Position numbers and translations under genes: made by a program. The notes beneath the pieces are model-generated. The model was not told the origin of the DNA. It ran no database searches and saw only the letters and a list, made by a program, of their open reading frames with translations. A stretch of DNA of 64,000 nucleotides from CBDBIG01 sp965205845 [NCBI: bacterium] (GTDB taxonomy: Bacteria; SAR324): positions 682,001-746,000 of the forward strand of contig CBDBIG010000005.1 in NCBI GenBank assembly GCA_965205845.1. Direction: 5' to 3'. Shown here in pieces: positions 1 to 64,000 of the stretch (positions are counted from its first letter, which is position 1; every line of letters starts with the position of its first letter).

Positions 1-1
1 A

Positions 2-388
2 AGCCATTCTAAAGGCAGAGGCAATGGAGCGTTGGGCGGCAGCCGCCGTCCGCACATTGCCGCGTACGGCCATCAGCATGCCCAAATAACCCGCTAAAAT
101 CGAGATAGAGGCCCCCACCACAAAAGAAAGGGCTGAGGGGGCGTCGACCAACACAACCAGCAGCACGCTAAAAACCAGCATAAAGCCAAAAATGTATCTG
201 GTTTCCCTCCACAAAAAAGCGTTGGCACCCTCTCGGATCGCACCCGAAATGTCGAGCATTTTCTCTGCAGTCTCTTTCGCCTCGACATTTTGTACAGGAG
301 ACCTTCTAATCACAAGCATCCAATAGATGATTGAACACAAGACGGATGCAATTCCAGCATTTAAAATAAACCATGTCACCCACGTCAT
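2..388 (-). CDS. hppA: Membrane-bound proton/sodium-translocating pyrophosphatase, N-terminal part (cut by window edge)
   Basis: The first 129 codons of an integral-membrane pyrophosphatase, which couples PPi hydrolysis to H+ or Na+ pumping across the inner membrane. The reading frame runs off the left edge, so the PPi-binding and catalytic loops are not visible. What is visible fits the family start: an N-terminal membrane helix, the segment GAIREGANAFLWRE (family signature GA.AFL.RE), a second hydrophobic hairpin, and the loop AGYLGMLMAVRGNVRTAAAA, which closely matches the conserved G(Y/F)xGMxxAxxANxRTA region. The start ATG at 388 has a GGAGA ribosome site about ten bases upstream. Full-length proteins are near 650-750 residues. 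Subtype (K+-dependent or not, H+ or Na+) cannot be judged from this fragment. Confidence 0.87.
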   Translation of the reverse strand, partial: MTWVTWFILNAGIASVLCSIIYWMLVIRRSPVQNVEAKETAEKMLDISGAIREGANAFLWRETRYIFGFMLVFSVLLVVLVDAPSALSFVVGASISILAGYLGMLMAVRGNVRTAAAAQRSIASAFRMA

Positions 389-1694
389 TTTCGTTCCCTA
401 CTCTCCTTCAAGAAAATAGATTTCTGATGTCAATTAAAATAATTCAACCACCCTTTTCGATTCGACAAATTTCTGCCAACCCTTACTCCGCCCACAATGA
501 AAGCAAGCCCACTCACCCCATACGCCAAGGCTTGCCTTGCAGTCCCATTTCGTGAGATTTTACCCCGCACCCATTCGCTATCCCAGCCTCTGCTTGCCCA
601 ATGCACCCCATTTCGCACTCAGCGTTGTCTGTGGTTCCACCTACCCTCACCCTTTATTACTTTAACAACCCGTCCCCACCAAGCCACGGGCAACAACCAT
701 CGCCCAATGGCACCCTCATCCATAAAGGTGGCGTTTTTTGATGCATTTCGCCATGCATAATAGGTGCATCAACTGCGTAGTTAGGCGCGTCACCTGCGTC
801 CACACGGGGGCGCATGTTTATTCACCACGAAGTTGATGGAGTGTTGGCGCCACCATACGCATCGCACACCCAAATAAACGGGGCATTTGAATCCACTTCA
901 CCGCACCAATCTGCCCTTCGTTTTAGTCATGAAAATCATCTTGATCCAAATGGCCATGCCGCTAAAGTACACACTACCCCGCGTGCAAGGCAAACGGGAT
1001 AATAAATAGGGCATCGCCTTAGCTCAAGGCGCCTTTGAGCCCTTAGCAGGGGTTGCCCGGATTTGCCACCTTAGTTAAACATCTTTAGCGTATCAAATGA
1101 TAAGCGACTTAAAACTTCTCAAAATGGGTAAAAATTGCTGTGCATTCGCTGTGATATTGCTTTACAACTGGCGGTTACAATCGGCCGATGACACTCAATT
1201 TCGCTTTACACACAATAATGCAGGGGATAATACACAAAACGTGTGCCAACGCGTGCTGTGGGGCCGTGGGCAAAACGGGCCGTGGGCAAAACTTCTGTTT
1301 TTAAAGCAGGTGCATAAGCACCTAAACAAAACCAGACTATAAAGAGCGCAAGCACCATCTCCTGCTCAGGGCAATTGGACACTCCAAGTGAACGGACGCC
1401 ACACCCTACAGGCTTTTTATGGTATATTTCAAGCACTATTTTTGCATAATGCCCGACGCGCTTACATTTTTGCGGGTCACACCTGGTTATAGGGTTGCAA
1501 ACCACGCCCTTTGATAACAGCGATTTTAAAAAAATGCCTGCCGCTTCCCAATACGCCAACACCTCCATCGCTAAAGCGTTTTACGTTACCCCGACCCAAA
1601 AAATTTTCAATAGCCCTGCATGAACTTTGTGCCTTCAATGCAAATTTTTTAGTGCCAGACTAACTATCGATAAAGAAAATGGAGGAGAAATCCC
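389..1694. other. 1.3 kb region without a recognisable gene
   Basis: No frame here gives a family I recognise on either strand. Open frames are short, lack good ribosome sites and overlap each other. A 16-bp tandem duplication (GGGCCGTGGGCAAAAC) lies at 1261-1292. The stretch 1485-1623 is open on the plus strand without a start codon and could be the tail of a decayed gene. The hppA promoter should lie in the first 200 bases. Confidence 0.5.
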
Positions 1695-2423
1695 ATGTGC
1701 CGTTTCCTTAAAAATTTTGCTGTGTGGCTTGCGCTACGAACGGGTCAGCAGATATGCCGTGGATTGGGCTGCGCATCGCTTGGGCTGCTCCTTGTTGGTT
1801 GCGCAAACCACCACCCCTCCACCAAAACCCATGTACTTCAATTAATTGAGTTTAAGGAACCCCATGCAGAACGCCATTTTACCGAATTTTACCGCCATGC
1901 TGCTTTGTACAACGACTTTAAACCTGCATTGATTGTGGATGCGATTGCCTTGGATTGGCAACAGCGCATGCTTTATGTGAAAGAAATTGCCCGACACTTC
2001 TTTTTAACACCAACAGAAATAGCCCAGCGTTTGCGCATGGAGCAAGAGGCTTTTCGCAGCCAGTTTGAAATACTCATCTTTGTGTACGAGGGATATCATC
2101 GCCCCACGGATTTGGCGAAACCTCAGCCACTATGGCGCATTTTCTTGCGCGACGATGAGGGCGCACTACATCGGCCCAGCAAAATTACCCGCATCCGCAA
2201 AAATAGCGATGCCTACATATACATACAAACGCGTTTTCATAGAATTGATCGCTGGGTTCGCCTGTATCGTGTGAGTTTCCCAAAACTTTCCAAAAGGGTA
2301 CTCAATATCCCCCTTGGACCAAAACCGATTGATCTCATTTTAACTGGGGTACGTGGCAAGTTGGCGTTGCGCTGGAAAGATGTCACTTTATTCTACAACG
2401 GGGGTGATTTACCCCTAAGGTGA
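1695..2423 (+). CDS. Predicted lipoprotein of unknown function
   Basis: A 242-residue protein with a long, basic N-terminal signal (about residues 1-36) ending in the lipobox LLVGC, so Cys36 is the likely lipidated residue and the mature protein is predicted to be anchored in a membrane facing the periplasm. The start ATG has a clear GGAGGAG site upstream. The mature part is mixed alpha/beta, rich in aromatic and basic residues, with no motif I can assign. It stands alone between two long gene-free stretches, so context gives no function. The good ribosome site, the lipobox and the absence of a competing frame support a real gene. Confidence 0.7.
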   Translation: MCRFLKNFAVWLALRTGQQICRGLGCASLGLLLVGCANHHPSTKTHVLQLIEFKEPHAERHFTEFYRHAALYNDFKPALIVDAIALDWQQRMLYVKEIARHFFLTPTEIAQRLRMEQEAFRSQFEILIFVYEGYHRPTDLAKPQPLWRIFLRDDEGALHRPSKITRIRKNSDAYIYIQTRFHRIDRWVRLYRVSFPKLSKRVLNIPLGPKPIDLILTGVRGKLALRWKDVTLFYNGGDLPLR

Positions 2424-3115
2424 TGCAAACCAACTCCATAAAAATCACCCATTTTCCTTGTGCAGTTGCGCTGTGTTGCGTGGGTAAAAATTTTATCGTT
2501 GGAGAATAGTCATTATTTCATTTACACCGCACGGCATAATGTGTAGGCTTTTTTGCATCTTCATGGGACTCCATTTTGCGTGGGGCGCATGGAATGCATC
2601 ACTGGCTTTTAAGAACAAAAATAAAGATCTTTAGAATCGCACAATAAGAACACCGCGGGCTACATATGCTTTGACTAGCTTAAACACACTTAACTGCCGC
2701 CCGCCCCCATGGCAATAAATGTGTGGCAATCGTCAAAAACGGCGTGGCAAACCGTGTTAGGGTGGCGTTCGTGTTTAAAATGTCTTTGATATTGTCGATT
2801 TGTATATGATACACTGCGCCGTTTCTTGCGCATACGCATTGGCGGCGGCTTCGCGCTTGCTCGAAAATCGCCGCAGCATGCATGCTGGATGAGTACTTTT
2901 AAGAATGTCTTTAGTGACGAACGTGACAGCCATAGCCCTGTCCACAGGTGATATGCACAAATTACGGTAAGGTAAACCATTGTTTGTATGGCCTTGCCGT
3001 TATTATTTTAGACAAAAATAGGCACTATTTACCCGTTTAATGGGGTAGGTTTGCCTGGCACACACTCAAATATTAGTTTGAAGTCAATTTTATCTGCAGG
3101 AGTTAAAAAAAGACC
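2424..3115. other. 0.7 kb intergenic region upstream of the filament gene
   Basis: No convincing gene on either strand; three minus-strand frames between 2680 and 2980 overlap one another and are low-complexity shadows. The last 150 bases must hold the promoter of the filament-like gene; an AT-rich stretch lies at 2995-3030 and an AGGAG ribosome site about 13 bases before the start at 3116. Confidence 0.45.
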
Positions 3116-4975
3116 ATGGCGCGAGATACCATGAGCAAAGGGCCAAACCTTATTCACCCCGAAAAGCCTAGTGCGGTGGGTTCCCGAAACAGTATGAATC
3201 GGGATAGTCGTAATGAGTATGAAGAGTCGAAACTGCTTATTGACGAAGAAGTGGATAAAATTTTGAATCACATCCACTCCAAGCTACCGCCCGAGGTGCT
3301 CGAAAAATTGGATGTGATGGGTGGGGTGAAGTCTAAACTGCATAACTACTTCAACCAAAATTTTCAAAACATGTACAACCGCTACCTCACCACAATGGAG
3401 GATGAGCTGGGTAAGAAGGTTCGCGACCTGGTGGACAAGGAGGAATACCGCTCGCTTAATCGCTATACTCCGCGGGAAATTGGCGAGATTTTAGACAAAA
3501 TTGGCGGGATCGACAAATTTAATACTGGCGAGGTGGAGAAGTCTATCGTCAATATTTACGGCCACCTTCAAGGCCACATTCAACGCGGTATGTTCGAGTT
3601 AGAGAATGAGACCAATGCATTGCTACGGCAGAAGTCTGATGTGGGGGGGTTTGTACGCGGTGAAAATGCCTATGCCATTGCCAAATGTTCTTTTAAAAAC
3701 AACTTTCACAAACCTAAAACGGTGATTGATGTGAAGTTGGCCATCAACATGCTCGATGCAGAACTCATCAGTCCCATTTACCATTATCAAGCACCGCTCT
3801 CCAATATTGTAAAAGATTTGGTGAGCAAGCATATGCACGACTTGATCGAGCAAGAACTGGTGGAACTCAACAATTCGTTGATTGACGAGGGGAAAGAAGA
3901 GTTGAGTGCGACCGAAACCATGTTTGAGAAAATTAAGGCCTTGGACAACTACGTAGACGACGAGATTGAAAATGAGCAGTCGCCACGCTACCAATTTGTG
4001 GCCAAGCGCTTTATGGATCGCATTGAGGGGCTTAAGGCAGAGATTCCGAGTGAGGATTATGATCCTCTGAATATTCGCGAAAACATTAAGTCGATTATTG
4101 ACAAAGAAAACATCCGAAACCGCGGCTTTAACACCGCGGTGAATAGTTTAACCTCTGTGTTGGATACCTCTAAGATGGGCTACCAGCACATTGAAAACTT
4201 TAAGAATGCTCGCATTGCCATTGTTCGTGAGTATGAGGATATTGATGTGCTCCAACTTCCCGATGAGCGTTATTCCATTCGCTTGAGCTATTATGACGAT
4301 GATCAGGTACGTTTGATGCGCAACAGTTACGATCAGCAGTTTGAAGAACTTAAAACGGAGATCGTGAAGGTGTTCGATGTGGTTCAAGTGCTGTTTGAGG
4401 ATTACAAAGCTGCAAGCGGCACCCAGGACTACGAGGATGTTGCCCGTCATTATCTCAAAGAAGACAAAGCGGGTAGTTGGTTCTCTCGCGGTTCACGCAC
4501 CGAAGACGAAGAGGAAACAGAGGCCGTCGAAGCAGCACCCAAGCTGTGGAATGAGATTACCTTTGTGCCACCTGGCGTGGTAGAGGGGCAAGCAACAAAA
4601 ACCAACTTGTACATGGCCGAAGAGTTACGAAAGCGCGTGAAAGCGAGCCGCGAGAAACTGGGACGCATCTATGGCAATCAACATCCGACCGATCGCAGTA
4701 TCGTGGATGCTCGCCTTGATTTTCTTGGCCAGAAATTTGAAGAGTTTGACGGCACAGTCAACCCCTATCATATTTTACCGGGCTTGGTACTAGAGGTTGA
4801 CATTACCTCAGTAAAGCGCAAGCGCACCACAATGATGTCGATGGCCAACGTGCTCAATGAGTTCCTCTTCTCCGTGTCCAAAGGTTTTCACGATTCCGCT
4901 TTTGCTGAATTCTCTCGCCGTCGTTCAACGGTGCGTGAAGACCTTGCACAAAGCTTTGAGCAAGCCAGCGACTAG
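3116..4975 (+). CDS. cfpA: CfpA-like cytoplasmic filament protein
   Basis: A 619-residue, highly charged, soluble, mostly helical protein without signal peptide or membrane segment. It resembles spirochaete cytoplasmic filament protein A, the subunit of the ribbon-like filaments that run under the inner membrane along the cell length. The resemblance, recalled rather than computed, is in the N-terminal third (NRYLTTMEDELGKKVRDLVD, RYTPREIGEILDKIGGIDKF, GHLQGHIQRGMFELENETN, LLRQKSDVGGFVRGENAYAI) and near the C terminus (ILPGLVLEVDITSVKRK, MANVLNEFLFSVSKGF, SRRRSTVREDLAQSF). Length is close to the family (about 680 in Treponema). An acidic, poorly conserved patch lies near residues 455-480. A start at Met6 is also possible. 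The stop codon sits inside the first unit of a 45-bp tandem array. If the assignment is right it is the strongest spirochaete marker here. Confidence 0.62.
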   Translation: MARDTMSKGPNLIHPEKPSAVGSRNSMNRDSRNEYEESKLLIDEEVDKILNHIHSKLPPEVLEKLDVMGGVKSKLHNYFNQNFQNMYNRYLTTMEDELGKKVRDLVDKEEYRSLNRYTPREIGEILDKIGGIDKFNTGEVEKSIVNIYGHLQGHIQRGMFELENETNALLRQKSDVGGFVRGENAYAIAKCSFKNNFHKPKTVIDVKLAINMLDAELISPIYHYQAPLSNIVKDLVSKHMHDLIEQELVELNNSLIDEGKEELSATETMFEKIKALDNYVDDEIENEQSPRYQFVAKRFMDRIEGLKAEIPSEDYDPLNIRENIKSIIDKENIRNRGFNTAVNSLTSVLDTSKMGYQHIENFKNARIAIVREYEDIDVLQLPDERYSIRLSYYDDDQVRLMRNSYDQQFEELKTEIVKVFDVVQVLFEDYKAASGTQDYEDVARHYLKEDKAGSWFSRGSRTEDEEETEAVEAAPKLWNEITFVPPGVVEGQATKTNLYMAEELRKRVKASREKLGRIYGNQHPTDRSIVDARLDFLGQKFEEFDGTVNPYHILPGLVLEVDITSVKRKRTTMMSMANVLNEFLFSVSKGFHDSAFAEFSRRRSTVREDLAQSFEQASD

Positions 4976-5173
4976 GACAACCCGCGCCGCGCGCAAAGCT
5001 TTGAGCAAGCCAGCGACTGGGGAAACCCGCGCCGCGCGCAAAGCTTTGAGCAAGCCAGCGACTAGGGAAACCCGCGCCGCGCACAAGGCTTTGAGCAAGC
5101 TAGCGACTAGGACAACCCGCGCCGCGCACAGGGCTTTGAGCAAGCTAGCGACCAGGACAACCCGCGCCGCCGG
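4949..5173 (+). repeat. 45-bp tandem array, five units, starting inside the filament gene
   Basis: Five direct units of 45 bp begin at 4949, 4994, 5039, 5084 and 5129. Unit 1 contains the last codons and the TAG stop of the CfpA-like gene. Because 45 is divisible by three, the units stay in the gene's frame and encode a 15-residue repeat around QSFEQASD and NPRRA. The codon at the stop position reads TAG, TGG, TAG, TAG and CAG in units 1 to 5. Open frames in the two other frames and on the minus strand are by-products of the period. Confidence 0.95.
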
Positions 5174-5175
5174 TG

Positions 5176-5200
5176 GTAATCCCCCCTTTTTGGGGATTAC
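5176..5200 (+). terminator. Hairpin after the 45-bp array
   Basis: Perfect 9-bp stem (GTAATCCCC with GGGGATTAC) around a 7-base loop, directly after the repeat array. It lacks a long U-run of its own and probably works with the stronger hairpin just downstream. Confidence 0.55.
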
Positions 5201-5210
5201 AAGGTAAATA

Positions 5211-5245
5211 GGGCGTTTTTTATCATCAAAAAACGCCCGTTTTTG
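5211..5245 (+). terminator. Rho-independent terminator of the filament gene (possibly bidirectional)
   Basis: An 11-bp perfect stem, GGGCGTTTTTT (5211-5221) with AAAAAACGCCC (5228-5238), followed by GTTTTTG. It lies between the convergent filament gene and quinone oxidoreductase gene and can serve both strands. A further G/C-rich stretch ending in a run of about nine T lies at 5256-5291. Confidence 0.75.
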
Positions 5246-5289
5246 TTCGTTCTTTCGAGGGGGGTTCCCGGAAGGGGTCCCGTTTTTTT

Positions 5290-6258
5290 TTAAGGAATGA
5301 GCAGCACTTTTCCCGTCGTTTTGCGCCCTTCTAAGGCCCTATGCGCTTCTTGGGCTTGGGCTAAGGGGAATTCTGCGCCAATACGCACCTTTAATTTCCC
5401 CGAAGCAGCCCAGCCAAACACCTCTCCTGCGCGGTATTCCAATTCCTCGCGGGTTAGGGTGTGATGCGCCAAACTGGGGCGGGTCACATAGAGCGATCCT
5501 GCAAGGTTAAGGCGATTGAGGTCAAAGGGTGCCACAGGGCCACTCGACTGCCCAAACAAAACCATCGTGCCGCGGGGACGCAGCAAAGTAAGCCCTTTGT
5601 CAAAAGTATCCTTGGCCACCGAGTCGTAAATTACATCCAATTTACGCTCACCTAAAAAGGCAGCCGTCGATTGGGCAAAGTCTTCTTGAGTATATAAAAT
5701 AACGTGGTCTGCGCCCGCCTCCTTGGCCAGTTTGGCTTTTTCGGGGGTGGATACCGTGGTGAGTACAAGTGCGCCTTGCATTTTACACATTTGAATGAGC
5801 AACAAACCCACCCCACCCGCGCCCGCGTGAATTAAGCAAGAAGCTTTTGCCTCAATGGGGTAGGTTGTGCGGCACAAGTAATGGGCGGTCATCCCTTGTA
5901 GCATCAGTGAAGCAGCGATGCGCGTGTCCATGTTGGCAGGTAGTAAAATAAGCTTGGTTGCGGGGGCGATGGCGTAATCACCATAGGCACCAATCACACC
6001 CGTGTAGGCTACTTTGTCCCCTGCCTTAAATTGGCTCACCCCGCTCCCCACCGCCGCGACCACACCTGCAGCCTCATTACCGGGGGTAAAGGGTAAAGGC
6101 ATTTTGTACAAACCAGAACGCTGGTAAGTATCGATAAAATTTAAGCCAATCGCTTCTAGTTGTACCAGCACCTCACCCGCACCTGGTGTGGGAATGGCTA
6201 CCTCTTCTTGTTGCATCACCTCGGGTCCGCCGTGTTCACGAATAATCAGTCGTTTCAT
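5290..6258 (-). CDS. qor: NADPH:quinone oxidoreductase, zeta-crystallin type
   Basis: A 322-residue zinc-independent member of the medium-chain dehydrogenase family, expected to reduce quinones with NADPH in the cytoplasm. The N-terminal GroES-like domain has EHGGPEVM and LNFIDTYQRSGLY; PGNEAAGVVAAVGSGV follows, and the Rossmann domain carries the nucleotide-binding AGAGGVG at residues 145-151. The zinc-binding cysteines of alcohol dehydrogenases are absent, as expected for this group. Length matches the family (about 325). The start ATG has an AGGAGG site, with a rather long 13-base spacing. It converges on the filament gene and is transcribed away from it as a single gene. Confidence 0.9.
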   Translation of the reverse strand: MKRLIIREHGGPEVMQQEEVAIPTPGAGEVLVQLEAIGLNFIDTYQRSGLYKMPLPFTPGNEAAGVVAAVGSGVSQFKAGDKVAYTGVIGAYGDYAIAPATKLILLPANMDTRIAASLMLQGMTAHYLCRTTYPIEAKASCLIHAGAGGVGLLLIQMCKMQGALVLTTVSTPEKAKLAKEAGADHVILYTQEDFAQSTAAFLGERKLDVIYDSVAKDTFDKGLTLLRPRGTMVLFGQSSGPVAPFDLNRLNLAGSLYVTRPSLAHHTLTREELEYRAGEVFGWAASGKLKVRIGAEFPLAQAQEAHRALEGRKTTGKVLLIP

Positions 6259-6499
6259 GTTTCTTTAAAACCTCCTTGGTCGTTATTGCATTGATTGTAC
6301 TTTGCACGTTGGGAGAACGCTTCGCTCTTCTAAGCCTGCGTTTCTTGAGAGATCGTTTATTCTCAGCACCCTTATCTACAGCGTGTTGTGCCGCCTTCGT
6401 TTTTTTAATCTACCACAACACTTTCTTACAAAAGCGCACCTTTTTCTACCTGCCCACACCGTCTGTTGTGATAGGCCTTTTTGCAATCAACGCCAACCT

Positions 6500-7522
6500 T
6501 TATTTTGCCCGCCTGCTTTGCAAATATCGGGTGCGTGCGCCCGCCATGCGCAGGTGGGCGTCCAGTAGCAAACCCAGCAAAATTATTATCCCACCCATCG
6601 CAGCTGTCAATGATGGCGTTTCTCCAATGATCCACCAAACCCAAAGAGGATTGGTAATCGGTTCAAGCAACAGCAACATGCTTAATTGACCCGTTGCCAG
6701 CCTAGACGCCGCTGCCGCAAACAAAAAATAAGGCAAACCTTGTTGCATAAGGCCTAAAAACAAGAGCACCAGCCAATCTTGCCTGCTCAATTGCACTATC
6801 AACGACCAAGCGGTTGCACCTTCTTGGGCGAACAATGTCCCAAGCAGCAAAAAAGCGGCAAACCCATTGGCCATGCATAGTGCCTGTCTGCCGTTGGTAT
6901 TGAAGTGTTTTAGGAGCAACACCATCACCGCCAAGCTCACACCCGAAAGCAAACCCATTAAATCGCCAACAAAAGGCGAGGAACAATATCCTTTTATAAT
7001 CGGGCTTGCCGCTGTATGCGTTGAGAGCGGCACACCTTGTTCATCGCTCAACAAAGCCACCATCAACCCCATCAAAATAACCACCACAGGGGCAAAAAAT
7101 TGGCTTTGCTTGCCCTTAGATAAACCCCATCCAAACAACCACACCCAGGCGGGAGAAGCCCCTTGAAGCCAAGCAGCATTGGCTGCGGTTGTGCATTGGG
7201 TGGCACTCACAAATAACCATACCGTAATGGCAAAACTCAGCATAAACAGCCCTAAGCGCCATTTCATGGGTGGACGTGCATGCCGGGTGATCAAACCCAT
7301 GCTAAGCCCTGCAATCAGGGCGCGGATGCCAGCCACCAGCAAGGCAGGTGCTTGAATAAGTTTCACCATGAGGCCAGCAGAACCAAACATAAGCGCAGCA
7401 CAACAGGCAAAAATAATCCCTATGCATACACGTTGTTGCGCATTTTTCACCTCTTGCAAAAGCGGGGCAGAATCGGGCAATCGCTTTTTTGGGTCCAATT
7501 TATGGGAGTTTTTAACCCTCAT
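6500..7522 (-). CDS. DMT-superfamily (EamA) transporter
   Basis: A 340-residue inner-membrane protein with about ten hydrophobic helices arranged as two repeated five-helix halves, the usual layout of EamA/drug-metabolite transporters. Supporting segments are the first-half helix GIIFACCAALMFGSAGLMVK and, in the second half, LLLLEPITNPLWVWWIIGE, which matches the conserved helix containing a Glu-Pro pair. The substrate cannot be deduced; members export amino acids, purines or other metabolites. There is an insertion around residues 155-185 between the halves (polar loop). It lies downstream of, and on the same strand as, nothing obviously linked; the divergent neighbour is a 2-hydroxyacid dehydrogenase. 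Confidence 0.82.
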   Translation of the reverse strand: MRVKNSHKLDPKKRLPDSAPLLQEVKNAQQRVCIGIIFACCAALMFGSAGLMVKLIQAPALLVAGIRALIAGLSMGLITRHARPPMKWRLGLFMLSFAITVWLFVSATQCTTAANAAWLQGASPAWVWLFGWGLSKGKQSQFFAPVVVILMGLMVALLSDEQGVPLSTHTAASPIIKGYCSSPFVGDLMGLLSGVSLAVMVLLLKHFNTNGRQALCMANGFAAFLLLGTLFAQEGATAWSLIVQLSRQDWLVLLFLGLMQQGLPYFLFAAAASRLATGQLSMLLLLEPITNPLWVWWIIGETPSLTAAMGGIIILLGLLLDAHLRMAGARTRYLQSRRAK

Positions 7523-7772
7523 ACTGCCTAACAGTGCTTTTTAAAAATAAGTGCTCGTTCTAACCATCAAAGCAACAAACCCGGTTTGGCGAGGCTTTCT
7601 TTGCATCCGCGGCATAAAATAGGATACAATTCCAGCCGAGGTAAAAAAAGCACACGAAATGTGTTCTAAATCCAAAAATGAACCAGACACTGCGTGCGCA
7701 CTGCAGATGCGATATCCGTGTGCACGCATGCGCAACACACCTTTTGCAAAAAGAAATCTCGTTTATAGAATT

Positions 7773-8756
7773 ATGGCCGTAAAACCCAAAGTATATATTG
7801 CACGCATGACCCCTGGCCTAAAAGAAAGTAACCTGTGGGATGTTTGTGACGCCCAGGTGTGGGAAGAGGACCGCATTATGCCTTATGATGCCCTGAAAGA
7901 AAAGGTCGATGATATTGAAGGGTTGATGGTTACCACCTTTGATAAAGTGGACGCTGCCATGCTTGATTTGGCACCCAAGTTACGCGTAATTAGCAACTAT
8001 GCTGTGGGGGTCGATAATCTTGATCTCCCCGATTTGACCCAGCGAGGGATCGCCGTAGGCAATACCCCAGGGGTGGTTACCGAGGCTACAGCCGACCTAA
8101 CCTTTGCCCTCCTTCTTGCGCTTAGCCGGCGCGTTGTGGAGGCGGATAGGTTTGTTAAAACCAAGCAATGGCAAACGTGGTCACCTTATTTAATGATATC
8201 GAATGACGTACACGAAAAAACCATTGGCATTATTGGGATGGGGCGTATTGGAAGGGCCATTGCACAACGTGCGTATGGGTTTGACATGGACATCCTTTAC
8301 CATGCACGCACGCCCAAACCCGATGTAGAGAAAAAATTTGGTGCTAAAAAAGCAGACTTCGCCAGCCTGCTCAAACAAGCCGACATCGTCGTAACCATTG
8401 TACCCTTAACCGACGAAACCTACCACATGATCGATCAAGCGGCGTTTCAAAAAATGAAACCCAGTGCGTTTTTGATCAATACCGCAAGGGGCGGGGTGGT
8501 TGACCCCAAAGCACTGCACGATGCCTTGGCCAACAAGCGCATTCGCGGGGCTGCCCTGGATGTAACCGAGCCTGAGCCCATTGAATCAGATAGCCCACTG
8601 TTGGCCATGGATAACCTTATTATTGCACCACATGTGGGCACGGGCACTTGGGAAACGCGCAAAAAAATGACCACCATTGCCGTAGAAAATTTGCTGCGTG
8701 GCCTGCGCGGTGAACCGTTGCTGTACTACGCCAACCCTGATGTCCAAAAGCGCTAA
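7773..8756 (+). CDS. D-2-hydroxyacid dehydrogenase (glyoxylate/hydroxypyruvate reductase type)
   Basis: A 327-residue cytoplasmic NAD(P)H-dependent oxidoreductase. Starting at MAVKPKVYIA removes an unlikely 38-residue basic extension that is open upstream. The nucleotide-binding loop GMGRIG is at 155-160, and the catalytic trio is Arg239 (NTARGG), Glu268 (EPEPI) and His287 (APHVGTGT). The segment SNYAVGVDNLDL and NTPGVVTEATADL are typical of the GyaR/glyoxylate reductase branch. Likely substrates are glyoxylate or hydroxypyruvate; other D-2-hydroxyacids cannot be excluded. No strong ribosome site is visible before 7773, so the start is less certain than the function. Confidence 0.85.
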   Translation: MAVKPKVYIARMTPGLKESNLWDVCDAQVWEEDRIMPYDALKEKVDDIEGLMVTTFDKVDAAMLDLAPKLRVISNYAVGVDNLDLPDLTQRGIAVGNTPGVVTEATADLTFALLLALSRRVVEADRFVKTKQWQTWSPYLMISNDVHEKTIGIIGMGRIGRAIAQRAYGFDMDILYHARTPKPDVEKKFGAKKADFASLLKQADIVVTIVPLTDETYHMIDQAAFQKMKPSAFLINTARGGVVDPKALHDALANKRIRGAALDVTEPEPIESDSPLLAMDNLIIAPHVGTGTWETRKKMTTIAVENLLRGLRGEPLLYYANPDVQKR

Positions 8757-9080
8757 AAAGGATATTTTTTTCGTATACGCAGCCGTGGTGATTTCAGTGA
8801 ACGCTTGTTGCAACATGAACGCGGCAAGGCGCGGTGAACGGGCTAAAAACACGGGCTAAAAACACGGGCTAAAACTGTGTCCCCCTCCTGCCCTACCAAC
8901 ACCAACCCAAGTCTGTTTAGCGTGCTGCGTGCGATTTAAAATGTATTGTTGCTCCAAGATGCCCCAGGGCTTGACTATTGATACTTCGTGGTGCCCCTTC
9001 CACACGCCTGTAAGGCGAGCTCTGGTGGGAGGCGATATCTTCAAAATTTTCATCACCATCCCCCCTTCATCAGAAGTGCT
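8757..9080. other. Intergenic region
   Basis: No supported gene. A 15-base direct duplication (AAAACACGGGCTAAA, overlapping) is near 8848-8875. The region upstream of 9081 is open in the epimerase frame back to 8988 but the encoded residues do not resemble the family, so it is treated as leader. Confidence 0.4.
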
Positions 9081-10487
9081 ATGCCCATTTTTACCCATCA
9101 GCAAAAATTGCCCGTTTGCGCCAAAACAGCCTACGCATGGTGTACCCGCCAAGGGGCGTTGCATCGCTTAAATCCACCTTTTCTACCCACCAAAGTACTA
9201 AGCACAAGCCATGGGGTGCATGCAGGGGCAAGTGCCATGGTTCAGTTGCGCTTGGGACCTTTTAAAAAAATTTGGCATGCCTGCCACGAAACCCCAAACC
9301 CACCCCATACCTTTATTGATGCCCAAGTCAGCGGCCCATTTCGCCGTTGGCGCCATGAACACCACTTTATCGATCAAGCAGACGGTCGGTGCGTGATGGA
9401 AGATGTTGTAGACTGGGAGGCACCGCTGGGAGCATTGGGGCGTTTTTTTGGCCAAAATTTCATTATAAATGCGTTGAAGCGTGTATTTGCATGGCGCGGG
9501 GTGATGATGGCAAACGACCTGCAGCGTCACGAGGCATTTTCCAAAAAAGCGCGTCTGCGTGTCGCCATCTCTGGGTCAAGGGGCATGGTGGGTCGTGCCC
9601 TTTGCGCCATGCTCTCTGCGGGTGGGTATGGTGTTGTGCCTTTGGTGAGGCACAAACCTTCTCGAGGGGAGATGGGTTGGGATGCCGTCCAAGGCGTTTA
9701 CCCTGTTAGGGATCTGCAAAATATTGATGCCGTGATTCACTTGGCGGGAGAAAACATTGCGAAAGGCCGTTGGAACGCAGAGCGCAAGCGAGCCATTTAC
9801 GCGAGTCGCGTTCAAAGCACGCGAGCTATTGGTCAATCCTTGATACGAGCATGGGGGGGCAACACCCAACACAAACCGTTTTTGTGCGCTTCGGCAATTG
9901 GTTTTTATGGAGATCGGGGCGATGCTATACTGGATGAAAATACCATGGCAGGGGAGGGTTTTTTAAGCCAGGTGGTCCAAGACTGGGAAAATGCCTGCCA
10001 GCCTGTAGCAGATGCGGGCATTCGCGTGGTTAATTTGCGCTTGGGGGTGGTCCTCAGCGCGGCAGGCGGTGCGCTGCAAAAAATGCTTCTCCCTTTTCAA
10101 ATGGGGCTGGGCGGCCCTCTTGGGCATGGTAGGCAGTGGTTTAGTTGGGTTGGTTTAGAAGACGTACTTGGGGCCATTTTGTTTAGCTTACATACCCCAA
10201 GCATCCAAGGCCCCGTCAACGTAACCGCGCCAAACCCTTTAAGCATGCAAGCCTTTGCCAGCCACTTAGGCAAGGTGTTGCGCCGCCCTGCGAAACTGGC
10301 CGTACCCGCATGGGCCTTACGCTTGGCCATGGGTGAAATGGCGCAGCCGTTGCTTATGGCAAGCCAGCGCGTTCAACCACGACACCTGATCGAAAGTGGG
10401 TTTTCATTTTTGCAGCCCCATGTTCATCAAGCATTATGCTTTGCCCTGGGGCAATTATCTCGTTTGAACCGTGGGCATTGTGACTAA
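9081..10487 (+). CDS. SRPBCC (cyclase-like) domain fused to TIGR01777-type NAD-dependent epimerase
   Basis: A 468-residue two-part protein. Residues 1-150 form a ligand-binding SRPBCC domain, starting MPIFTHQQKLPV and including ALHRLNPPF and FIDAQVSGPFRRWRHEHHF. Residues about 158-450 are an extended SDR epimerase of the TIGR01777/YfcH family, with the nucleotide loop SGSRGMVG, HLAGENIAKGRW, ASAIGFYGDRGD (active-site Tyr region) and a C-terminal DUF1731-like segment (HLIESGFSF). The fusion is known in several phyla; a role in cell-envelope or lipid-linked chemistry has been suggested for relatives but is not established. The 9081 start is chosen because homologous fusions begin with this motif. 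Its 3' end is duplicated immediately downstream. Confidence 0.85.
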   Translation: MPIFTHQQKLPVCAKTAYAWCTRQGALHRLNPPFLPTKVLSTSHGVHAGASAMVQLRLGPFKKIWHACHETPNPPHTFIDAQVSGPFRRWRHEHHFIDQADGRCVMEDVVDWEAPLGALGRFFGQNFIINALKRVFAWRGVMMANDLQRHEAFSKKARLRVAISGSRGMVGRALCAMLSAGGYGVVPLVRHKPSRGEMGWDAVQGVYPVRDLQNIDAVIHLAGENIAKGRWNAERKRAIYASRVQSTRAIGQSLIRAWGGNTQHKPFLCASAIGFYGDRGDAILDENTMAGEGFLSQVVQDWENACQPVADAGIRVVNLRLGVVLSAAGGALQKMLLPFQMGLGGPLGHGRQWFSWVGLEDVLGAILFSLHTPSIQGPVNVTAPNPLSMQAFASHLGKVLRRPAKLAVPAWALRLAMGEMAQPLLMASQRVQPRHLIESGFSFLQPHVHQALCFALGQLSRLNRGHCD

Positions 10488-10941
10488 AAATGTTGCCCTA
10501 GGCACAGGTCGTTCATGCGCTACTTGTGGGTTGACAATATGTGTGCTGCTAGGGGAGACCTAATCACACCGCCCAGCCTGGCAGTCGTGCTAGCCGAGCA
10601 CGTGTGGGTAGTGCCCTGCGAAACTGGCCGTACCCGCATGGGCCTTACGCTTGGCCATGGGTGAAATGGCGCAGCCGTTGCTTATATGGCGGCAAGCCAG
10701 CGCGTTCAACCACGACACCTGATCGAAAGTGGGTTTTCATTTTTGCAGCCCCATGTTCATCAAGCATTATGCTTTGCCCTGGGGCAATTATCTCGTTTGA
10801 ACCGTGGGCATTGTGACTAAAAATGTTGCCCTAGGCACAGGTCGTTCATGCGCTACTTGTGGGTTGACAATATGTGTGCTGCTAGGGGAGACCTAATCAC
10901 ACCGCCCAGCCTGGCAGTCGTGCTAGCTGAGCACGTGTGGG
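10285..10941 (+). repeat. Tandem duplication of the epimerase 3' end (two copies of about 325 bp)
   Basis: Copy 1 (10285-10608) covers the last 68 codons of the epimerase, its stop and about 120 bases downstream. Copy 2 (10613-10941) repeats this almost perfectly: one 5-base insertion near 10687 and one C-to-T change near 10927 are visible. The copies are separated by four bases. Copy 2 has no start and, after the 5-base insertion, is out of frame; it is a remnant, not a gene. The near identity implies a recent event. Confidence 0.95.
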
Positions 10942-11178
10942 CACTTACCACGGTTGGCCAAAGGGGGTGGTGTGAGCCCGTGGTGTTATCACCATTTAAG
11001 TCAGAGGAGAGCGCACTCGAAATTTTTGCAAGCAGCAATTTCTAGGTTTCGAGGCAACATCGACCCCATGTGCATCCTTTTACTTTACACATCGACCCCC
11101 GACCGTCCTCGCCAACGCCAAGGTTTTGGGGGGTTTTGGCGTTTGCCCCTTCCCCCTCACAAACTCGAAGCGAATGGA
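10942..11178. other. Intergenic region downstream of the duplication, with weak hairpin before the lysS end
   Basis: A short open frame beginning in copy 2 (10848-11045, 65 codons) runs into this unique DNA but has no recognisable product. An 8-bp inverted repeat (AACGCCAA 11114-11121 with TTGGCGTT 11136-11143) lies just beyond the lysS stop; without a U-run it is only a weak terminator candidate. Confidence 0.4.
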
Positions 11179-12765
11179 TTACCGCTCAGGACGCATGGTG
11201 GGGAACAAAATTACATCGCGAATCGAGGGCTTGTTGGTGAGCAGCATGATCATGCGATCGATTCCCAACCCCACCCCACCCATGGGTGGCATGCCATATT
11301 CCATGGCTTGCACAAAATCTTCATCGTAAGGATGCGCTTCTAAATCGCCCTCTTTCAGCCTTGCCGCTTGTTGCTCAAACAATTCGCGTTGCTCGAGGGG
11401 GTTGTTTATTTCGGTATAAGCATTGCCAATTTCCCAACCGCACAGATAGGGCTCAAAGCGCTCCACAAAATTGGGTTTTTCAGGAATGCGTTTGGCAAAG
11501 GGGGTGGTTTCACGCGGAAATTCGGTGATGAAAGTGGGTTGAATGAGTCGCTGCTCGCACAGGTTTTCAAAGAAGGAGGCAAGGGCCAAGCCGCGCGTCC
11601 ATGCGCCTTCTATCTTCCAGCCTTCCTTTTGCATGCGCTGTTTTATGGCATCATCGCTTAGTGTATCAAAGTCCACTTTGCCTAAGGTTTGCACCGCTTC
11701 GAGCATGGTCATGCGCTTCCAAGGGGGGGTAAGGTCGAGGGTGTTGCCTTGAAACGTAATGACCAAATCCGAATGAATGGCCTTGCAACAGATCGCATAA
11801 ATTTGCTCCACATGCTCCATCATCAGCAAGTAGTCGCCATAGGCTTGGTAAAACTCAATCATGGTAAACTCGGGGTTGTGCGAGCGGTCAATGCCTTCAT
11901 TACGAAAATCTTTACCAATTTCAAACACCCGATCAAAGCCACCACCCACCAAACGCTTTAGGTGGAGTTCGGTGGCAATGCGAAGGTATAATGGCGTGTT
12001 GAGCGCATTGTGATGCGTATGAAAAGGCCTGGCTGCGGCCCCTCCGTACAAGCTTTGTAAAATGGGGGTTTCAACCTCCAAAAAACCCTGCTCTACCATA
12101 TAGCGCCTCAAGGCCTGCATCACTTGGGTGCGCTGTTGAAACACGCGCGCACTCTCATCGTTTAGGGCAAGGTCAAGGTAGCGTTTGCGATAGCGCAATT
12201 CGACATCGCTTAAGGCATCGTGTACCACCTGCTTGTCGTCGACCACCTCTTCTTTAACCACAGGCAAAGCGCGTAGGGCCTTGCTCAGCATGGTGAAGGT
12301 GTGTACCCGCAAGGTGAGTTCACCTGTACGGGTGCGCATCATGCTTCCTTCCAAACCTACATAATCGCCCAGATCGCATTGTGCAAAGGCAAACCAGCTC
12401 TCTTCTGGAGATTCATCTTGGCGAAGGTAGAATTGAATGCGCTGCTGCTGCCCTTTTAGATGCCCAAAAGAAGCCTTGCCCATCGTCCGTAAAGCAGACA
12501 ATCGTCCTGCCACCTTAATCGTCTCTTTTTGTTCAAGCAGTGCCATGCCTTGCTGGCATACCTGGGCCACCGTGTGGCTAGGTCTGTAGCGCAAAGGGTA
12601 AGGTTGAATACCGCGTTGGGTGAGGGTTTTTAATTTTTGTAAGCGCACTTGTTGAGATAATATTCCAGCGGTGTTATCTGCGCTTTGCGGTGCTGTTGCG
12701 TTAGGTACCATGCGAGCAGTTTTTTTGATGGATGCGGTTAAAGAAGGAGGATTTGTTTTTTTCAT
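11179..12765 (-). CDS. lysS: Lysyl-tRNA synthetase, class II
   Basis: A 528-residue cytoplasmic enzyme charging tRNA-Lys. After a variable N-terminal tail (about 35 residues) the OB-fold anticodon-binding domain covers roughly residues 60-180 (KVAGRLSALRTMGKASF). The class II catalytic core shows motif 1 (FLEVETPILQSLYGGAAARPF), motif 2 (FRNEGIDRSHNPEFTMIE) and motif 3 (GVGLGIDRMIMLLTN, followed by IRDVILFPTMR). Length is close to the usual 490-510 plus the tail. The class II type differs from the class I LysRS known in some spirochaetes such as Borrelia. A start at Met19 is possible; no strong ribosome site is visible at either. Confidence 0.96.
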   Translation of the reverse strand: MKKTNPPSLTASIKKTARMVPNATAPQSADNTAGILSQQVRLQKLKTLTQRGIQPYPLRYRPSHTVAQVCQQGMALLEQKETIKVAGRLSALRTMGKASFGHLKGQQQRIQFYLRQDESPEESWFAFAQCDLGDYVGLEGSMMRTRTGELTLRVHTFTMLSKALRALPVVKEEVVDDKQVVHDALSDVELRYRKRYLDLALNDESARVFQQRTQVMQALRRYMVEQGFLEVETPILQSLYGGAAARPFHTHHNALNTPLYLRIATELHLKRLVGGGFDRVFEIGKDFRNEGIDRSHNPEFTMIEFYQAYGDYLLMMEHVEQIYAICCKAIHSDLVITFQGNTLDLTPPWKRMTMLEAVQTLGKVDFDTLSDDAIKQRMQKEGWKIEGAWTRGLALASFFENLCEQRLIQPTFITEFPRETTPFAKRIPEKPNFVERFEPYLCGWEIGNAYTEINNPLEQRELFEQQAARLKEGDLEAHPYDEDFVQAMEYGMPPMGGVGLGIDRMIMLLTNKPSIRDVILFPTMRPER

Positions 12766-13155
12766 CGACCAAGTTTATAAAAGGTTTATGAAGAAAGGGT
12801 TATGCGTTATGAGGAAGTGAGGGGTTTGAAGAGGAATCCGGGGGCAAACGGGAGAGGGACGTTACCACAGCCTGCAACGGGTATGGTTAGAGCCAAAAAG
12901 GCTGTGAAACCATCCCACAAAACCTTCCTTTTTTATGGACGCATGCGACACAACCTTAGGCTTATACACCCAAAATCGTTCGGGCGTAAACTTGCCACCA
13001 GCCAAGCATATAGTATTTTATTCTTTGCTTAAAATGGTCTATGATGGGTTCTCGTCGGGACGTGACAAAAATCTTACGCAAGCCATCCATTGTTCTGCCA
13101 TTTCTTCTTGTGGTATCCCTCTTTCGTCCATTCTTTCATTTCTGAAGTCTTCATC
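12766..13155. other. Divergent promoter region between lysS and the glutamate-synthase-like gene
   Basis: About 390 bases with no supported gene. It must hold the promoters of both flanking genes; no operator or riboswitch is recognisable. Confidence 0.4.
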
Positions 13156-14790
13156 ATGCGTATCCTATTTTTTGTTATTTTGGGGCTGGCGGTTGGCGTG
13201 ATTGCCGACACACTCTTTTTCCTTGGAGGGGGGATAGCTACTTTGTGTGGGGCTGGGACCGCCCTGATTTTGTGGATTTTGAGCGATGTTACCCAAAAAG
13301 AGCACACCATTGTGCGCAACTTTCCCATTGTTGGAAATTTTCGCTATTGGCTCGAAGCCATCGGCCCTGAAATTCGCCAATATTTGGTCAATAACAACGA
13401 TGTCGAACGCCCTTTTAGCCGTGATCAGCGCCGTTGGGTATATGCCTCATCCAAAAGGCAGAATAATTACGCGGGCTTTGGTTCGGACAACAATTTTGAT
13501 GAAGCTGAAAATTACCTCATCATTCGCCAGTCACCCTTTCCAGTCGAAGAGCCCCACGAAGGTGACGCGAATTACGATCCTAACTACACCATACCCTGTG
13601 CTAAAATAATGGGTCAATGGCGCAAGCGCCCCAAGGCATTTAGACCCTCCTCGATTGTCAATGTTTCTGCCATGAGCTTTGGCTCACTCAGCCAAAATGC
13701 TGTCATGGCCTTAAATGCTGGGGTCAAGTTGGCGGGTGCCATGCAATGTACAGGGGAGGGAGGGCTCTCACCTTACCACAAGCAAGGTGGTGATTTAATT
13801 TGGCAATTGGGCACCTCTTATTTTGGCTGCCGCACCCCAGAAGGGCGCTTTGATATGTCGCGCTTTAAGGATGTGGTCGCCAGCAACCCTGTGCGGTGTA
13901 TTGAGGTTAAAATTAGCCAAGGTGCCAAGCCAGGCAAGGGTGGCATTTTGCCTGGGTCCAAAGTCACGCCCGAAATTGCAGCCATTCGCGGGATTCCCAT
14001 GGGCAAAGATTGCATCAGCCCTTCGGGCCACCCTGAGTTTCATGATGTTGATGGCATGCTGGATTTTGTGGAAAAGCTCTCTGAGGCTTCAGGTCTGCCC
14101 GTAGGAATTAAAGCAGCCGTGGGGCAAATGTCCTTTTGGCACGACCTTGCCACCCAAATGAAAAAAGGAGATCGCGGTGTCGATTTTATTACCGTTGATG
14201 GTGGAGAAGGTGGCACGGGTGCAGCACCTTTCGTGTTTGCTGACCACGTAGCACTCCCTTTTAGACAGGCCTTTACCCAAGTCTATTCCGTGTTTGCCAA
14301 AAAAGGCCTGCACGAAAAAATTGTGTTTATTGGCTCAGGGCGTTTGGGATTTCCCGAGCAGGTCATTATGTCTATGATGCTGGGCTGCGATATGATTTCG
14401 GTTGCACGCGAAGCGATGCTCGCAATCGGCTGCATCCAAGCACAACGTTGCCATACGGGAGGCTGCCCCACAGGAATTGCCACCCAAAACAAATGGCTAA
14501 TGCGTGGTCTTAATCCCAAGCTCAAAGCGGTCCGCATGGGTAATTATTTGGTAACGTTGCGCAAAGAGGTGCTCCAACTTACCAGGGCTTGCGGTGCGAT
14601 ACACCCTTCTATGCTGCCGGAAGAATCGGTCGAAGTGCTGCTCAATGCAGCAGCAAGCACTGGCATTAATTTAAAGTCATTGTTTAACTACAAAGCCGCC
14701 TGGGGTCATCCTTCCAAAACAGACCAAGTGGAAATGTCGGAAGTGATGCACCAAATAAGCCCCATTGCGCTAAGGTCTCGAGCCAAGTAG
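13156..14790 (+). CDS. FMN-binding glutamate synthase-like protein
   Basis: A 544-residue protein with two N-terminal membrane helices (about residues 1-45) and a large catalytic domain of the glutamate synthase central/FMN type. Visible landmarks are MSFGSLSQNAVMALNAG, CTGEGGLSPYH, AKPGKGGILPG, DGGEGGTGAAP (FMN phosphate site) and GSGRLGFPEQVIMSMMLGCD, then CIQAQRCHTGGCPTG, which carries the cysteines that bind the 3Fe-4S cluster in true GltB. There is no glutaminase domain, so this is the short, stand-alone family of unclear physiological reaction rather than authentic GltB. Met at 13156 is chosen because the hydrophobic helix starts there. It is followed by a palindromic hairpin at 14795. 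Confidence 0.86.
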   Translation: MRILFFVILGLAVGVIADTLFFLGGGIATLCGAGTALILWILSDVTQKEHTIVRNFPIVGNFRYWLEAIGPEIRQYLVNNNDVERPFSRDQRRWVYASSKRQNNYAGFGSDNNFDEAENYLIIRQSPFPVEEPHEGDANYDPNYTIPCAKIMGQWRKRPKAFRPSSIVNVSAMSFGSLSQNAVMALNAGVKLAGAMQCTGEGGLSPYHKQGGDLIWQLGTSYFGCRTPEGRFDMSRFKDVVASNPVRCIEVKISQGAKPGKGGILPGSKVTPEIAAIRGIPMGKDCISPSGHPEFHDVDGMLDFVEKLSEASGLPVGIKAAVGQMSFWHDLATQMKKGDRGVDFITVDGGEGGTGAAPFVFADHVALPFRQAFTQVYSVFAKKGLHEKIVFIGSGRLGFPEQVIMSMMLGCDMISVAREAMLAIGCIQAQRCHTGGCPTGIATQNKWLMRGLNPKLKAVRMGNYLVTLRKEVLQLTRACGAIHPSMLPEESVEVLLNAAASTGINLKSLFNYKAAWGHPSKTDQVEMSEVMHQISPIALRSRAK

Positions 14791-14794
14791 ACTT

Positions 14795-14811
14795 AAACCC
14801 GCGGGTTTTGT
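14795..14811 (+). terminator. Possible terminator after the glutamate-synthase-like gene
   Basis: A 14-base perfect palindrome AAACCCGCGGGTTT five bases after the stop codon, followed by a T. Short stem and very short U-run, so only moderately convincing. Confidence 0.4.
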
Positions 14812-14930
14812 TCTTGCCTATTTTTTGGATCTAAAATCCATAAAGGTTTTTTCGCGTATCAGCAGCGATGCCATGGTCTATTAAGGTCATGGGGACTTTA
14901 TCACATACGGTTAAGGTGGTTTTTATAAGG

Positions 14931-16160
14931 ATGCGCATACGTAGCGAAAAATGGATGTTTCCAGGTGCTAATGGGCTAAAATTGGCGGGGCGTTTGGACC
15001 TTCCCGAAGGGACACCCAAAGCCCACGCCTTGTTTTCCCATTGCTTTACTTGTTCGAAAGATGTTTTTGCAGCCTCACGCATTGCAGCGGCTTTAACCGA
15101 GCGCGGTTTTGCGGTGCTGCGCTTTGACTTTAGCGGTCTTGGTGCCAGTGAGGGCGACTTTGCCAACAGCAACTTTTCTTCCAATACCCAAGATTTGGTG
15201 GCCGCAGCCCATTACATGGCCCAGCAAGGGCGCAGGCCTGACATCATGATAGGACATTCCCTTGGCGGTGCAGCAACCCTTGCTGCTGCTGGATTGGTGG
15301 AAAGTTGCCGGGCAGTGGTAACCGTGGGTGCACCTGCTGGTCCCGAACATGTGTTACATTTGTTTGGAGATTCTTTAGACGAAATTAACCGCAAAGGCAG
15401 TGCTAAAGTAACCATTGCGGGGCGTGAATTTGAGGTAAAAAAACAGTTTGTCGAAGATGTTTCCCACGTCTCTTTGTCCAAGAAAATTGGCACTTTGCGC
15501 AAGCCGTTACTGGTGATGCACAGCCCTGTCGACAACACGGTAAACGTTGACAATGCTGCCATGATTTTTGGTTATGCCAAACATCCCAAAACCTTTTGCT
15601 CGTTGGATGATGCAGACCATTTGTTAAGCCGCAAGGCCGATGCCGTGTATGTAGCTGACGTGCTCGCTTCGTGGAGCAGCCGTTACCTAAAAAGTAGGCA
15701 AGAAGCCGTGCTGCCCCCTAAGCCTAAAGGCGATTTTGTCTCGGTGAGCGAGACTGGAGACGGGCCTTTTGCCCAGGCAATTTTGGCCGGGGGACACCCC
15801 CTATGGGCCGATGAACCCCCTAATTTTGGTGGGCATGACACCGGCCCATCACCTTACCAGTTGGTTTCTGCGGGGTTGGGTGCTTGTACTGCCATGACCT
15901 TACGCATGGTTGCCGATCGCAAAAAATGGCCTTTAGAAAAAGTGTCTGTAAACATTGCCCATCAAAAAATACATGCTCAAGATTGCCAAGATTGCGAAAG
16001 CACCCAAACGGCGAAAATAGACCAGTTTAGCCGGAGCATTACGTTAAAAGGCAACCTAAGCAAAGAGCAAAAACAAGCACTGCTTGAAATTGCGGACAAA
16101 TGCCCTGTACACCGCACCTTACAGCAAGAGGTACAGGTTAAAACCGCGCTTACAACTTAA
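14931..16160 (+). CDS. Alpha/beta hydrolase fused to OsmC-like domain
   Basis: A 409-residue bifunctional protein. The N-terminal half is an alpha/beta hydrolase: HCFTCSKD, FDFSGLGASEGDF, nucleophile elbow GHSLGGAA, a charge-relay Asp in HSPVDNTV and the catalytic His in DDADHLL. The C-terminal 130 residues are an OsmC-like peroxiredoxin domain with one cysteine in GLGACTAM and a second in DKCPVHRTL, the spacing typical of the redox-active pair. Such fusions are widespread in bacteria; the substrate (an ester or organic hydroperoxide) is unknown. The start at MRIRSEKWMFPG is chosen because the upstream open residues look unrelated; the preceding AAGG is too close to be ideal. Confidence 0.87.
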   Translation: MRIRSEKWMFPGANGLKLAGRLDLPEGTPKAHALFSHCFTCSKDVFAASRIAAALTERGFAVLRFDFSGLGASEGDFANSNFSSNTQDLVAAAHYMAQQGRRPDIMIGHSLGGAATLAAAGLVESCRAVVTVGAPAGPEHVLHLFGDSLDEINRKGSAKVTIAGREFEVKKQFVEDVSHVSLSKKIGTLRKPLLVMHSPVDNTVNVDNAAMIFGYAKHPKTFCSLDDADHLLSRKADAVYVADVLASWSSRYLKSRQEAVLPPKPKGDFVSVSETGDGPFAQAILAGGHPLWADEPPNFGGHDTGPSPYQLVSAGLGACTAMTLRMVADRKKWPLEKVSVNIAHQKIHAQDCQDCESTQTAKIDQFSRSITLKGNLSKEQKQALLEIADKCPVHRTLQQEVQVKTALTT

Positions 16161-16341
16161 AGCCACCCACCACTTAAGAGCGCTTTAGCAAGAGATGTTT
16201 TCCAAGGAAGGGAGCGCGCATTCTCCCTTTATAGCATGGCTGCCAACGTTGCGCGCATCTTTTGTATGTGGCGTTCGGGGTTGTTTTTACCGCCACACTT
16301 ACCGGTATATCACTCAGGTCACCAGGGCTGGGTATGGAGGC

Positions 16342-17055
16342 ATGGCTTTCGTACTTTGTTTTTTTTTGCTGATGGCTGGAGGGAGCTTTGGGTGGGCAGC
16401 CAATTTACAACCCAGCATTTTGGCTCCACAAATTATTAAGCAAATAACCGCTCTTGATCAAGGCAACACGCATTTTATACATGTTTCTTCTGAAATCGAG
16501 GATGCTCGAAAACCTCGCATAAACCTTGAAAGCTTCCGTTACAGTTTACGCCTAGGCCCCGTACAATGGGTCAACGATATGCAGTTTTTGCTTGAACCCA
16601 AAAAAACGTTTAATCACCTTGAAACGCGCATCAAGTTTCGCGCCCTCGACATTCCTAGCGCACGCACAGCCGTCGCTTTTGGTTTGCTGGGGCGTTTTGT
16701 CGAAAAATCTGAGGAAAGAACTGCGCGCATTGATAACAAAACCAGTTCTCTTTTTTTGGTGGTGAGCAGCGAAGTGTTTCCTTTTGGCAATTGGGGTGGG
16801 ATATTGCTGAATGCCATTTGGGATAACCGTGTGGCGGGATTGGGCACAAAAATCCAAATATTTCGCAATTTGCGCCTGGTATTTGAGCACGATACCTACC
16901 ATGCAGCAAAGAACCTACCCACCTCGAACCATCACCAAAACCCAGGAGTCAATCGTGTGGGCTTGGAGTTTGAGGGTCAAGAGGCTTTTGCTGGACAACT
17001 TGTGTGGAGCGAGGAAGGAAATCGTGCATGGCTTTTACTGGCCTTTTCTTTTTAG
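16342..17055 (+). CDS. Predicted outer-membrane or periplasmic protein of unknown function
   Basis: A 237-residue protein if started at the Met before the hydrophobic stretch AFVLCFFLLMAGGSFGWA, which is a good Sec signal peptide ending near residue 22. The frame is open 49 codons further upstream to 16195, but that part is unlikely as protein. GGAGG lies just before the chosen start, unusually close. The mature part alternates polar and hydrophobic residues in many short strands (for example FRYSLRLGPVQWVNDMQFLL and RTAVAFGLLGRFVEKSEER) and ends in Phe (LLLAFSF), a hallmark of small outer-membrane beta-barrels. No family is recognised; barrel topology is inferred. Confidence 0.6.
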   Translation: MAFVLCFFLLMAGGSFGWAANLQPSILAPQIIKQITALDQGNTHFIHVSSEIEDARKPRINLESFRYSLRLGPVQWVNDMQFLLEPKKTFNHLETRIKFRALDIPSARTAVAFGLLGRFVEKSEERTARIDNKTSSLFLVVSSEVFPFGNWGGILLNAIWDNRVAGLGTKIQIFRNLRLVFEHDTYHAAKNLPTSNHHQNPGVNRVGLEFEGQEAFAGQLVWSEEGNRAWLLLAFSF

Positions 17056-17217
17056 AAAAAACCTGCCTATTTTGCGCACCCCCAAGCATAAGCCACCTTT
17101 ATTGCCAAGGCACTTCTTCTGGCTGCAGCAATATGCTAAGCTGCGCAGCCCGTGGTTTCCAATTTTAAAAGCAATCAAGCCCCCCACTTTAAAGCACTGT
17201 AAGCTTTGCCTATCCCC

Positions 17218-19785
17218 ATGTTATTGCGAGCAGCAGCGATTGGTGTAAAAAGCGGTCCCTGGCACGCCATTTTGCAACGCCTGCAAAGTGATCTACCAAA
17301 CATTCGATTCGAAAGTGCCTTACTCGATTCCCCCAATACCCTAACCCAGATTTTTAGCCCCCACGCCTTAGAGTACTGGGCTCTACAACCTGCAGACTTT
17401 ATTTTTTGCGGTTTAGACCCCCTGATTACCTCCGACCAAAGGCTGTTCAAGGCTATTTTACGCATGGATGCTTTAAAGCCTGCAGGGCAGTTTATCTTGC
17501 TCTTCCCTGGGTTAGAAAAAGGCTTGGGCAAACTGATGCGAAGCCCGCATGCGATGAGGTTTAACCTTGCTACAGGGGAACGTTTGCAGTGCCATGATGC
17601 AGGTTTGTTGCTAACGGGAAAAAATATGTCCATCCCAAACCTGCCACAGCACCCTTCACCCACCCAGTTGCTCTGGAAACCTGCACTCGCCAAGCAAGCA
17701 CAACAAGAAGTGGTTCAGGCAAAAGAAGGTTTATTGGTGGGTTTTGCGGAACTACAAGCCATTCAAGATGAACACGGGCGAGTCTGGCCACCCAAAGAAT
17801 GGTTACGTCGCATTTTAAAAACCCAACCCAATACCACTGAATGGCGGTGGCGCACCCTAGGATTTATGTACAACAAAGGGTGGCACCTGCATGGCGGCAT
17901 CCCCCTTGAAAGGATACGTAGCCTCGATCTAGCCCCCTCTCAAAATGCCTTTCAACATGCTCTACCTCTCCCCAAAAAGGATGCCTCCCAAAGGAAACCT
18001 CATAAAATAGGCTTTAAGCACTTGGTCGATTTAAGGCACTTGGACAAGCAAGCACCTGCATGGCAAAAACTCCTTGAACAACTCCAACAAAGCGGCAAAG
18101 CATTTAACGCGCGTCAGCAACAACTCCAACAAACCCTACGCCTTGCAGCGGTACGTACAGATTTGCCTTTGCTTTTGGGGGATGGTGCACCCCTTTTAAA
18201 CCATGCAGTCGCCCGCTATTTACGCAATCAAGGCTTTCATCGCTGTCAAATTTGGCAAAAAAATAGACTCCAAAACACCAACGAAACCACCTTGTTGCTG
18301 GCACTGGGACCACGGAAAGAAAAACCACTCACACCCTCCCTTGCGCCCACCCAAGTACTCAACTTACATCACATTTTTCATCGCGCCCTCGAACCCCTGA
18401 ACCAACTGCTCGACTGGGCCAAAATACCCGCACCCGTGCCTCATGACCATCCCCCCAGGCTACATGAGCCTCCACAGCCCCTAAGAAAGCGCCAAAAAGC
18501 CCTTGAAGAAGCCCTTGCCCATTGGGAAGCAGCCCGTGAAGATTGGCTGATGCGCACCATGGAAATGAAGATGTGCCGTCAAGAAGCACGGCTATTGCAA
18601 CAAGGGATACAACAAGCCGCAGCATTGCTCAAAGGCCCCCATGCAGCGCAACTTTGGCAGGCGCAAACCCATCCTGGTCGCCACAATGCTCAAGTAGAAC
18701 CAAACCCAACAACGCCCCCAACCACCACACAAGGCAATTCTTTTTTACAGCGCACCAAGCATCCCGTCACAACGGTTATTTGGGAAGACGATAACCCTGC
18801 CCCAGAGCCTCGAGGCAAGGGGGAAGGTCCAGGAGAAACACTGGCAGAAGAACAAACCGCCTCACCCCAAGCAATGCCCGAGGAAGCACTTGTATTTAGC
18901 ATGGAAAAAGAAGAGGCTGCGCGCATGCTACACTCTTTACAACGCTACCCAAAACGCCTGTGGGTCGACATTCACTTGGCAGCAGAACCCCAAGGTCTAA
19001 TTAAAATTAACGCAGATGCACTAAGCCAATGGCAAACCGCTTGGGTTTCGCCCCATGCCAAAGAGCAAATTGCACACAGCGCACAGCAAGCACAGCAAGC
19101 CCTTAGCACGGCGTGGGAGCTGCTCCAAAAACACCATCAACAGGCCTTGAATGCCCGCAGCCAAGCCAAGCAGTTTCGCCTTCAAGTACAAAACCTGGGT
19201 CGCACCTGGGTCGAACAAGAGGTTGAACACATGCTACAAGCCCAAGAAAATCATTTGTTTCAAGCCTTTGATCAAGCCCTAAACCAACATGAGCGCAGCT
19301 GGCTTTCGCGTGCTCTCATTCACCGCGTGTTGCTGTTTTGCTCACAGCCAAGCCATCTGCTTTTTTGGCAAAAAGCCCTCCAACAAGTCTACCCTGGCTT
19401 GGTAGCCGAACAGTGCCAGTTGCAGGCCATTAACCTGCACGCCAGTGCGACCCGTTTGCGAGAGAATAAAACCATTCCCTTTTCGAAAACGCTTTTAAAA
19501 TCTGCCAGTCAGCAAGCTGCTAAAAGTGCTAGCCAAGCTTCGCCCCCAGATCTTATTATCATTGAGCATCACAGCCGCATGGCCTTTGCCGTGCTGCAAG
19601 CCTTGCAACAGCATACCAAATTGCGCAGGCGCCCATGTTTCATATTTACTGCAGATGCATGGCTCCCGAGTAACCCCAAAGATCCCATGCCGTGGCCTTA
19701 CACCCGGGTGCAGTGGTTGCCCCGGTTGGCCCCTTTGCGGGCAGAACAATGTGTTGAAAATTTGTTGCGCCTGCATCCACGTTAA
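17218..19785 (+). CDS. Large protein of unknown function upstream of mutS2
   Basis: An 855-residue Gln-, Ala- and Leu-rich protein that I do not recognise. Translation may start at TTG 17206 or ATG 17218. No signal peptide or membrane helix. The first 110 residues look like an alpha/beta domain (hydrophobic strands ADFIFCGLDPL and GQFILLFPGL). Long helical, coiled-coil-prone stretches follow (about residues 300-350 and 440-490), then a Pro/Glu/Thr-rich linker (about 495-560), another helical segment (about 620-700), and a C-terminal alpha/beta domain with PDLIIIEHHSR and CFIFTADAW that recalls a degenerate receiver-like fold. It lies 154 bases upstream of mutS2 on the same strand, so a shared transcript is possible. 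A role in signalling or DNA metabolism would be speculation. Confidence 0.72.
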   Translation: MLLRAAAIGVKSGPWHAILQRLQSDLPNIRFESALLDSPNTLTQIFSPHALEYWALQPADFIFCGLDPLITSDQRLFKAILRMDALKPAGQFILLFPGLEKGLGKLMRSPHAMRFNLATGERLQCHDAGLLLTGKNMSIPNLPQHPSPTQLLWKPALAKQAQQEVVQAKEGLLVGFAELQAIQDEHGRVWPPKEWLRRILKTQPNTTEWRWRTLGFMYNKGWHLHGGIPLERIRSLDLAPSQNAFQHALPLPKKDASQRKPHKIGFKHLVDLRHLDKQAPAWQKLLEQLQQSGKAFNARQQQLQQTLRLAAVRTDLPLLLGDGAPLLNHAVARYLRNQGFHRCQIWQKNRLQNTNETTLLLALGPRKEKPLTPSLAPTQVLNLHHIFHRALEPLNQLLDWAKIPAPVPHDHPPRLHEPPQPLRKRQKALEEALAHWEAAREDWLMRTMEMKMCRQEARLLQQGIQQAAALLKGPHAAQLWQAQTHPGRHNAQVEPNPTTPPTTTQGNSFLQRTKHPVTTVIWEDDNPAPEPRGKGEGPGETLAEEQTASPQAMPEEALVFSMEKEEAARMLHSLQRYPKRLWVDIHLAAEPQGLIKINADALSQWQTAWVSPHAKEQIAHSAQQAQQALSTAWELLQKHHQQALNARSQAKQFRLQVQNLGRTWVEQEVEHMLQAQENHLFQAFDQALNQHERSWLSRALIHRVLLFCSQPSHLLFWQKALQQVYPGLVAEQCQLQAINLHASATRLRENKTIPFSKTLLKSASQQAAKSASQASPPDLIIIEHHSRMAFAVLQALQQHTKLRRRPCFIFTADAWLPSNPKDPMPWPYTRVQWLPRLAPLRAEQCVENLLRLHPR

Positions 19786-19939
19786 GTGCCACGCAAAAAC
19801 GCACCCCGAGCTTTTGTGCGTTGCTTTAAAAAAAGTTGCCCTCTCAAGGGTTTTCTTTATCATGCCCTCTTAACATGCTTTTGATGTCTGCTTTAATCCA
19901 TTTACTCCTCCACAAGAACACCCGCACAAAACGATTAGA

Positions 19940-22492
19940 ATGCAGCCCACAGCACAAACCACAAAACCCCGCTTACCCCTCATGGGCACTGAAAAACTGG
20001 AATGGAACGAGGTATTGCACTACCTTAAAGGGCAACTTCGCACCCCACAAGGCCTTGCCACGTGGACTGCGTTAACCCCTTGCGCCAATGCACAGCAGGC
20101 CACTTTGCACATGCAGGCCAGCATGGCATGGGCAGCTTGGATTGCCAAAGGTCGTGCTCCCGCACCCACACCGTTAGAAGATTGCGCACCCTTGATTGAG
20201 AACGCTGCCAGGGGTGGCTTATTGCAGGTCGAAGATTTACAACGGGTACGCACCTTTTTACAGTCCACAAGCAGCTTAGCCAAAGCATTAGGCGTGCATG
20301 GACAAATTTTGGCAACCTTAGCGCAACCCTTGCCAACCATCCATCCCGTGCTGATTGAAGTTGCCACAGGCTTTGAACCCCTTGAGCCACTGCTTAAAAT
20401 ACTGGAAAAAGCGCTTACGCCAAATGGGTTGCTAAACCCAGGCACTTTCCCCAGTTTGCAGCGCTTGCAACGCAGCATTGAGCGCCACGAGCAGCGGATT
20501 TCCCAAGCACTTCAGCAAAAGTTGGGCGAGAGAGGCCTTAAAGATGCCTTACAAGACAATGCACCTGTGCTCCGCAATGGTCGCGCCGTGTTGGCGATTA
20601 AATCCGATTTTCGCGGGCGGGTGCGTGGGCTGTTACACGGGGCCTCGGCAAGCGGTGCCACGGTGTTTATTGAACCCGAAGAAGCGATGAACCAAGCCAA
20701 CGAGTTGGCCTTGGCTCAGGAGGCTTTGATACGTGAATGCATGCGTATTTGCGCAGATTTGAGCAAACACATAGGGCAACATACCGCAGCCTTGCGCGGC
20801 AATCTTGCATGGTTAGGGCGCATGGATTTACTCCATGCCAGTGCCAATATGGTCCATGCCTATCACGGTGAAACACTGGAGTGGAGCACTGAAAATCAAC
20901 TCAATTTGCGTTTGCTGGCCCATCCATTGCTTCTTTTGCACAAAGCGCAAAACCCGCAAAACCCGCAAAACAGCAGTCGCATACAGGAGTCGGTGATTCG
21001 CAACGACTTTCACCTGCCAAACAATGTCCTTTGCGCGGTGATTTCGGGGCCTAATGCGGGAGGTAAAACCGTCCTCTTAAAGGCCGTAGGTTTGGCCGTT
21101 TTGTTGGCCTTGCACGGCTTCCCGCCACCGGTAGGCAAAGGTTCTTGCGCACCTTGGTTTGCAGGAGGCGTGTGGGCTTTTTTGGGTGATCAGCAAAACC
21201 TTGCTGATTCCCTCTCCACCTTTAGTGCTCAAGTAGCGTTTTTAGCGCACATGCTTAGCGTGCAAAAAGCACCCGCCTTAACCTTGCTTGATGAGCCTTT
21301 TGGTGCCACCGATCCCATGCAAGGTGCAGCCCTGGCCCAGGCCTTGTTAGAGCGCTTCCTTGCAAACCACATTCACAGTTTGGTTACCACCCACCTGCCC
21401 AGCCTTAAAGCGTTTGCTCAAGAGCATCCCCAAATTGTAAATGCCAGTTTGTTGTTTGATTTAAATTACATGCGTCCAACCCATCGGTTGCGATTCGATC
21501 AGCCAGGAGCAAGCGCAGCCATTCCCATGGCAAAACGGAGCGGCATGCCAGCAGCCCTGCTTGAGCGTGCAGAATGTTTGCTTGACGCACAAGGGAGCTC
21601 AGAAAAAACCTTGCTCAACCTAGAAGGGCGTGAAGCCGCCATTTTGGTAGAAGAGGAACGCCTGCAAGCCCTTCGGACCCACCTCACCCAAGGCAAAGCC
21701 AAGCTTGCACAGCAAAACCAAGTGTTGGAAGCACGCCAGCGAGATCTCAGAAAAGAGGCACGCCAAAAAGCGGAGAAAGAATGGGGGGAGGTGCGTCAAC
21801 AAGCCAAAACGGTGTTGGCTGAACTAAAAACGCTGCGCCAACAACATGCCACCCAAGCAACCCTTCAACAAGCAGAACGCTTGGATAAAGAAAGCAAAGT
21901 GGTGCAAACACAGCTGCAAAACCAAGCCCGCGAACAACGCCGTGAGGCTGCTATTGCCCAGGCACGCATTCCCGTTACCAATGCCAACGTGCTAAGCGCG
22001 GGTGCCAAGGTTTACCTGCCTTCCCTAGCAAGGGAGGGTGTGTTTGAAAAAGCATTGGATGAGGGCAAAAAAGCCCGCATTCGCTTTGGGAGCATGCACC
22101 TCAATGCCGTATGTGAGGATATGCTATACACCCCAGTAACACACGCCGCCTCAACAGACAGCGCCAAAAATATTACCAAAACCCATTTAAACAAACCCCA
22201 CCCCACCCCACCCAATAACCCAGCACAACCCAGCCTGGTACTAGCAGGAAAGGAAAACGTGCTCAATGTACGCGGCATGCGTTTTGAGGAAGCGTTAGAG
22301 GCCACAGAACGCTTTTTGGATGAGAGTATTCGCAAAAATGAAACCCAGTTGCTGCTTATTCATGGGCACGGTACGGGCGTACTTAAAACGGGTCTCCGCA
22401 AGCATTTTGCCAAACACCCCTTGGTGCAAAGCTTGCGGCCTGGGCTGGTGGGTGAGGGGAACGATGGCGTGAGTGTCATGGTACTCGTCTGA
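19940..22492 (+). CDS. mutS2: Endonuclease MutS2 (MutS-like ATPase with Smr domain)
   Basis: An 850-residue MutS2: it acts on branched recombination intermediates and, in some bacteria, on collided ribosomes. There is no MutS mismatch-recognition domain. The core (about residues 20-330) is followed by the ATPase with Walker A GPNAGGKT at 370-377, the Walker B region ALTLLDEPFGATDP and HSLVTTHLPSLK. A long charged coiled coil (about 560-650) leads to the C-terminal Smr nuclease domain with LNVRGMRFEEAL and LLIHGHGTGVLKTGLR. Length is slightly over the usual 780-800 because of a Pro/Asn-rich linker before Smr. The signature here reads DEPFGATDP rather than the common DELGxGTDP, a small deviation in the ATPase. 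Confidence 0.94.
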   Translation: MQPTAQTTKPRLPLMGTEKLEWNEVLHYLKGQLRTPQGLATWTALTPCANAQQATLHMQASMAWAAWIAKGRAPAPTPLEDCAPLIENAARGGLLQVEDLQRVRTFLQSTSSLAKALGVHGQILATLAQPLPTIHPVLIEVATGFEPLEPLLKILEKALTPNGLLNPGTFPSLQRLQRSIERHEQRISQALQQKLGERGLKDALQDNAPVLRNGRAVLAIKSDFRGRVRGLLHGASASGATVFIEPEEAMNQANELALAQEALIRECMRICADLSKHIGQHTAALRGNLAWLGRMDLLHASANMVHAYHGETLEWSTENQLNLRLLAHPLLLLHKAQNPQNPQNSSRIQESVIRNDFHLPNNVLCAVISGPNAGGKTVLLKAVGLAVLLALHGFPPPVGKGSCAPWFAGGVWAFLGDQQNLADSLSTFSAQVAFLAHMLSVQKAPALTLLDEPFGATDPMQGAALAQALLERFLANHIHSLVTTHLPSLKAFAQEHPQIVNASLLFDLNYMRPTHRLRFDQPGASAAIPMAKRSGMPAALLERAECLLDAQGSSEKTLLNLEGREAAILVEEERLQALRTHLTQGKAKLAQQNQVLEARQRDLRKEARQKAEKEWGEVRQQAKTVLAELKTLRQQHATQATLQQAERLDKESKVVQTQLQNQAREQRREAAIAQARIPVTNANVLSAGAKVYLPSLAREGVFEKALDEGKKARIRFGSMHLNAVCEDMLYTPVTHAASTDSAKNITKTHLNKPHPTPPNNPAQPSLVLAGKENVLNVRGMRFEEALEATERFLDESIRKNETQLLLIHGHGTGVLKTGLRKHFAKHPLVQSLRPGLVGEGNDGVSVMVLV

Positions 22493-23115
22493 TTTTTTTG
22501 TCCACCCGCAATGCATCTAATTCTCCCACGAGCAAAGGCAGCCATGTTGCCAAACACCCCTGCTTTACATTGTGCCACGGTGCGATTATGGCGGTTTGCA
22601 CACCCTCTCCTCCATCACCAGCAAAGGCAAGCCATGTTGCCAAACACCCCTGGCTCTACATTGCGCCACAGTAAAATACAAAGGCTGGAACACCCTCTCT
22701 CCCATCACCAGCAAAGGCAAGCCATGTTGCCAAACACCCCTGGCTCTACATTGCGCCACGGTAAAATACAAAGGCTGGAACACCCTCTCCTCCATCACCA
22801 GCAAAGGCAAGCCATGTTGCCAAACACCCCTGGCTCTACATTGCGCCACAGTAAAATACAAAGGCTGGAACACCCTCTCTCCCATCACCAGCAAAGGCAA
22901 GCCATGTTGCCAAACACCCCTGGCTTTACATTGTGCCACGGTGCGATTATAGCGGTTTGCGCATCCTCTTCTTTCCCCTTTTTTGAAATTGAGTAAAGCG
23001 TTAAAACCATCCTCATTTCGCGGTAAACTTTTGTTTAAAAAAGCCCTTTTTGCTCGATGATAAGAGCAAATTCCCCGATTTTTAAAGCAGCGTGGAAAAA
23101 AGAGGGTCTGCGGGT
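22493..23115. other. Intergenic region between mutS2 and dut, largely a 90-bp repeat array
   Basis: Filled mainly by the tandem array described separately (22532-22974). After it comes an AT-rich stretch (22975-23060) with no gene. The downstream hairpin or U-rich sequence directly after the mutS2 stop (TGATTTTTTTG) may help end transcription. Confidence 0.5.
22532..22974 (+). repeat. 90-bp tandem array, five units, with higher-order order A-B-C-B-A'
   Basis: Units are anchored by GCCATGTTGCCAAACACCCC at 22542, 22632, 22722, 22812 and 22902, exactly 90 bp apart. Units 1 and 5 share one variant of the distal half (TTGTGCCACGGTGCGATTAT), while units 2-4 share another. Units 2 and 4 are identical to each other and differ from unit 3 at a few bases (CACAGT/CACGGT and CTCTCCC/CTCCTCC). 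Each interior unit contains a small inverted repeat GGCAA-GCCATG-TTGCC. The period is divisible by three, so long open frames on both strands are artefacts. Confidence 0.95.
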
Positions 23116-23601
23116 TTACAAAGGTTTCACGCCGCTGCTGCCCACACCCTTGATGCCTCGTGTGCTGCTGTCTAGGGCGTTTACCTCTTGGATCACAACG
23201 GTTGGCAAAGGACGCACCAACAGCTGGGCAATGCGCGTACCAACCAGTGCTTGGGCCTGCTGCAATGCTTGGGCATTATCTTTGCCGTCGTTTTTGCCAA
23301 CGTAGCGTAAAAAAACCACCACAGATCCACGGTAGTCTGGGTCGATCACCCCCACCGCATTGGCCATACAAAACGGGCTTTTTACAATGCTTGAACGCGC
23401 TACAACTTCGGTATAATACCCCGCAGGTGCTTGCAAGGCCAAGCCCGTATCAAAGGCAAAAACGTCCTCTTGGGTTTGCTGCATAAAAACTGCAACCAAG
23501 TCGAGACCTGCATCGCTAGGGTGCGCACGCACAGGCAGTACGGCATTGGCGTGCAGCCGTTTAATCTTTAGCGTGGGATGGGATAATGTCGCTAATGTCA
23601 T
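23116..23601 (-). CDS. dut: dUTP diphosphatase (trimeric dUTPase)
   Basis: A 161-residue enzyme that hydrolyses dUTP to dUMP and PPi, keeping uracil out of DNA and feeding dTMP synthesis. All five family motifs are present in order: HPSDAGLDL (motif 1), ARSSI (2), GVIDPDYRG (3, with the catalytic Asp and the uracil-contacting Tyr), GTRIAQLLV (4) and the C-terminal glycine-rich GIKGVGSSG (5). A short insertion, GKNDGKDNAQAL, lies before motif 4. Length is slightly above the usual 145-152. The gene is divergent from the membrane protein at 23699, with about 100 bases for both promoters. Confidence 0.95.
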   Translation of the reverse strand: MTLATLSHPTLKIKRLHANAVLPVRAHPSDAGLDLVAVFMQQTQEDVFAFDTGLALQAPAGYYTEVVARSSIVKSPFCMANAVGVIDPDYRGSVVVFLRYVGKNDGKDNAQALQQAQALVGTRIAQLLVRPLPTVVIQEVNALDSSTRGIKGVGSSGVKPL

Positions 23602-23698
23602 CGTTTTGCCCTGCCTTGCCCTTGTTTATTTTTGCTGTATGATAGGTGCCATCGTATGCGAAACGCATATTTTTTCACCCCATTTTTTAGCGATAGCC

Positions 23699-24586
23699 AT
23701 GCAACAGCCACCCACCCCCGGAACTCTGCTGGCCCAACCAGGCATGTTGTTAAGAGATGCACTCAAAATTTATGGGAGAAATTTTGCGTTGTTTACCAGC
23801 CTTTGCCTGGTACCCCAATTGATTGGCGCACTCCCTCAAGTGCTCTTTTTTTACAACTTCCCCGACGCAGGTGCCTTGAGCACCATGGCACTCCCTTCTC
23901 CAGGGGTTGCACCCGAAAACGCTGCAGGTTTCGAGGGTATGTTGACCTACTTTATTCCTATTTTTTTTCTGGCATTGGTGGCTGATGGGGTGTGCATTGT
24001 ATCGCTAAGTAATGCCTATTTTTTTTGTGCTTTAAGCAAGCAGGTACCCAAGGTATGGCCCCTTGCTTTGTTGGGCTTATCAGGCCCGTGGTTTCGCACC
24101 ACCATAGCACGATTGCTCATTAGCATTACCTTTATAGTCGCGACCGTTTTGCCTATTGCGGTGCTGCGTGTTTTATTGGGAGGGGTGGTGATTGGTCTAC
24201 TGCCTTTTAGCAGTTTGCTGGGGGTTTTTTTAAGCAGCAGCCTTGCCGTTCTCCCCCCTATGTTGTGCTTAAAACGCTGCAGTTTTAGACAAGCCCTTCA
24301 ATGCAGTATGGTGTGGATAAAACAAGCACGCTTTGCGGGGTTTGTTGTACTGGGCTACTCTTTTTTAACCACCATTCTCATTAGTGCCGTGTCCTACACC
24401 GTTTTGGGACAAGCGGGAGTTGGACCGCTTTCCCCCCTTATTGCAAGCATCATTCATTCAATTGCCCTTCCTCTCAGCTACGGCCCTCATGTATTGTTGT
24501 ATCAAGCGTTGTTACGCACCAATGCGCCCTCAAAGCAAGAGGCCGCCGAGCAAGAGCAAAAAATCTTGCGCATGGTTTCCTCTTAA
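23699..24586 (+). CDS. Multi-spanning membrane protein of unknown function
   Basis: A 295-residue inner-membrane protein. The start MQQPPTPGTLLAQPGMLL is chosen because the upstream open residues overlap dut on the other strand. A short soluble N terminus leads into ALKIYGRNFALFTSLCLVPQLI, a helix pattern seen in the glycerophosphodiester-phosphodiesterase membrane-domain and YciC-like families. About six hydrophobic helices follow, including LFFLAL and the central Ile/Val/Leu-rich segments. The C-terminal 20 residues are charged (EQEQKIL). No catalytic motif is visible, so no function is given. A hairpin terminator follows at 24769. Confidence 0.65.
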   Translation: MQQPPTPGTLLAQPGMLLRDALKIYGRNFALFTSLCLVPQLIGALPQVLFFYNFPDAGALSTMALPSPGVAPENAAGFEGMLTYFIPIFFLALVADGVCIVSLSNAYFFCALSKQVPKVWPLALLGLSGPWFRTTIARLLISITFIVATVLPIAVLRVLLGGVVIGLLPFSSLLGVFLSSSLAVLPPMLCLKRCSFRQALQCSMVWIKQARFAGFVVLGYSFLTTILISAVSYTVLGQAGVGPLSPLIASIIHSIALPLSYGPHVLLYQALLRTNAPSKQEAAEQEQKILRMVSS

Positions 24587-24768
24587 AGGTTATTTTTTGC
24601 CCCTTGTGGGATAGAATGCGCAGGATGTACTTTGTTGTGCTACAAAGGTTTTTGGTTTAACCCGCATAGAACCCATTTTGGCAAGCAACATCATGGCAAG
24701 TGGTGCCTATCACCATGAGCAAAAAATACTAAACACCCTTAATAAAACCTCAGAACAAAAACCCAAGC

Positions 24769-24802
24769 AAACCCCAGTGCAACCTTACAAAGTGGGGTTT
24801 TA
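24769..24802 (+). terminator. Terminator between convergent membrane-protein genes
   Basis: Perfect 8-bp stem AAACCCCA (24769-24776) with TGGGGTTT (24793-24800), 16-base loop and short T-run. It overlaps the stop codon of the minus-strand gene and can serve the plus-strand gene; the A-rich left side could give a U-run on the minus strand only partly. Confidence 0.6.
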
Positions 24803-25339
24803 GAGCCCTAACATTTCAAGGTTTTCATGAGAAATTGGAGACAGTTCCAGTTTTTTTTGGCGGGCGCAAAGGGCAGCTTGCTGCAACACACTGGCAAACC
24901 CTTCCAAAGAAGAACCAATGCTCACTTTTTGTTTTGACTGGTGTATAATCAACTTCAAAGATCCTTGGGAAGCCTTGCGTTTTACAGGGTAAAAATGCAG
25001 TTTTAATCCCGTCATGTGCTGCCAAACGAGGGTTTTTTGACCCATCACCCCATGTATCTTAAGCTCTTGCTGGCTCACCTGAATACGTTGAGATAAGCAA
25101 AACGCCAACTGGGCACCATTCCATAGCAACAAGAAAATAATGGCTGTAATAGGCACACTAAACCATGCAATAGGCTTTGCGCCGATTAAAAATGCCGTGC
25201 ACAACAGCACCCCTAACACGCTCCACAAAACCTCCCTCAATACTTCTTGCCGAAGGTGGCGTGTTTCGAAAGGCAGCGGTTGTAAAACCACTTTACGTCC
25301 CAATAAAGACTCCAGCCTGGCGGTGTTCATGGTATTCAT
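24800..25339 (-). CDS. Small membrane protein with PH-like domain, unknown function
   Basis: About 179 residues, starting at MNTMNTARLESLLG; the open frame extends further upstream but would run into the promoter of the neighbouring gene. Two adjacent membrane helices (VLWSVLGVLLCTAFLIG and FSVPITAIIFLLLW, roughly residues 35-80) are followed by a soluble beta-rich segment that alternates strands (RIQVSQQELKIHG, KTLVWQHMTGLKLHFYPV, SLKLIIHQSKQKVSI, EGFASVLQQAALCARQ), the pattern of the bacterial PH (bPH) domains found after membrane hairpins. No substrate or partner is evident. Confidence 0.6.
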   Translation of the reverse strand: MNTMNTARLESLLGRKVVLQPLPFETRHLRQEVLREVLWSVLGVLLCTAFLIGAKPIAWFSVPITAIIFLLLWNGAQLAFCLSQRIQVSQQELKIHGVMGQKTLVWQHMTGLKLHFYPVKRKASQGSLKLIIHQSKQKVSIGSSLEGFASVLQQAALCARQKKLELSPISHENLEMLGL

Positions 25340-25446
25340 ACCCCTTTTGTATGATGGCACAGCACGTATGCGCATTCCTTGGTTTTTATAAACAAAGTCC
25401 CTCCCTCCTACCAAGGTGCCCACATTCTAATATATACATTAATACA

Positions 25447-26166
25447 ATGAATTTTATAAATATACCCGTTCCAAGCAGCGCAGAAAAGTTGGTTTTATTT
25501 GATATTGATGGCACCTTGCTCTCGTTACGCGGCCCCGGAGTTGAAGCCTTGTTAGTCGCCTATGAGGAGGTATGGCAATGCTCTGTGCGCCAGTTTGAAT
25601 ACTCGATGAGCGGAAAAACCGAACTGCAAATATCCTACGAACTGCTCGCCCTTGCGGGGGTTGCACCAACAGACATCCAGGCTAAACTGGCGCAGTTTTG
25701 GCCTGCCTACGCCCGTGCTTTAACACGCTTAATTAACCCCCAACGCATGATGGTGCACCCAGGAGTCCCCGCATTGGTGCAAGGAGTTGCAGAACACCCC
25801 AAGCTAGTGTTGGGCCTGCTTACGGGCAACTGTCCACAAGCCGCGCACATTAAATTAAATGCAGCCCAACTTCACGGCTTTACAATGGGTGTTTTTGGTG
25901 AGCAGCATCAACAACGCACCAGCTTGCCACCCTTGGCCTTGGATTTTGCACGCCAGCACATTTCCCCCAGCTTCACAGCCCAAAATATTATTATTATTGG
26001 GGATACCCCCAACGACATTCACTGCGCCAAAGTCAATGGTAACAGGGTAATTGCTGTGGGAACAGGAAAGAATTCGCTGTGTGAGCTCAAAACCCACAAT
26101 CCAGACATGGCGGTGGAAACCATGGCCGACACAAAAGCCATGCTAAGTGCCATGCTAAGCATGTAG
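25447..26166 (+). CDS. HAD-family phosphatase (phosphoglycolate-phosphatase-like)
   Basis: A 239-residue soluble hydrolase. Motif I is LFDIDGTLL (nucleophile and acid/base Asp); the cap domain follows; motif II Thr lies in LLTGNCP; the Lys of motif III is near HIKLNA; motif IV is IIGDTPNDIHCA. This is the subfamily I layout with a helical cap, as in phosphoglycolate phosphatases and related enzymes, but the substrate cannot be fixed from sequence. The start is taken at MNFINIP, immediately before the first domain strand; the frame is open far upstream because it overlaps the antisense of the membrane-protein gene. No strong ribosome site is seen. Confidence 0.85.
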   Translation: MNFINIPVPSSAEKLVLFDIDGTLLSLRGPGVEALLVAYEEVWQCSVRQFEYSMSGKTELQISYELLALAGVAPTDIQAKLAQFWPAYARALTRLINPQRMMVHPGVPALVQGVAEHPKLVLGLLTGNCPQAAHIKLNAAQLHGFTMGVFGEQHQQRTSLPPLALDFARQHISPSFTAQNIIIIGDTPNDIHCAKVNGNRVIAVGTGKNSLCELKTHNPDMAVETMADTKAMLSAMLSM

Positions 26167-26485
26167 CCATGCTATCTAAGTTTTTTTGTGCCTCAAAAGG
26201 GTTGCTGGCAGGGGTGTGTATCTCGCATGCGGGTAACCATCCAATAGGGGAAGAACCGAGAACGAGGGGGTTTTGGTCGTGTGTGTGGGCACGATAACGA
26301 CGCCATCAATGCTTGGATTGAGTTCTAGAGGCTCTGCCCAACAAAAAACCTATCCCGCAGATCCCACCCCTTCACTTATTGCTCCAAATTCGATACCATG
26401 CTTTGCCCTAATCTACTGGATAGGTGGATTAGCCCGTTTTTTAGTTCTTTCAAAATACCACCCATCATTAAGCTTTACAGACGTT
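26167..26485. other. Intergenic region upstream of purA
   Basis: About 320 bases that are open in the purA frame from 26273, but the predicted residues are unrelated to PurA N termini. No promoter motif is clear and no other gene is seen. PurR-type or riboswitch elements were not recognised. Confidence 0.4.
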
Positions 26486-27787
26486 ATGCCGGGATATGTT
26501 GTTGCGGGCTCCCAATGGGGAGACGAGGGCAAGGGAAAAATTGTGGACCTGTTAACCGCAAATACTGACATGGTCGTGCGTTACCAAGGGGGAGACAATG
26601 CGGGGCACACGGTTATGTTTGAGGACAAGCAGTTCGTGTTGCATCTCATTCCTTCAGGGGTATTTCAAACAAGTATCCCTGTTGTGCTCGCTGCGGGAGT
26701 GGTCGTTGAGCCCTTTGCCCTCATTCAAGAGATGGAAGGTTTACACAAGCAAAACGTGGCACTCGAGCAAATGCTTAAAATTAGCTACGCAGCGCACATG
26801 GTTATGCCTTACCACAAGGAATTCGATCGCCTACGCGAAATACACCGTGGCACCGGAAAACTAGGGACCACAGGCAAGGGAATCGGACCCGCTTACGAGG
26901 ACAAAGCGGCGCGGCGCGGTGTACGTTTTGGTGATTTTGAAACCAGCATGCAAAAACCGTTTTTAAAGCGTTTGGAAGCCGTGTTGGAGGAGAAAAATTT
27001 TTGGCTTAAACATTATGGTTCAAACTGCAAACCGTTTCAAACACAAGCCATATTTGAGGAATCCTTGGCCTTATATGCGCAGGTAAAACCGTTTTTGTGC
27101 GATACCAGTTTGCTCATTAACGAAGCCTTAGATCAGGGCAAACGGGTGTTGTTTGAGGGCGCACAAGGTGCTGGTTTGGATATTGACCACGGGACCTATC
27201 CCTATGTAACCTCCTCGAACACCGTCGCAGGTGGCGCGTGTACGGGCGGTGGTGTAGGTCCTACACGCATCCAAAAAGTGATTGGCATCACCAAAGCCTA
27301 CACCACTCGCGTCGGTTCAGGGCCTTTTCCCACCGAGTTAAAAGATGCGATTGGTGAACGTTTACAAGAAGTAGGCAAAGAATTTGGTGCCACCACAGGA
27401 CGCAGGCGTCGTTGCGGCTGGTTTGATTCCGTGGTGGTCCGCGAGGCTGTACGCATGAATGGTATTGGTGCTCATGCGTTGATGAAGTTGGATGTACTAG
27501 ATGGCATTCATCCGTTGCGCATTGCCGTAGGCTACCGAGATAGCACAGGCACGCAGTATGAAAACGTGCCGCATTGGCACCAATGCGCAGAGAACCTAAC
27601 CCCTGTGTACGAAGAATTACCAGGTTGGCAAGGCTCTATTCGTGGCATCACTGCCTTTGAAGACTTGCCAAAAGAAGCATGTCGCTACATTCAACGCATT
27701 GAGGAACTCAGCGCTGCACCCGTTGCCCTTATTTCTACAGGTCCCCGCCGTGAAGAAACGATTGTGGTAAATGACCCTTTGTCCTAA
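26486..27787 (+). CDS. purA: Adenylosuccinate synthetase
   Basis: A 433-residue cytoplasmic enzyme of purine synthesis that joins IMP and aspartate using GTP. The start MPGYVVAGSQWGDEGKGKIV carries the diagnostic GTP-binding GSQWGDEGKGK at residues 8-18. Other signatures are GGDNAGHTV (IMP/catalytic His), GTTGKGIGPAYEDK, FEGAQGAGLDIDHGTYPYVTSSN, TRVGSGPFPTEL, and TTGRRRRCGWFD. Length equals the usual 420-435. The product is complete. A perfect 10-bp repeat array begins 280 bases after the stop. Confidence 0.97.
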   Translation: MPGYVVAGSQWGDEGKGKIVDLLTANTDMVVRYQGGDNAGHTVMFEDKQFVLHLIPSGVFQTSIPVVLAAGVVVEPFALIQEMEGLHKQNVALEQMLKISYAAHMVMPYHKEFDRLREIHRGTGKLGTTGKGIGPAYEDKAARRGVRFGDFETSMQKPFLKRLEAVLEEKNFWLKHYGSNCKPFQTQAIFEESLALYAQVKPFLCDTSLLINEALDQGKRVLFEGAQGAGLDIDHGTYPYVTSSNTVAGGACTGGGVGPTRIQKVIGITKAYTTRVGSGPFPTELKDAIGERLQEVGKEFGATTGRRRRCGWFDSVVVREAVRMNGIGAHALMKLDVLDGIHPLRIAVGYRDSTGTQYENVPHWHQCAENLTPVYEELPGWQGSIRGITAFEDLPKEACRYIQRIEELSAAPVALISTGPRREETIVVNDPLS

Positions 27788-28070
27788 AAGGGCCGGTGGG
27801 GGTGCAAGAACAAAGCTTGACCATCCTTAGAAATTTCAGAAAACCGCCACGGTGCCATGCGTGGCCTGCTTGAACGCGCCGATGATATTTTTTTAGTAAA
27901 CACAAAGCGCAAAAACCGCAGCCTGCACGCCAGCGTATGCGCAGATGGCAAAGACATGGCAAAGACGCGCCAAATGGCTTAGCCAGCAAGGGTTGGGCGT
28001 GTTACACCCCCAGCGCAAAGCCCCCCAATGCGGGGCACAAGCCTTGGTTTGTATGCCTTTGTGGCGCATT
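27788..28070. other. Region between purA and the 10-bp array
   Basis: No supported gene. A start-to-stop frame near 27856-27981 (about 42 residues, with LLERADDIFLVNTKRKN) reads like a scrap of a protein but matches nothing I recognise. Codon 27981 is a TAG. Confidence 0.35.
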
Positions 28071-28456
28071 TAATGCAAGTTAATGCAAGTTAATGCAAGT
28101 TAATGCAAGTTAATGCAAGTTAATGCAAGTTAATGCAAGTTAATGCAAGTTAATGCAAGTTAATGCAAGTTAATGCAAGTTAATGCAAGTTAATGCAAGT
28201 TAATGCAAGTTAATGCAAGTTAATGCAAGTTAATGCAAGTTAATGCAAGTTAATGCAAGTTAATGCAAGTTAATGCAAGTTAATGCAAGTTAATGCAAGT
28301 TAATGCAAGTTAATGCAAGTTAATGCAAGTTAATGCAAGTTAATGCAAGTTAATGCAAGTTAATGCAAGTTAATGCAAGTTAATGCAAGTTAATGCAAGT
28401 TAATGCAAGTTAATGCAAGTTAATGCAAGTTAATGCAAGTTAATGCAAGTTAATGC
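28071..28456 (+). repeat. Perfect 10-bp tandem array, 38 full units
   Basis: The unit TAATGCAAGT is repeated 38 times without any visible mismatch (28071-28450), with a six-base partial unit at the end. It has stop codons in every frame on both strands, so it is non-coding. It lies in the long spacer between purA and the convergent glk gene. Confidence 0.98.
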
Positions 28457-29101
28457 TATCGTTGCCCCAGTTGCGCCAAGGGTTTTTATGGGCAATAAGG
28501 GTGGCAACCTGGGCATTTTGTTGTGGCGTGGCGCGGAAACCTTGCGGGTTATAATGCTGGCGCACAGCGCAAGCACAACGGCACGGGGCATCGCGGCAGG
28601 CTGGCGAAGCATAAGCGCAAACTTTACCCAAACCGCCTTAAAACAAGCCGGGGCAGAGCGAGAGCGTGGGTCGCGAAGGGCTGTGTTTTACATCCCCCCC
28701 TAACCGCCCTGCAGGGTTATCTGCTGCCAGAGCGCTGCGCCTCTAATGGATTTATCGCAAACCTAAAGAAAAGGCACCCTTGCCATTTGGTGGTAAGCCT
28801 TTTTGCGAATTGCGAAGCGGCATTGTAAATCCCTTTCGAACATTTTCCAACCCTTTAGAATTTCCTCTACAGGGCCCTCGAAAAAGTCTTACGCCATGTG
28901 AACGAAAAACGCGCAAACCCGCATGCCACCGTTTTTTGGGCCGTTCAATTTACACCACCTTTTTAGCGTAAACACACTGCCCGTAAACCGTTGAAAAACC
29001 ACAAAAAACCATTAAATTTTGACCCGTGGCAAAGCATGGGGACGGGCACATACGCTATCTACGTGAAAACCTGCTTTGCTAAGCAAACCCTAAGCATTGA
29101 A
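28457..29101. other. Spacer holding copy A of a dispersed repeat
   Basis: Bases 28457-28584 are unique; on the minus strand they are open and read ...QGFRATPQQNAQVATLIAHK..., possibly the end of a decayed gene cut by the array. From about 28585 to 29062 lies a copy of the repeat found again at 38760-39205. No intact gene is present. Confidence 0.5.
28585..29062 (+). repeat. Dispersed repeat, copy A
   Basis: Shares long near-identical blocks with 38760-39205: around CCAAACCGCCTTAAAACAAG (28628), CTCTAATGGATTTATCGCAA (28740), GGCATTGTAAATCCCTTTCG (28821), GTGAACGAAAAACGCG (28898) and GCAAACCACAAAAAACC-like DNA near 29000. Small indels separate the blocks, and none of the frames is conserved between copies, so it behaves as non-coding or long-decayed DNA. 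Confidence 0.85.
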
Positions 29102-30262
29102 TCAAAATTGAACCGTTTGGCTGTAAGGGGCCATCGCAGCCAAGGCGGCACCTGCCAGGCCTGGGTCGGGGTGGCTAATCACCCATGTGGGAATGGCACG
29201 TAAAATGGTATAATGGTAAGGGTGTGCCTCAAATACCTGCCTAAACTCTCCTGCTTGCAAAAAGGGTAGGAGCCGCGTGGTTATGCCGCCAGCCAAAAAA
29301 ACACCCCCCCATGGCAGCACACGCAAAGCCCAATTGGCAGCAGCGGCGGCATACAACCGACAAAACCAGCGCACGGCTTCCACACAGCCAAGGTCGCTTT
29401 GTGCGAGGGCTTTTTCAACGATTAACGCAGCGGTGTCTTTGCAAGCAGAGTCCATTGGTTGGTCGTTATCCAAAACAGTGGTCGATACAATCCCCCGGTT
29501 GGAAGACACGGCGGATTGTTGGCTTAAAAAGCGCTGCAATAACGCCAAGCCAAACCCGCTTAACAGCATTTCCCACGACACCCTTTTTTGCCTTGTCTCG
29601 GTTTGGGTACGCAACCAAACCAACAAGGCATCTTCTTGAGGATTACGTGGTGCAAAATCGGTGGCACCCAACTCGCTGGGTGTGTACAGCCATCCAATCC
29701 CATTCGAAGGGGGTGGATAAGGTTGGATAAAGGCAGCCCCTAAACCTGTACCAGCACCCAGCAAAGCCATGGGTTGTGTGGGTTTTTCTAAACGGGCAGG
29801 CTGTTGCCTGGGGGGCTTACCAGATAAGGACAAAGGACAGACATGGGCTGGGGATAAGGCTGGTAGAGCGTGGGCCAACGCTACAAAATCGTTGAGCAGT
29901 ATACAGCGCTTTAGGGGATGCGGGTGTTTTTGTGTGTGGTGCTTGGCGAACCATTGTTGCAGCATGGGTTGGGTTACCTGCCAGGGGAGGTTGACCGCAG
30001 TCACCTGCACAGAACTGGCAGGCTGTCCTGGGATGCCAATCCCAACCCAATCAATGGTCAGGTTAGGGTAAACAACCAGTGCCTCACTTAAAAAACGTTG
30101 TAATGCTTGTGCCAAACTGATAAAAGCGTGGGTTTTCCAGGTGCGTGTAAATAAAGGAGGTTGGGTTAAAATGGCATGGGGTGCAAACAAGGCCAAGCGC
30201 AGGTGTGTGCCTCCAATATCTCCCGCCAATACCACCGTTATGGGTGTTTGTGTCTGGGCCAT
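29102..30262 (-). CDS. glk: Glucokinase
   Basis: A 386-residue ROK-independent (Glk/PF02685-type) glucokinase, phosphorylating glucose with ATP in the cytoplasm. The phosphate-binding start VLAGDIGGTHLRLALF, the segment LLNDFVALAHALPAL (catalytic Asp in LNDF), ALLGAGTGLGAAF, the sugar-contact ELGATDFAPRN, and GGVFLAGGITTRLLP are family hallmarks. It is longer than the E. coli enzyme (321) because of basic Pro/Gln-rich and Ser-rich insertions around residues 125-160 and 250-280. The start ATG has a GGAAAGA site upstream. It converges on the dispersed-repeat region. Confidence 0.9.
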   Translation of the reverse strand: MAQTQTPITVVLAGDIGGTHLRLALFAPHAILTQPPLFTRTWKTHAFISLAQALQRFLSEALVVYPNLTIDWVGIGIPGQPASSVQVTAVNLPWQVTQPMLQQWFAKHHTQKHPHPLKRCILLNDFVALAHALPALSPAHVCPLSLSGKPPRQQPARLEKPTQPMALLGAGTGLGAAFIQPYPPPSNGIGWLYTPSELGATDFAPRNPQEDALLVWLRTQTETRQKRVSWEMLLSGFGLALLQRFLSQQSAVSSNRGIVSTTVLDNDQPMDSACKDTAALIVEKALAQSDLGCVEAVRWFCRLYAAAAANWALRVLPWGGVFLAGGITTRLLPFLQAGEFRQVFEAHPYHYTILRAIPTWVISHPDPGLAGAALAAMAPYSQTVQF

Positions 30263-30395
30263 CAGCGATTCTTTCCAAAGCTTTGCTTATAATCAAAGAG
30301 CAACAAAATGAAAGTTTACGGTTTTTTAAAAATCACCCATAGACAAACCCATAGCAATGGTTGCACAATGTGGGGGTTCGCGGATGCGGCATTTT

Positions 30396-30468
30396 GGGCG
30401 GTTAGCTCAGCTGGGAGAGCGGTGCCCTTACAAGGCATAGGTCACAGGTTCGATCCCTGTACCGCCTA
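30396..30468 (+). tRNA. tRNA-Val (anticodon TAC)
   Basis: A 73-nt cloverleaf. Acceptor stem GGGCGGT (30396-30402) pairs with ACCGCCT (30461-30467) with one G-U pair; the D arm has AGCTCAGCTGGGAGAGC; the anticodon stem GTGCC/GGCAT holds the loop CTTACAA with anticodon TAC at 30429-30431; the T arm is ACAGG-TTCGATC-CCTGT. The discriminator base is A and CCA is not encoded. The body is like bacterial tRNA-Val genes reading GUN codons. Confidence 0.96.
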
Positions 30469-30585
30469 CTTGTGTGGTTAGCAGTAAGGAACATGAGAAA
30501 TCTAACAGTCAGCAATAAGGCTTGGTTTACGGTTTTACCTGCAAGCAGAGGGTTTTTTGGCCGGTTGCCCATCTGCAGGGTCTTT

Positions 30586-31344
30586 TTAAGTTCCTTGGTT
30601 GATGAGGCAGGCCAAATAGGCAGCCCCAAAGCCGTTGTCAATGTTAACAACACCAAGGCCTGGGGCGCAGCTGTTAAGCATTGCTGCCATGGCGGCGATT
30701 CCACCCAGGCCCGTGCCATACCCTACCGAGGTCGGCAATGCGATGACGGGAACGCGAACCAGGCCCGTTACCACCGAAGGCAAGGCACCTTCCATTCCTG
30801 CCACGGCAACCACCACCTTGGCCTTGCGTAACTGGGGTAACACGTCTAGCAAGCGTTGCAGGCCTGCGATGCCTACGTCGGCAAATATCTGTGCGCGTGC
30901 CCCCATCGCCCGCGAAGTCTGCAAGGCTTCTTGTGCAACGGGTAAATCGGCAGAACCCGCACAAACAATGGCAATACATCCATGGCCTTCCCCTTCGCCC
31001 ACCCCACCAAAATGCAAAGTATCCCCTATGGCATCGTAGTGCCCTTGGGCCGCTTTGGGCCAACGCTCAAGCAGATCCTCATAATTGGCTTGGCCCAAAC
31101 GGGTAATGAGCAATTGTGGGTGGGCTTTCAAGCAGGCTTTGCAAATTTGGCTTAAGTGCTGCGGCTGCTTACCTTGGGCAAACACCACCTCTGGAAACCC
31201 TTTACGCTGTTTGCGGTGGTGATCGAGGCGCGCAAACCCTAAATTTTCATAAGGTGCCTGTGCTATTTGGCCAAGTGCCTGGGCGGCACTAACCTTGCCT
31301 TGTTCGACGCTTAGCAATAATTTTTTTAACGCAGCAGATTCCAT
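30586..31344 (-). CDS. larB: LarB-like nickel-pincer cofactor carboxylase (PurE-related)
   Basis: A 252-residue protein of the LarB family, which carboxylates and hydrolyses nicotinic acid adenine dinucleotide in the first step of the nickel-pincer nucleotide cofactor of lactate racemase and related enzymes. The N-terminal segment FARLDHHRKQRKGFPEVVFAQGK and the PurE-like domain (IAIVCAGSADLPVAQEA, FADVGIAGLQRLL, VVVAVAGMEGALPSVVTGL, VIALPTSVGYG) are characteristic; GFGAAYLACLI closes the domain. No larC or larE lies nearby, so its use is inferred. A 12-base palindrome GGGGTTTTCCCC sits immediately upstream of the start and might hide the translation site. gatB is 126 bases upstream on the same strand. 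Confidence 0.88.
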   Translation of the reverse strand: MESAALKKLLLSVEQGKVSAAQALGQIAQAPYENLGFARLDHHRKQRKGFPEVVFAQGKQPQHLSQICKACLKAHPQLLITRLGQANYEDLLERWPKAAQGHYDAIGDTLHFGGVGEGEGHGCIAIVCAGSADLPVAQEALQTSRAMGARAQIFADVGIAGLQRLLDVLPQLRKAKVVVAVAGMEGALPSVVTGLVRVPVIALPTSVGYGTGLGGIAAMAAMLNSCAPGLGVVNIDNGFGAAYLACLINQGT

Positions 31345-31470
31345 GGGGAAAACCCCTGTCGGTTGGTAAGGCGTTCAAAACATGCCCTTTGGGGTAAACC
31401 CGAAGGGATGCGCTATCTGCACAACGTCGATCCAAATGGCTCGACGGCGATGGTATTGAACAAGGGGTTT

Positions 31471-32934
31471 TTAGCTTCCTTGGCGGAGTGTTTTTTTAAG
31501 CAGGTGCGTCACAGTTTTGGGGTTGGCCTTTCCTGCGCTTAATTTCATCACCTGCCCCACAAAAAAACCAAACATCCTGTCTTTACCACCTTGATACTCT
31601 GCGACTTGCTTGGGGTTATCGGCAAGCATTTTTTCAATGATAGCCAGCAGTTCGTCCTCGTTGCTTACTTGACTTAGGTGTTTTTCTTGCACAATATCGC
31701 GGGGTAACCTTCCGCTGATGTGCATTTCATCAAACACCACCTTGGCGGCGGTGGAACTAATTTCTTCATCCTCAATCATCCCAATTAAATGGGCGAGCTG
31801 CTTGGCATCAAACTTGAGGTCTGAGATGGCTATTTTATCCTCGTTGAGTTTGGCGGCAACTTCGACGCTAACCCAGTTGGCAGCACGTTTAGGGGGTGCT
31901 CCCGCGTTTACCACCGCATCAAACAATTTGGCCATGCCTAATTGAGAAACCAACACTGTGGCATCGTATTCAGATAGCCCCAAATCATGGCAATAACGCC
32001 CCTTTTTGGCTGCGGGAAGCTCGGGCATGCGTTGGCGAATTTTTTCAACCAGGTCGCCAGAAATATGTAAAGGGTAGAGGTCGGGGTCTGGAAAATAGCG
32101 GTAATCGTCGGCATCTTCCTTAACGCGCATGGGGTGCGTAACACCGGTTACTGTGTCAAACAAGCGGGTTTCTTGGATTACTTTGTCACCACGCAAAAGC
32201 ACCTCCTCCTGGCGCCCCATTTCATAGTAAATGGCCTGCTCTAAAAAGCGAAAGGAGTTCAGGTTTTTGGTCTCAGTGCGCGTGCCTAAGGTGCTGTCTC
32301 CCTTAGGGTGTAACGACACGTTGGCATCCGCCCGAAAATTCCCTCGTTCTAAGTTGCCACGCGATACTTCCGTATGGGTGACCAATCGATGCATGGTTTC
32401 CATATAGCACTTAGCCTCTTGGGGAGTTTCTAAGTCGGGGGCACTTACAATTTCCACCAACGGGGTCCCTGCACGGTTAAGGTCAATATAACTGCCCTGG
32501 TTAACACCGCTTTCGTGTACCAGCTTTCCCGCATCCTCTTCAATGTGAATCCGAACAATGTTAACCCGCTTGGTGTAGACCTTTTTCCCCGTTTTTTCAT
32601 TTTGAGGGACTTCAAACTCTACCCAGCCATTCTCACATAAAGGCTGGTCGAATTGGGAGATTTGGTAGGCTTTGGGGAGGTCAGGATAAAAGTAATTTTT
32701 GCGTGCAAACTCGCTTTGCAAGCGAATGTCGCAGTGTACCGCCAACCCAATGCGTATCGCCAAGTGAACCACAAGGCCGTTTAACACAGGCAAGGCACCC
32801 GGTAAACCAAGGCATACAGGGCAGGTATTTTGGTTGGGGGTTACTCCAAACATGGTGGGACAAGCGCAAAACAGTTTGGTTTGCGTGTTGAGTTGGGTGT
32901 GAATCTCTAGCCCAATGGTGGGTTCAAATTCCAT
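31471..32934 (-). CDS. gatB: Aspartyl/glutamyl-tRNA(Asn/Gln) amidotransferase subunit B
   Basis: A 487-residue subunit of the GatCAB complex, which turns Glu-tRNA-Gln and Asp-tRNA-Asn into Gln-tRNA-Gln and Asn-tRNA-Asn. Hallmarks are the start MEFEPTIGLEIHTQLNTQTK, the zinc-binding-type CPTMFGVTPNQNTCPVCLGLPG, YFYPDLPKAYQISQF, DLNRAGTPLVEIVS, RGNLERGNFRADANVS and RYFPDPDLYPLHI; the C-terminal tRNA-binding tail domain ends in GKANPKTVTHLLKK. Length equals the usual 475-490. gatA and gatC are not in the window. larB follows on the same strand. Confidence 0.96.
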   Translation of the reverse strand: MEFEPTIGLEIHTQLNTQTKLFCACPTMFGVTPNQNTCPVCLGLPGALPVLNGLVVHLAIRIGLAVHCDIRLQSEFARKNYFYPDLPKAYQISQFDQPLCENGWVEFEVPQNEKTGKKVYTKRVNIVRIHIEEDAGKLVHESGVNQGSYIDLNRAGTPLVEIVSAPDLETPQEAKCYMETMHRLVTHTEVSRGNLERGNFRADANVSLHPKGDSTLGTRTETKNLNSFRFLEQAIYYEMGRQEEVLLRGDKVIQETRLFDTVTGVTHPMRVKEDADDYRYFPDPDLYPLHISGDLVEKIRQRMPELPAAKKGRYCHDLGLSEYDATVLVSQLGMAKLFDAVVNAGAPPKRAANWVSVEVAAKLNEDKIAISDLKFDAKQLAHLIGMIEDEEISSTAAKVVFDEMHISGRLPRDIVQEKHLSQVSNEDELLAIIEKMLADNPKQVAEYQGGKDRMFGFFVGQVMKLSAGKANPKTVTHLLKKTLRQGS

Positions 32935-33085
32935 GGCGATATTTCAAAAAAGGGGAATTGTTGCGGCTTATGAAGATTACGGCTTTACAAAAACCAAGCG
33001 TTATCGATTGCCCTTTCATAGCCCTTTCATGCAAGCCATGTGATGGGTATGGACGCATGGAAACACGTATTGCTAAGGGTTTTTT

Positions 33086-34525
33086 TTAATAGGCCTGGGC
33101 AAAAAGTACGCGTTGCTTAGAAGGTTTGCCACTCACAATACAAGATCCTTCCTCGTGTTCATTTTCCAAAGGAATGCAACGGATGGTGGCCTTGGTCTCT
33201 TCCTTAATTTTTTGCTCGGTTTGAGGGGTCCCATCCCAATGGGCATAAGCAAAGCCCATGCGGCTTTCCATCAGGTCTGTAAAGGTTTTGTAATCATTTA
33301 CAAAATGGGTTTGTGCTTGCCGAAAAGCCAACGCTTTTGCATACAGGTCGGTTTGAATCTGCAACAACGTTTCTTGAATGCCTGCAACCGCTTTTTCAAG
33401 GGGAAGCACTGTTTTTTGGCGGGTGTCGCGGCGTACCAGCACCACCTCTTCGTTGTCGGCATCGCGCGGGCCGATCTCAACACGCAAAGGTACTCCTTGC
33501 TGTATCCAATAAAAAAAGCGCTCGGCGGGGCGAAGGTCGGTGTCTAGATCGACCGCAATCCGCAAGGAATCAAAGACATCATGAAGTGCTGTTTGTAACT
33601 TGTTAAGCAAAGCTGTTACCTTGCCTTGATCTACCTCGTGCTTCCATAAGGGGATCAGCACCATTTGTGTAGGAGCAATGTTGGGAGGTAGCACCAACCC
33701 ATCATCATCGCTGTGCGTCATAATTAAGCCGCCAATCATGCGGGTCGAAACCCCCCAACTGGTGGTATGCACATATTGCTGTTGGTTACCTCGGTCTAAA
33801 AATTGGATGTTAAAAGCTTTGGCAAAATTCTGCCCCAAATGGTGTGAGGTTCCCGCTTGCAAGGCGCGACCATCTTGCATTAACGCCTCCACGCAATAGG
33901 TGCGTAAAGCTCCCGGAAACTTTTCGGATTCTGTTTTAAGCCCTTGAACCACAGGCATGGCCAGTTTGTCTTCAAAAAAAGCACGATAAATCTCTAAAAT
34001 TCCACGCGTTTCGGCTTGGGCTTGGGCTTGGGTTTCATGGGCTGTATGGCCTTCTTGCCATAAAAATTCCGAAGTACGCAAAAAAAGCCGGGTGCGCAGT
34101 TCCCAACGCATGATATTGCACCATTGGTTAATCAGCAAGGGCAAATCACGGTAGCTCTGTATCCATTGGCTATACATATGCCCAACAATGGTTTCTGAGG
34201 TGGGGCGTACCACCAAGGGTTCTTCTAAAATTTTGCCCCCTGCGTGGGTTACCACAGCCAGTTCTGGAGAAAATCCTTCAATATGCTCGGCTTCCTGGCG
34301 GATAAAACCTTCTGGTATCAACAAGGGAAAGTAGGCATTTCGATGCCCTGTCTCTTTAAAGCGCCTATCGAGCAAATCTCGCATCCGCTCCCATATGGCA
34401 AAACCTGTGGGACGAATGACCATGCACCCTTTTACGGGAGCATAGCTGGCGAGTTCGCCCGCTTGAATTACGTCTAAATACCACTGGCTATAGTTTTTAT
34501 CGCGTGCGCAAATATTTTTGGCCAT
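33086..34525 (-). CDS. proS: Prolyl-tRNA synthetase, archaeal/eukaryal type
   Basis: A 479-residue class II synthetase charging tRNA-Pro. The start MAKNICARDKNYSQWYLDVI is used instead of the 20-codon upstream extension. It is the short form without an editing insertion: motif 1 RPTGFAIWERMRDLLD, motif 2 NQWCNIMRWELRTRLFLRTSEFLWQEGHTAH, motif 3 VHTTSWGVSTRMIGGLIMTHSDDDGLVLPP, then the anticodon domain (QMVLIPLW) and a C-terminal zinc-binding-like tail ending in the conserved Tyr (LFAQAY). Such enzymes occur in archaea, eukaryotes and some bacteria including spirochaetes (Borrelia), clostridia and Thermus. Confidence 0.95.
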   Translation of the reverse strand: MAKNICARDKNYSQWYLDVIQAGELASYAPVKGCMVIRPTGFAIWERMRDLLDRRFKETGHRNAYFPLLIPEGFIRQEAEHIEGFSPELAVVTHAGGKILEEPLVVRPTSETIVGHMYSQWIQSYRDLPLLINQWCNIMRWELRTRLFLRTSEFLWQEGHTAHETQAQAQAETRGILEIYRAFFEDKLAMPVVQGLKTESEKFPGALRTYCVEALMQDGRALQAGTSHHLGQNFAKAFNIQFLDRGNQQQYVHTTSWGVSTRMIGGLIMTHSDDDGLVLPPNIAPTQMVLIPLWKHEVDQGKVTALLNKLQTALHDVFDSLRIAVDLDTDLRPAERFFYWIQQGVPLRVEIGPRDADNEEVVLVRRDTRQKTVLPLEKAVAGIQETLLQIQTDLYAKALAFRQAQTHFVNDYKTFTDLMESRMGFAYAHWDGTPQTEQKIKEETKATIRCIPLENEHEEGSCIVSGKPSKQRVLFAQAY

Positions 34526-34613
34526 TGGTTTTTTAGTGTGCAGTATGCAAAAAGGTTTCAAACATTGCTTCATTCCCTGAGGCAATGGTTGACTATGATA
34601 GCGTGTTGCCCTC

Positions 34614-35522
34614 CTAGCGCACCCTGCTTAAACGCTTTAGCAGTGAATTGGCCTTGGAGCGTTGTAAGTAGGTATTCTCTTTGGCATAGACCCATGCCAC
34701 TTTGTTGCTGTGGTCTTTCATGTTGGGATTGGCTCTTCCTCGCAGCAGCTCCAGCACAATTCCAGGGGTAGTGGTACTGGCCGCTGCAATATGTAATGGC
34801 GTGCTTCCAAAAGTATTTTTGCGATTGACCTTGGCACCCGCCCTAATGAGCAGCTGTATAATTTGGGGGGTCGAACCGTAGGCAGCCGCACGGTGCAAAG
34901 GGGTAAACCCATTTTGATCGGCGGTGTTGACGTTGGCTCCACCCTTAATTAAGGATTTAATTGTCTCAAGGGATGCAGCCAACCCAGCCGCCCAGTTTAA
35001 TGGCGTGTAGCCGAGGTTGTCGAGTTGATCCACCTTAGCGCCTTTTTGAATAAGAAAGGTAATAATGCGTGGCTCCTTAGAATACAAAGCCGCGGTATGT
35101 AAGGGCGCGTAACCCAACGCATTTTTTTGACCAACGTTTGCTCCGGCCTGCACAAGGGCTTGTACTATTTGGAGCGAGGCTCTACGCGTAGCAAAATGCA
35201 AGGGTGTATCCCCGCTGGTGTTTTTGATGTTTACACGGGCACCCATGTCTAACATCAAATTGACAATGTTCACCTCTAGCCTTGATTCGACCGCGAGATG
35301 CAAAGGGGCAAGCCCAAGAGAGTTTGTGGCATTTATTTTGGCACCATTTTTAACGAGTGCCCGAATTTGACTGGGTGTAGCCGTTTTAAGAAACTCTACC
35401 TCACACAGGTTTTTGCAATCTTGTGCGTACGCCAAAGGGCTTACGCTTGTCGACGCAACAGCGCATACAACGCTCAAAATAAATAACTTTACTGATGTCC
35501 GAATCTTTAAAAAACAGTACAT
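34614..35522 (-). CDS. Secreted ankyrin-repeat protein
   Basis: A 302-residue protein with a Sec signal peptide (MYCFLKIRTSVKLFILSVV..., cleavage likely after LAYAQ, near residue 34) followed by about seven ankyrin repeats of 33-36 residues. Each repeat shows the pattern G.TPLH.A and GA.vn, for example NSLGLAPLHLAVESR, SGDTPLHFATRRAS, ALGYAPLHTAALYS, LGYTPLNWAAGLA, QNGFTPLHRAAAYG and FGSTPLHIAAAST. The two start and end repeats are degenerate. A strong AGGAGG site precedes the start. Such periplasmic ankyrin proteins bind other proteins; no partner is visible. A single Cys-pair (CKNLC) follows the signal. Confidence 0.87.
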   Translation of the reverse strand: MYCFLKIRTSVKLFILSVVCAVASTSVSPLAYAQDCKNLCEVEFLKTATPSQIRALVKNGAKINATNSLGLAPLHLAVESRLEVNIVNLMLDMGARVNIKNTSGDTPLHFATRRASLQIVQALVQAGANVGQKNALGYAPLHTAALYSKEPRIITFLIQKGAKVDQLDNLGYTPLNWAAGLAASLETIKSLIKGGANVNTADQNGFTPLHRAAAYGSTPQIIQLLIRAGAKVNRKNTFGSTPLHIAAASTTTPGIVLELLRGRANPNMKDHSNKVAWVYAKENTYLQRSKANSLLKRLSRVR

Positions 35523-35691
35523 ACAATGTCCTCCTTTTGATGTGAATAATTAGCAACTCATCAAGAGGCGCACGTGTTGCGGGGTCACTTTTGCGATTTG
35601 GAACAGCGCAAACACGACACCTACAACGATCAGTCTACGGCGAATTAAATATTTTTTCAAGTATCAAAATCCTTAAACCTACTTCCAAAGT

Positions 35692-36999
35692 TTAAACGAA
35701 CCCGTTAGGCGTGCTCGAGAACCGCCAAGTGACCTGACTGCCTAATGCCGCTCGCAAGCGCCGCAAATGGTTTGGCATACCTAGAACACGTAGATATATC
35801 AACCCATCCCTCCAGTCAGTTTCTTGCACACTGCACAAGCGATGCACCTGATGCAAGGCATGGTCTGCGCTTGGAGCCATGCACACCTCCGCTTCTAGCA
35901 AGCTCTGGGCAAAAAAATGCATTATCTTTTTGTACAAAGCACGGCAGTTCCCCGATATAGCAGAAACAAACACCGCGTGGGGATATTTTTTTTGTAAAAG
36001 CAGGCGCTGCATTTTTTCGAGACGATCGATTTTGTTAAAAATGAGTACGCGCGGTTGGTGTGTGGCTTGAATTTGTTCCAGGGTTTCCTCAGTAATTGCC
36101 ATACAGGTCTCATACGCTTCGCGGCTTGCATCCACCACGTGTAGCAGTAAATCGGCATCGCGCGCCACCTCAAGGGTTGATTGGAAAGAGGCAACCAGCT
36201 GGTGAGGAAGGTCACCAATAAAGCCCACCGTATCGGTCAGCAGGTATGGTGGTGCGGGGTGCGCACGCAGCACTCTGGCTTTGGAATCAAGGGTGGAAAA
36301 CAGACGGTTTTCAACCCACTGGGTGCTGCCCGTTAAGCGGTTCATGAGGGTTGATTTGCCTGCATTGGTGTAGCCTACCAAAATGGCGTGTAAACAGTGC
36401 GCGTTGCGCCGTTTTTTTTGTACGCTTCGCACCTTACCTAGGTGCTTGAGCGTGCGTCGCAGCTGACCAATGCGTTGGCGAATCAGGCTCCGATCGACAT
36501 CAATCTGCTTTTCGCCAATCCCTTTTGAACCCGCAATGCCGCCGCGTTCACGGTCAAGATGGGCCCACATACCCACCAAGCGGGGGAGCATGTATTCCAT
36601 CTCAGCAAGTTCTACCTGTTTTTGTGCTTCTTTACTGCGTGCACTACGCTTAAAAATATCTAAAATAACCTGGGTGCGATCAAGGGTCATGTAGCCAAGG
36701 GCACGCTCAATCTGTATCCCTTGAGAGGGAGAGAGTTGCCCATCAAAAACGGCTGCATCGGCCTTTGCATTGGCCATGCATTGCTTGAGTTCGGCCAATT
36801 TTCCTGGACCAAAAACGAAGGCGGGGTGAAAACTTTGGCGTACCTGCACCATTTTCCCCAACACACGGCAACCGGCACTCAATACCAGCTCTGCCAGTTC
36901 ATTCAAGGAGTGCTCGGCCTGGGCCGAACTTTCGGTAGGCTTGCGCAAAGCCATCAAAAAAACCCCCAGCGGGCCATCGTTTTCGATGGTTGCATGCAT
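35692..36999 (-). CDS. hflX: GTPase HflX
   Basis: A 435-residue ribosome-associated GTPase that rescues stalled or heat-damaged ribosomes in relatives. Start at ATG 36999 with an AAGGA site eight bases upstream (the preceding TTG is not needed). The N-terminal HflX domain has FVFGPGKLAELKQCM and FDGQLSPSQGIQIERAL; the linker has GGIAGSKGIGEKQIDVDRSLIRQRI. The G domain has G1 GYTNAGKSTLMNRL, G3 DTVGFIGDLP, and N-K-x-D in IFNKIDRLE. The short C-terminal domain follows. Length matches the family. Confidence 0.94.
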   Translation of the reverse strand: MHATIENDGPLGVFLMALRKPTESSAQAEHSLNELAELVLSAGCRVLGKMVQVRQSFHPAFVFGPGKLAELKQCMANAKADAAVFDGQLSPSQGIQIERALGYMTLDRTQVILDIFKRSARSKEAQKQVELAEMEYMLPRLVGMWAHLDRERGGIAGSKGIGEKQIDVDRSLIRQRIGQLRRTLKHLGKVRSVQKKRRNAHCLHAILVGYTNAGKSTLMNRLTGSTQWVENRLFSTLDSKARVLRAHPAPPYLLTDTVGFIGDLPHQLVASFQSTLEVARDADLLLHVVDASREAYETCMAITEETLEQIQATHQPRVLIFNKIDRLEKMQRLLLQKKYPHAVFVSAISGNCRALYKKIMHFFAQSLLEAEVCMAPSADHALHQVHRLCSVQETDWRDGLIYLRVLGMPNHLRRLRAALGSQVTWRFSSTPNGFV

Positions 37000-37170
37000 C
37001 AAGGTGTTCCTTATGAGTTCGCTCCATGTTCGAAATAGGGTTTAGACATGGGGTAAGGCACCCCCCAGCCCCGCTCGCACACAGCGCATGGGAGGCTGCC
37101 ATTAACAACCCTAAATCCTAAGGGGGACAGGGTACTTCGCGCACTTTTCCATTGAAAAGTCAAGTTAAAG

Positions 37171-38043
37171 TTAACCCGTTGTGCACCACCCATCGTCAAG
37201 GGTAAGGCATTGGCCTTTCATGCGTACTGCGTGCTCGCTAGCAAGCCAGGCCACTGCATGGGCAATATCATGGGGTTCAAGTGGGGTTTTTAGGGTATGG
37301 CGTGCACTAAAATTTTCCATGCCCGTCGCCTCATTTTTTGCAAAGCCTTGTGTCATCTGAAGTGCCATGGGAGAATTTACCGTACCCGGGCACACTGCAT
37401 TGACGCACACACCATGCGGACCCAGCTCTGCCGAAAGGGCCCGGGTAAGCCCGATTAAAGCATGTTTGGCACTCACATAAGCACTGGCATGAGAGAGCCC
37501 CATTAGGCCTGCCACAGACGCGATATTGATGATGCGCCCCCAGCGTTGTTTGCACATATGAGATAAGGCACGCTGGGCACCAAAAAAAGCGGCATCTACA
37601 ATGACCTGGTGATGCAAACGCCACAAAGCACTGCTGGTTTCTAACACGCTGCAAAGTTTACCAATTCCCGCATTGTTTACCAAAATATCCACATTGCCCC
37701 AACGCTTTTCAATGGTGCTAAACGCCGTATGAAGTGCGCTTTGTTGGCGAACATCCGCCTGCAAACCATACACGCTACAGCCCATTTTTTGTAGCGCATC
37801 AACGGTTTGCTGCAATGCCTTAGGGGGGGCCAACGGATAGTACGGTTCAAAAGATTTTACCGTTTCTAGGGTTGCATCCAGCAAAATGGTGGTGGCACCT
37901 TGCAAAGCCAATTGCCCTGCAATGGCTTTTCCAATACCACGCGCCGCCCCCGTAACCAAAGCAATGCGCCCGCTTAAAGAAGGTTGGTTGGCTGGCTTGC
38001 CCAAAGCGTTGGGCAGGGGGGTTGGCCTTGGTAAGGGTTGCAT
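37171..38043 (-). CDS. Short-chain dehydrogenase (3-hydroxybutyrate dehydrogenase-like)
   Basis: A 290-residue classical SDR. The start MQPLPRPTPLPN is chosen; upstream residues look like leader. The NAD-binding TGAARGIG, the NNAG region (VNNAGIGKL), catalytic Ser in INIASVAG, and YVSAK with Tyr and Lys of the active site are all present. The C-terminal LTLDDGWCTTG resembles D-3-hydroxybutyrate dehydrogenases (IxVDGGWTAQ), supporting but not proving that activity. An insertion (VKSFEPYYPLAPPKALQ) lies after the cofactor strand. It stands alone, between hflX and a decayed region. Confidence 0.84.
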   Translation of the reverse strand: MQPLPRPTPLPNALGKPANQPSLSGRIALVTGAARGIGKAIAGQLALQGATTILLDATLETVKSFEPYYPLAPPKALQQTVDALQKMGCSVYGLQADVRQQSALHTAFSTIEKRWGNVDILVNNAGIGKLCSVLETSSALWRLHHQVIVDAAFFGAQRALSHMCKQRWGRIINIASVAGLMGLSHASAYVSAKHALIGLTRALSAELGPHGVCVNAVCPGTVNSPMALQMTQGFAKNEATGMENFSARHTLKTPLEPHDIAHAVAWLASEHAVRMKGQCLTLDDGWCTTG

Positions 38044-38439
38044 AACGGCAGTTTCAAAGCATTGTGCTGGCGTGAAGAGGGTTTTTTGCACGCACTCTCT
38101 CGAAAACCAAAGTATCTGGTCTCTAAGCACAAGCAAAGGGGGTAGGCAAAAAGGAAAGGAGGTTTTTAGCGTATTTTTGGTGGTTAATAGGGTTTTCGAG
38201 GCAGATCCTTATCAAAACAGCCTGCAGTCGATCGAGCCTCCGTGATTCACGGCCGATTCGAATCAAAATAACCCTTCATAAGCAACGTATCCAAACCACC
38301 CTAATCGTTAAAACCCGAGGTAGTACCAGTGATATTCTATGAAGCCACAACACTGGACTTTAGGCATAAATGACCGTGGGTCTTCTTTTGTTTAAATGCT
38401 TTAAAGCACTGCGATGCTTGGGCTGTGTGGCAGAGCAGG

Positions 38440-38735
38440 TGCTGCTGCACACGGGGGTCTACGCACACGAGGTATTTGAAAACTTGCTAAAACAAGACCC
38501 CCAAAACTTTGACCGACATCCAGCGTGCCCAACGCTTTTTTTGCCTCCATAAAATGTCTTTTGGCAGTTTGGCTAAGGCGTTTGGCTACTCAAAAAAAAG
38601 CCCCGCACGCAACTTACAACCCTTAAAAAAGCCTTTAAGCACGCCCACCATGCCCTTAAAAAGGGTGCATCTTGAGTGCAAACCTTGGCCAAGACGTGCT
38701 CAACCGCTACGATGCAAAAAACACCCCCTTCTACT
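38440..38735 (+). pseudogene. Broken D12-class DNA adenine methyltransferase fragment
   Basis: Three reading-frame pieces in sequence match the C-terminal half of a D12-class N6-adenine DNA methyltransferase: VYAHEVFENLLKQDPQN in one frame, TDIQRAQRFFCLHKMSFG (then FGYSKKSPARNLQ...LKRVHLEC) in a second from 38512, and NRYDAKNTPFYCS in a third near 38700. In intact relatives these read continuously as ...LTDIQRAARFFYLxKLSFGGK...RYDxxxTxFYxDPPY. Here the DPPY catalytic motif is not reached, and the N-terminal FxGxG cofactor motif is absent. At least two frameshifts and truncation at both ends make it non-functional. Probably a relic of a prophage or restriction system. Confidence 0.72.
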
Positions 38736-38759
38736 GCTCCACGTTCCGAGCACCCTGGC

Positions 38760-39205
38760 AGGGGGCCCCGCGAAAGGCTGGCCAGACAGGTCCTAGTTTT
38801 TACCCAAACCGCCTTAAAACAAGCCGGGGCAGAGCGAGAGCGCGGGTCGAAGGGCTGCGTTTTGCACCCCCCTAACCGCTTTAGTGGGTATCTACAGTCA
38901 AGGTCTTGCGCCTCTAATGGATTTATCGCAAACCTAAAGAAAGGCACCCTTGCTATTTGGTGGTAAGCATTTTGCCAAGCGGCATTGTAAATCCCTTTCG
39001 AACGCGGTTTGCCTCTTCGAAACCCTTCGAATTAAGTGCCGGCCGAGTGGCGTTCCATGTGAACGAAAAACGCGTAAACTCGCATTCCACCGTTTTTTAG
39101 GCCGGTCAATTTACACCACCCTTTTAGCGCAAACACACTGCCCGTAAACTGTTAAAAAACCACAAAAAACCATAATTTTTTGAGCCGTGTAAAAGCAAGT
39201 GTCTC
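38760..39205 (+). repeat. Dispersed repeat, copy B
   Basis: Second full copy of the repeat at 28585-29062. Near-identical blocks include CCAAACCGCCTTAAAACAAG at 38804, CTCTAATGGATTTATCGCAA at 38911 and GGCATTGTAAATCCCTTTCG at 38980. Copy B has lost or gained small segments relative to copy A and carries an extra block (GCCGGCCGAGTGGCGTTCC at 39038) that starts the 174-bp tandem copy C. Confidence 0.87.
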
Positions 39206-39211
39206 GGCACA

Positions 39212-39374
39212 GCCGGCCGAGTGGCGTTCCATGTGAACGAAAAACGCGTAAACCCGCATTCCACCGTTTTTTAGGCCGGTCAATTTACACCACCCTTTTA
39301 GCGCAAACACACTGCCCGTAAACCGTTGAAAAACCACAAAAAACCATAATTTTTTGACCCGTGTAAAAGCAAGT
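39212..39374 (+). repeat. Dispersed repeat, partial tandem copy C
   Basis: Repeats 39038-39201 at a distance of 174 bp, nearly identical (GCCGGCCGAGTGGCGTTCC through AAAAGCAAGTG). A further 28-base tail resembling copy A's end (TGGCAAAGCATG...ACGGGCAC) lies near 39421-39450. Confidence 0.9.
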
Positions 39375-39594
39375 GAACGAGAACACCGCTTAATCCCGCT
39401 TAATCCCGCTATTTTCTAGTGGTGGCAAAGCATGTGAACGGGCACAGTGGCAGGTGGTGTCCCCCAGCACGGGCCTTTTTGATGCCTTTTCTCCTCTGCC
39501 AAGGTGTGCCCTAACGCGGGCCTTTTTTTGTGCTTTGTGGGCCCCTGGGAAGAGAGGCATGAAACAAAACACCACCCAAAAGCCAAAACCGTTT

Positions 39595-40080
39595 TTATTG
39601 GCTGGATGACACAGGGTGTACCTCAAAATTTTGGGTGGATGGATGATAGCAGGCTAAGATTGCCCCATCGGGGCCTTTTTTTTGAATCCCGCACACCAAA
39701 TAGGCAATCCCTGGGGCAATAGGCTGCCCTGCCCATAAAGCGCGGGCCTTGTCCTCATCCGAAAAGTACGCCCCCACCTCAATATGAGAGTGCATGTAGA
39801 TGCGAATAGCCCGTTTTTGGCCTGCCAATTCACGCTCAGTCTGGCGCAACACAAGGGGGTCCATCACATAACCATTTCTACCTGTACGTGGGTAGTGTTG
39901 GGGGTTTTTGGCGTGTAGGGCATTGATGATGTTGGGAATGGGAGTAAAGCCATCCACCGGTGCTTCTTGTCCCACAGGGCCACTTAGCACGCCGCAACTC
40001 TCTTCTGGATAATGTCCCTGCCCGTGGGCGAAACACGCTTCGAGCAAGTTTTTGGAGATTTTTGGAACAACGATAGGCAT
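39595..40080 (-). CDS. JAMM/MPN-family metalloprotease
   Basis: A 161-residue zinc metalloprotease of the bacterial JAMM (Mov34/MPN/PAD-1) group. The catalytic Glu lies in YPEESCGVL; the zinc site reads HSHIEVGAYFSDED, which fits HxH...S..D with the conserved Ser and Asp; a Pro usually found after the second His is Ile here. YVMDPLVLRQTERE is also typical. Start MPIVVPKISKN is preferred over the upstream extension. In other bacteria these enzymes cleave sulfur-carrier or ubiquitin-like proteins, as in the cysteine or thiamine pathways (Mec+/ThiF partners), but no such partner lies nearby. Ends convergent with no gene on the left side. Confidence 0.85.
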   Translation of the reverse strand: MPIVVPKISKNLLEACFAHGQGHYPEESCGVLSGPVGQEAPVDGFTPIPNIINALHAKNPQHYPRTGRNGYVMDPLVLRQTERELAGQKRAIRIYMHSHIEVGAYFSDEDKARALWAGQPIAPGIAYLVCGIQKKGPDGAILACYHPSTQNFEVHPVSSSQ

Positions 40081-40320
40081 GCCATAAGCATAAATGGCGT
40101 TTTTCTTGCTTGTCAATAATATGGGTGTGTTTTCAATCCTCTGTTTGTTCAACAAAAAAGCGTTTACCACTTGGCAGAGCCACCCCCGTTCCCCACAAAA
40201 TAAGGTTTATGCAAAGTGCACTGGATACAAGGATGGTGTTTCAACCTTGATGGGTTGCGTTGCAAACGCTGGATACGCGTGCATTTTCCCAAGTGGTTGG
40301 CTGTGCCATATTCCCGCGGC

Positions 40321-41706
40321 ATGGTGCTGGTTGTGTGGTGTTTTGGTAGCGGGCTTTTATTTAGTGCTTGGGAGAATAACGCCCATGCCCAACGCTTTCG
40401 CCATGAGAGCATCCAAATTACCCAACAAAACCGCCCTCAAGCACTTGGGCCCAGCACTCAGCAAACCGACCCTCAACAAGTGTTTCAAGATGCCCTCCGT
40501 AACCTGCGCGGTAAGCAAGGGATTCATTTACTCACCTTGCCTTTTTTTAGCGATGATATTGACGCTGCCATCACCAAGAAACTCAGCGATTCCTTTTTGA
40601 AAAACCTGCGCAATACGGGGCGTTTTGTCATTGTACAGCAACCTCAATCCCAAATAAAAGAGGGCCCCATTTTGCCAAACCCGCAAACAACCGCTGCCAT
40701 CAACCAAAAAACGGCTTGTGCTGAGATTGCTTGCGGTGTTGCCTTGGCCAAGCAATTGCGTGCAGATCAGGTGTTGGAAGGACGTTTAAGTGGGGTGGCA
40801 TCCCAAGTAAAGGGCGAAGAATTGCAGTATCGTCTGCGGTTGCGTTTGGTTGATGCCATCAACAATCAACTTGAGCACGAAGAAATTCTGGTTTTTTATC
40901 CCGCACAACAATCGGAAACGCTCTACGCGTTGGCCAATCAGCTCTCTGCCAACCTGTTACAACGCGGCCGCGTACTACGTGTTTCCAACCCCACCCAGGT
41001 GCTGGTGGGATTGGGGAGTGAACACGGCATAAAAACGGGTGAACGCATGGTGGTCTTGCGCAATCTTACCCTTGAAAATGAGGGGGAACGCGCAGAACTT
41101 GAGCTTCAACCGATTGCCTTGGTCAAAGTGGTACGTGTGCACGCGCGTACATCTCAGGTTTCCACCTTGCAAGCAGCTATCGAGGTCAGGGCGGCAGACT
41201 ACGTGCACGCCTATCAAAACCCTCTACGTCGCGTGGAATTGCTGGCCACAGCAAGGCGCTCATTGGATGAAGCATGGCGTGATCAGTTGGCCATTCTTGA
41301 ACCCAAAGTAGATTTAACCCCCGTATTGGTGGAAGACGTGGAACGCCTTGACTGGTTGCGCAAGCGGGCCCAGGTTATCGGGCAAAAGCAGTTTTGGAGC
41401 ATGATGAGCTGGGTTGCAGGGGGGATAACATTGTTGGGGTTGGTTAATTTTGACAGTGATTCCTCTCGCCTTGCCATACTGATTGTATCGGGGGGGGTTG
41501 GCGTGCATTCTCTTTTACGCTGGAAGCGCGCCAATTCTGCGTTAGACGTGCTGAATGTCAAAGGGCGTACCAAAAATTGGCTTGGCGACAGTGGGCATGT
41601 CGCCCCACTGGATTTGATTGGGCAAGGCGTTGAACCCTCAGGTATTCAGCCGCAGCAAACGGCTCTGCAAAGCAGTCCTCACCTCAATTGGTATTGGCGC
41701 TTTTAA
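40321..41706 (+). CDS. Secreted protein with TolB-N/FlgT-like architecture
   Basis: A 461-residue exported protein. MVLVVWCFGSGLLFSAWENNAHAQ is a likely signal peptide ending after AHA. Residues about 50-190 look like a TolB N-terminal/FlgT-middle-type domain: DDIDAAITKKLSDSFLKNL, RFVIVQ, then ACAEIACGVALAKQLRADQVLEGRLSG and a beta-rich tail (YRLRLRLVDAINN). A later segment, TQVLVGLGSEHGIKTGERMVVLR, resembles the SH3-like domain of FlgT, where a Gly-Leu-Lys-x-Gly-(D/E) turn is typical. Near residue 365-410 there are two hydrophobic segments (MMSWVAGGITLLGLV, LAILIVSGGVGV). FlgT helps form the flagellar H-ring in Vibrio; here the flagellar link is only suggestive. Confidence 0.6.
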   Translation: MVLVVWCFGSGLLFSAWENNAHAQRFRHESIQITQQNRPQALGPSTQQTDPQQVFQDALRNLRGKQGIHLLTLPFFSDDIDAAITKKLSDSFLKNLRNTGRFVIVQQPQSQIKEGPILPNPQTTAAINQKTACAEIACGVALAKQLRADQVLEGRLSGVASQVKGEELQYRLRLRLVDAINNQLEHEEILVFYPAQQSETLYALANQLSANLLQRGRVLRVSNPTQVLVGLGSEHGIKTGERMVVLRNLTLENEGERAELELQPIALVKVVRVHARTSQVSTLQAAIEVRAADYVHAYQNPLRRVELLATARRSLDEAWRDQLAILEPKVDLTPVLVEDVERLDWLRKRAQVIGQKQFWSMMSWVAGGITLLGLVNFDSDSSRLAILIVSGGVGVHSLLRWKRANSALDVLNVKGRTKNWLGDSGHVAPLDLIGQGVEPSGIQPQQTALQSSPHLNWYWRF

Positions 41707-41739
41707 AGAAAACCATTTGGGTTACCCTTAATGGCGGGT

Positions 41740-42645
41740 TTATAAAAAGCGTTGAAGGATACTTTGGGCACGGTGCACGGCACTCCGCCCAGCATCAATC
41801 GCTTTTTGACCCAAATGAAAATCCAGCAAACCCATATGTTCAATAGGCACATCAAGCACAAAATTGGCAGGCTCTGCTTTAAGGCGATAGCTACCCACCT
41901 GCCCTACCAAAGTGTCCACCGCACTCCCGAGGGCATTGAGGTAGGAAGGTTGAGTGGACGGACCTTGTTGTACGGTCGGGTTAGGATGTTTTGGTAAAAA
42001 GGTAGCGCGGGCCCCATCCTTTTGGCGGATGGGGGAAGTTTCAAAATTGTGTACGGGCACAATACGTACGGCAATCACAATATCAACCCCCAAAGCGCGG
42101 CATAGCGAAATGGGTAACGGATTCACAACCGCGCCATCCATAAGCCATTGCTTGCCATTCCACGCGGGTGAAAATAAAACGGGCAATGAAATTGAGGCAC
42201 GTACGGCATCGGTTAAGAGCCCGTCCGTCATCCAGACCTCTTTGCCTTGCATGGTGCAGGCAACTGCGCCATAGCGCACAGGAAGCTGTGAAATGAGGGA
42301 AGGTACAATAAAGGGCTCAAGGTGTTTCATCACTTTGGTACCTTTGGTTAACCCTCCTTTTCGTGGCCATGAAATCTCAAACAAACGCCAAATGGAACTG
42401 CGTGTATAGGTAATAACTTGTTGTTCAAGGGCATCAAGGGTGTTGCTCGCGTAAGCAGCCCCCACCAATGCACCCATGGAGCAGCCCGCAACGGCATGCA
42501 CAGGGTATTGCATCTTTTTAAGTGCTTGCAGCACGCCAATATGGGCCATGCCCCTTGCCACACCAGCACTTAAAGCAAAACCAATCCTGGGTCGAGATCG
42601 GCGGTTTTTTGAAAGGCGGAGCCATTTTGGTAAAAAAAATGTCAT
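41740..42645 (-). CDS. Patatin-like phospholipase (RssA/YchK-like)
   Basis: A 301-residue serine lipase. Start at ATG 42645 (an in-frame TTG lies three codons upstream). Active-site elements are the oxyanion loop GFALSAGVARGMAHIGVL, the nucleophile Ser in VAGCSMGALVGA, and the catalytic Asp in WLMDGAVVNPLP (DG[A/G]). This matches the bacterial NTE/RssA group. No signal peptide or membrane helix is seen. Lipid substrate unknown. The gene converges on the FlgT/TolB-like gene. Confidence 0.9.
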   Translation of the reverse strand: MTFFLPKWLRLSKNRRSRPRIGFALSAGVARGMAHIGVLQALKKMQYPVHAVAGCSMGALVGAAYASNTLDALEQQVITYTRSSIWRLFEISWPRKGGLTKGTKVMKHLEPFIVPSLISQLPVRYGAVACTMQGKEVWMTDGLLTDAVRASISLPVLFSPAWNGKQWLMDGAVVNPLPISLCRALGVDIVIAVRIVPVHNFETSPIRQKDGARATFLPKHPNPTVQQGPSTQPSYLNALGSAVDTLVGQVGSYRLKAEPANFVLDVPIEHMGLLDFHLGQKAIDAGRSAVHRAQSILQRFL

Positions 42646-42865
42646 GGCATCCAAAAAACCGCAGTGACGATTAAAAAAAGCAAAGGGGCCGGCGATAACG
42701 GTGTTGCAGTAGGGGGACCGATTAGGATACGAGCAAAGGCACTGGCAAAAACAGCACGTGGTATAGTATACACGTTTACTAAAAGTATCCTTCGTTCATG
42801 CATTGACTTTTATACATTCTCCCACCATCACCACCTCAGCATGGGTAATTTTTTAAAACTCCCTT

Positions 42866-44164
42866 ATGCCTTACCCAGCCATTTTGAATGTAGCACCCAT
42901 TACCAAATTGTGCGGTAGTGTGGTGCTGCCTGGCTCAAAAAGCCTCTCGAATCGCGCATTGCTCCTAAGTGCCCTTGCTTGTGGCAATACCACCTTGCGC
43001 AATGTACTTGATAGTGAAGATACCCAGGTGATGGTGCAAGCCTTAAAGGAGCTAGGGGTTGGGATAACAGGTGAATTAGGTAGCGGAAAACTCAAAATAC
43101 AAGGGTGTGGGGGGGCATTTCCCGCAAAAACGTGCAGATTACACCTAGGCAATGCCGGTACTGCCATGCGTCCGTTAACCGCAGCCCTCACGTTGGGTGA
43201 AGGCGTGTTTTACGTACAAGGTAGCGCCCGGATGCATGAACGCCCCATTGCCGATTTGGTTGATGCGTTAACCCAACTTGGGGCAAATATTGGGTATGAG
43301 GCAAAAGAAGGTTTTCCACCATTACGGATTGAAGCAAAGGGCCTGCAAGGTGGCCATGCAGTGTTTAGTGGACGTATTAGCAGCCAGTACCTAAGTGCTT
43401 TGCTCATCGTAGGGGCACTGGCAAAAACCCCGCTTTGTTTGCATGTTGCAGACACATTGGTGTCACGCCCCTATGTGGAGATGACCATCCGCCTTTTGGA
43501 GTGCTTTGGGGTGCTGGTTGAAACTCCCGATGCTTTTACCTTTAAACCGCAGTGCCATGGTATAGGCTTACAATCGCCAAAGGAGTTCCATGTGGAAGGC
43601 GATGCTTCCTCGGCCTCCTATTTTTTAGCGGGCGCAGCATTAACGGGAGGCAAGGTCATCGCACATGGGTGCGGCAAAAACAGTTGGCAAGGCGATGTGG
43701 GTTTTGCAACCGTATTGGCTCGGATGGGTGCTAAGGTAGAATGGGGCGGGGACTGGGTGCGCGTAACGGGTCGTAAGCAGGCATTGCAGGGTTTGGATGT
43801 GGATATGAATACCATGCCCGATGCCGCGATGACCTTGGCTGTAATGGGCTTGTTTACGCAGGGTCCCGTTACCGTGCGTGGGGTTGCCAATTGGCGGGTT
43901 AAAGAAACCGACCGAATGGCCGCTTTGTCGAATGAACTCACCAAGTTAGGTGCTCGTACAGAAATTGGTGAAGATTGGCTGAGGGTCAGCGCACCAACAC
44001 CGTTAAAGCCTGCCCAAATTGCCGTTTACGATGATCATCGGATGGCCATGGCATTTTCCCTGGTAGCATGTGGTGGTATGAGCATTCCTATCGAAAACCC
44101 TAACTGTGTGCAAAAAACTTTCCCTCAATATTTTCAGGTACTTGATCGATTACGCCATGGCTAA
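42866..44164 (+). CDS. aroA: 3-phosphoshikimate 1-carboxyvinyltransferase (EPSP synthase)
   Basis: A 432-residue cytoplasmic enzyme of the shikimate pathway, joining shikimate-3-phosphate and PEP. Signatures: GSVVLPGSKSLSNRALLLSALA near the N terminus, LHLGNAGTAMRPLTAAL (with the LGNAGTA(M/T)R signature), RMHERPIADLVDAL, SRPYVEMTI, VEGDASSASYFLAGA, VANWRVKETDRMAALSNEL and DDHRMAMAFSLVA. The Gly of LGNAGTAMRP makes it the ordinary glyphosate-sensitive-type motif. Length is normal. A small coding frame overlaps its last eight bases. Confidence 0.97.
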   Translation: MPYPAILNVAPITKLCGSVVLPGSKSLSNRALLLSALACGNTTLRNVLDSEDTQVMVQALKELGVGITGELGSGKLKIQGCGGAFPAKTCRLHLGNAGTAMRPLTAALTLGEGVFYVQGSARMHERPIADLVDALTQLGANIGYEAKEGFPPLRIEAKGLQGGHAVFSGRISSQYLSALLIVGALAKTPLCLHVADTLVSRPYVEMTIRLLECFGVLVETPDAFTFKPQCHGIGLQSPKEFHVEGDASSASYFLAGAALTGGKVIAHGCGKNSWQGDVGFATVLARMGAKVEWGGDWVRVTGRKQALQGLDVDMNTMPDAAMTLAVMGLFTQGPVTVRGVANWRVKETDRMAALSNELTKLGARTEIGEDWLRVSAPTPLKPAQIAVYDDHRMAMAFSLVACGGMSIPIENPNCVQKTFPQYFQVLDRLRHG

Positions 44165-44381
44165 ATCAAAGACGGTCCCCGTTGGTTTAAATGCCGTTGT
44201 TGTGCTAAACACACTGGCCAGTTTGATGGAAGAGGCCCGCGGGAAATTGGCACAAAACGAAGCGGCCCTCGACCGTGTGGTCATGCTAAAAGCACTGGCC
44301 GAACACCTGGGAGTTAAGCAGCGTGTGCTTTTGCAACGCGGCTTCGAACGGGCGTATCGCCAATTGGTAGAAGGTGTTTAA
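44157..44381 (+). CDS. Small protein overlapping the end of aroA
   Basis: A 74-residue, basic, helical protein starting MAKSKTVPVGLNAVVV with ATG overlapping the aroA stop by 8 bases (translational coupling arrangement). It has LNTLASLMEEARGKLAQNEAALDRVVMLKALAEHLGVKQR, a predicted amphipathic helix. No domain recognised. Support comes from the tight overlap, the absence of a competing frame and its plausible composition. Its last codons lie inside a 77-bp duplication. Confidence 0.5.
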   Translation: MAKSKTVPVGLNAVVVLNTLASLMEEARGKLAQNEAALDRVVMLKALAEHLGVKQRVLLQRGFERAYRQLVEGV

Positions 44382-44524
44382 CTGAGAAGTTCTTTGTTGG
44401 CTTTGCTTGCAAAAAATGTGATAGGGGCTGGTGCCCAGTAACCGTGGAAGGTGTTTAACTGAGAAGTTCTTTGTTGGCTTTGCTTGCAAAAAATGTGATA
44501 GGGGCTGGTGCCCAGTAACCGTGG
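44371..44524 (+). repeat. 77-bp tandem duplication over a stop codon
   Basis: Two copies (44371-44447 and 44448-44524) of the end of the small gene, its TAA and the following spacer. Apart from the flanking base before each copy they look identical. Together with the aroA overlap it leaves a second, unused stop and no separate terminator. The FlhG gene ends at 44536 on the other strand. Confidence 0.93.
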
Positions 44525-44535
44525 AAGGGGTTGTA

Positions 44536-45459
44536 CTATTTTTGTGTTGCAAGGTTCAAGCGTAGCCTACCCCAAAAACTTGTGTTAGATCGCTCTTTTG
44601 GAGAGGGTGGTGCTGCGCCCAGCCATGGCGAGCTTTTGTTGGGGGTATGTAACTGTACTGCCAGCTGTTGAATGGCAAGGGCGGCAGGGCTTTGTGGCTT
44701 GTAAAGCAGCAGCGGTTGACGCTGCCTGACTGCTTTGAGCAAATTGTTGTCGCGTGGGATGCCCCCTAAAAAGCCTACTTCACGCTTCAAATACTCAAGG
44801 CTTACCGTATTCAAGCGTTGGTGTACCTTCATTGCTTCTTGTGGCGATTGGACTTGGTTGCTCACTACATAAATGTACTGGGGCATGTTGCGCTGGTGGA
44901 GCAGTTTAATGAGGGCGTAAGAATCTGCCAAAGAAGTGGGCTCTGGCGTAGCAACCACCAATACCTCGCTAGCGGCGGCGTTAAAACCCATCACCAGCGA
45001 TGATACCCCCGCACCCGTGTCAATGAGCAAATAGTCAAAAACCTCCTCTAAGGTGGCCAGTTGACTAAACAAGCGCTGTTGATCCGCCGTTTCCATCTCA
45101 CCCAGTGCAGCCACCCCTGAGCGTGAGGGGAGCAACTTTAGCAGCCCGTGAGGTCCTTCGGTGAGCACCTGTTTCATGCTGCAGCGTCCTTGTAAGGCAT
45201 CTTCAAGGGTGTGGCGTACTTGAATGCCCAACAGCACATCAAGGTTGGCCAACCCGACATCAGCATCCACCAGCAATACCTTGGCACCTTTTAGGCACAG
45301 GGCAAGGGCTAGGTTTAGGGCAATATTAGACTTACCCACCCCCCCTTTGCCGCTGGTAATGGCCACACTACGTAGCCCCAGTGAGTTGGGTAGGGTGCTG
45401 GGTTTGGCTTGGCTTTGATAAAGTTTGGCCAGTTTGCGTAACTGTGCTGCTTGATCCAT
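44536..45459 (-). CDS. flhG: Flagellar number regulator FlhG (MinD/ParA ATPase)
   Basis: A 307-residue ParA/MinD-type ATPase that controls flagellar number and placement by acting on FlhF. The N terminus starts MDQAAQLRKL, so the DQAxxLR motif (residues 2-8), which stimulates the FlhF GTPase, is intact. The P loop SGKGGVGKS is at 36-44, the switch LLVDADVGLANLDVLLG (Walker A') follows, and LIDTGAGVS is the switch 2 region. The C-terminal 60 residues are variable and Pro-rich, with a possible amphipathic end (FWGRLRLNLATQK). It lies 27 bases after flhF in the same operon. Confidence 0.95.
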   Translation of the reverse strand: MDQAAQLRKLAKLYQSQAKPSTLPNSLGLRSVAITSGKGGVGKSNIALNLALALCLKGAKVLLVDADVGLANLDVLLGIQVRHTLEDALQGRCSMKQVLTEGPHGLLKLLPSRSGVAALGEMETADQQRLFSQLATLEEVFDYLLIDTGAGVSSLVMGFNAAASEVLVVATPEPTSLADSYALIKLLHQRNMPQYIYVVSNQVQSPQEAMKVHQRLNTVSLEYLKREVGFLGGIPRDNNLLKAVRQRQPLLLYKPQSPAALAIQQLAVQLHTPNKSSPWLGAAPPSPKERSNTSFWGRLRLNLATQK

Positions 45460-45486
45460 GGCTTCCCAAGGGCTTTTCCCAATGAA

Positions 45487-46776
45487 TTATTGGCTTTCAG
45501 AGAGCTGTAGCAGCAGATCTACCACACGTTCTTTACTCGCGATTTCAATATCTTGAGGTACATTTTGCCCCATGGTTAAAAACCCAATGGGCAGTTTAAA
45601 GCGAATGCTATGGTTAAGCAGACAACCATAGCTCACCGTTTCGTCCAATTTGGTAAAGCACACACTGTTTAAGCTTAAATCGGAAAAACGACGGGTAATA
45701 TCAGAAAGTTCTTCGTCTTTGGTGGTGGCACTAAGGGTGAGGCACATTTCAATTGACTCTTGCCCACCCAGCAAATTTTGCAGATCGTTCATTTGTTGCT
45801 CATCACGCTGAGAGCGCCCAGCAGTGTCGATGATAATCACCTCAAAATCCTTAAAATTTTGAATGCACAATTGCAATTCAGCCCTGTCTTTTACCACGGC
45901 CAAAGGGGCTTCCATGATACGTGCATAGGTTTGCAGTTGTTCTACTGCTCCAATTCGGTAAGTGTCTACGGTAATAAGGGCCGTTTTGCGGTGTTGTTTG
46001 AGCATTTGTTGGGATGCAATTTTGGCTGCCGTGGTGGTTTTACCCACCCCAGTAGGGCCAATCAGGGCAAATACTTTGGGCTTATTTTGGGTGATTGGCA
46101 TCCCATTGGTAACGTGAATAATTTTCATGAGCATCCGCGCCAAAAAAACTTTTACATAAGTAAACTCGTTTATCTCTTTGGGCGGAATAAACTTGGCAGC
46201 TTCTTGGGTTAAGCGTCGAGAAAATTTTTCTTCGACCCCCCCAAACACCAATTGCTGGTGCAAAGCCAACAGGTTTTCGGGTAGGTTTCGTTGGTCTTGT
46301 AAGCCTGGCTGCGCGGTAAGCATCTGCACCATGCGGCGTACATCGGCCAAATCGCCTTGCATACGGCGCATGGCCCCTTGATCTTCGTTGGTTTGGCGCA
46401 ATACATTTTGTGAACTCGCAAGGGTATATTTTAACTCTTGCATTTCATCTTGCAATGAACCCAATAAATGATAGGCCTCGATGCGGCTGTGCCCCAGTGC
46501 TTGTTCAAGGGCTTGGGCATCGCCATTGGGCAGTGATTTCGAAGGGGGGGGGCTGGGTACACGGCTGGCAACGGATTTTGGCTTGGTGGCAGAAATGGTT
46601 GTCATTTCGGGCTCCGCTGCGGTAACCTCCAACATGGGTTTGCCAAACAAACCAAAAACCCCACCACCACTGCGTACCTGCCGCGTCGACAAAATGACTG
46701 CACTTGAGCCAATATCCTGCTTTACCTTACGCAATACCTCTTGCATGTTGGCACCGCGATAGCGCTTTACAACCAT
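45487..46776 (-). CDS. flhF: Flagellar placement GTPase FlhF (SRP-family)
   Basis: A 429-residue SRP-type GTPase that sets the position of flagellar assembly at the cell pole. The N terminus MVVKRYRGANMQEVLRKVK is the FlhF-type B region; a linker of about 130 residues follows. The N domain precedes the G domain with P loop GPTGVGKTTTAAK (240-252), DTYRIGA (271-277) and DTAGRSQRD (317-325), then the guanine-specificity FTKLDETVS. The gene lies between flhA and flhG, the usual order. Confidence 0.95.
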   Translation of the reverse strand: MVVKRYRGANMQEVLRKVKQDIGSSAVILSTRQVRSGGGVFGLFGKPMLEVTAAEPEMTTISATKPKSVASRVPSPPPSKSLPNGDAQALEQALGHSRIEAYHLLGSLQDEMQELKYTLASSQNVLRQTNEDQGAMRRMQGDLADVRRMVQMLTAQPGLQDQRNLPENLLALHQQLVFGGVEEKFSRRLTQEAAKFIPPKEINEFTYVKVFLARMLMKIIHVTNGMPITQNKPKVFALIGPTGVGKTTTAAKIASQQMLKQHRKTALITVDTYRIGAVEQLQTYARIMEAPLAVVKDRAELQLCIQNFKDFEVIIIDTAGRSQRDEQQMNDLQNLLGGQESIEMCLTLSATTKDEELSDITRRFSDLSLNSVCFTKLDETVSYGCLLNHSIRFKLPIGFLTMGQNVPQDIEIASKERVVDLLLQLSESQ

Positions 46777-47000
46777 GTGTCTGCTTTAAAGTTTATCGAG
46801 AACTATTTTTAAGTGGTGCTTTGTTCATAGATTCGGGTGTACTCAGACCTCACGGGGTAGGTAGAAAAAAAAGGAAGATGACACCGAGTGACAATACCCT
46901 TTGTTTTTTTCGGATAAGCGCAGGTAAAAAAACGCGACATACCGCTGTTTTTTCGCACATTATCTTCGTAAACCGGATATACTAACGCGTGCAGTGTGTA

Positions 47001-49100
47001 TCATACCATACCTAAAGATTCAATGCGGACATCGTTTGAGATCTCATGATGGGATAGTACCACCAAATTGGGCAAAAAGCGTTCAATCAAACGTTTTACA
47101 TGCATGCGTACAAGGGGTGAGCAAAGCAAAATAGGCTGTGCACCGCTCTCTGCAAAGCGTTCCATTTGTGCTTCAAGGTTTTGCACCAATTGTTGGGTGG
47201 TGTCGGGGTCAAGCCCTAAATACGTGCCTTGAGAGCTACTTTTAATGGCAGATGCCAAGCGGTCCTCCATCTCTTGCGAGAGGCTAATGAGGAGCAATGC
47301 GCCATCGCCATTTTGGTGCTGGCGGGTAATGGTGCGCGCAAGGCGTTGTCGGACATGCTCGGTCAGCAGGTCAGGATCCTTGGTTAAGGGTCCCATGTCG
47401 GCTAAGGTTTCTAAAATGGTGTGCAAATCGCGGGCAGAAACGCGTTCTGCCAAGAGATTTTGCAATACCTTTTGGACCACCCCCAGGCTGAGTACATTGG
47501 GAATGAGTTCTTCAACCACTTTAGGTTCATTTTTGGCAAAATTGTCGAGCAGTTTCTGGGTTTCTTGGCGCCCTAAAAAGTCGGGTGCGTGGCGTTTGAT
47601 AATTTCGACCAAATGGGTTGCCAGTACCGTGGGCAGATCCACCACGGTATACCCCCCCAGTTGTGCGCGTTCTTGGTCCGTAGGGTCAATCCACAAAGCA
47701 GGCAAGCCAAAAGCGGGTTCAATGGCACTCACCCCGTTGATCTCGTCAATAATTTCGCCGGTTTTCATGGCAAGAAGGTTGTCTACCATCAAATCGCCTG
47801 TGCCCACTTCAACCCCATTAATAATAATCGAATAGTTCCCAGAGGCCAGTTCGAGGTTATCCTTAATGTGAATGGGTGGCACGATAAAACCACTTTCAAG
47901 GGCAATTTGACGGCGAATCGATTTAATCCGTTCAAGCAGTTCGCCATCTTGCTCGGCATCAACCAAGGGAATCAAGCCATAACCCAATTCGAGGCCTAGG
48001 CGATCCATGGCTAACAACCCTTCCACATCCTCACCATCATCTTCTGCTGCACTCTCTTCTTCTTGTTTTTCGAATTCTGCTTGCTCGGCATCTGCACGTA
48101 ATTTCGTTTTATGGAGCGTCCATGCGAGTGCACCTGTGCCAATCCCCACGCTCAACAAAGGAAAGGTGGGCATGCCAGGAATAATAGCAAAACCGCTTAA
48201 CACGCCGCTTGCAATGCCAAGGGCCCGTACATTTCCCAGTAATTGGTGGCGTAGGTTTTCGCTTAATCCATGCTCGACCGAGGCTTTGGTTACCGCCAAG
48301 CCTGCTGCAACGGACACAATTAACGCAGGCATTTGCGAGACCAAACCATCTCCCACAGTTAAAATGGTGTAGGTTCCAAGGGCGTTGTCGAGGCTCATGT
48401 TAAATTGAAAAACACCAATGATGAGGCCTCCAACAATGTTGACCCCCGTAATGAGGAGACCTGCAATGGCATCACCGCGTACAAATTTGCTTGCACCGTC
48501 CATAGCCCCGTAAAAATCGGCTTCGTGCTGTACCTGCTCGCGGCGTGCCTTGGCATCGATTTCGTTAATAACCCCAGCATTTAAATCGGCATCAATGGCC
48601 AACTGCTTACCAGGCATGGCATCGAGGGTAAAACGGGCGGCGACCTCCGCAATGCGCCCAGCACCCTTGGTGATAACCACAAAGTTAATCAATACCAAAA
48701 TAAGAAAGATAATCACCCCCACCACATAATTGCCTCCCACGACAAAATCGCCAAAAGAGCGAATCACAGCACCAGCCGCACCCAAACCTTCATGGCCATT
48801 TCCCAGAATAAGGCGGGTTGAGGCTACGTTAAGAGAGAGGCGAAAAAGGGTGGAAATTAATAAAACAGAAGGAAAACTAGAAAAATCGAGGGGCTTGGCG
48901 GTGAATAAGGATACAAATAAAATGAGGATCGACATGGCAATGCTTAGCGCCAACAAAAGGTCAAGCATTACGGGTGCAAGGGGTAGCACCAGCACCATAA
49001 TAATTCCCACCACGCCCAAGGCAAGGCCTAGGTCGGTATTCCGCGAAAGGGCTTTAAGGCTAAACATAGCACTGGGCGCTGAGGTTGCATCTTGTGCCAT
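47001..49100 (-). CDS. flhA: Flagellar export-gate protein FlhA
   Basis: A 699-residue inner-membrane export protein, the major ring of the flagellar type III export gate. Seven to eight membrane helices fill residues about 15-330; the FHIPEP-region segment GAGRIAEVAARFTLDAMPGKQLAIDADLNAG is intact. The C-terminal cytosolic domain has LGVVQKVLQNLLAERVSARDLHTILETLAD, and CSPLVRMHVKRL near the end. A charged acidic linker (FEKQEEESAAEDDGEDVEG) joins the halves, longer than in E. coli. Length matches the family (about 690). A DoxX-like gene lies between it and flhB. Confidence 0.97.
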   Translation of the reverse strand: MAQDATSAPSAMFSLKALSRNTDLGLALGVVGIIMVLVLPLAPVMLDLLLALSIAMSILILFVSLFTAKPLDFSSFPSVLLISTLFRLSLNVASTRLILGNGHEGLGAAGAVIRSFGDFVVGGNYVVGVIIFLILVLINFVVITKGAGRIAEVAARFTLDAMPGKQLAIDADLNAGVINEIDAKARREQVQHEADFYGAMDGASKFVRGDAIAGLLITGVNIVGGLIIGVFQFNMSLDNALGTYTILTVGDGLVSQMPALIVSVAAGLAVTKASVEHGLSENLRHQLLGNVRALGIASGVLSGFAIIPGMPTFPLLSVGIGTGALAWTLHKTKLRADAEQAEFEKQEEESAAEDDGEDVEGLLAMDRLGLELGYGLIPLVDAEQDGELLERIKSIRRQIALESGFIVPPIHIKDNLELASGNYSIIINGVEVGTGDLMVDNLLAMKTGEIIDEINGVSAIEPAFGLPALWIDPTDQERAQLGGYTVVDLPTVLATHLVEIIKRHAPDFLGRQETQKLLDNFAKNEPKVVEELIPNVLSLGVVQKVLQNLLAERVSARDLHTILETLADMGPLTKDPDLLTEHVRQRLARTITRQHQNGDGALLLISLSQEMEDRLASAIKSSSQGTYLGLDPDTTQQLVQNLEAQMERFAESGAQPILLCSPLVRMHVKRLIERFLPNLVVLSHHEISNDVRIESLGMV

Positions 49101-49271
49101 CGCAAAGCCGTGCCCTTATCCAAAAATAATTTCGTGCGTCAACCGATGCCGCCAAAAGGCGCAGTGTGCTGTGCATACAAAAGGTGGCAACGAGCTGCCC
49201 TCTCCCTCACCAAGGCATGCAATAAATACGCCGATAAGCGGTGAGGATGAGGACTACAGGGCCACGCTATA

Positions 49272-49727
49272 TTACGCACTGCGCTTAGAGTTTTGAATGA
49301 GCAAGGCCGAAACCCATAAAAGCATTAAAAACAGGCCGTGTTCGCGGAGCTCAGCACGGTCACCGAAAAGCACATCAAACACACTAAAGCCAATCAGTGT
49401 AATCCCAGCCAGCCAAAAACCCAGGCCTAAGGCATTGGCTTTTGCCTCAAAGCGTTGCTGTTGCACCATCGCCCACGCAAACAGCGCACCTATCACCAGC
49501 TCAAAAAGGCCTGTGACGACAAGCAACGGGGCAATGCCATCGGTGGGGAGGCTTAAGCGTTCAAAATAGCTGCTAAACTGCGCACTTCTGTCTTTGCCCC
49601 ACCAGCGAAATAGACCGAGATGATGGCGATTTAAAAATTTGTCGAGGCCATTTATCAACCAAAACAGGGCCCAGTACAGGGAAACCAAGAAATGCATGGA
49701 AAGCCAATAGGGGATTTTTGGGTTCAT
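49272..49727 (-). CDS. Small four-helix membrane protein between flhB and flhA (DoxX-like)
   Basis: A 151-residue inner-membrane protein with about four hydrophobic segments (LVSLYWALFWLI, APLLVVTGLFELVIGALF, LGLGFWLAGITLIGFSVF, HGLFLMLLWVSALLI). The topology recalls the DoxX-like or DUF-type four-helix families, with LINGLDKFL fitting their N-terminal helix followed by a short loop. No known flagellar component has this sequence. It lies on the same strand as flhA and flhB and may be co-transcribed, with about 120 and 170 bases of spacing. Confidence 0.68.
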   Translation of the reverse strand: MNPKIPYWLSMHFLVSLYWALFWLINGLDKFLNRHHLGLFRWWGKDRSAQFSSYFERLSLPTDGIAPLLVVTGLFELVIGALFAWAMVQQQRFEAKANALGLGFWLAGITLIGFSVFDVLFGDRAELREHGLFLMLLWVSALLIQNSKRSA

Positions 49728-49846
49728 AAGGCTGTGTTCTCCATTTGTGGGGGTTTTATAACAAAATTGGCAAAATGGGGGGCCTCAAGTGTAGCACAGG
49801 TTCATTTTATAAACCCTTAACGCAGTCAGTCCATCCATATTTTTAA

Positions 49847-50944
49847 TCAGTTTACGGATGGCTGGTTTGCTGGTGGATTGCCCGCGTTACCTTGCTTAAG
49901 GCGGTACACATAAGCCAAAATTTCTGCCACAGCTTGAAAAAACCTTTCTGGAATGGGGTCGCCAATCTCGACTTCGTTAAACAGCGAGCGCGCGACAGTG
50001 GGGTTCTCCACAATGGGAATGCTGTTCTCTTCTGCTGCTTTACGAATGCGCAAAGCCACCCAATCGGCACCTTTTGCCGTTAATTCTGGGGCATGCATAA
50101 CCTCGCTATCGTAGCGTAAAGCCACCGCAAAGTGGGTCGGGTTGGTTACGACCAAGTCTGATCTTGGCACCTCTTGCATCATGCGACTTCTTGAGGCATC
50201 GCGCTGAATTTGGCGCACCCGCGCACGCAGTTGTGGGTCACCTTCGGATTGGCGATGCTCCTCTTTGGTCTCTTGTTTGGTCATCATCAAGCGTTGCTCA
50301 TGGCGAAACCGCTGATAGAGATAGTCGACTACAGCCAGTAAAATCATGGCCAATGCAGAATAGATCAGCAGTTTAAGCACCAAGTGGTAGGTATAGCGCA
50401 TCAAGCCAACCATGGGCAGCTGGCTTAAGCCCAACAGCTTTTGTGCATCATTCGACAGCACCCCATAGACGATAACCCCAATAATACCCATTTTGAAAAT
50501 GGACTTAAATAACTCAACCAAACCATCGATGGAGAAAATGCGCTTAAAGCCTTCAAGGGGATTGAGGCGTTCGGGTTTTAGTTTGAGTGGATTAATATGC
50601 CAGCCCACTTGTAACACCACCACAAAAGAGGCAAGCAAAGCGGCCAACATAAGCAACAAACCAAATACGGGCAGTAAGCTTGTTAATCCCGCATTAAAGC
50701 CTGCACTTAATTGGCCAATGCTCATATCGGGTGCCGTGATTGCCACCGGGATCCACTGTCGCCATAAATTTGACAAAATGGTGGTCAACCAGTCACCGCC
50801 AATAAGCAGCGCAAGGGAAAAAAATGCCAGCAATGTCGCAGGGGCTGCTTCGCGGCTGAGGACTACCTGCCCTTCGCGGCGTGCTTCTTCGCGGCGTCGA
50901 GGAGAAGCGGGTTCGGTTTTTTCTTGTCCGTCTTGCTCGGCCAT
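49847..50944 (-). CDS. flhB: Flagellar export switch protein FlhB
   Basis: A 365-residue FlhB. Four membrane helices lie in residues 35-210. The cytosolic tail carries the self-cleavage site NPTH (residues 268-271, cleavage between N and P), which switches export from rod/hook to filament substrates; GADWVALRIRKAAEENSIPIVENPTVARSLF follows as in the family. The N terminus is long and Glu/Arg-rich (MAEQDGQEKTEPASPRRREE), the part that is copied upstream in a 104-bp array. The fliR gene lies upstream and its end is included in the array. Confidence 0.95.
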   Translation of the reverse strand: MAEQDGQEKTEPASPRRREEARREGQVVLSREAAPATLLAFFSLALLIGGDWLTTILSNLWRQWIPVAITAPDMSIGQLSAGFNAGLTSLLPVFGLLLMLAALLASFVVVLQVGWHINPLKLKPERLNPLEGFKRIFSIDGLVELFKSIFKMGIIGVIVYGVLSNDAQKLLGLSQLPMVGLMRYTYHLVLKLLIYSALAMILLAVVDYLYQRFRHEQRLMMTKQETKEEHRQSEGDPQLRARVRQIQRDASRSRMMQEVPRSDLVVTNPTHFAVALRYDSEVMHAPELTAKGADWVALRIRKAAEENSIPIVENPTVARSLFNEVEIGDPIPERFFQAVAEILAYVYRLKQGNAGNPPANQPSVN

Positions 50945-51197
50945 GCGGAGTTCTTTACGCTTTCATGCGCTAAGGTGAAGTGGGCAATCGCTTAAGGGGT
51001 GAGAGGAGAAGCGGGTTCGGTTTTTTCTTGTCCATCTTGCTCGGCCATGCGGGGTTCTTTACGCTTTCATGCGCTAAGGTGAAGTGGGCAATCGCTTAAG
51101 AGGTGAGAGGAGAAGCGGATTCGGTTTTTTCTTGTCCGTCTTGCTCGGCCATGCGGGGTTCTTTACGCTTTCATGCGTTAAGGTGAAGTGGGCAATC
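50899..51197 (-). repeat. 104-bp tandem array, three copies, over the fliR-flhB junction
   Basis: Copies at 50899-51002, 51003-51106 and 51107-about 51197. Each contains, on the minus strand, a fliR-like end (TCACCTTAA-type spacer), then an ATG and the first codons of flhB. The copy next to flhB supplies the true start (ATG 50944). The two upstream copies encode decoy frames of 18 residues that begin MAEQDGQEKTE and stop after PLTS or PLTP (ATG 51152 to TAA 51096, and ATG 51048 to TAA 50992). Copies differ by a handful of bases. Confidence 0.95.
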
Positions 51198-51966
51198 CCC
51201 AAGGGGCGGTCAAATTTTCTAAAGCGAAGGCGTGCACTTGCATAATGGCTTGCACCATAAAAGGGGAACTCATGGCCAAAATAGCAATCCCTAACCCTAC
51301 AGTAAACGGTGCAGCCACAATAAACATATTGGTTTGCGGTGCAGCACGTGCCACCAAGCCCACCGCAATGTTGGCCGCGAGCATGGCAGCAATGGGTGGC
51401 GCACCTACTTTAACCCCCATGGAAAAAACCCCCGCACCAAGGCGCATGTAATGCGATAACAAAGGGGGTGTGGCGGTCAGCGTTCCCACGGGAGCCAGTT
51501 CGTAACTCCTCACCAGCCCTTCGAGCATAAGGTGGTGGCCATTGAGAGCAAAGAGCAACAAAACAGCAAGCGTGCTTTGAAAACCCGAGATGATAGACAC
51601 CTGTTGGCCGCTAATGGGGTTAAAAATGCCGGCAATGCCTAAGCCCATTTGCAAACCTGCGATTTCCCCTGCCAGTTCAACAGCAGCAACGGCTAAGCGC
51701 ACTGCAAAACCAAGTAGCAAGCCTATTAACACTTCACCCATTACCCAAATAACCGCTAAGGCAAGGTTGGGGTTAGGGTTTAAGGTAGGCGTGGTAACGA
51801 CAGGAAAAATGACAAGGGATAAAACAAATACAAGCAGCACGCGAATTCGGTTAGGCAAGGCTTGGTCGCTAAACCCAGGGGCAATCAGCATGAGCCCAGA
51901 AAGGCGGGAAAAAACAAAAAAGAAACCCACAAATTGTGCGGGGGAAAAATTGAGCAAGTTGGCCAT
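51178..51966 (-). CDS. fliR: Flagellar export-gate protein FliR
   Basis: A 262-residue FliR with about six membrane helices. The start MANLLNFSPAQFVGFFFVFSRLSGLMLIAPGF is chosen (an extra 17 codons upstream are open but hydrophilic). Family features include the N-terminal helix with RLSGL, IGLLLGFAVRLAVAAVELAGEIAGLQMGLGIA and NPISG, and the end segment PFTVGLGIAILAMSSPFM. FliP and FliQ are not in the window. It lies upstream of flhB; the junction carries the 104-bp array. Confidence 0.93.
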   Translation of the reverse strand: MANLLNFSPAQFVGFFFVFSRLSGLMLIAPGFSDQALPNRIRVLLVFVLSLVIFPVVTTPTLNPNPNLALAVIWVMGEVLIGLLLGFAVRLAVAAVELAGEIAGLQMGLGIAGIFNPISGQQVSIISGFQSTLAVLLLFALNGHHLMLEGLVRSYELAPVGTLTATPPLLSHYMRLGAGVFSMGVKVGAPPIAAMLAANIAVGLVARAAPQTNMFIVAAPFTVGLGIAILAMSSPFMVQAIMQVHAFALENLTAPWGLPTSP

Positions 51967-52052
51967 TGGCAACGCCTTCCTTGGCGTGTTGGATGCAGCT
52001 TTTCGATTGGCCGCCAAAGCGAATTGCAGGTTCGAGATCGGTGGTTTTTTGT

Positions 52053-54764
52053 TTAATGGGTTTTTGCCAACATTTGACGCAGCACCGTTTGCAAAATTCC
52101 GCCATTGCGGTAGTAATCGACTTCCACAGCGGTATCAAGGCGGGAAATCATGCTAAATTCAAGTACTTTACCACTGGGTTGTACGGCCTTAATTTTCAGG
52201 TCGATCCCAGGCTTCATATCGTCGGCAATGCCCTCAATCGCTATAACCTCTTCGCCAGTCAGTTGAAGGCTGTGTGCATTTTCGCCCTCTTTAAACTGCA
52301 AAGGCAATACGCCCATGCCCACGAGGTTACTGCGATGAATCCGCTCAAAGCTTTCTACCAAAACGGCTTTAACCCCAAGTAGCATGGTGCCTTTCGCAGC
52401 CCAATCGCGCGAGCTCCCTGTGCCATACTCTTTACCACCAATAACCACCAGCCCCACACCTTCTTCTTTGTAGCGCATGGCGGCATCGTAAATGACCATC
52501 TTTTCACCGCTCGGAAAATGTTTGGTCCAGCCCCCTTCTTGTGGGGCAACCATATGGTTTTTAAGGCGAATATTGGCAAAGGTAGCGCGCGTCATAATGT
52601 GATCATTCCCGCGTCTTGAACCGTAAGCATTAAACTGGGCGCGGGAAACATCTTTGCTGAGTAAAAATTTACCCGCAGGGCTATCAGGCATAATCGCGCC
52701 CGCGGGAGAGATATGGTCGGTGGTAATCGAGTTCCCAAATACCCCCAGCACGCGCAAATTGGTCGGGTTTTGAACGCTCGGCACCTCTTTACGGAGACCA
52801 TCGAAATAAGGCGGTTCTTGAATATAGGTCGATTGCTCATCCCATGCATACAACTCAGCACCCAAACCGCCAATTTTATTCCACAATGGCGAGGAGTAAG
52901 CGTTTGTTTGATAGCGCTCAATAAAGTCATCGCGCGAAAGGTTACCGGCAATGGTTTGTTCAATTTCAGCACTGGTTGGCCAAACGTCTTTCAAAAAAAC
53001 ATCGCCCTGACTCCCTTTGCCGATGGGCTCGGTGGTGAGGTCAAGGTTGACGTTACCTGCAATGGCATAAGCGACCACCAAAGGCGGGGAAGCGAGATAA
53101 TTGGCACTGGTTAAGGGATTCACTCGGCCTTCAAAATTCCGATTTCCACTTAAGACAGCACTCGAGAGAAAGCCCGTTTCTTCAATCATTTTGGCAACAG
53201 GCGCATCCAGGGGCCCACTGTTGCCAATGCACGAGGTGCAACCATAGCCCACAATATGAAATCCGAGCTCTTCCAGATAACCGAGCAAACCTGCTTTTTC
53301 GAGATAGTCTTTGACCACCCGCGATCCAGGAGCCAAGCTGGTTTTGACATAAGGTTTGACCGCAAGGCCTTTTTCGACGGCTTTTTTGGCCAGTAAGCCC
53401 GCAGCGATTAACACGGAAGGATTGGAGGTGTTGGTACAACTGGTAATGGCAGCAAGCACGACCGCCCCTTGGGTAAGTGAAACTTTTCCTCCTTTGATTT
53501 CAATAGTTTGGGCATCATGTATCGTTTTTTCTGGACGCCCATACCCTCCCTCGCCCACAGGTGCTGAAAAACTTTTTTGAAATCCGTGTTTCATCTCGCG
53601 CAACAATACCTTATCCTGGGGGCGTTTGGGGCCCGCCAAGCAAGGTTCAACATCGGTGAGTGAAATCCCAATTTGCTGCGAAAATTGGGGATCCGGTGCA
53701 TCCAAAGAGGCAAACAAGCCCTGCGCTTTGCTGTAACGCTCCACCATATCAATGTGTTCTTCTGTGCGGCCTGTTAAGCGTAAGTAGTCAATGGTTTTTT
53801 CATCCACTGGAAAAAAGCCCATCGTCGCACCGTACTCAGGTGCCATATTCGACAAAGCGGAACGATCTGGCAAACTAAGGGAGTGCGCCCCTGGACCATA
53901 AAATTCAACAAACTTGCTCACCACACCCAGTTTGCGCAGAATTTGCGTTACGTGTAAGGCAAGGTCGGTCGCTAAAACACCTTCTTTTAAGGCACCTTCA
54001 AGGCGGACCCCCACCACTTGTGGTGCCAGCATGTAATAGGGCTGACCTAGCATGGCTGCTTCTGCTTCAATGCCACCCACGCCCCAACCCAGTACGCCAA
54101 GGCTGTTAATCATGGTGGTATGCGAATCGGTGCCCAGTACAGTGTCCGGGCAAGCAACGGCCTCTCCGCCTGCCTCGCTCAAGCGAACCACTTTGGCTAA
54201 GTGCTCCATATTGACTTGATGCACAATACCCGTTGACGGGGGGATAACGGTGAAATTGTCGAAAGCATTTGCGCCCCATTTTAAAAACGCATAGCGCTCA
54301 CCATTACGCTCATACTCGCGGGCTTCATTATAGACTTGCGCGTTACTGCTACCATAGGCATCCACTTGAACAGAATGGTCAATCACCAGTTCAGTGGGAA
54401 TCAAGGGGTTGATCCGGCTGGGAGAACCATTTAACTGCTTCATCGCCACGCGCATGGCAGCCAAATCGACCACCGCGGGCACCCCAGTAAAATCTTGCAT
54501 TAACACGCGTGCGGGCATAAAGGGTGTTTCATTGCTCGCTGTGGTATCGGCCGTCCATTTCGCTAAATTTTCCACATCGGATTCTGTTACAAGGCCTTTG
54601 CCAGCATGGCGTAACACCGATTCTAAAACGATTCGAATCGACCGTGGCAAGGTCGCAAGGCTGCTACAAACGTTGGCTTTTTCCAATGCTTCCAAATGGT
54701 ACATCCAAACGTTGCCATTTTTTGTGCTTAGGCGACTACGAGAATTAAAAGCGTGTTGTTCCAT
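52053..54764 (-). CDS. acnA: Aconitate hydratase A
   Basis: A 903-residue TCA-cycle enzyme interconverting citrate and isocitrate. The 4Fe-4S ligands are in AITSCTNTSNPSV and GYGCTSCIGNSGPL. Other landmarks: LMQDFTGVPAVVDLAAMR, FLKWGANAF, GTDSHTTMINSLGVLGWGVGGIEAEAAMLGQPY, and in the swivel domain GKEYGTGSSRDWAAKGT and ESFERIHRSNLVGMGVLPL. ATG 54764 is preferred; an in-frame TTG lies six codons upstream. Length is in the usual AcnA range (about 890-900). Transcribed opposite to ilvC. Confidence 0.97.
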   Translation of the reverse strand: MEQHAFNSRSRLSTKNGNVWMYHLEALEKANVCSSLATLPRSIRIVLESVLRHAGKGLVTESDVENLAKWTADTTASNETPFMPARVLMQDFTGVPAVVDLAAMRVAMKQLNGSPSRINPLIPTELVIDHSVQVDAYGSSNAQVYNEAREYERNGERYAFLKWGANAFDNFTVIPPSTGIVHQVNMEHLAKVVRLSEAGGEAVACPDTVLGTDSHTTMINSLGVLGWGVGGIEAEAAMLGQPYYMLAPQVVGVRLEGALKEGVLATDLALHVTQILRKLGVVSKFVEFYGPGAHSLSLPDRSALSNMAPEYGATMGFFPVDEKTIDYLRLTGRTEEHIDMVERYSKAQGLFASLDAPDPQFSQQIGISLTDVEPCLAGPKRPQDKVLLREMKHGFQKSFSAPVGEGGYGRPEKTIHDAQTIEIKGGKVSLTQGAVVLAAITSCTNTSNPSVLIAAGLLAKKAVEKGLAVKPYVKTSLAPGSRVVKDYLEKAGLLGYLEELGFHIVGYGCTSCIGNSGPLDAPVAKMIEETGFLSSAVLSGNRNFEGRVNPLTSANYLASPPLVVAYAIAGNVNLDLTTEPIGKGSQGDVFLKDVWPTSAEIEQTIAGNLSRDDFIERYQTNAYSSPLWNKIGGLGAELYAWDEQSTYIQEPPYFDGLRKEVPSVQNPTNLRVLGVFGNSITTDHISPAGAIMPDSPAGKFLLSKDVSRAQFNAYGSRRGNDHIMTRATFANIRLKNHMVAPQEGGWTKHFPSGEKMVIYDAAMRYKEEGVGLVVIGGKEYGTGSSRDWAAKGTMLLGVKAVLVESFERIHRSNLVGMGVLPLQFKEGENAHSLQLTGEEVIAIEGIADDMKPGIDLKIKAVQPSGKVLEFSMISRLDTAVEVDYYRNGGILQTVLRQMLAKTH

Positions 54765-55050
54765 TATGTTCAAATCAATCAAGCATGGGTGTTCGAATAA
54801 CTTCTTATCTCAATAAAAACGACTGTTAAGCTTTTATGGGTAGGCAGGCATCATTGGATGCAGATGAATGCACTCCCCGTTTGCCCCAACAGACAAGGTA
54901 CAATACTGGCACATAAACCATGGGTTTGCCAGACAGCATTGTTGCTAAATCACCCGCTGAAAAATGGCAACGTTGCCCGTCGATTAGGGGACGAGGTTTT
55001 GCAATAAAGCAGTTGCCATGTTTCATCTTTGCATGCCATAAGAATGGTGC

Positions 55051-55238
55051 AAGGCAAGTGCAGGGAAAAATAAAATCACCCCCTTGGTTTAAGGATCCCT
55101 GTGTGGCTACGTTGCCACGTTGTTATTTTTCAGAAATATATATCAAGGCAAGTGCAGGGAAAAATAAAATCACCCCCTTGGTTTAAGGATCCCTGTGTGG
55201 CTACGTTGCCACGTTGTTATTTTTTAGAAATATATATC
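55051..55238 (+). repeat. 94-bp tandem duplication upstream of ilvC
   Basis: Two near-identical copies (55051-55144 and 55145-55238), starting AAGGCAAGTGCAGGGAAAAA and ending in GAAATATATATC. Only one base (C/T) differs visibly inside. Each copy ends in an AT-rich stretch with a possible -35 and -10 (see the promoter entry), so the duplication probably yields two promoter copies. Confidence 0.94.
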
Positions 55239-55255
55239 CCAGTCACATATTGTGA
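55206..55255 (+). promoter_or_regulatory. Candidate ilvC promoter and operator
   Basis: TTGCCA at 55206-55211 and an AT-rich -10-like AATATA/TATATA at 55229-55236 are spaced 17-19 bases apart; the same pair occurs in the first copy near 55112-55135. Just downstream, TCACATATTGTGA (55243-55255) is an inverted repeat (TCACA, 3-base spacer, TGTGA) near the expected transcription start. Half-sites resemble CRP/FNR-type operators but are too close together for a standard one. Function is inferred. Confidence 0.4.
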
Positions 55256-55286
55256 TGGCACACCCTAACTGTGAGTTGCTGTAACC

Positions 55287-56330
55287 GTGAAAAAAATTGA
55301 CATCAAAGGCTATCAAGAAACCATCATTGAGCGCAGTGATTACCCACTTGAGAAAACAAAGGGAATTTTAAACCAGGAAACCACCGCTATTTTGGGCTAC
55401 GGCCCACAAGGGCGTGGTCAAGGGCTTAACATGCGTGACCAAGGGTTTCATGTTATTTTGGGTTTAAGAAAAGGGCGCAGTTGGGACCTTGCTTTAGAAG
55501 ATGGATGGGAAGAAGGTGTTTCGTTATTTGAAATGGAGGCCGCCGCACAAAAAGGAAGTATCATTCAATACCTCGTTTCTGATGCAGGGCAAATTCCCAT
55601 GTGGCCTGTGGTAAAGAGTTGCTTAAATGAGGGGGATTGCCTCTATTTTTCTCACGGATTTGGGATTGTGTTTAACGACCAAACAAACATTGCACCGCCA
55701 GAAAATGTGGATGTGGTGATGGTGGCCCCCAAGGGCAGTGGCTTGTCGGTTAGGCGCTTGTTTGAACAAGGAAGTGGGATTAATGCTTCCTATGCGGTGC
55801 ATCAAGATTACACGGGGCGAGCAAGAGAGCGTTGCCTTGCCACCGCCTTTGCCATTGGCTCTGCCCATGTATTTGAAACCACTTTTGAGCACGAGGTGTA
55901 TAGCGATTTAACGGGAGAGAGGTCGGTGCTGATGGGATTGATTGAGGGGGCGTTTCGTGCGCAGTTTAACGTGCTCCGTAAAAAAGGCCATTCGCCCTCT
56001 GAAGCATTTAATGAAACCGTTGAAGAAGCGTTAACCAGTTTGTACCCGCTTATTCATGAGCGCGGGATGGATTGGATGTATGCCAATTGCTCGGTTACTG
56101 CACAGCGCGGTGCCTTAGATTGGGCGCCTAAGTTTCAAAAAGTGCTTGAGCCCGTTATTGAAGAAGTGTACGACCGTGTTAAGTCGGGGGAGGAAACGCG
56201 GATTGCCATCGATTCAAACTCCCGGGATAATTACCGAGAGCAGCTCGAGAAGGAACTAAAAGCGGTTGATGAATCAGAACTATGGACTGCGGGTAGGGCG
56301 TTGCGCCCACTGCGCCCACAACCCAAATAA
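55287..56330 (+). CDS. ilvC: Ketol-acid reductoisomerase
   Basis: A 347-residue enzyme of branched-chain amino acid synthesis, converting acetohydroxy acids to dihydroxy acids with NADPH and Mg2+. The start codon is GTG. The cofactor loop is GYGPQGRGQGLN; metal/substrate sites include SDLTGERSVLMG (Asp, Glu) and SPSEAFNETVEE, and MDWMYANCSVTAQRGALDW. This is the class with an all-Pro/Arg-rich loop and a shorter sequence seen in Bacteroidetes, plants and spirochaetes, not the long enterobacterial class. No ilvB or ilvN lies next to it. It ends convergent with the chemoreceptor gene. Confidence 0.94.
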   Translation: MKKIDIKGYQETIIERSDYPLEKTKGILNQETTAILGYGPQGRGQGLNMRDQGFHVILGLRKGRSWDLALEDGWEEGVSLFEMEAAAQKGSIIQYLVSDAGQIPMWPVVKSCLNEGDCLYFSHGFGIVFNDQTNIAPPENVDVVMVAPKGSGLSVRRLFEQGSGINASYAVHQDYTGRARERCLATAFAIGSAHVFETTFEHEVYSDLTGERSVLMGLIEGAFRAQFNVLRKKGHSPSEAFNETVEEALTSLYPLIHERGMDWMYANCSVTAQRGALDWAPKFQKVLEPVIEEVYDRVKSGEETRIAIDSNSRDNYREQLEKELKAVDESELWTAGRALRPLRPQPK

Positions 56331-56343
56331 GCGGTGCTCTAGT

Positions 56344-59300
56344 TTACGCTTTTGCCTCTGGTTTTTCTGCCTTTTCTGGGCTGGGGGGTGAGATCCCTTC
56401 TTCTATGGGTGTGGTTTCTCCGGTAAGTGTCGTCGAATTACGCCCCTCTTGTGCTGTCGTTTTTCCCGCATCATCTGGCATGGCAAACGGTTCCCCCCCC
56501 CCACCTAGTGCTTGGGTACCAGCAGCCTGTGCCATTTGTGGAGTGGGGGTTTTTCCCGCTGCTGCGGGGCTTGCGCCTGGTTGTGTGTCCACGGAAAAAT
56601 CTGGCAACTTGCTCTCTGCCCATGCCATGTCATCTCTTATTTCATCGCGAGCCACCTTTGGAGCACTCTTGGGCGTTGTTCGGGGATCACCCGCAGCAGG
56701 GGCGTCGCCATTTACAGAGTATGCCTGGTTATTTTCCATCCAGTTTGCATCTTTCTCGAGTGCTGCGACATAACCATCGCCTTTCGCGTTATCTGCGTCA
56801 CCCTTTTCGATCAAACTCGCTTGAGGCGCAAACACCTCATCGTGCACGATGGGTTCTGAGGCCTGATCTTCTTGAGACGCTCCTTTTGCATCTTTTTGTG
56901 CAAAGGAATCGACATGCATTTTTTGCGCGAACGAATCTTTTATCTTTTGCCCTTCTGCCTCCTTACTCAGGGCCTGGCTCGTAATCACATCCTCGTTCAA
57001 GATTACCAAATCCTCCATATCCCCATGAGACAAGAAGCCCGCCAGGTGACGCACCAAAATATTGAGCAAGTTTGCTTGGCGAAGCAAGTCATCAGCGATG
57101 GTGACACTTTCTTGTGAAAGGGTCGAATTTGCTTGTGTGGACTGCCTTAGACCCTCAATCGCATCTTGAAAGGAGCGGGCCGTTTTCGCCAAGTTACCAT
57201 TGGTTCGACCTAAATTTTGCAAGATTTTATAGATTTGTGAGACAAATTCGTGAATGCGTTCCATAGCCTTGGCGGCTTCATCTGCCGCCTCGGTACCCAC
57301 CTCTGCTTCTTTTTGAGATAAATCAAGCAGTTTGTAGGTTTGTTCCGCTGCACCCGCACTCCGTCCAGCCAGGTTGCTCACCTCATCGGCCACCACAGAA
57401 AAGCCCTTACCATAGGTGCCCGCCCGTGCAGCCTCAACCGCAGCATTTAATGCAAGCAAGTTGGTTTGAAATGCAATCTCATCGATCGAACGCACGACTT
57501 CAACCGTTTGTTCCGAAGCTTGATGAATCCCTTTCATGGCATGGCTAAGCCGTACGCTTGCCTCCTCGCTCACCCTTGTATAGAGGTTTGCCTGGCGAGC
57601 ACGGCGTTCACTATCTAAAGTACCTTGGGTACTCGTTTTTAAGAGGTTGTGCATTTTGTGCATGTAGTTGTTCAAAACTTCAGAGATACGATTTTGGGAG
57701 TCAACCTCCGTCACCAAAGCATGCCCCGATTTTTGTACCTGTAGGGCTGATTTTTGTAACCGTGTTGCCACCCGCTCCATCTCAGCAATCACATCATCAA
57801 TAGGGGCAGCAAGGTAGCGTATAGCACGAGAAACAACCCACCACATTAAGGCTAAAACGCCTATGATGATGATAAGCAAGAGCAGAAAACTGAAAGCGAC
57901 GACGGCAAAATCCTGCTCAATATCTTTTTGCAAACGCACGTAGACCTGGGCCATGGTATCGCCAAAAGTATCATGAAGACCAACAAGAACCTGCGTGCCT
58001 TGACCAACCCATCCTTTGACATTTATTTCAGTGCCAAAGTTTTGAAAACTTGCTTTTTCAGCAGAGGCCAGCAAATCTTTTTGCCCTTGGTCTAATACGT
58101 TCCCGTCTTCAATCAATACGGGTCCATTTACCAATGTTTCAAACACAATATCCAAAAATTGAAAATATTCAGAAATATCATGTTGAACACCTTCATCGCG
58201 ACCATGCACATCTTGACCAGATATTGGGATTGTATCGTTTGAATCGGCAAATGATCTGCGAATGGAATAAGCCGTTCGATTCCCTAAGTTCAACAAGGAA
58301 CGTACCCCCGTACTAGGGACCTTGCCTACAGCCCATTCGGTAGACAGAGCAAGCCATTGTGTAAAAAATAGTTCTTGATTACGCAGCGTACGATTTAAGG
58401 AATAGAAAAAGGTCAATGCATCGTGGGAACCATGACCTATGCTACCGCCCCCTAATATCTCACCCAGCCATTGGCCCAATCGGGGAATATCATAGCTGTG
58501 CAACAAAGCATCTTGCCCAATCTGCCCGGCATCGACTTGTTTTCGTACAGTCGTAACATTTCGTGTGTTGAGATCATCTGAAAAACCAACCAAAAAGCCG
58601 CCTATACTGGGTGATGCGTAATATTCTGCAATCAATTCCGCTTCCGTTTGCTCACGTGGTAGCAAGGGTTTCATCAAAGTCACAAGGAATGTCGTATCCT
58701 CGCCAGTCACGGGATCCTCTGCAACGACAATGGGTGTGTCGACGATCCCCTTTGCCTGCGTATTTGCAGTGGGATCGACCGCAGTGGGGGCTTTGGCGCT
58801 CGCATCGGCATCTACAAGGGTTTCTTGTGCACTGGCGTCAGTGTCTGAATCTGGAGATGCTGCCTGTGTGTCTATCACTTCTTCATCCGATTCTTCGTTC
58901 CCCAACTCGACCGCAAAGTTGATATCAGAAAAGCCTTCTGAATCTACGCCCGTTTTATCTGTATCCGTCTCCAACTCGATGGCAAAGTCGCCACCAGAAA
59001 AGTCTGTTGAATCTACGCCCGTTTCACCCTCCGTTTCACCCTCCGTTTCACCCTGTGCTTCCTCTTCCGTAAAACTGGGCATACTAAAAGATATTTCGGT
59101 ATCGAAGTCACCCTCTCCTTTAGCATCGGCTTCATTATTTTCTGCTGTGGGATCACCGGGTTCGGGTTGAACCGCTGGGCTTGATGCTGTGGGATCACCG
59201 GGTTCGGGTTGAACCGCTGGGCTTGATGCTGTGGGATCACCGGGTTCGGGTTGAACCGCTGGGCTTGATGCTGTGGGATCACCGGGTTCGGGTTGAACCG

Positions 59301-59781
59301 CTGGGCTTGATGCTGTGGGATCACCGGGTTCGGGTTGAACCGCTGGGCTTGATGCTGTGGGATCACCGGGTTCGGGTTGAACCGTGTTGTCTGGCAGTCC
59401 CTCCGTAGCGGGAAGAGGGGAAACGAACCCCTCGATCACCCCCCCCCCCTGCGCTGTTTGCACAACGCGGTCGACATCCGCTTTTAACTGCTGAAAATCT
59501 GTAATGGCAGCATCGGTTTGCATCCGTGCTTTAAGCAACTGCGGTCGATAGGCTCCATCGACGAGCAATAAGGCAGAAAGACCGCGCTCAATTTGCATGC
59601 TGTGCAGCACACGAGATGCAGATTGCAAAATGCTTATTCTGGCAGCGGATTGTTTGGTATGGTCAATTTCCTCCAACCTACCAATGAGTCGCCCGTAGGC
59701 AAAATAGAGCATTACAGCTAAGGGAAGCAAGGTGAGGATGATCATCCTAAGGCGTAGTCCACCTAAACCTTTATTTTTCAA
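56344..59781 (-). CDS. Methyl-accepting chemotaxis protein with interrupted NIT-type sensor domain
   Basis: A 1145-residue chemoreceptor. Translation appears to start at TTG 59781, with AAGGA eight bases upstream; the first ATG is at codon 13, inside the first membrane helix. TM1 is residues 12-29 and TM2 about 626-650. The periplasmic region starts with the first half of a nitrate/nitrite-sensing (NIT) type domain (about 45-105: [25 protein letters not shown]), is interrupted by an acidic Pro/Glu/Ser-rich stretch (about 115-365), and resumes with [20 protein letters not shown] and the helical half to about 610. The cytosolic signalling hairpin tip reads [21 protein letters not shown] (768-788). 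A long acidic, disordered tail (about 920-1145) follows. Ligand unknown. Confidence 0.88.
59143..59382 (-). repeat. 42-bp coding repeat, six units, in the chemoreceptor gene
   Basis: Encodes a 14-residue repeat [14 protein letters not shown] at residues 134-213, with the last unit incomplete. Units look nearly identical at DNA level, in frame, so copy number can change without disrupting the protein. Confidence 0.95.
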
Positions 59782-60287
59782 AACAAAATCCTTATGAGCT
59801 AAGGGGCTATTATCGACGGGGAATTAATTTGTACTTGGCCGGCAGATGGTATGGGTCGTCTATATTGATAGGGCCATGCCATATTGTATAGGGCCATGCC
59901 ATTTTGCCAATCGGGTTTTTACGGTAATACTCTCTTCACATTTTGTGTGATTAAGTACTGTGCTTGGCAACGATACTACCCCTTTTTGAGGGATTATCAT
60001 ACTGCATCCCTCAATTTTATGGCAGAGCGTGTTTTTTTTTAAAAAAATGCTTTCGACAACAGCCAAGCATGTTCTTAGATTTTTCCGGAGCACTTTGGCA
60101 ACACAGCGTTATTTTTTAAAACGGGTGCTTGCATGGTATGGTGAGATCCAAAAACATAATTCAGTGGCTTGTTACCAAAGTTGTTTGTGATGCTTGTACT
60201 TGCATAAAGCATGCACTGCTTTTTATTTTTGATTAAAAAATACGCGAAAACATCCAATTTTGATCAGCGAGTTGTTTTTAAAAAGTT
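59782..60287. other. Divergent region between the chemoreceptor and peptidase genes
   Basis: About 500 bases, AT-rich, with an 18-base direct duplication (TAGGGCCATGCCATATTG-like) near 59869-59905 and a hairpin-prone run near 59985-60020. No supported gene. Confidence 0.45.
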
Positions 60288-62117
60288 ATGACGCCCTCAT
60301 CTATTAAGCCCCCACCGCATTTATCCCCTTTACGTGCCATGATGCAATCCCAGCAATTGAACTGGGTATTGCTGCTCTCTTGTGATGCGCATCAAAGTGA
60401 GTATTCTCCTGAACATTGGCAGGTACGCCAGGCATTTACGGGCTTTCGTGGTTCTGCTGGAGATGCCTTGGTGGGGACACATGAAACCCACCTATGGGTT
60501 GATTCGCGCTACCACCTGCAAGCAGAACAACAAGCACCTTGGGCAAGTATTCATAAACTAGGAGAAAAACAGGTTGTTTCATGGCTTGAATGGCTGGTCC
60601 AAAAAGCCCAAACGGGTCAAGCCTTTACCCTTGGTATCCACCCTATGCAGGTGACGATGCGGCTGTTTCAAAAAATAGCGTGCGCCTTCAAAAATAGTCA
60701 GGCAAAGGTGGTGCTCCTGCCCCAAAATAGTTTGCACGAAGCATGGACACATGCTCCCAAGCGCCCTGGGAGTAAAGTGTTTGCCTTGCCTAAAAAATGG
60801 ACCGGAGAAAGCGCAAAGGAGAAATTGTCGCGCGTGCGTAGAATGATGGCAAGCCATTCAGGTGGAATGGATGCATTGCTCTTGACCCGTTTGGATGAGG
60901 TCGCTTGGCTTTCTAATTTGCGTGGCAGAGATGTTCCTCACAACCCCGTGTTTGAAAGTTGGCTCCTAATCACTCCAAACCAAGCGTTTCTCTATAGCGA
61001 TAATCCATTGCAAGCCATAGCACAGCAAACCATCGAAGGGGTGTTTCAATGGTTGCCTTACGATGGTGTGTATCCCCAATTGGCGGCATTGGCAAAAGCA
61101 AAAGCAAAGGTGTGGTTGGACCCCAATGCGGTCAATATGCGTTTGGCAAAAGCCTTGGAAGGCGCAGTGCACCACACCACACCCGTCCCCCCCGTCATGG
61201 CATTCAAGGCTCAAAAAAATACGGCTGAAATCAAGCAAAGCGAGGTCGCGCATTTGCGTGCAGGCTGCGCTTTTGTGCGCGCCTTGTACGCCTTAGAAAC
61301 CCAGTTGAAAACTGCCCAGCAGATCAGCGAAGCCCGTTTTGCCTCTTCGCTTTTTGAAGAGTATGCTAAGGAAGAGGATTTTGTTGAATTGAGTTTTCCC
61401 ACCATTGCGGGGTATGGACCCAATGCGGCCATTGTGCATTACGGAACTCCCAGCAAAGAAGTGTTTTTGCAGCCAGGGAGCATGTTGCTGGTGGATTCTG
61501 GAATACAAATCGCAGGTGCCACCACCGATGCCACCCGCACGATTGCCATTGGCCCACCAAGCCCTTTATTGTGTGCGCGTTATACCCAAGTGCTACGTGG
61601 ACACATTCGCTTGGCGCAACAAATATTTCCAGAAGATTGCAGCGGGCAAGCATTGGATGCCTTGGCACGCAGTGTGCTTTGGCAACAAGGCCTTGACTTT
61701 GGCCACGGGACAGGGCACGGGGTAGGGGCATTTTTAAACGTACACGAAGGACCTTACCATATCTCACCACGGGTAAAATCTGCTTTGCGGGTGGGTGTCA
61801 TTATTTCTAACGAACCAGGGTGGTATCAAGATGGTTGGGGGGGGATTCGCTGCGAGAATTTGTATGTCGTGGAAGAGGCCAGCCATTTGTCTGCCGACAC
61901 TAGCGGCAGAAAATGGCTCCGGTTTCGGCCCTTAACTTTAATGCCTTTCGATAGCAGCATGATCCAATGGAAAATGCTTAGCCACGAAGAACTGGCATGG
62001 CTTACAAACTACCATCGGCACGTTTGCATTACGCTGTCTCCTTCGCTGCAAGCGCCGCAACAGCAATGGCTTTCCCGTGCTTGCGCGATACCCGTAATGG
62101 ATGCGCCATTGGATTAA
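60288..62117 (+). CDS. Xaa-Pro aminopeptidase, long (M24B) form
   Basis: A 609-residue metallopeptidase that removes N-terminal residues before proline. Two N-terminal creatinase-like domains (residues about 15-300) are followed by the pita-bread catalytic domain. Metal ligands are visible in VDSGIQIAGATTDATRTIAIG (Asp, Asp), GTGHGVGAFLNVHEG (His), ISNEPGWY (Glu) and CENLYVV (Glu). The three-domain length (about 600) is like the eukaryotic APP1 type and a set of bacteria, rather than E. coli PepP. ATG 60288 has AAAAAG upstream, a weak ribosome site. HEAT-repeat gene follows 60 bases downstream on the same strand. Confidence 0.93.
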   Translation: MTPSSIKPPPHLSPLRAMMQSQQLNWVLLLSCDAHQSEYSPEHWQVRQAFTGFRGSAGDALVGTHETHLWVDSRYHLQAEQQAPWASIHKLGEKQVVSWLEWLVQKAQTGQAFTLGIHPMQVTMRLFQKIACAFKNSQAKVVLLPQNSLHEAWTHAPKRPGSKVFALPKKWTGESAKEKLSRVRRMMASHSGGMDALLLTRLDEVAWLSNLRGRDVPHNPVFESWLLITPNQAFLYSDNPLQAIAQQTIEGVFQWLPYDGVYPQLAALAKAKAKVWLDPNAVNMRLAKALEGAVHHTTPVPPVMAFKAQKNTAEIKQSEVAHLRAGCAFVRALYALETQLKTAQQISEARFASSLFEEYAKEEDFVELSFPTIAGYGPNAAIVHYGTPSKEVFLQPGSMLLVDSGIQIAGATTDATRTIAIGPPSPLLCARYTQVLRGHIRLAQQIFPEDCSGQALDALARSVLWQQGLDFGHGTGHGVGAFLNVHEGPYHISPRVKSALRVGVIISNEPGWYQDGWGGIRCENLYVVEEASHLSADTSGRKWLRFRPLTLMPFDSSMIQWKMLSHEELAWLTNYHRHVCITLSPSLQAPQQQWLSRACAIPVMDAPLD

Positions 62118-62176
62118 CCCCATTTTTACGGATAACACGGTGGCACTCCGCTGCCTTTTTGCGAACATGATGATTG

Positions 62177-63295
62177 ATGCAGCGTGTGTCTTTTAAAGCT
62201 TGTAGGTCTCCATTGTTTTTCCTTGGCACTTTTCTCCGTTTTTTAAAAACGTTTTGCCCCAAACGTTGTCTTGTGGGGTTGTTTTGCGCCATTGCGCTAT
62301 CTGGCGGGTGGGCGCATAATGCCCTTGCTCAGCAGGCATTTTCTGGCGATAAAACCCCCAGTGCCGGTACCAGTGCCAGTGCCACTGTGTGCTTGAGCCC
62401 CGCCGAATGTTTACAGCAATTGCGCTTTGCAGAAAGTGCTCTGTTGCGTCAACAGGCGGCCCAAGTCTTGGGAGAACGCGGTTCGACCACGGCCAATTCA
62501 GCCTTAATTATGGCGCTCCAAAACGATCCCAGTGAGTTTGTAAAAATTAAAGCCGTGCAAGCCTTGGGGCGTTTGCGGATGCCACGGAGCTTTGAACCTC
62601 TGGTAAACACCCTAAACCAGGCCAAAAGCGGTCGGTTACGCGTCGCAGCAGCCCTTGCGTTGGGGGAAGCACAGATGGTCAAAGCCACGCTCCCCCTTCA
62701 AAACACCTTAAAAAAAGATGCCCATTGGCGCGTGCGTCGTGCTGCAGCATTCGCCTTAGGGCGCTTTAACCAAAGCCAGCATGTATCCACCCTGCTCACG
62801 GCACTCCAAAGCGAACCCCATCCGTTGGTACGTTTTCGGATTGCCACCGTCTTGCAAAAAATACCTTTCAGCCCGCAGCAAACCTTGGCTGCGGCACCCG
62901 TGCTAATTAAAGGGTTTGAAGCGGAAAAAAATATCCAGGTACGCTTGGCAATGATTGCTTTGCAAGGAACTATAGGGGGCGATCAAATTCAGCAAGCACT
63001 GTTGGTTTTGTTAAGCGACAAACACGTGGAAGTGCGTGAAGCTGCTGTACGTGCATTGGGCGATATCCCAAACAACCGTACAACCCAACGGCTTATACAA
63101 ACCTTGCGTGATGATACCGACTTACGCATCCGCCAAGCCGCCTTGCGCGCACTTAGCAAGCACAAAACGGCCTTTGCTCAAGAGGCCATTGCTTACTATG
63201 CCAAACATACGAGGTTGAAAGACCTCCAAAATTTGGCAAAAGATCTTTTACAAAAAAGCACGCAAACAACCCCTTTGCCTGCAAAACGGCCCTAA
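62177..63295 (+). CDS. Secreted HEAT-repeat protein
   Basis: A 372-residue protein starting MQRVSFKACRSPLFF (ATG; an in-frame TTG precedes it). A basic N terminus and a hydrophobic segment (CLVGLFCAIALSGGWAHNALA) form a long signal sequence, cleavage likely after NALA, near residue 52. From about residue 75 the sequence repeats the HEAT/PBS-lyase pattern of about 31 residues with A-x-x-ALG or A-LG-R turns: AAQVLGERGS, AVQALGRLRM, AALALGEAQM, AAAFALGRFN, AVRALGDIPN, ALRALSKHKT. Such secreted HEAT repeats serve in protein-protein contacts; partner unknown. It lies directly after the peptidase and may share its transcript. Confidence 0.83.
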   Translation: MQRVSFKACRSPLFFLGTFLRFLKTFCPKRCLVGLFCAIALSGGWAHNALAQQAFSGDKTPSAGTSASATVCLSPAECLQQLRFAESALLRQQAAQVLGERGSTTANSALIMALQNDPSEFVKIKAVQALGRLRMPRSFEPLVNTLNQAKSGRLRVAAALALGEAQMVKATLPLQNTLKKDAHWRVRRAAAFALGRFNQSQHVSTLLTALQSEPHPLVRFRIATVLQKIPFSPQQTLAAAPVLIKGFEAEKNIQVRLAMIALQGTIGGDQIQQALLVLLSDKHVEVREAAVRALGDIPNNRTTQRLIQTLRDDTDLRIRQAALRALSKHKTAFAQEAIAYYAKHTRLKDLQNLAKDLLQKSTQTTPLPAKRP

Positions 63296-63448
63296 AAGCC
63301 ATTCCTATGAAGCCATGTGAAGCCTGTTTTTGCGATGCGTCGGGTTTTTTCACGCCATTGTTCAGTTTCAAATTGAGACGCCTGTAACCCTTTTCACAAC
63401 CCCTTTTCACAACAATAACATACCACTGTAACCTCGAGCCCTTGAATT

Positions 63449-64000
63449 ATGACTCAACAACATTTCACCGAAACCTTGTGGAAAAGCAATCAGCCAGAAC
63501 CCCGTACCATCACCCTGGTACGGCATGGTGAAACTTTTCAAAACCGCGAAGGTGTTGTGCAAGGGCAAGACCCGACCTGGGGGCGCCTAACTCCAGAAGG
63601 CATCCAACAAGCACAGTTGTTGGGTCAGCGCAGCCATACCGTTCCTTTTGATGCGGTATATTGTAGCCCGTTGGAGCGTGCCGTACTCACCATGGCTTTC
63701 ATGCTGGCACCACGCCAAGGCAATCGTACCTTGCCTATTGTATTTGCCGATGCGCTAAAAGAGATTAACATGGGTGCGTTGCAGGGCCGTTCCCAAAAAG
63801 AGTGGAAGCAAGAGGCCAAAGGGCAAGATCCCATGGTATTTAAGGCCAAAAATGGCGGGGAAAATTGGCTGGATGTCCAAAAACGGAGCAGCGGTTATTT
63901 TTGCAACACCATCTTAGCCTCTTCGTATCAGCGTATTTTGGTGGTAGCACATGGGGGGGTTAATCGCGGCATTTTATCTTCACTGTTAGGCATGAGCATG
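63449..64000 (+). CDS. Histidine phosphatase superfamily protein, 3' end cut by window edge
   Basis: The first 184 residues of a phosphoglycerate mutase-like phosphatase. The catalytic motif LVRHGETFQNREG (His nucleophile in RHG) is near residue 25; the second conserved His lies in VVAHGGVNRGIL near the end, and YCSPLERAVLTM holds the usual Arg. ENWLDVQKR fits the family. The substrate could be a phosphoglycerate, a cofactor phosphate (as in cobalamin synthesis) or another sugar phosphate. The frame is open to the right edge. Confidence 0.86.
   Translation, partial: MTQQHFTETLWKSNQPEPRTITLVRHGETFQNREGVVQGQDPTWGRLTPEGIQQAQLLGQRSHTVPFDAVYCSPLERAVLTMAFMLAPRQGNRTLPIVFADALKEINMGALQGRSQKEWKQEAKGQDPMVFKAKNGGENWLDVQKRSSGYFCNTILASSYQRILVVAHGGVNRGILSSLLGMSM

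What the first reader, a model, noticed from the sequence alone, without database searches (positions are those of the whole stretch)
1..64000. Recurrent tandem duplications at gene boundaries across the window
At least nine separate local tandem repeats occur in 64 kb, with periods of 10, 16, 42, 45, 77, 90, 94, 104, 174 and about 330 bp. Most overlap a stop codon, a start codon or a promoter, and each has a different sequence derived from the local DNA. This points to a general mechanism (slippage or short-homology recombination) in this lineage rather than to a spreading element. The effect may be adjustable gene ends and expression levels. Such density at gene borders is unusual for a bacterial chromosome.
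Basis: partly seen in the sequence, partly recalled or inferred. Interest (0 to 1): 0.65.

Follow-up and report, generated by a model that had tools for sequence, protein, structure and literature searches.

The report
Many local tandem duplications between genes
This stretch of bacterial DNA carries unusually many short, independently formed tandem duplications, but they sit in the DNA between genes in general (where they do little harm) and show no preference for gene ends; the kind is ordinary, the density is not.

Summary
The repeats are real. All ten listed periods are found. Nine arrays score 100 or more and cover 4.6% of the window; none of 20 random sequences had one. The density is unusual: 69 stretches (1.38 Mb) of other bacteria hold 13 such arrays, so 0.6 would be expected in 64 kb.

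The claim about gene borders fails. Eight of nine arrays lie mostly in noncoding DNA (1.8 expected), but only three (four under other gene models) touch a start or stop codon, against three expected from random placement.

Arrays inside genes have periods divisible by three (5 of 5 rows of score 44 or more; 6 of 17 rows elsewhere). Adjacent copies differ by 0 to 6.7%, so ages differ. The simplest account is repeated local duplication, by slippage or illegitimate recombination, filtered by selection. The rate per noncoding kb, about 20 times the comparators', is unexplained. The nearest published parallel seen is the repeats of archaeal Borgs (PMC9879509, passages). Effects on expression were not tested. 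The organism was not identified and no close relative was found, so copy-number variation could not be checked.

The parts
1261..1292 (.). 16-bp unit x2, exact, in the long gap left of 1695
   Evidence: score 64, below the cut of 100
4946..5170 (.). 45-bp unit x5; first copy holds the last codons and the TAG stop of gene 3116-4975, the rest lies in its 3' flank; adjacent copies differ by 6.7%
10285..10941 (.). about 330-bp unit x2: the 3' end of the epimerase/DUF1731 gene (stop 10487) plus 3' flank, copied once, 4-bp spacer between the copies
22527..22943 (.). 90-bp unit x4.6, inner copies alternating A-B-A-B (180-bp dimers) as read by eye, 35 bp after the mutS2 stop
28070..28456 (.). 10-bp unit TTAATGCAAG x38.7, no mismatch, in a 1.3-kb gap
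39038..39375 (.). 174-bp unit x1.9 in a 1.5-kb gap; most of the first copy is the end of a dispersed repeat shared with 28623-29036
44370..44532 (.). 77-bp unit x2.1 between aroA and the stop of the minD-like gene (4 bp away); overlaps the stop of a weak 74-aa ORF
50899..51197 (.). 104-bp unit x2.9 spanning the fliR stop and the flhB start; leaves two 18-codon remnants of the flhB start upstream of the gene
55050..55238 (.). 94-bp unit x2 in the divergent acnA/ilvC spacer, 1 mismatch
59143..59384 (-). 42-bp unit x5.8, exact, inside the MCP-like gene; encodes a 14-aa proline-rich repeat, in frame
59019..59054 (-). 12-bp unit x3, exact, inside the same gene
28623..29036 (.). dispersed repeat copy A (80% identical to 38799-39197)
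38799..39197 (.). dispersed repeat copy B, overlapped by the 174-bp tandem array

Best explanation
A local stretch of DNA is duplicated head to tail by replication slippage or illegitimate recombination, and some duplications then grow by slippage or unequal recombination. This happens again and again at unrelated places. Selection removes duplications that break genes, so survivors lie in noncoding DNA, at junctions where the neighbouring genes keep their own intact end or start, or inside a gene in multiples of three. No aiming at gene ends is needed. Shown: the arrays, their unrelated units, their different ages, their avoidance of coding DNA, the lack of border enrichment, and the frame rule for the stronger in-gene arrays. 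Inferred: the molecular route and the selection step. Not explained: why noncoding DNA here holds about 20 times more such arrays per kb than in the comparators.
For: No match between different arrays at E up to 1e-4. Adjacent-copy mismatch from 0/377 to 12/180 over 12 arrays measured, so ages differ. A-B-A-B order in the 90-bp array, read by eye, fits a later doubling of a dimer. 8 of 9 mostly noncoding against 1.8 expected, reached by none of 10,000 random placements; binomial P 1.5e-5 with a noncoding fraction of 0.194, my hand estimate after collapsing the arrays. Termini 3 of 9 against 2.98 expected. In-gene TRF rows of score 44 or more: 5 of 5 with period divisible by 3; outside or overlapping 6 of 17 rows (four of the 17 rows describe the 90-bp array, so by my count 4 of 14 separate arrays). 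No clearly unusual fold in the 8 units tried, z -1.8 to +0.6. In the fliR-flhB array both genes stay whole while the copies between them are remnants.
Against: Tolerance alone would not give 0.66 arrays per noncoding kb here against 0.033 in 69 other stretches. No constant microhomology at the array edges: residuals of 0, 1, 5, 7, 9 or 11 bp or larger partial copies, and spacers of 4 and 10 bp in the two long pairs. No relatives or reads to show single-copy ancestors. At lower TRF scores the frame rule weakens: 10 of 14 in-gene rows at score 38 or more, 14 of 25 at 30 or more. Six of nine arrays lie within 50 bp of a terminus against 3.5 to 3.7 expected (P 0.09 to 0.11), so a mild preference for gene neighbourhood is not excluded.
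Confidence: 0.66

Rival explanations
1. Contingency loci: the arrays are kept because copy number tunes gene ends, translation starts or promoters of neighbours.
For: Promoter tandem repeats of M. tuberculosis vary in copy number in isogenic populations (PMC12817950, abstract and passages). Here the 104-bp array repeats the flhB start region and the 94-bp array lies 49 bp from the ilvC start.
Against: No enrichment at termini; the named neighbours are housekeeping and flagellar genes without a common theme; two of nine arrays lie more than 200 bp from any called gene (28070, 39038).
Confidence: 0.12
2. Assembly artefact: copies created or multiplied by the assembler.
For: No genome is held for the window and no reads can be seen; two of the nine large arrays are exact.
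Against: Seven of nine large arrays have differences between copies (in the 77-bp array only in the partial third copy), and the stronger in-gene periods keep frame. That assemblies tend rather to collapse repeats is said in PMC9879509 and PMC12817950 (passages).
Confidence: 0.07
3. The arrays are traces of a spreading repeat element.
For: One dispersed repeat of about 415 bp exists and the 174-bp array overlaps it; the 90-bp units have a weak 24-bp likeness to two other places.
Against: Apart from the 174-bp array no array matches elsewhere in the window at E up to 1e-4. The dispersed repeat had no match in plasmids, the gap holding its copy A none in phages, and an exact pattern from its core none in viral contigs.
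Confidence: 0.05
4. Genome decay: the window comes from a lineage with weak selection, so ordinary duplications simply last longer.
For: Coding cover 78% by the codon model; 83% by the simple ORF method against 91% in the comparators; gaps up to 1.5 kb.
Against: Among the 69 comparators, array density at score 60 or more does not follow noncoding fraction (Spearman 0.06, P 0.61). No pseudogene was proved: Pfam gave nothing on the one suspected remnant tried.
Confidence: 0.1

Closest known systems
Tandem repeats of Borg elements of Methanoperedens archaea (PMC9879509, abstract and passages seen)
   Same: Unique units derived from local sequence, arising independently, in genes and between genes; in-gene units divisible by three, intergenic ones mostly not; [quoted passage not shown]
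   Different: Borg repeats were defined as three or more units; here five of the nine large arrays have fewer. Borg units are perfect and A-rich; here seven of nine arrays have differences between copies and the pooled units match the window in base composition. Borgs are archaeal extrachromosomal elements with 43 to 65% of repeats in ORFs; here 8 of 9 are noncoding.
Bacterial minisatellites / VNTRs, including M. tuberculosis promoter tandem repeats (PMC12817950, abstract and passages seen)
   Same: Units of tens of bp, few copies, outside genes and over promoters there; strand slippage and recombination named as causes.
   Different: Here copy-number variation is unknown; density is higher than in the bacterial stretches sampled (no Mycobacterium was knowingly among them).
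TAACTGA direct repeats of Beggiatoaceae (PMC4679880, abstract and outline only)
   Same: Abundant intergenic tandem repeats in a bacterium.
   Different: There one heptamer recurs across the genome, mostly just upstream of start codons; here the units differ and there is no enrichment at gene termini.
MIRU elements of mycobacteria (recalled, no call)
   Same: Units of similar length overlapping stop and start codons.
   Different: MIRUs are one dispersed family; here the units are unrelated.

Membership tests
Bacterial minisatellite / VNTR-type tandem repeat | Head-to-tail copies of a unit of about 10 bp or more | tested here: met
Bacterial minisatellite / VNTR-type tandem repeat | Copy number varies between strains | not testable with these tools
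   no close relative found; nearest aconitase 60% identical in its best segment; GatB at most 53% in the listed matches of 249, 61, 40 and 39 genomes
Borg-type pervasive tandem repeats | Units unique to each locus | tested here: met
   no match between arrays at E up to 1e-4; the 174-bp array overlaps a dispersed repeat
Borg-type pervasive tandem repeats | In-gene periods divisible by three, others not constrained | tested here: met
   5 of 5 rows in genes, 6 of 17 rows elsewhere at score 44 or more; only 14 of 25 in genes at score 30 or more
Borg-type pervasive tandem repeats | Three or more units per array | tested here: not met
   4 of 9 large arrays have three or more; 333, 174, 77, 94 and 104 bp have 1.9 to 2.9
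Borg-type pervasive tandem repeats | Perfect copies without substitutions | tested here: not met
   7 of 9 large arrays have differences between copies; 28070 and 59143 are exact
Borg-type pervasive tandem repeats | A-rich units | tested here: not met
   A 0.247 in the eight pooled noncoding or border units, 0.254 in the window
Dispersed repeat family (MIRU/REP/MITE-like) | Same unit at many loci | tested here: not met
   within the window only; exception: one two-copy dispersed repeat overlapped by the 174-bp array
Gene-border-targeted repeats | More overlap with gene termini than random placement gives | tested here: not met
   3 to 4 of 9, 2.8 to 3.0 expected

The most novel reading that the evidence does not exclude
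The bacterium belongs to a deep, poorly sampled lineage whose chromosome duplicates short local stretches at a rate far above that of other bacteria, genome-wide, through a peculiarity of its replication or repair: a bacterial counterpart of the Borg repeat process, with selection leaving the products between genes.
Probability: 0.2. Interest if true: 0.55.

Novelty: new member of a known kind. Interest (0 to 1): 0.3.

Why it matters
If the density holds over the whole genome, this lineage would be a natural model for how tandem repeats are born in bacteria: arrays of different ages, unrelated units and different boundary geometries side by side. It also shows that tandem arrays across gene borders need no targeting: placement in mostly noncoding DNA gives at least as many border overlaps as seen here (3.85 expected, 3 seen).

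Tried and rejected
Border enrichment was tested with three gene models (codon model without a weak 74-aa ORF; with it, and with the longest starts plus it) and rejected in each. Fold-driven duplication: 8 pieces folded as DNA, z from -1.8 to +0.6; the lowest is four copies of the 10-bp unit, which 9 of 200 shuffles match; the 174-bp and 333-bp units were not folded. Known RNA families: only a tRNA at the gathering threshold. Repeats as hidden genes: the four open frames tried over the 45-bp and 90-bp arrays score below all real genes scored in codon use. Element origin: no match (the viral-contig scans are for exact patterns; one search is window 44000-60000 against plasmids, near mode).

Identifying the organism failed. 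Aconitase gave nine relatives of at most 60% in the best segment. FlhA gave at most 51% over full length, 54% over a part, in 150 genomes of the order of G006. GatB gave at most 53% in the listed matches of 249 + 61 + 40 + 39 genomes around G005, G001, G002 and G008 (the list was cut). I guessed Vampirovibrionia from memory and had no test for it. Paper searches: none found; none found.

Counting choices: TRF rows with period under 10 were dropped and overlapping rows merged to the best (not, which counts rows). Of loci L001-L112 I gave TRF 69 (L001-L009, L053-L112) and left out 43 short ones (L010-L052). L006 and L007 appear to be near-duplicates and both were counted. The 60 stretches of 20 kb were chosen by me from genomes with long contigs, mostly near a gatB or flhA match, so they are not a random sample; their phyla are known only through the record titles of L001-L009. 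Two partial genes at the window ends (1-270, 63480-64000) were added by eye. The comparators' genes were called by a simple ORF rule, the window's mainly by a codon model; one search repeats the window with the simple rule.

Full report
Observation. After dropping periods under 10 and merging overlapping rows, nine arrays score 100 or more and cover 2,917 bases, 4.6% of the window; 15 score 50 or more. Twenty order-2 Markov simulations gave no array at 80 or more and a mean of 0.35 at 50 or more. So the repeats are real sequence features.

Density. As a yardstick I used 69 stretches of other bacterial genomes (1.379 Mb): nine aconitase neighbourhoods and 60 twenty-kilobase stretches. They hold 13 arrays of score 100 or more, so 0.60 are expected in 64 kb; nine is far above this (Poisson P 1.7e-8; the sample is not random, so the figure is only a guide). 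One stretch of 69, L058, exceeds the window's density at this cut; at looser cuts two (score 60) and six (score 50) of 69 reach it. The genome of L058, G164, sampled in 20 further stretches (400 kb), has 12 such arrays, 1.9 per 64 kb, 9 of them in coding DNA; G342, sampled the same way, has one in 400 kb. With one and the same simple ORF method, the window has 7 of 9 arrays in noncoding DNA and 0.66 per noncoding kb; the comparators have 4 of 13, three of these in L058, and 0.033 per noncoding kb. Under that method the 90-bp array counts as coding because a frame happens to stay open over it; codon use does not support that frame.

Place. Genes were called with a codon-use model trained on long ORFs, most of them family-matched, with two partial genes at the ends added by eye. 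Eight of nine arrays are mostly noncoding; random placement of arrays of the same lengths gives 1.8, and none of 10,000 placements reached eight. But overlap with a start or stop codon is three of nine against 2.98 expected, and against 3.85 when the eight noncoding arrays are placed only in mostly noncoding sites. Adding the weak 74-aa ORF at 44157-44381, or using the longest start codons, gives four against 2.8 to 3.0 (P 0.30 to 0.34). Within 50 bp of a terminus: six against 3.5 to 3.7 (P 0.09 to 0.11), and against 4.8 when placement is limited to noncoding sites (P 0.31); a hint at most. The border claim is therefore not supported; the pattern is avoidance of coding DNA.

What the arrays look like. 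No two arrays match at E up to 1e-4. The age spread is wide: the 10-bp (38.7 copies) and 42-bp (5.8 copies) arrays are exact, the 94-bp and 77-bp arrays have one mismatch each, the 104-bp array 3.1% and the 45-bp array 6.7% adjacent mismatch; the inner part of the 90-bp array has 4.3%, its first copy being more diverged. The 90-bp array, read by eye, alternates two variants A-B-A-B, which fits a doubling of a 180-bp dimer. The about-330-bp pair copies the 3' end of an epimerase gene plus its flank; the gene itself remains open. The 104-bp array spans the fliR stop and the flhB start: both genes stay whole, and two extra copies of the flhB start run into stops after 18 codons. The 45-bp array starts in the last codons of gene 3116-4975, whose TAG stop lies in the first unit; by eye an inverted repeat with a T-rich loop lies just after the array. 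The 42-bp array encodes a 14-residue proline-rich repeat within the MCP-like protein. In-gene rows of score 44 or more all have periods divisible by three (5 of 5), others 6 of 17 rows; with the cut lowered to 38 the in-gene figure is 10 of 14, and at 30 it is 14 of 25.

Mechanism. These facts fit local duplication by slippage or illegitimate recombination, later growth by slippage or unequal recombination, and removal by selection of what breaks genes. A duplication across a gene junction can leave both genes intact, which explains the flhB and epimerase cases without any aiming. The units tried have no clearly unusual fold and no base bias, and edges show no constant microhomology, so no trigger is visible. 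Tolerance alone does not explain the 20-fold excess per noncoding kb, and among comparators density (score 60 or more) does not track noncoding fraction. Either duplication is faster in this lineage, or selection against it weaker, or this window is a local cluster; the tools could not decide, because no genome is held and no close relative was found.

A dispersed repeat. Two copies of about 415 bp, 80% identical, lie 10.2 kb apart in two of the three longest gaps. The 174-bp tandem duplication (2.4% divergence) overlaps copy B and by divergence looks younger than the split of the copies. With a weak 24-bp likeness of the 90-bp units to the mutS2 end and to 38963-38986, this is the exception to 'purely local'.

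Known parallels. The Borg repeats (PMC9879509; abstract and passages) behave alike in local origin, unique units and the frame rule, but are defined by three or more units, perfect, A-rich and about half in ORFs. Promoter tandem repeats of M. tuberculosis (PMC12817950; abstract and passages) vary in copy number and may alter promoter strength; nothing of the kind was tested here. TAACTGA repeats (PMC4679880; abstract and outline) are a different case, one recurring heptamer. I saw no paper describing this window's arrays in the listings; without the organism's name these searches could easily miss one.

Verdict. Real and unusually dense, correctly read as local in origin, wrongly read as concentrated at gene borders. 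A known kind of feature at a high density in an unidentified bacterium.

Noticed in passing
28623-29036 and 38799-39197: Two-copy dispersed repeat of about 415 bp, 80% identical, in two of the longest gaps; no match in plasmids, exact core absent from viral contigs.
   Followed up: partly
58899-58955 and 58968-59024: A further diverged pair (82%, spacing 69 bp, a multiple of three) inside the MCP-like gene, below TRF's cut.
   Followed up: no
55287-56330: IlvC's best match among solved structures is a chain named mitochondrial ketol-acid reductoisomerase (7toc, 416 bits), far above the next (216 bits).
   Followed up: no
33086-34585: Proline--tRNA ligase matches family I (TIGR00408, 552 bits) far better than family II (86 bits).
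   Followed up: no
4946-5170: In-frame TAG stops stand in copies 1, 3 and 4 of the 45-bp array, while copies 2 and 5 read TGG and CAG there; a second frame (4857-5207) is open throughout but has poor codon use.
   Followed up: partly
38500-38676: Reading frame that by eye resembles a piece of a DNA adenine methylase; Pfam gave no match, so a pseudogene is only a guess.
   Followed up: partly
whole window: GatB, FlhA and aconitase are at most 53%, 51% and 60% identical to the relatives listed, so the organism seems far from the groups sampled.
   Followed up: partly
L058 (G164:C1:810000-829999): A stretch of another genome with three noncoding arrays within about 2 kb (periods 118, 66, 344).
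   Followed up: partly
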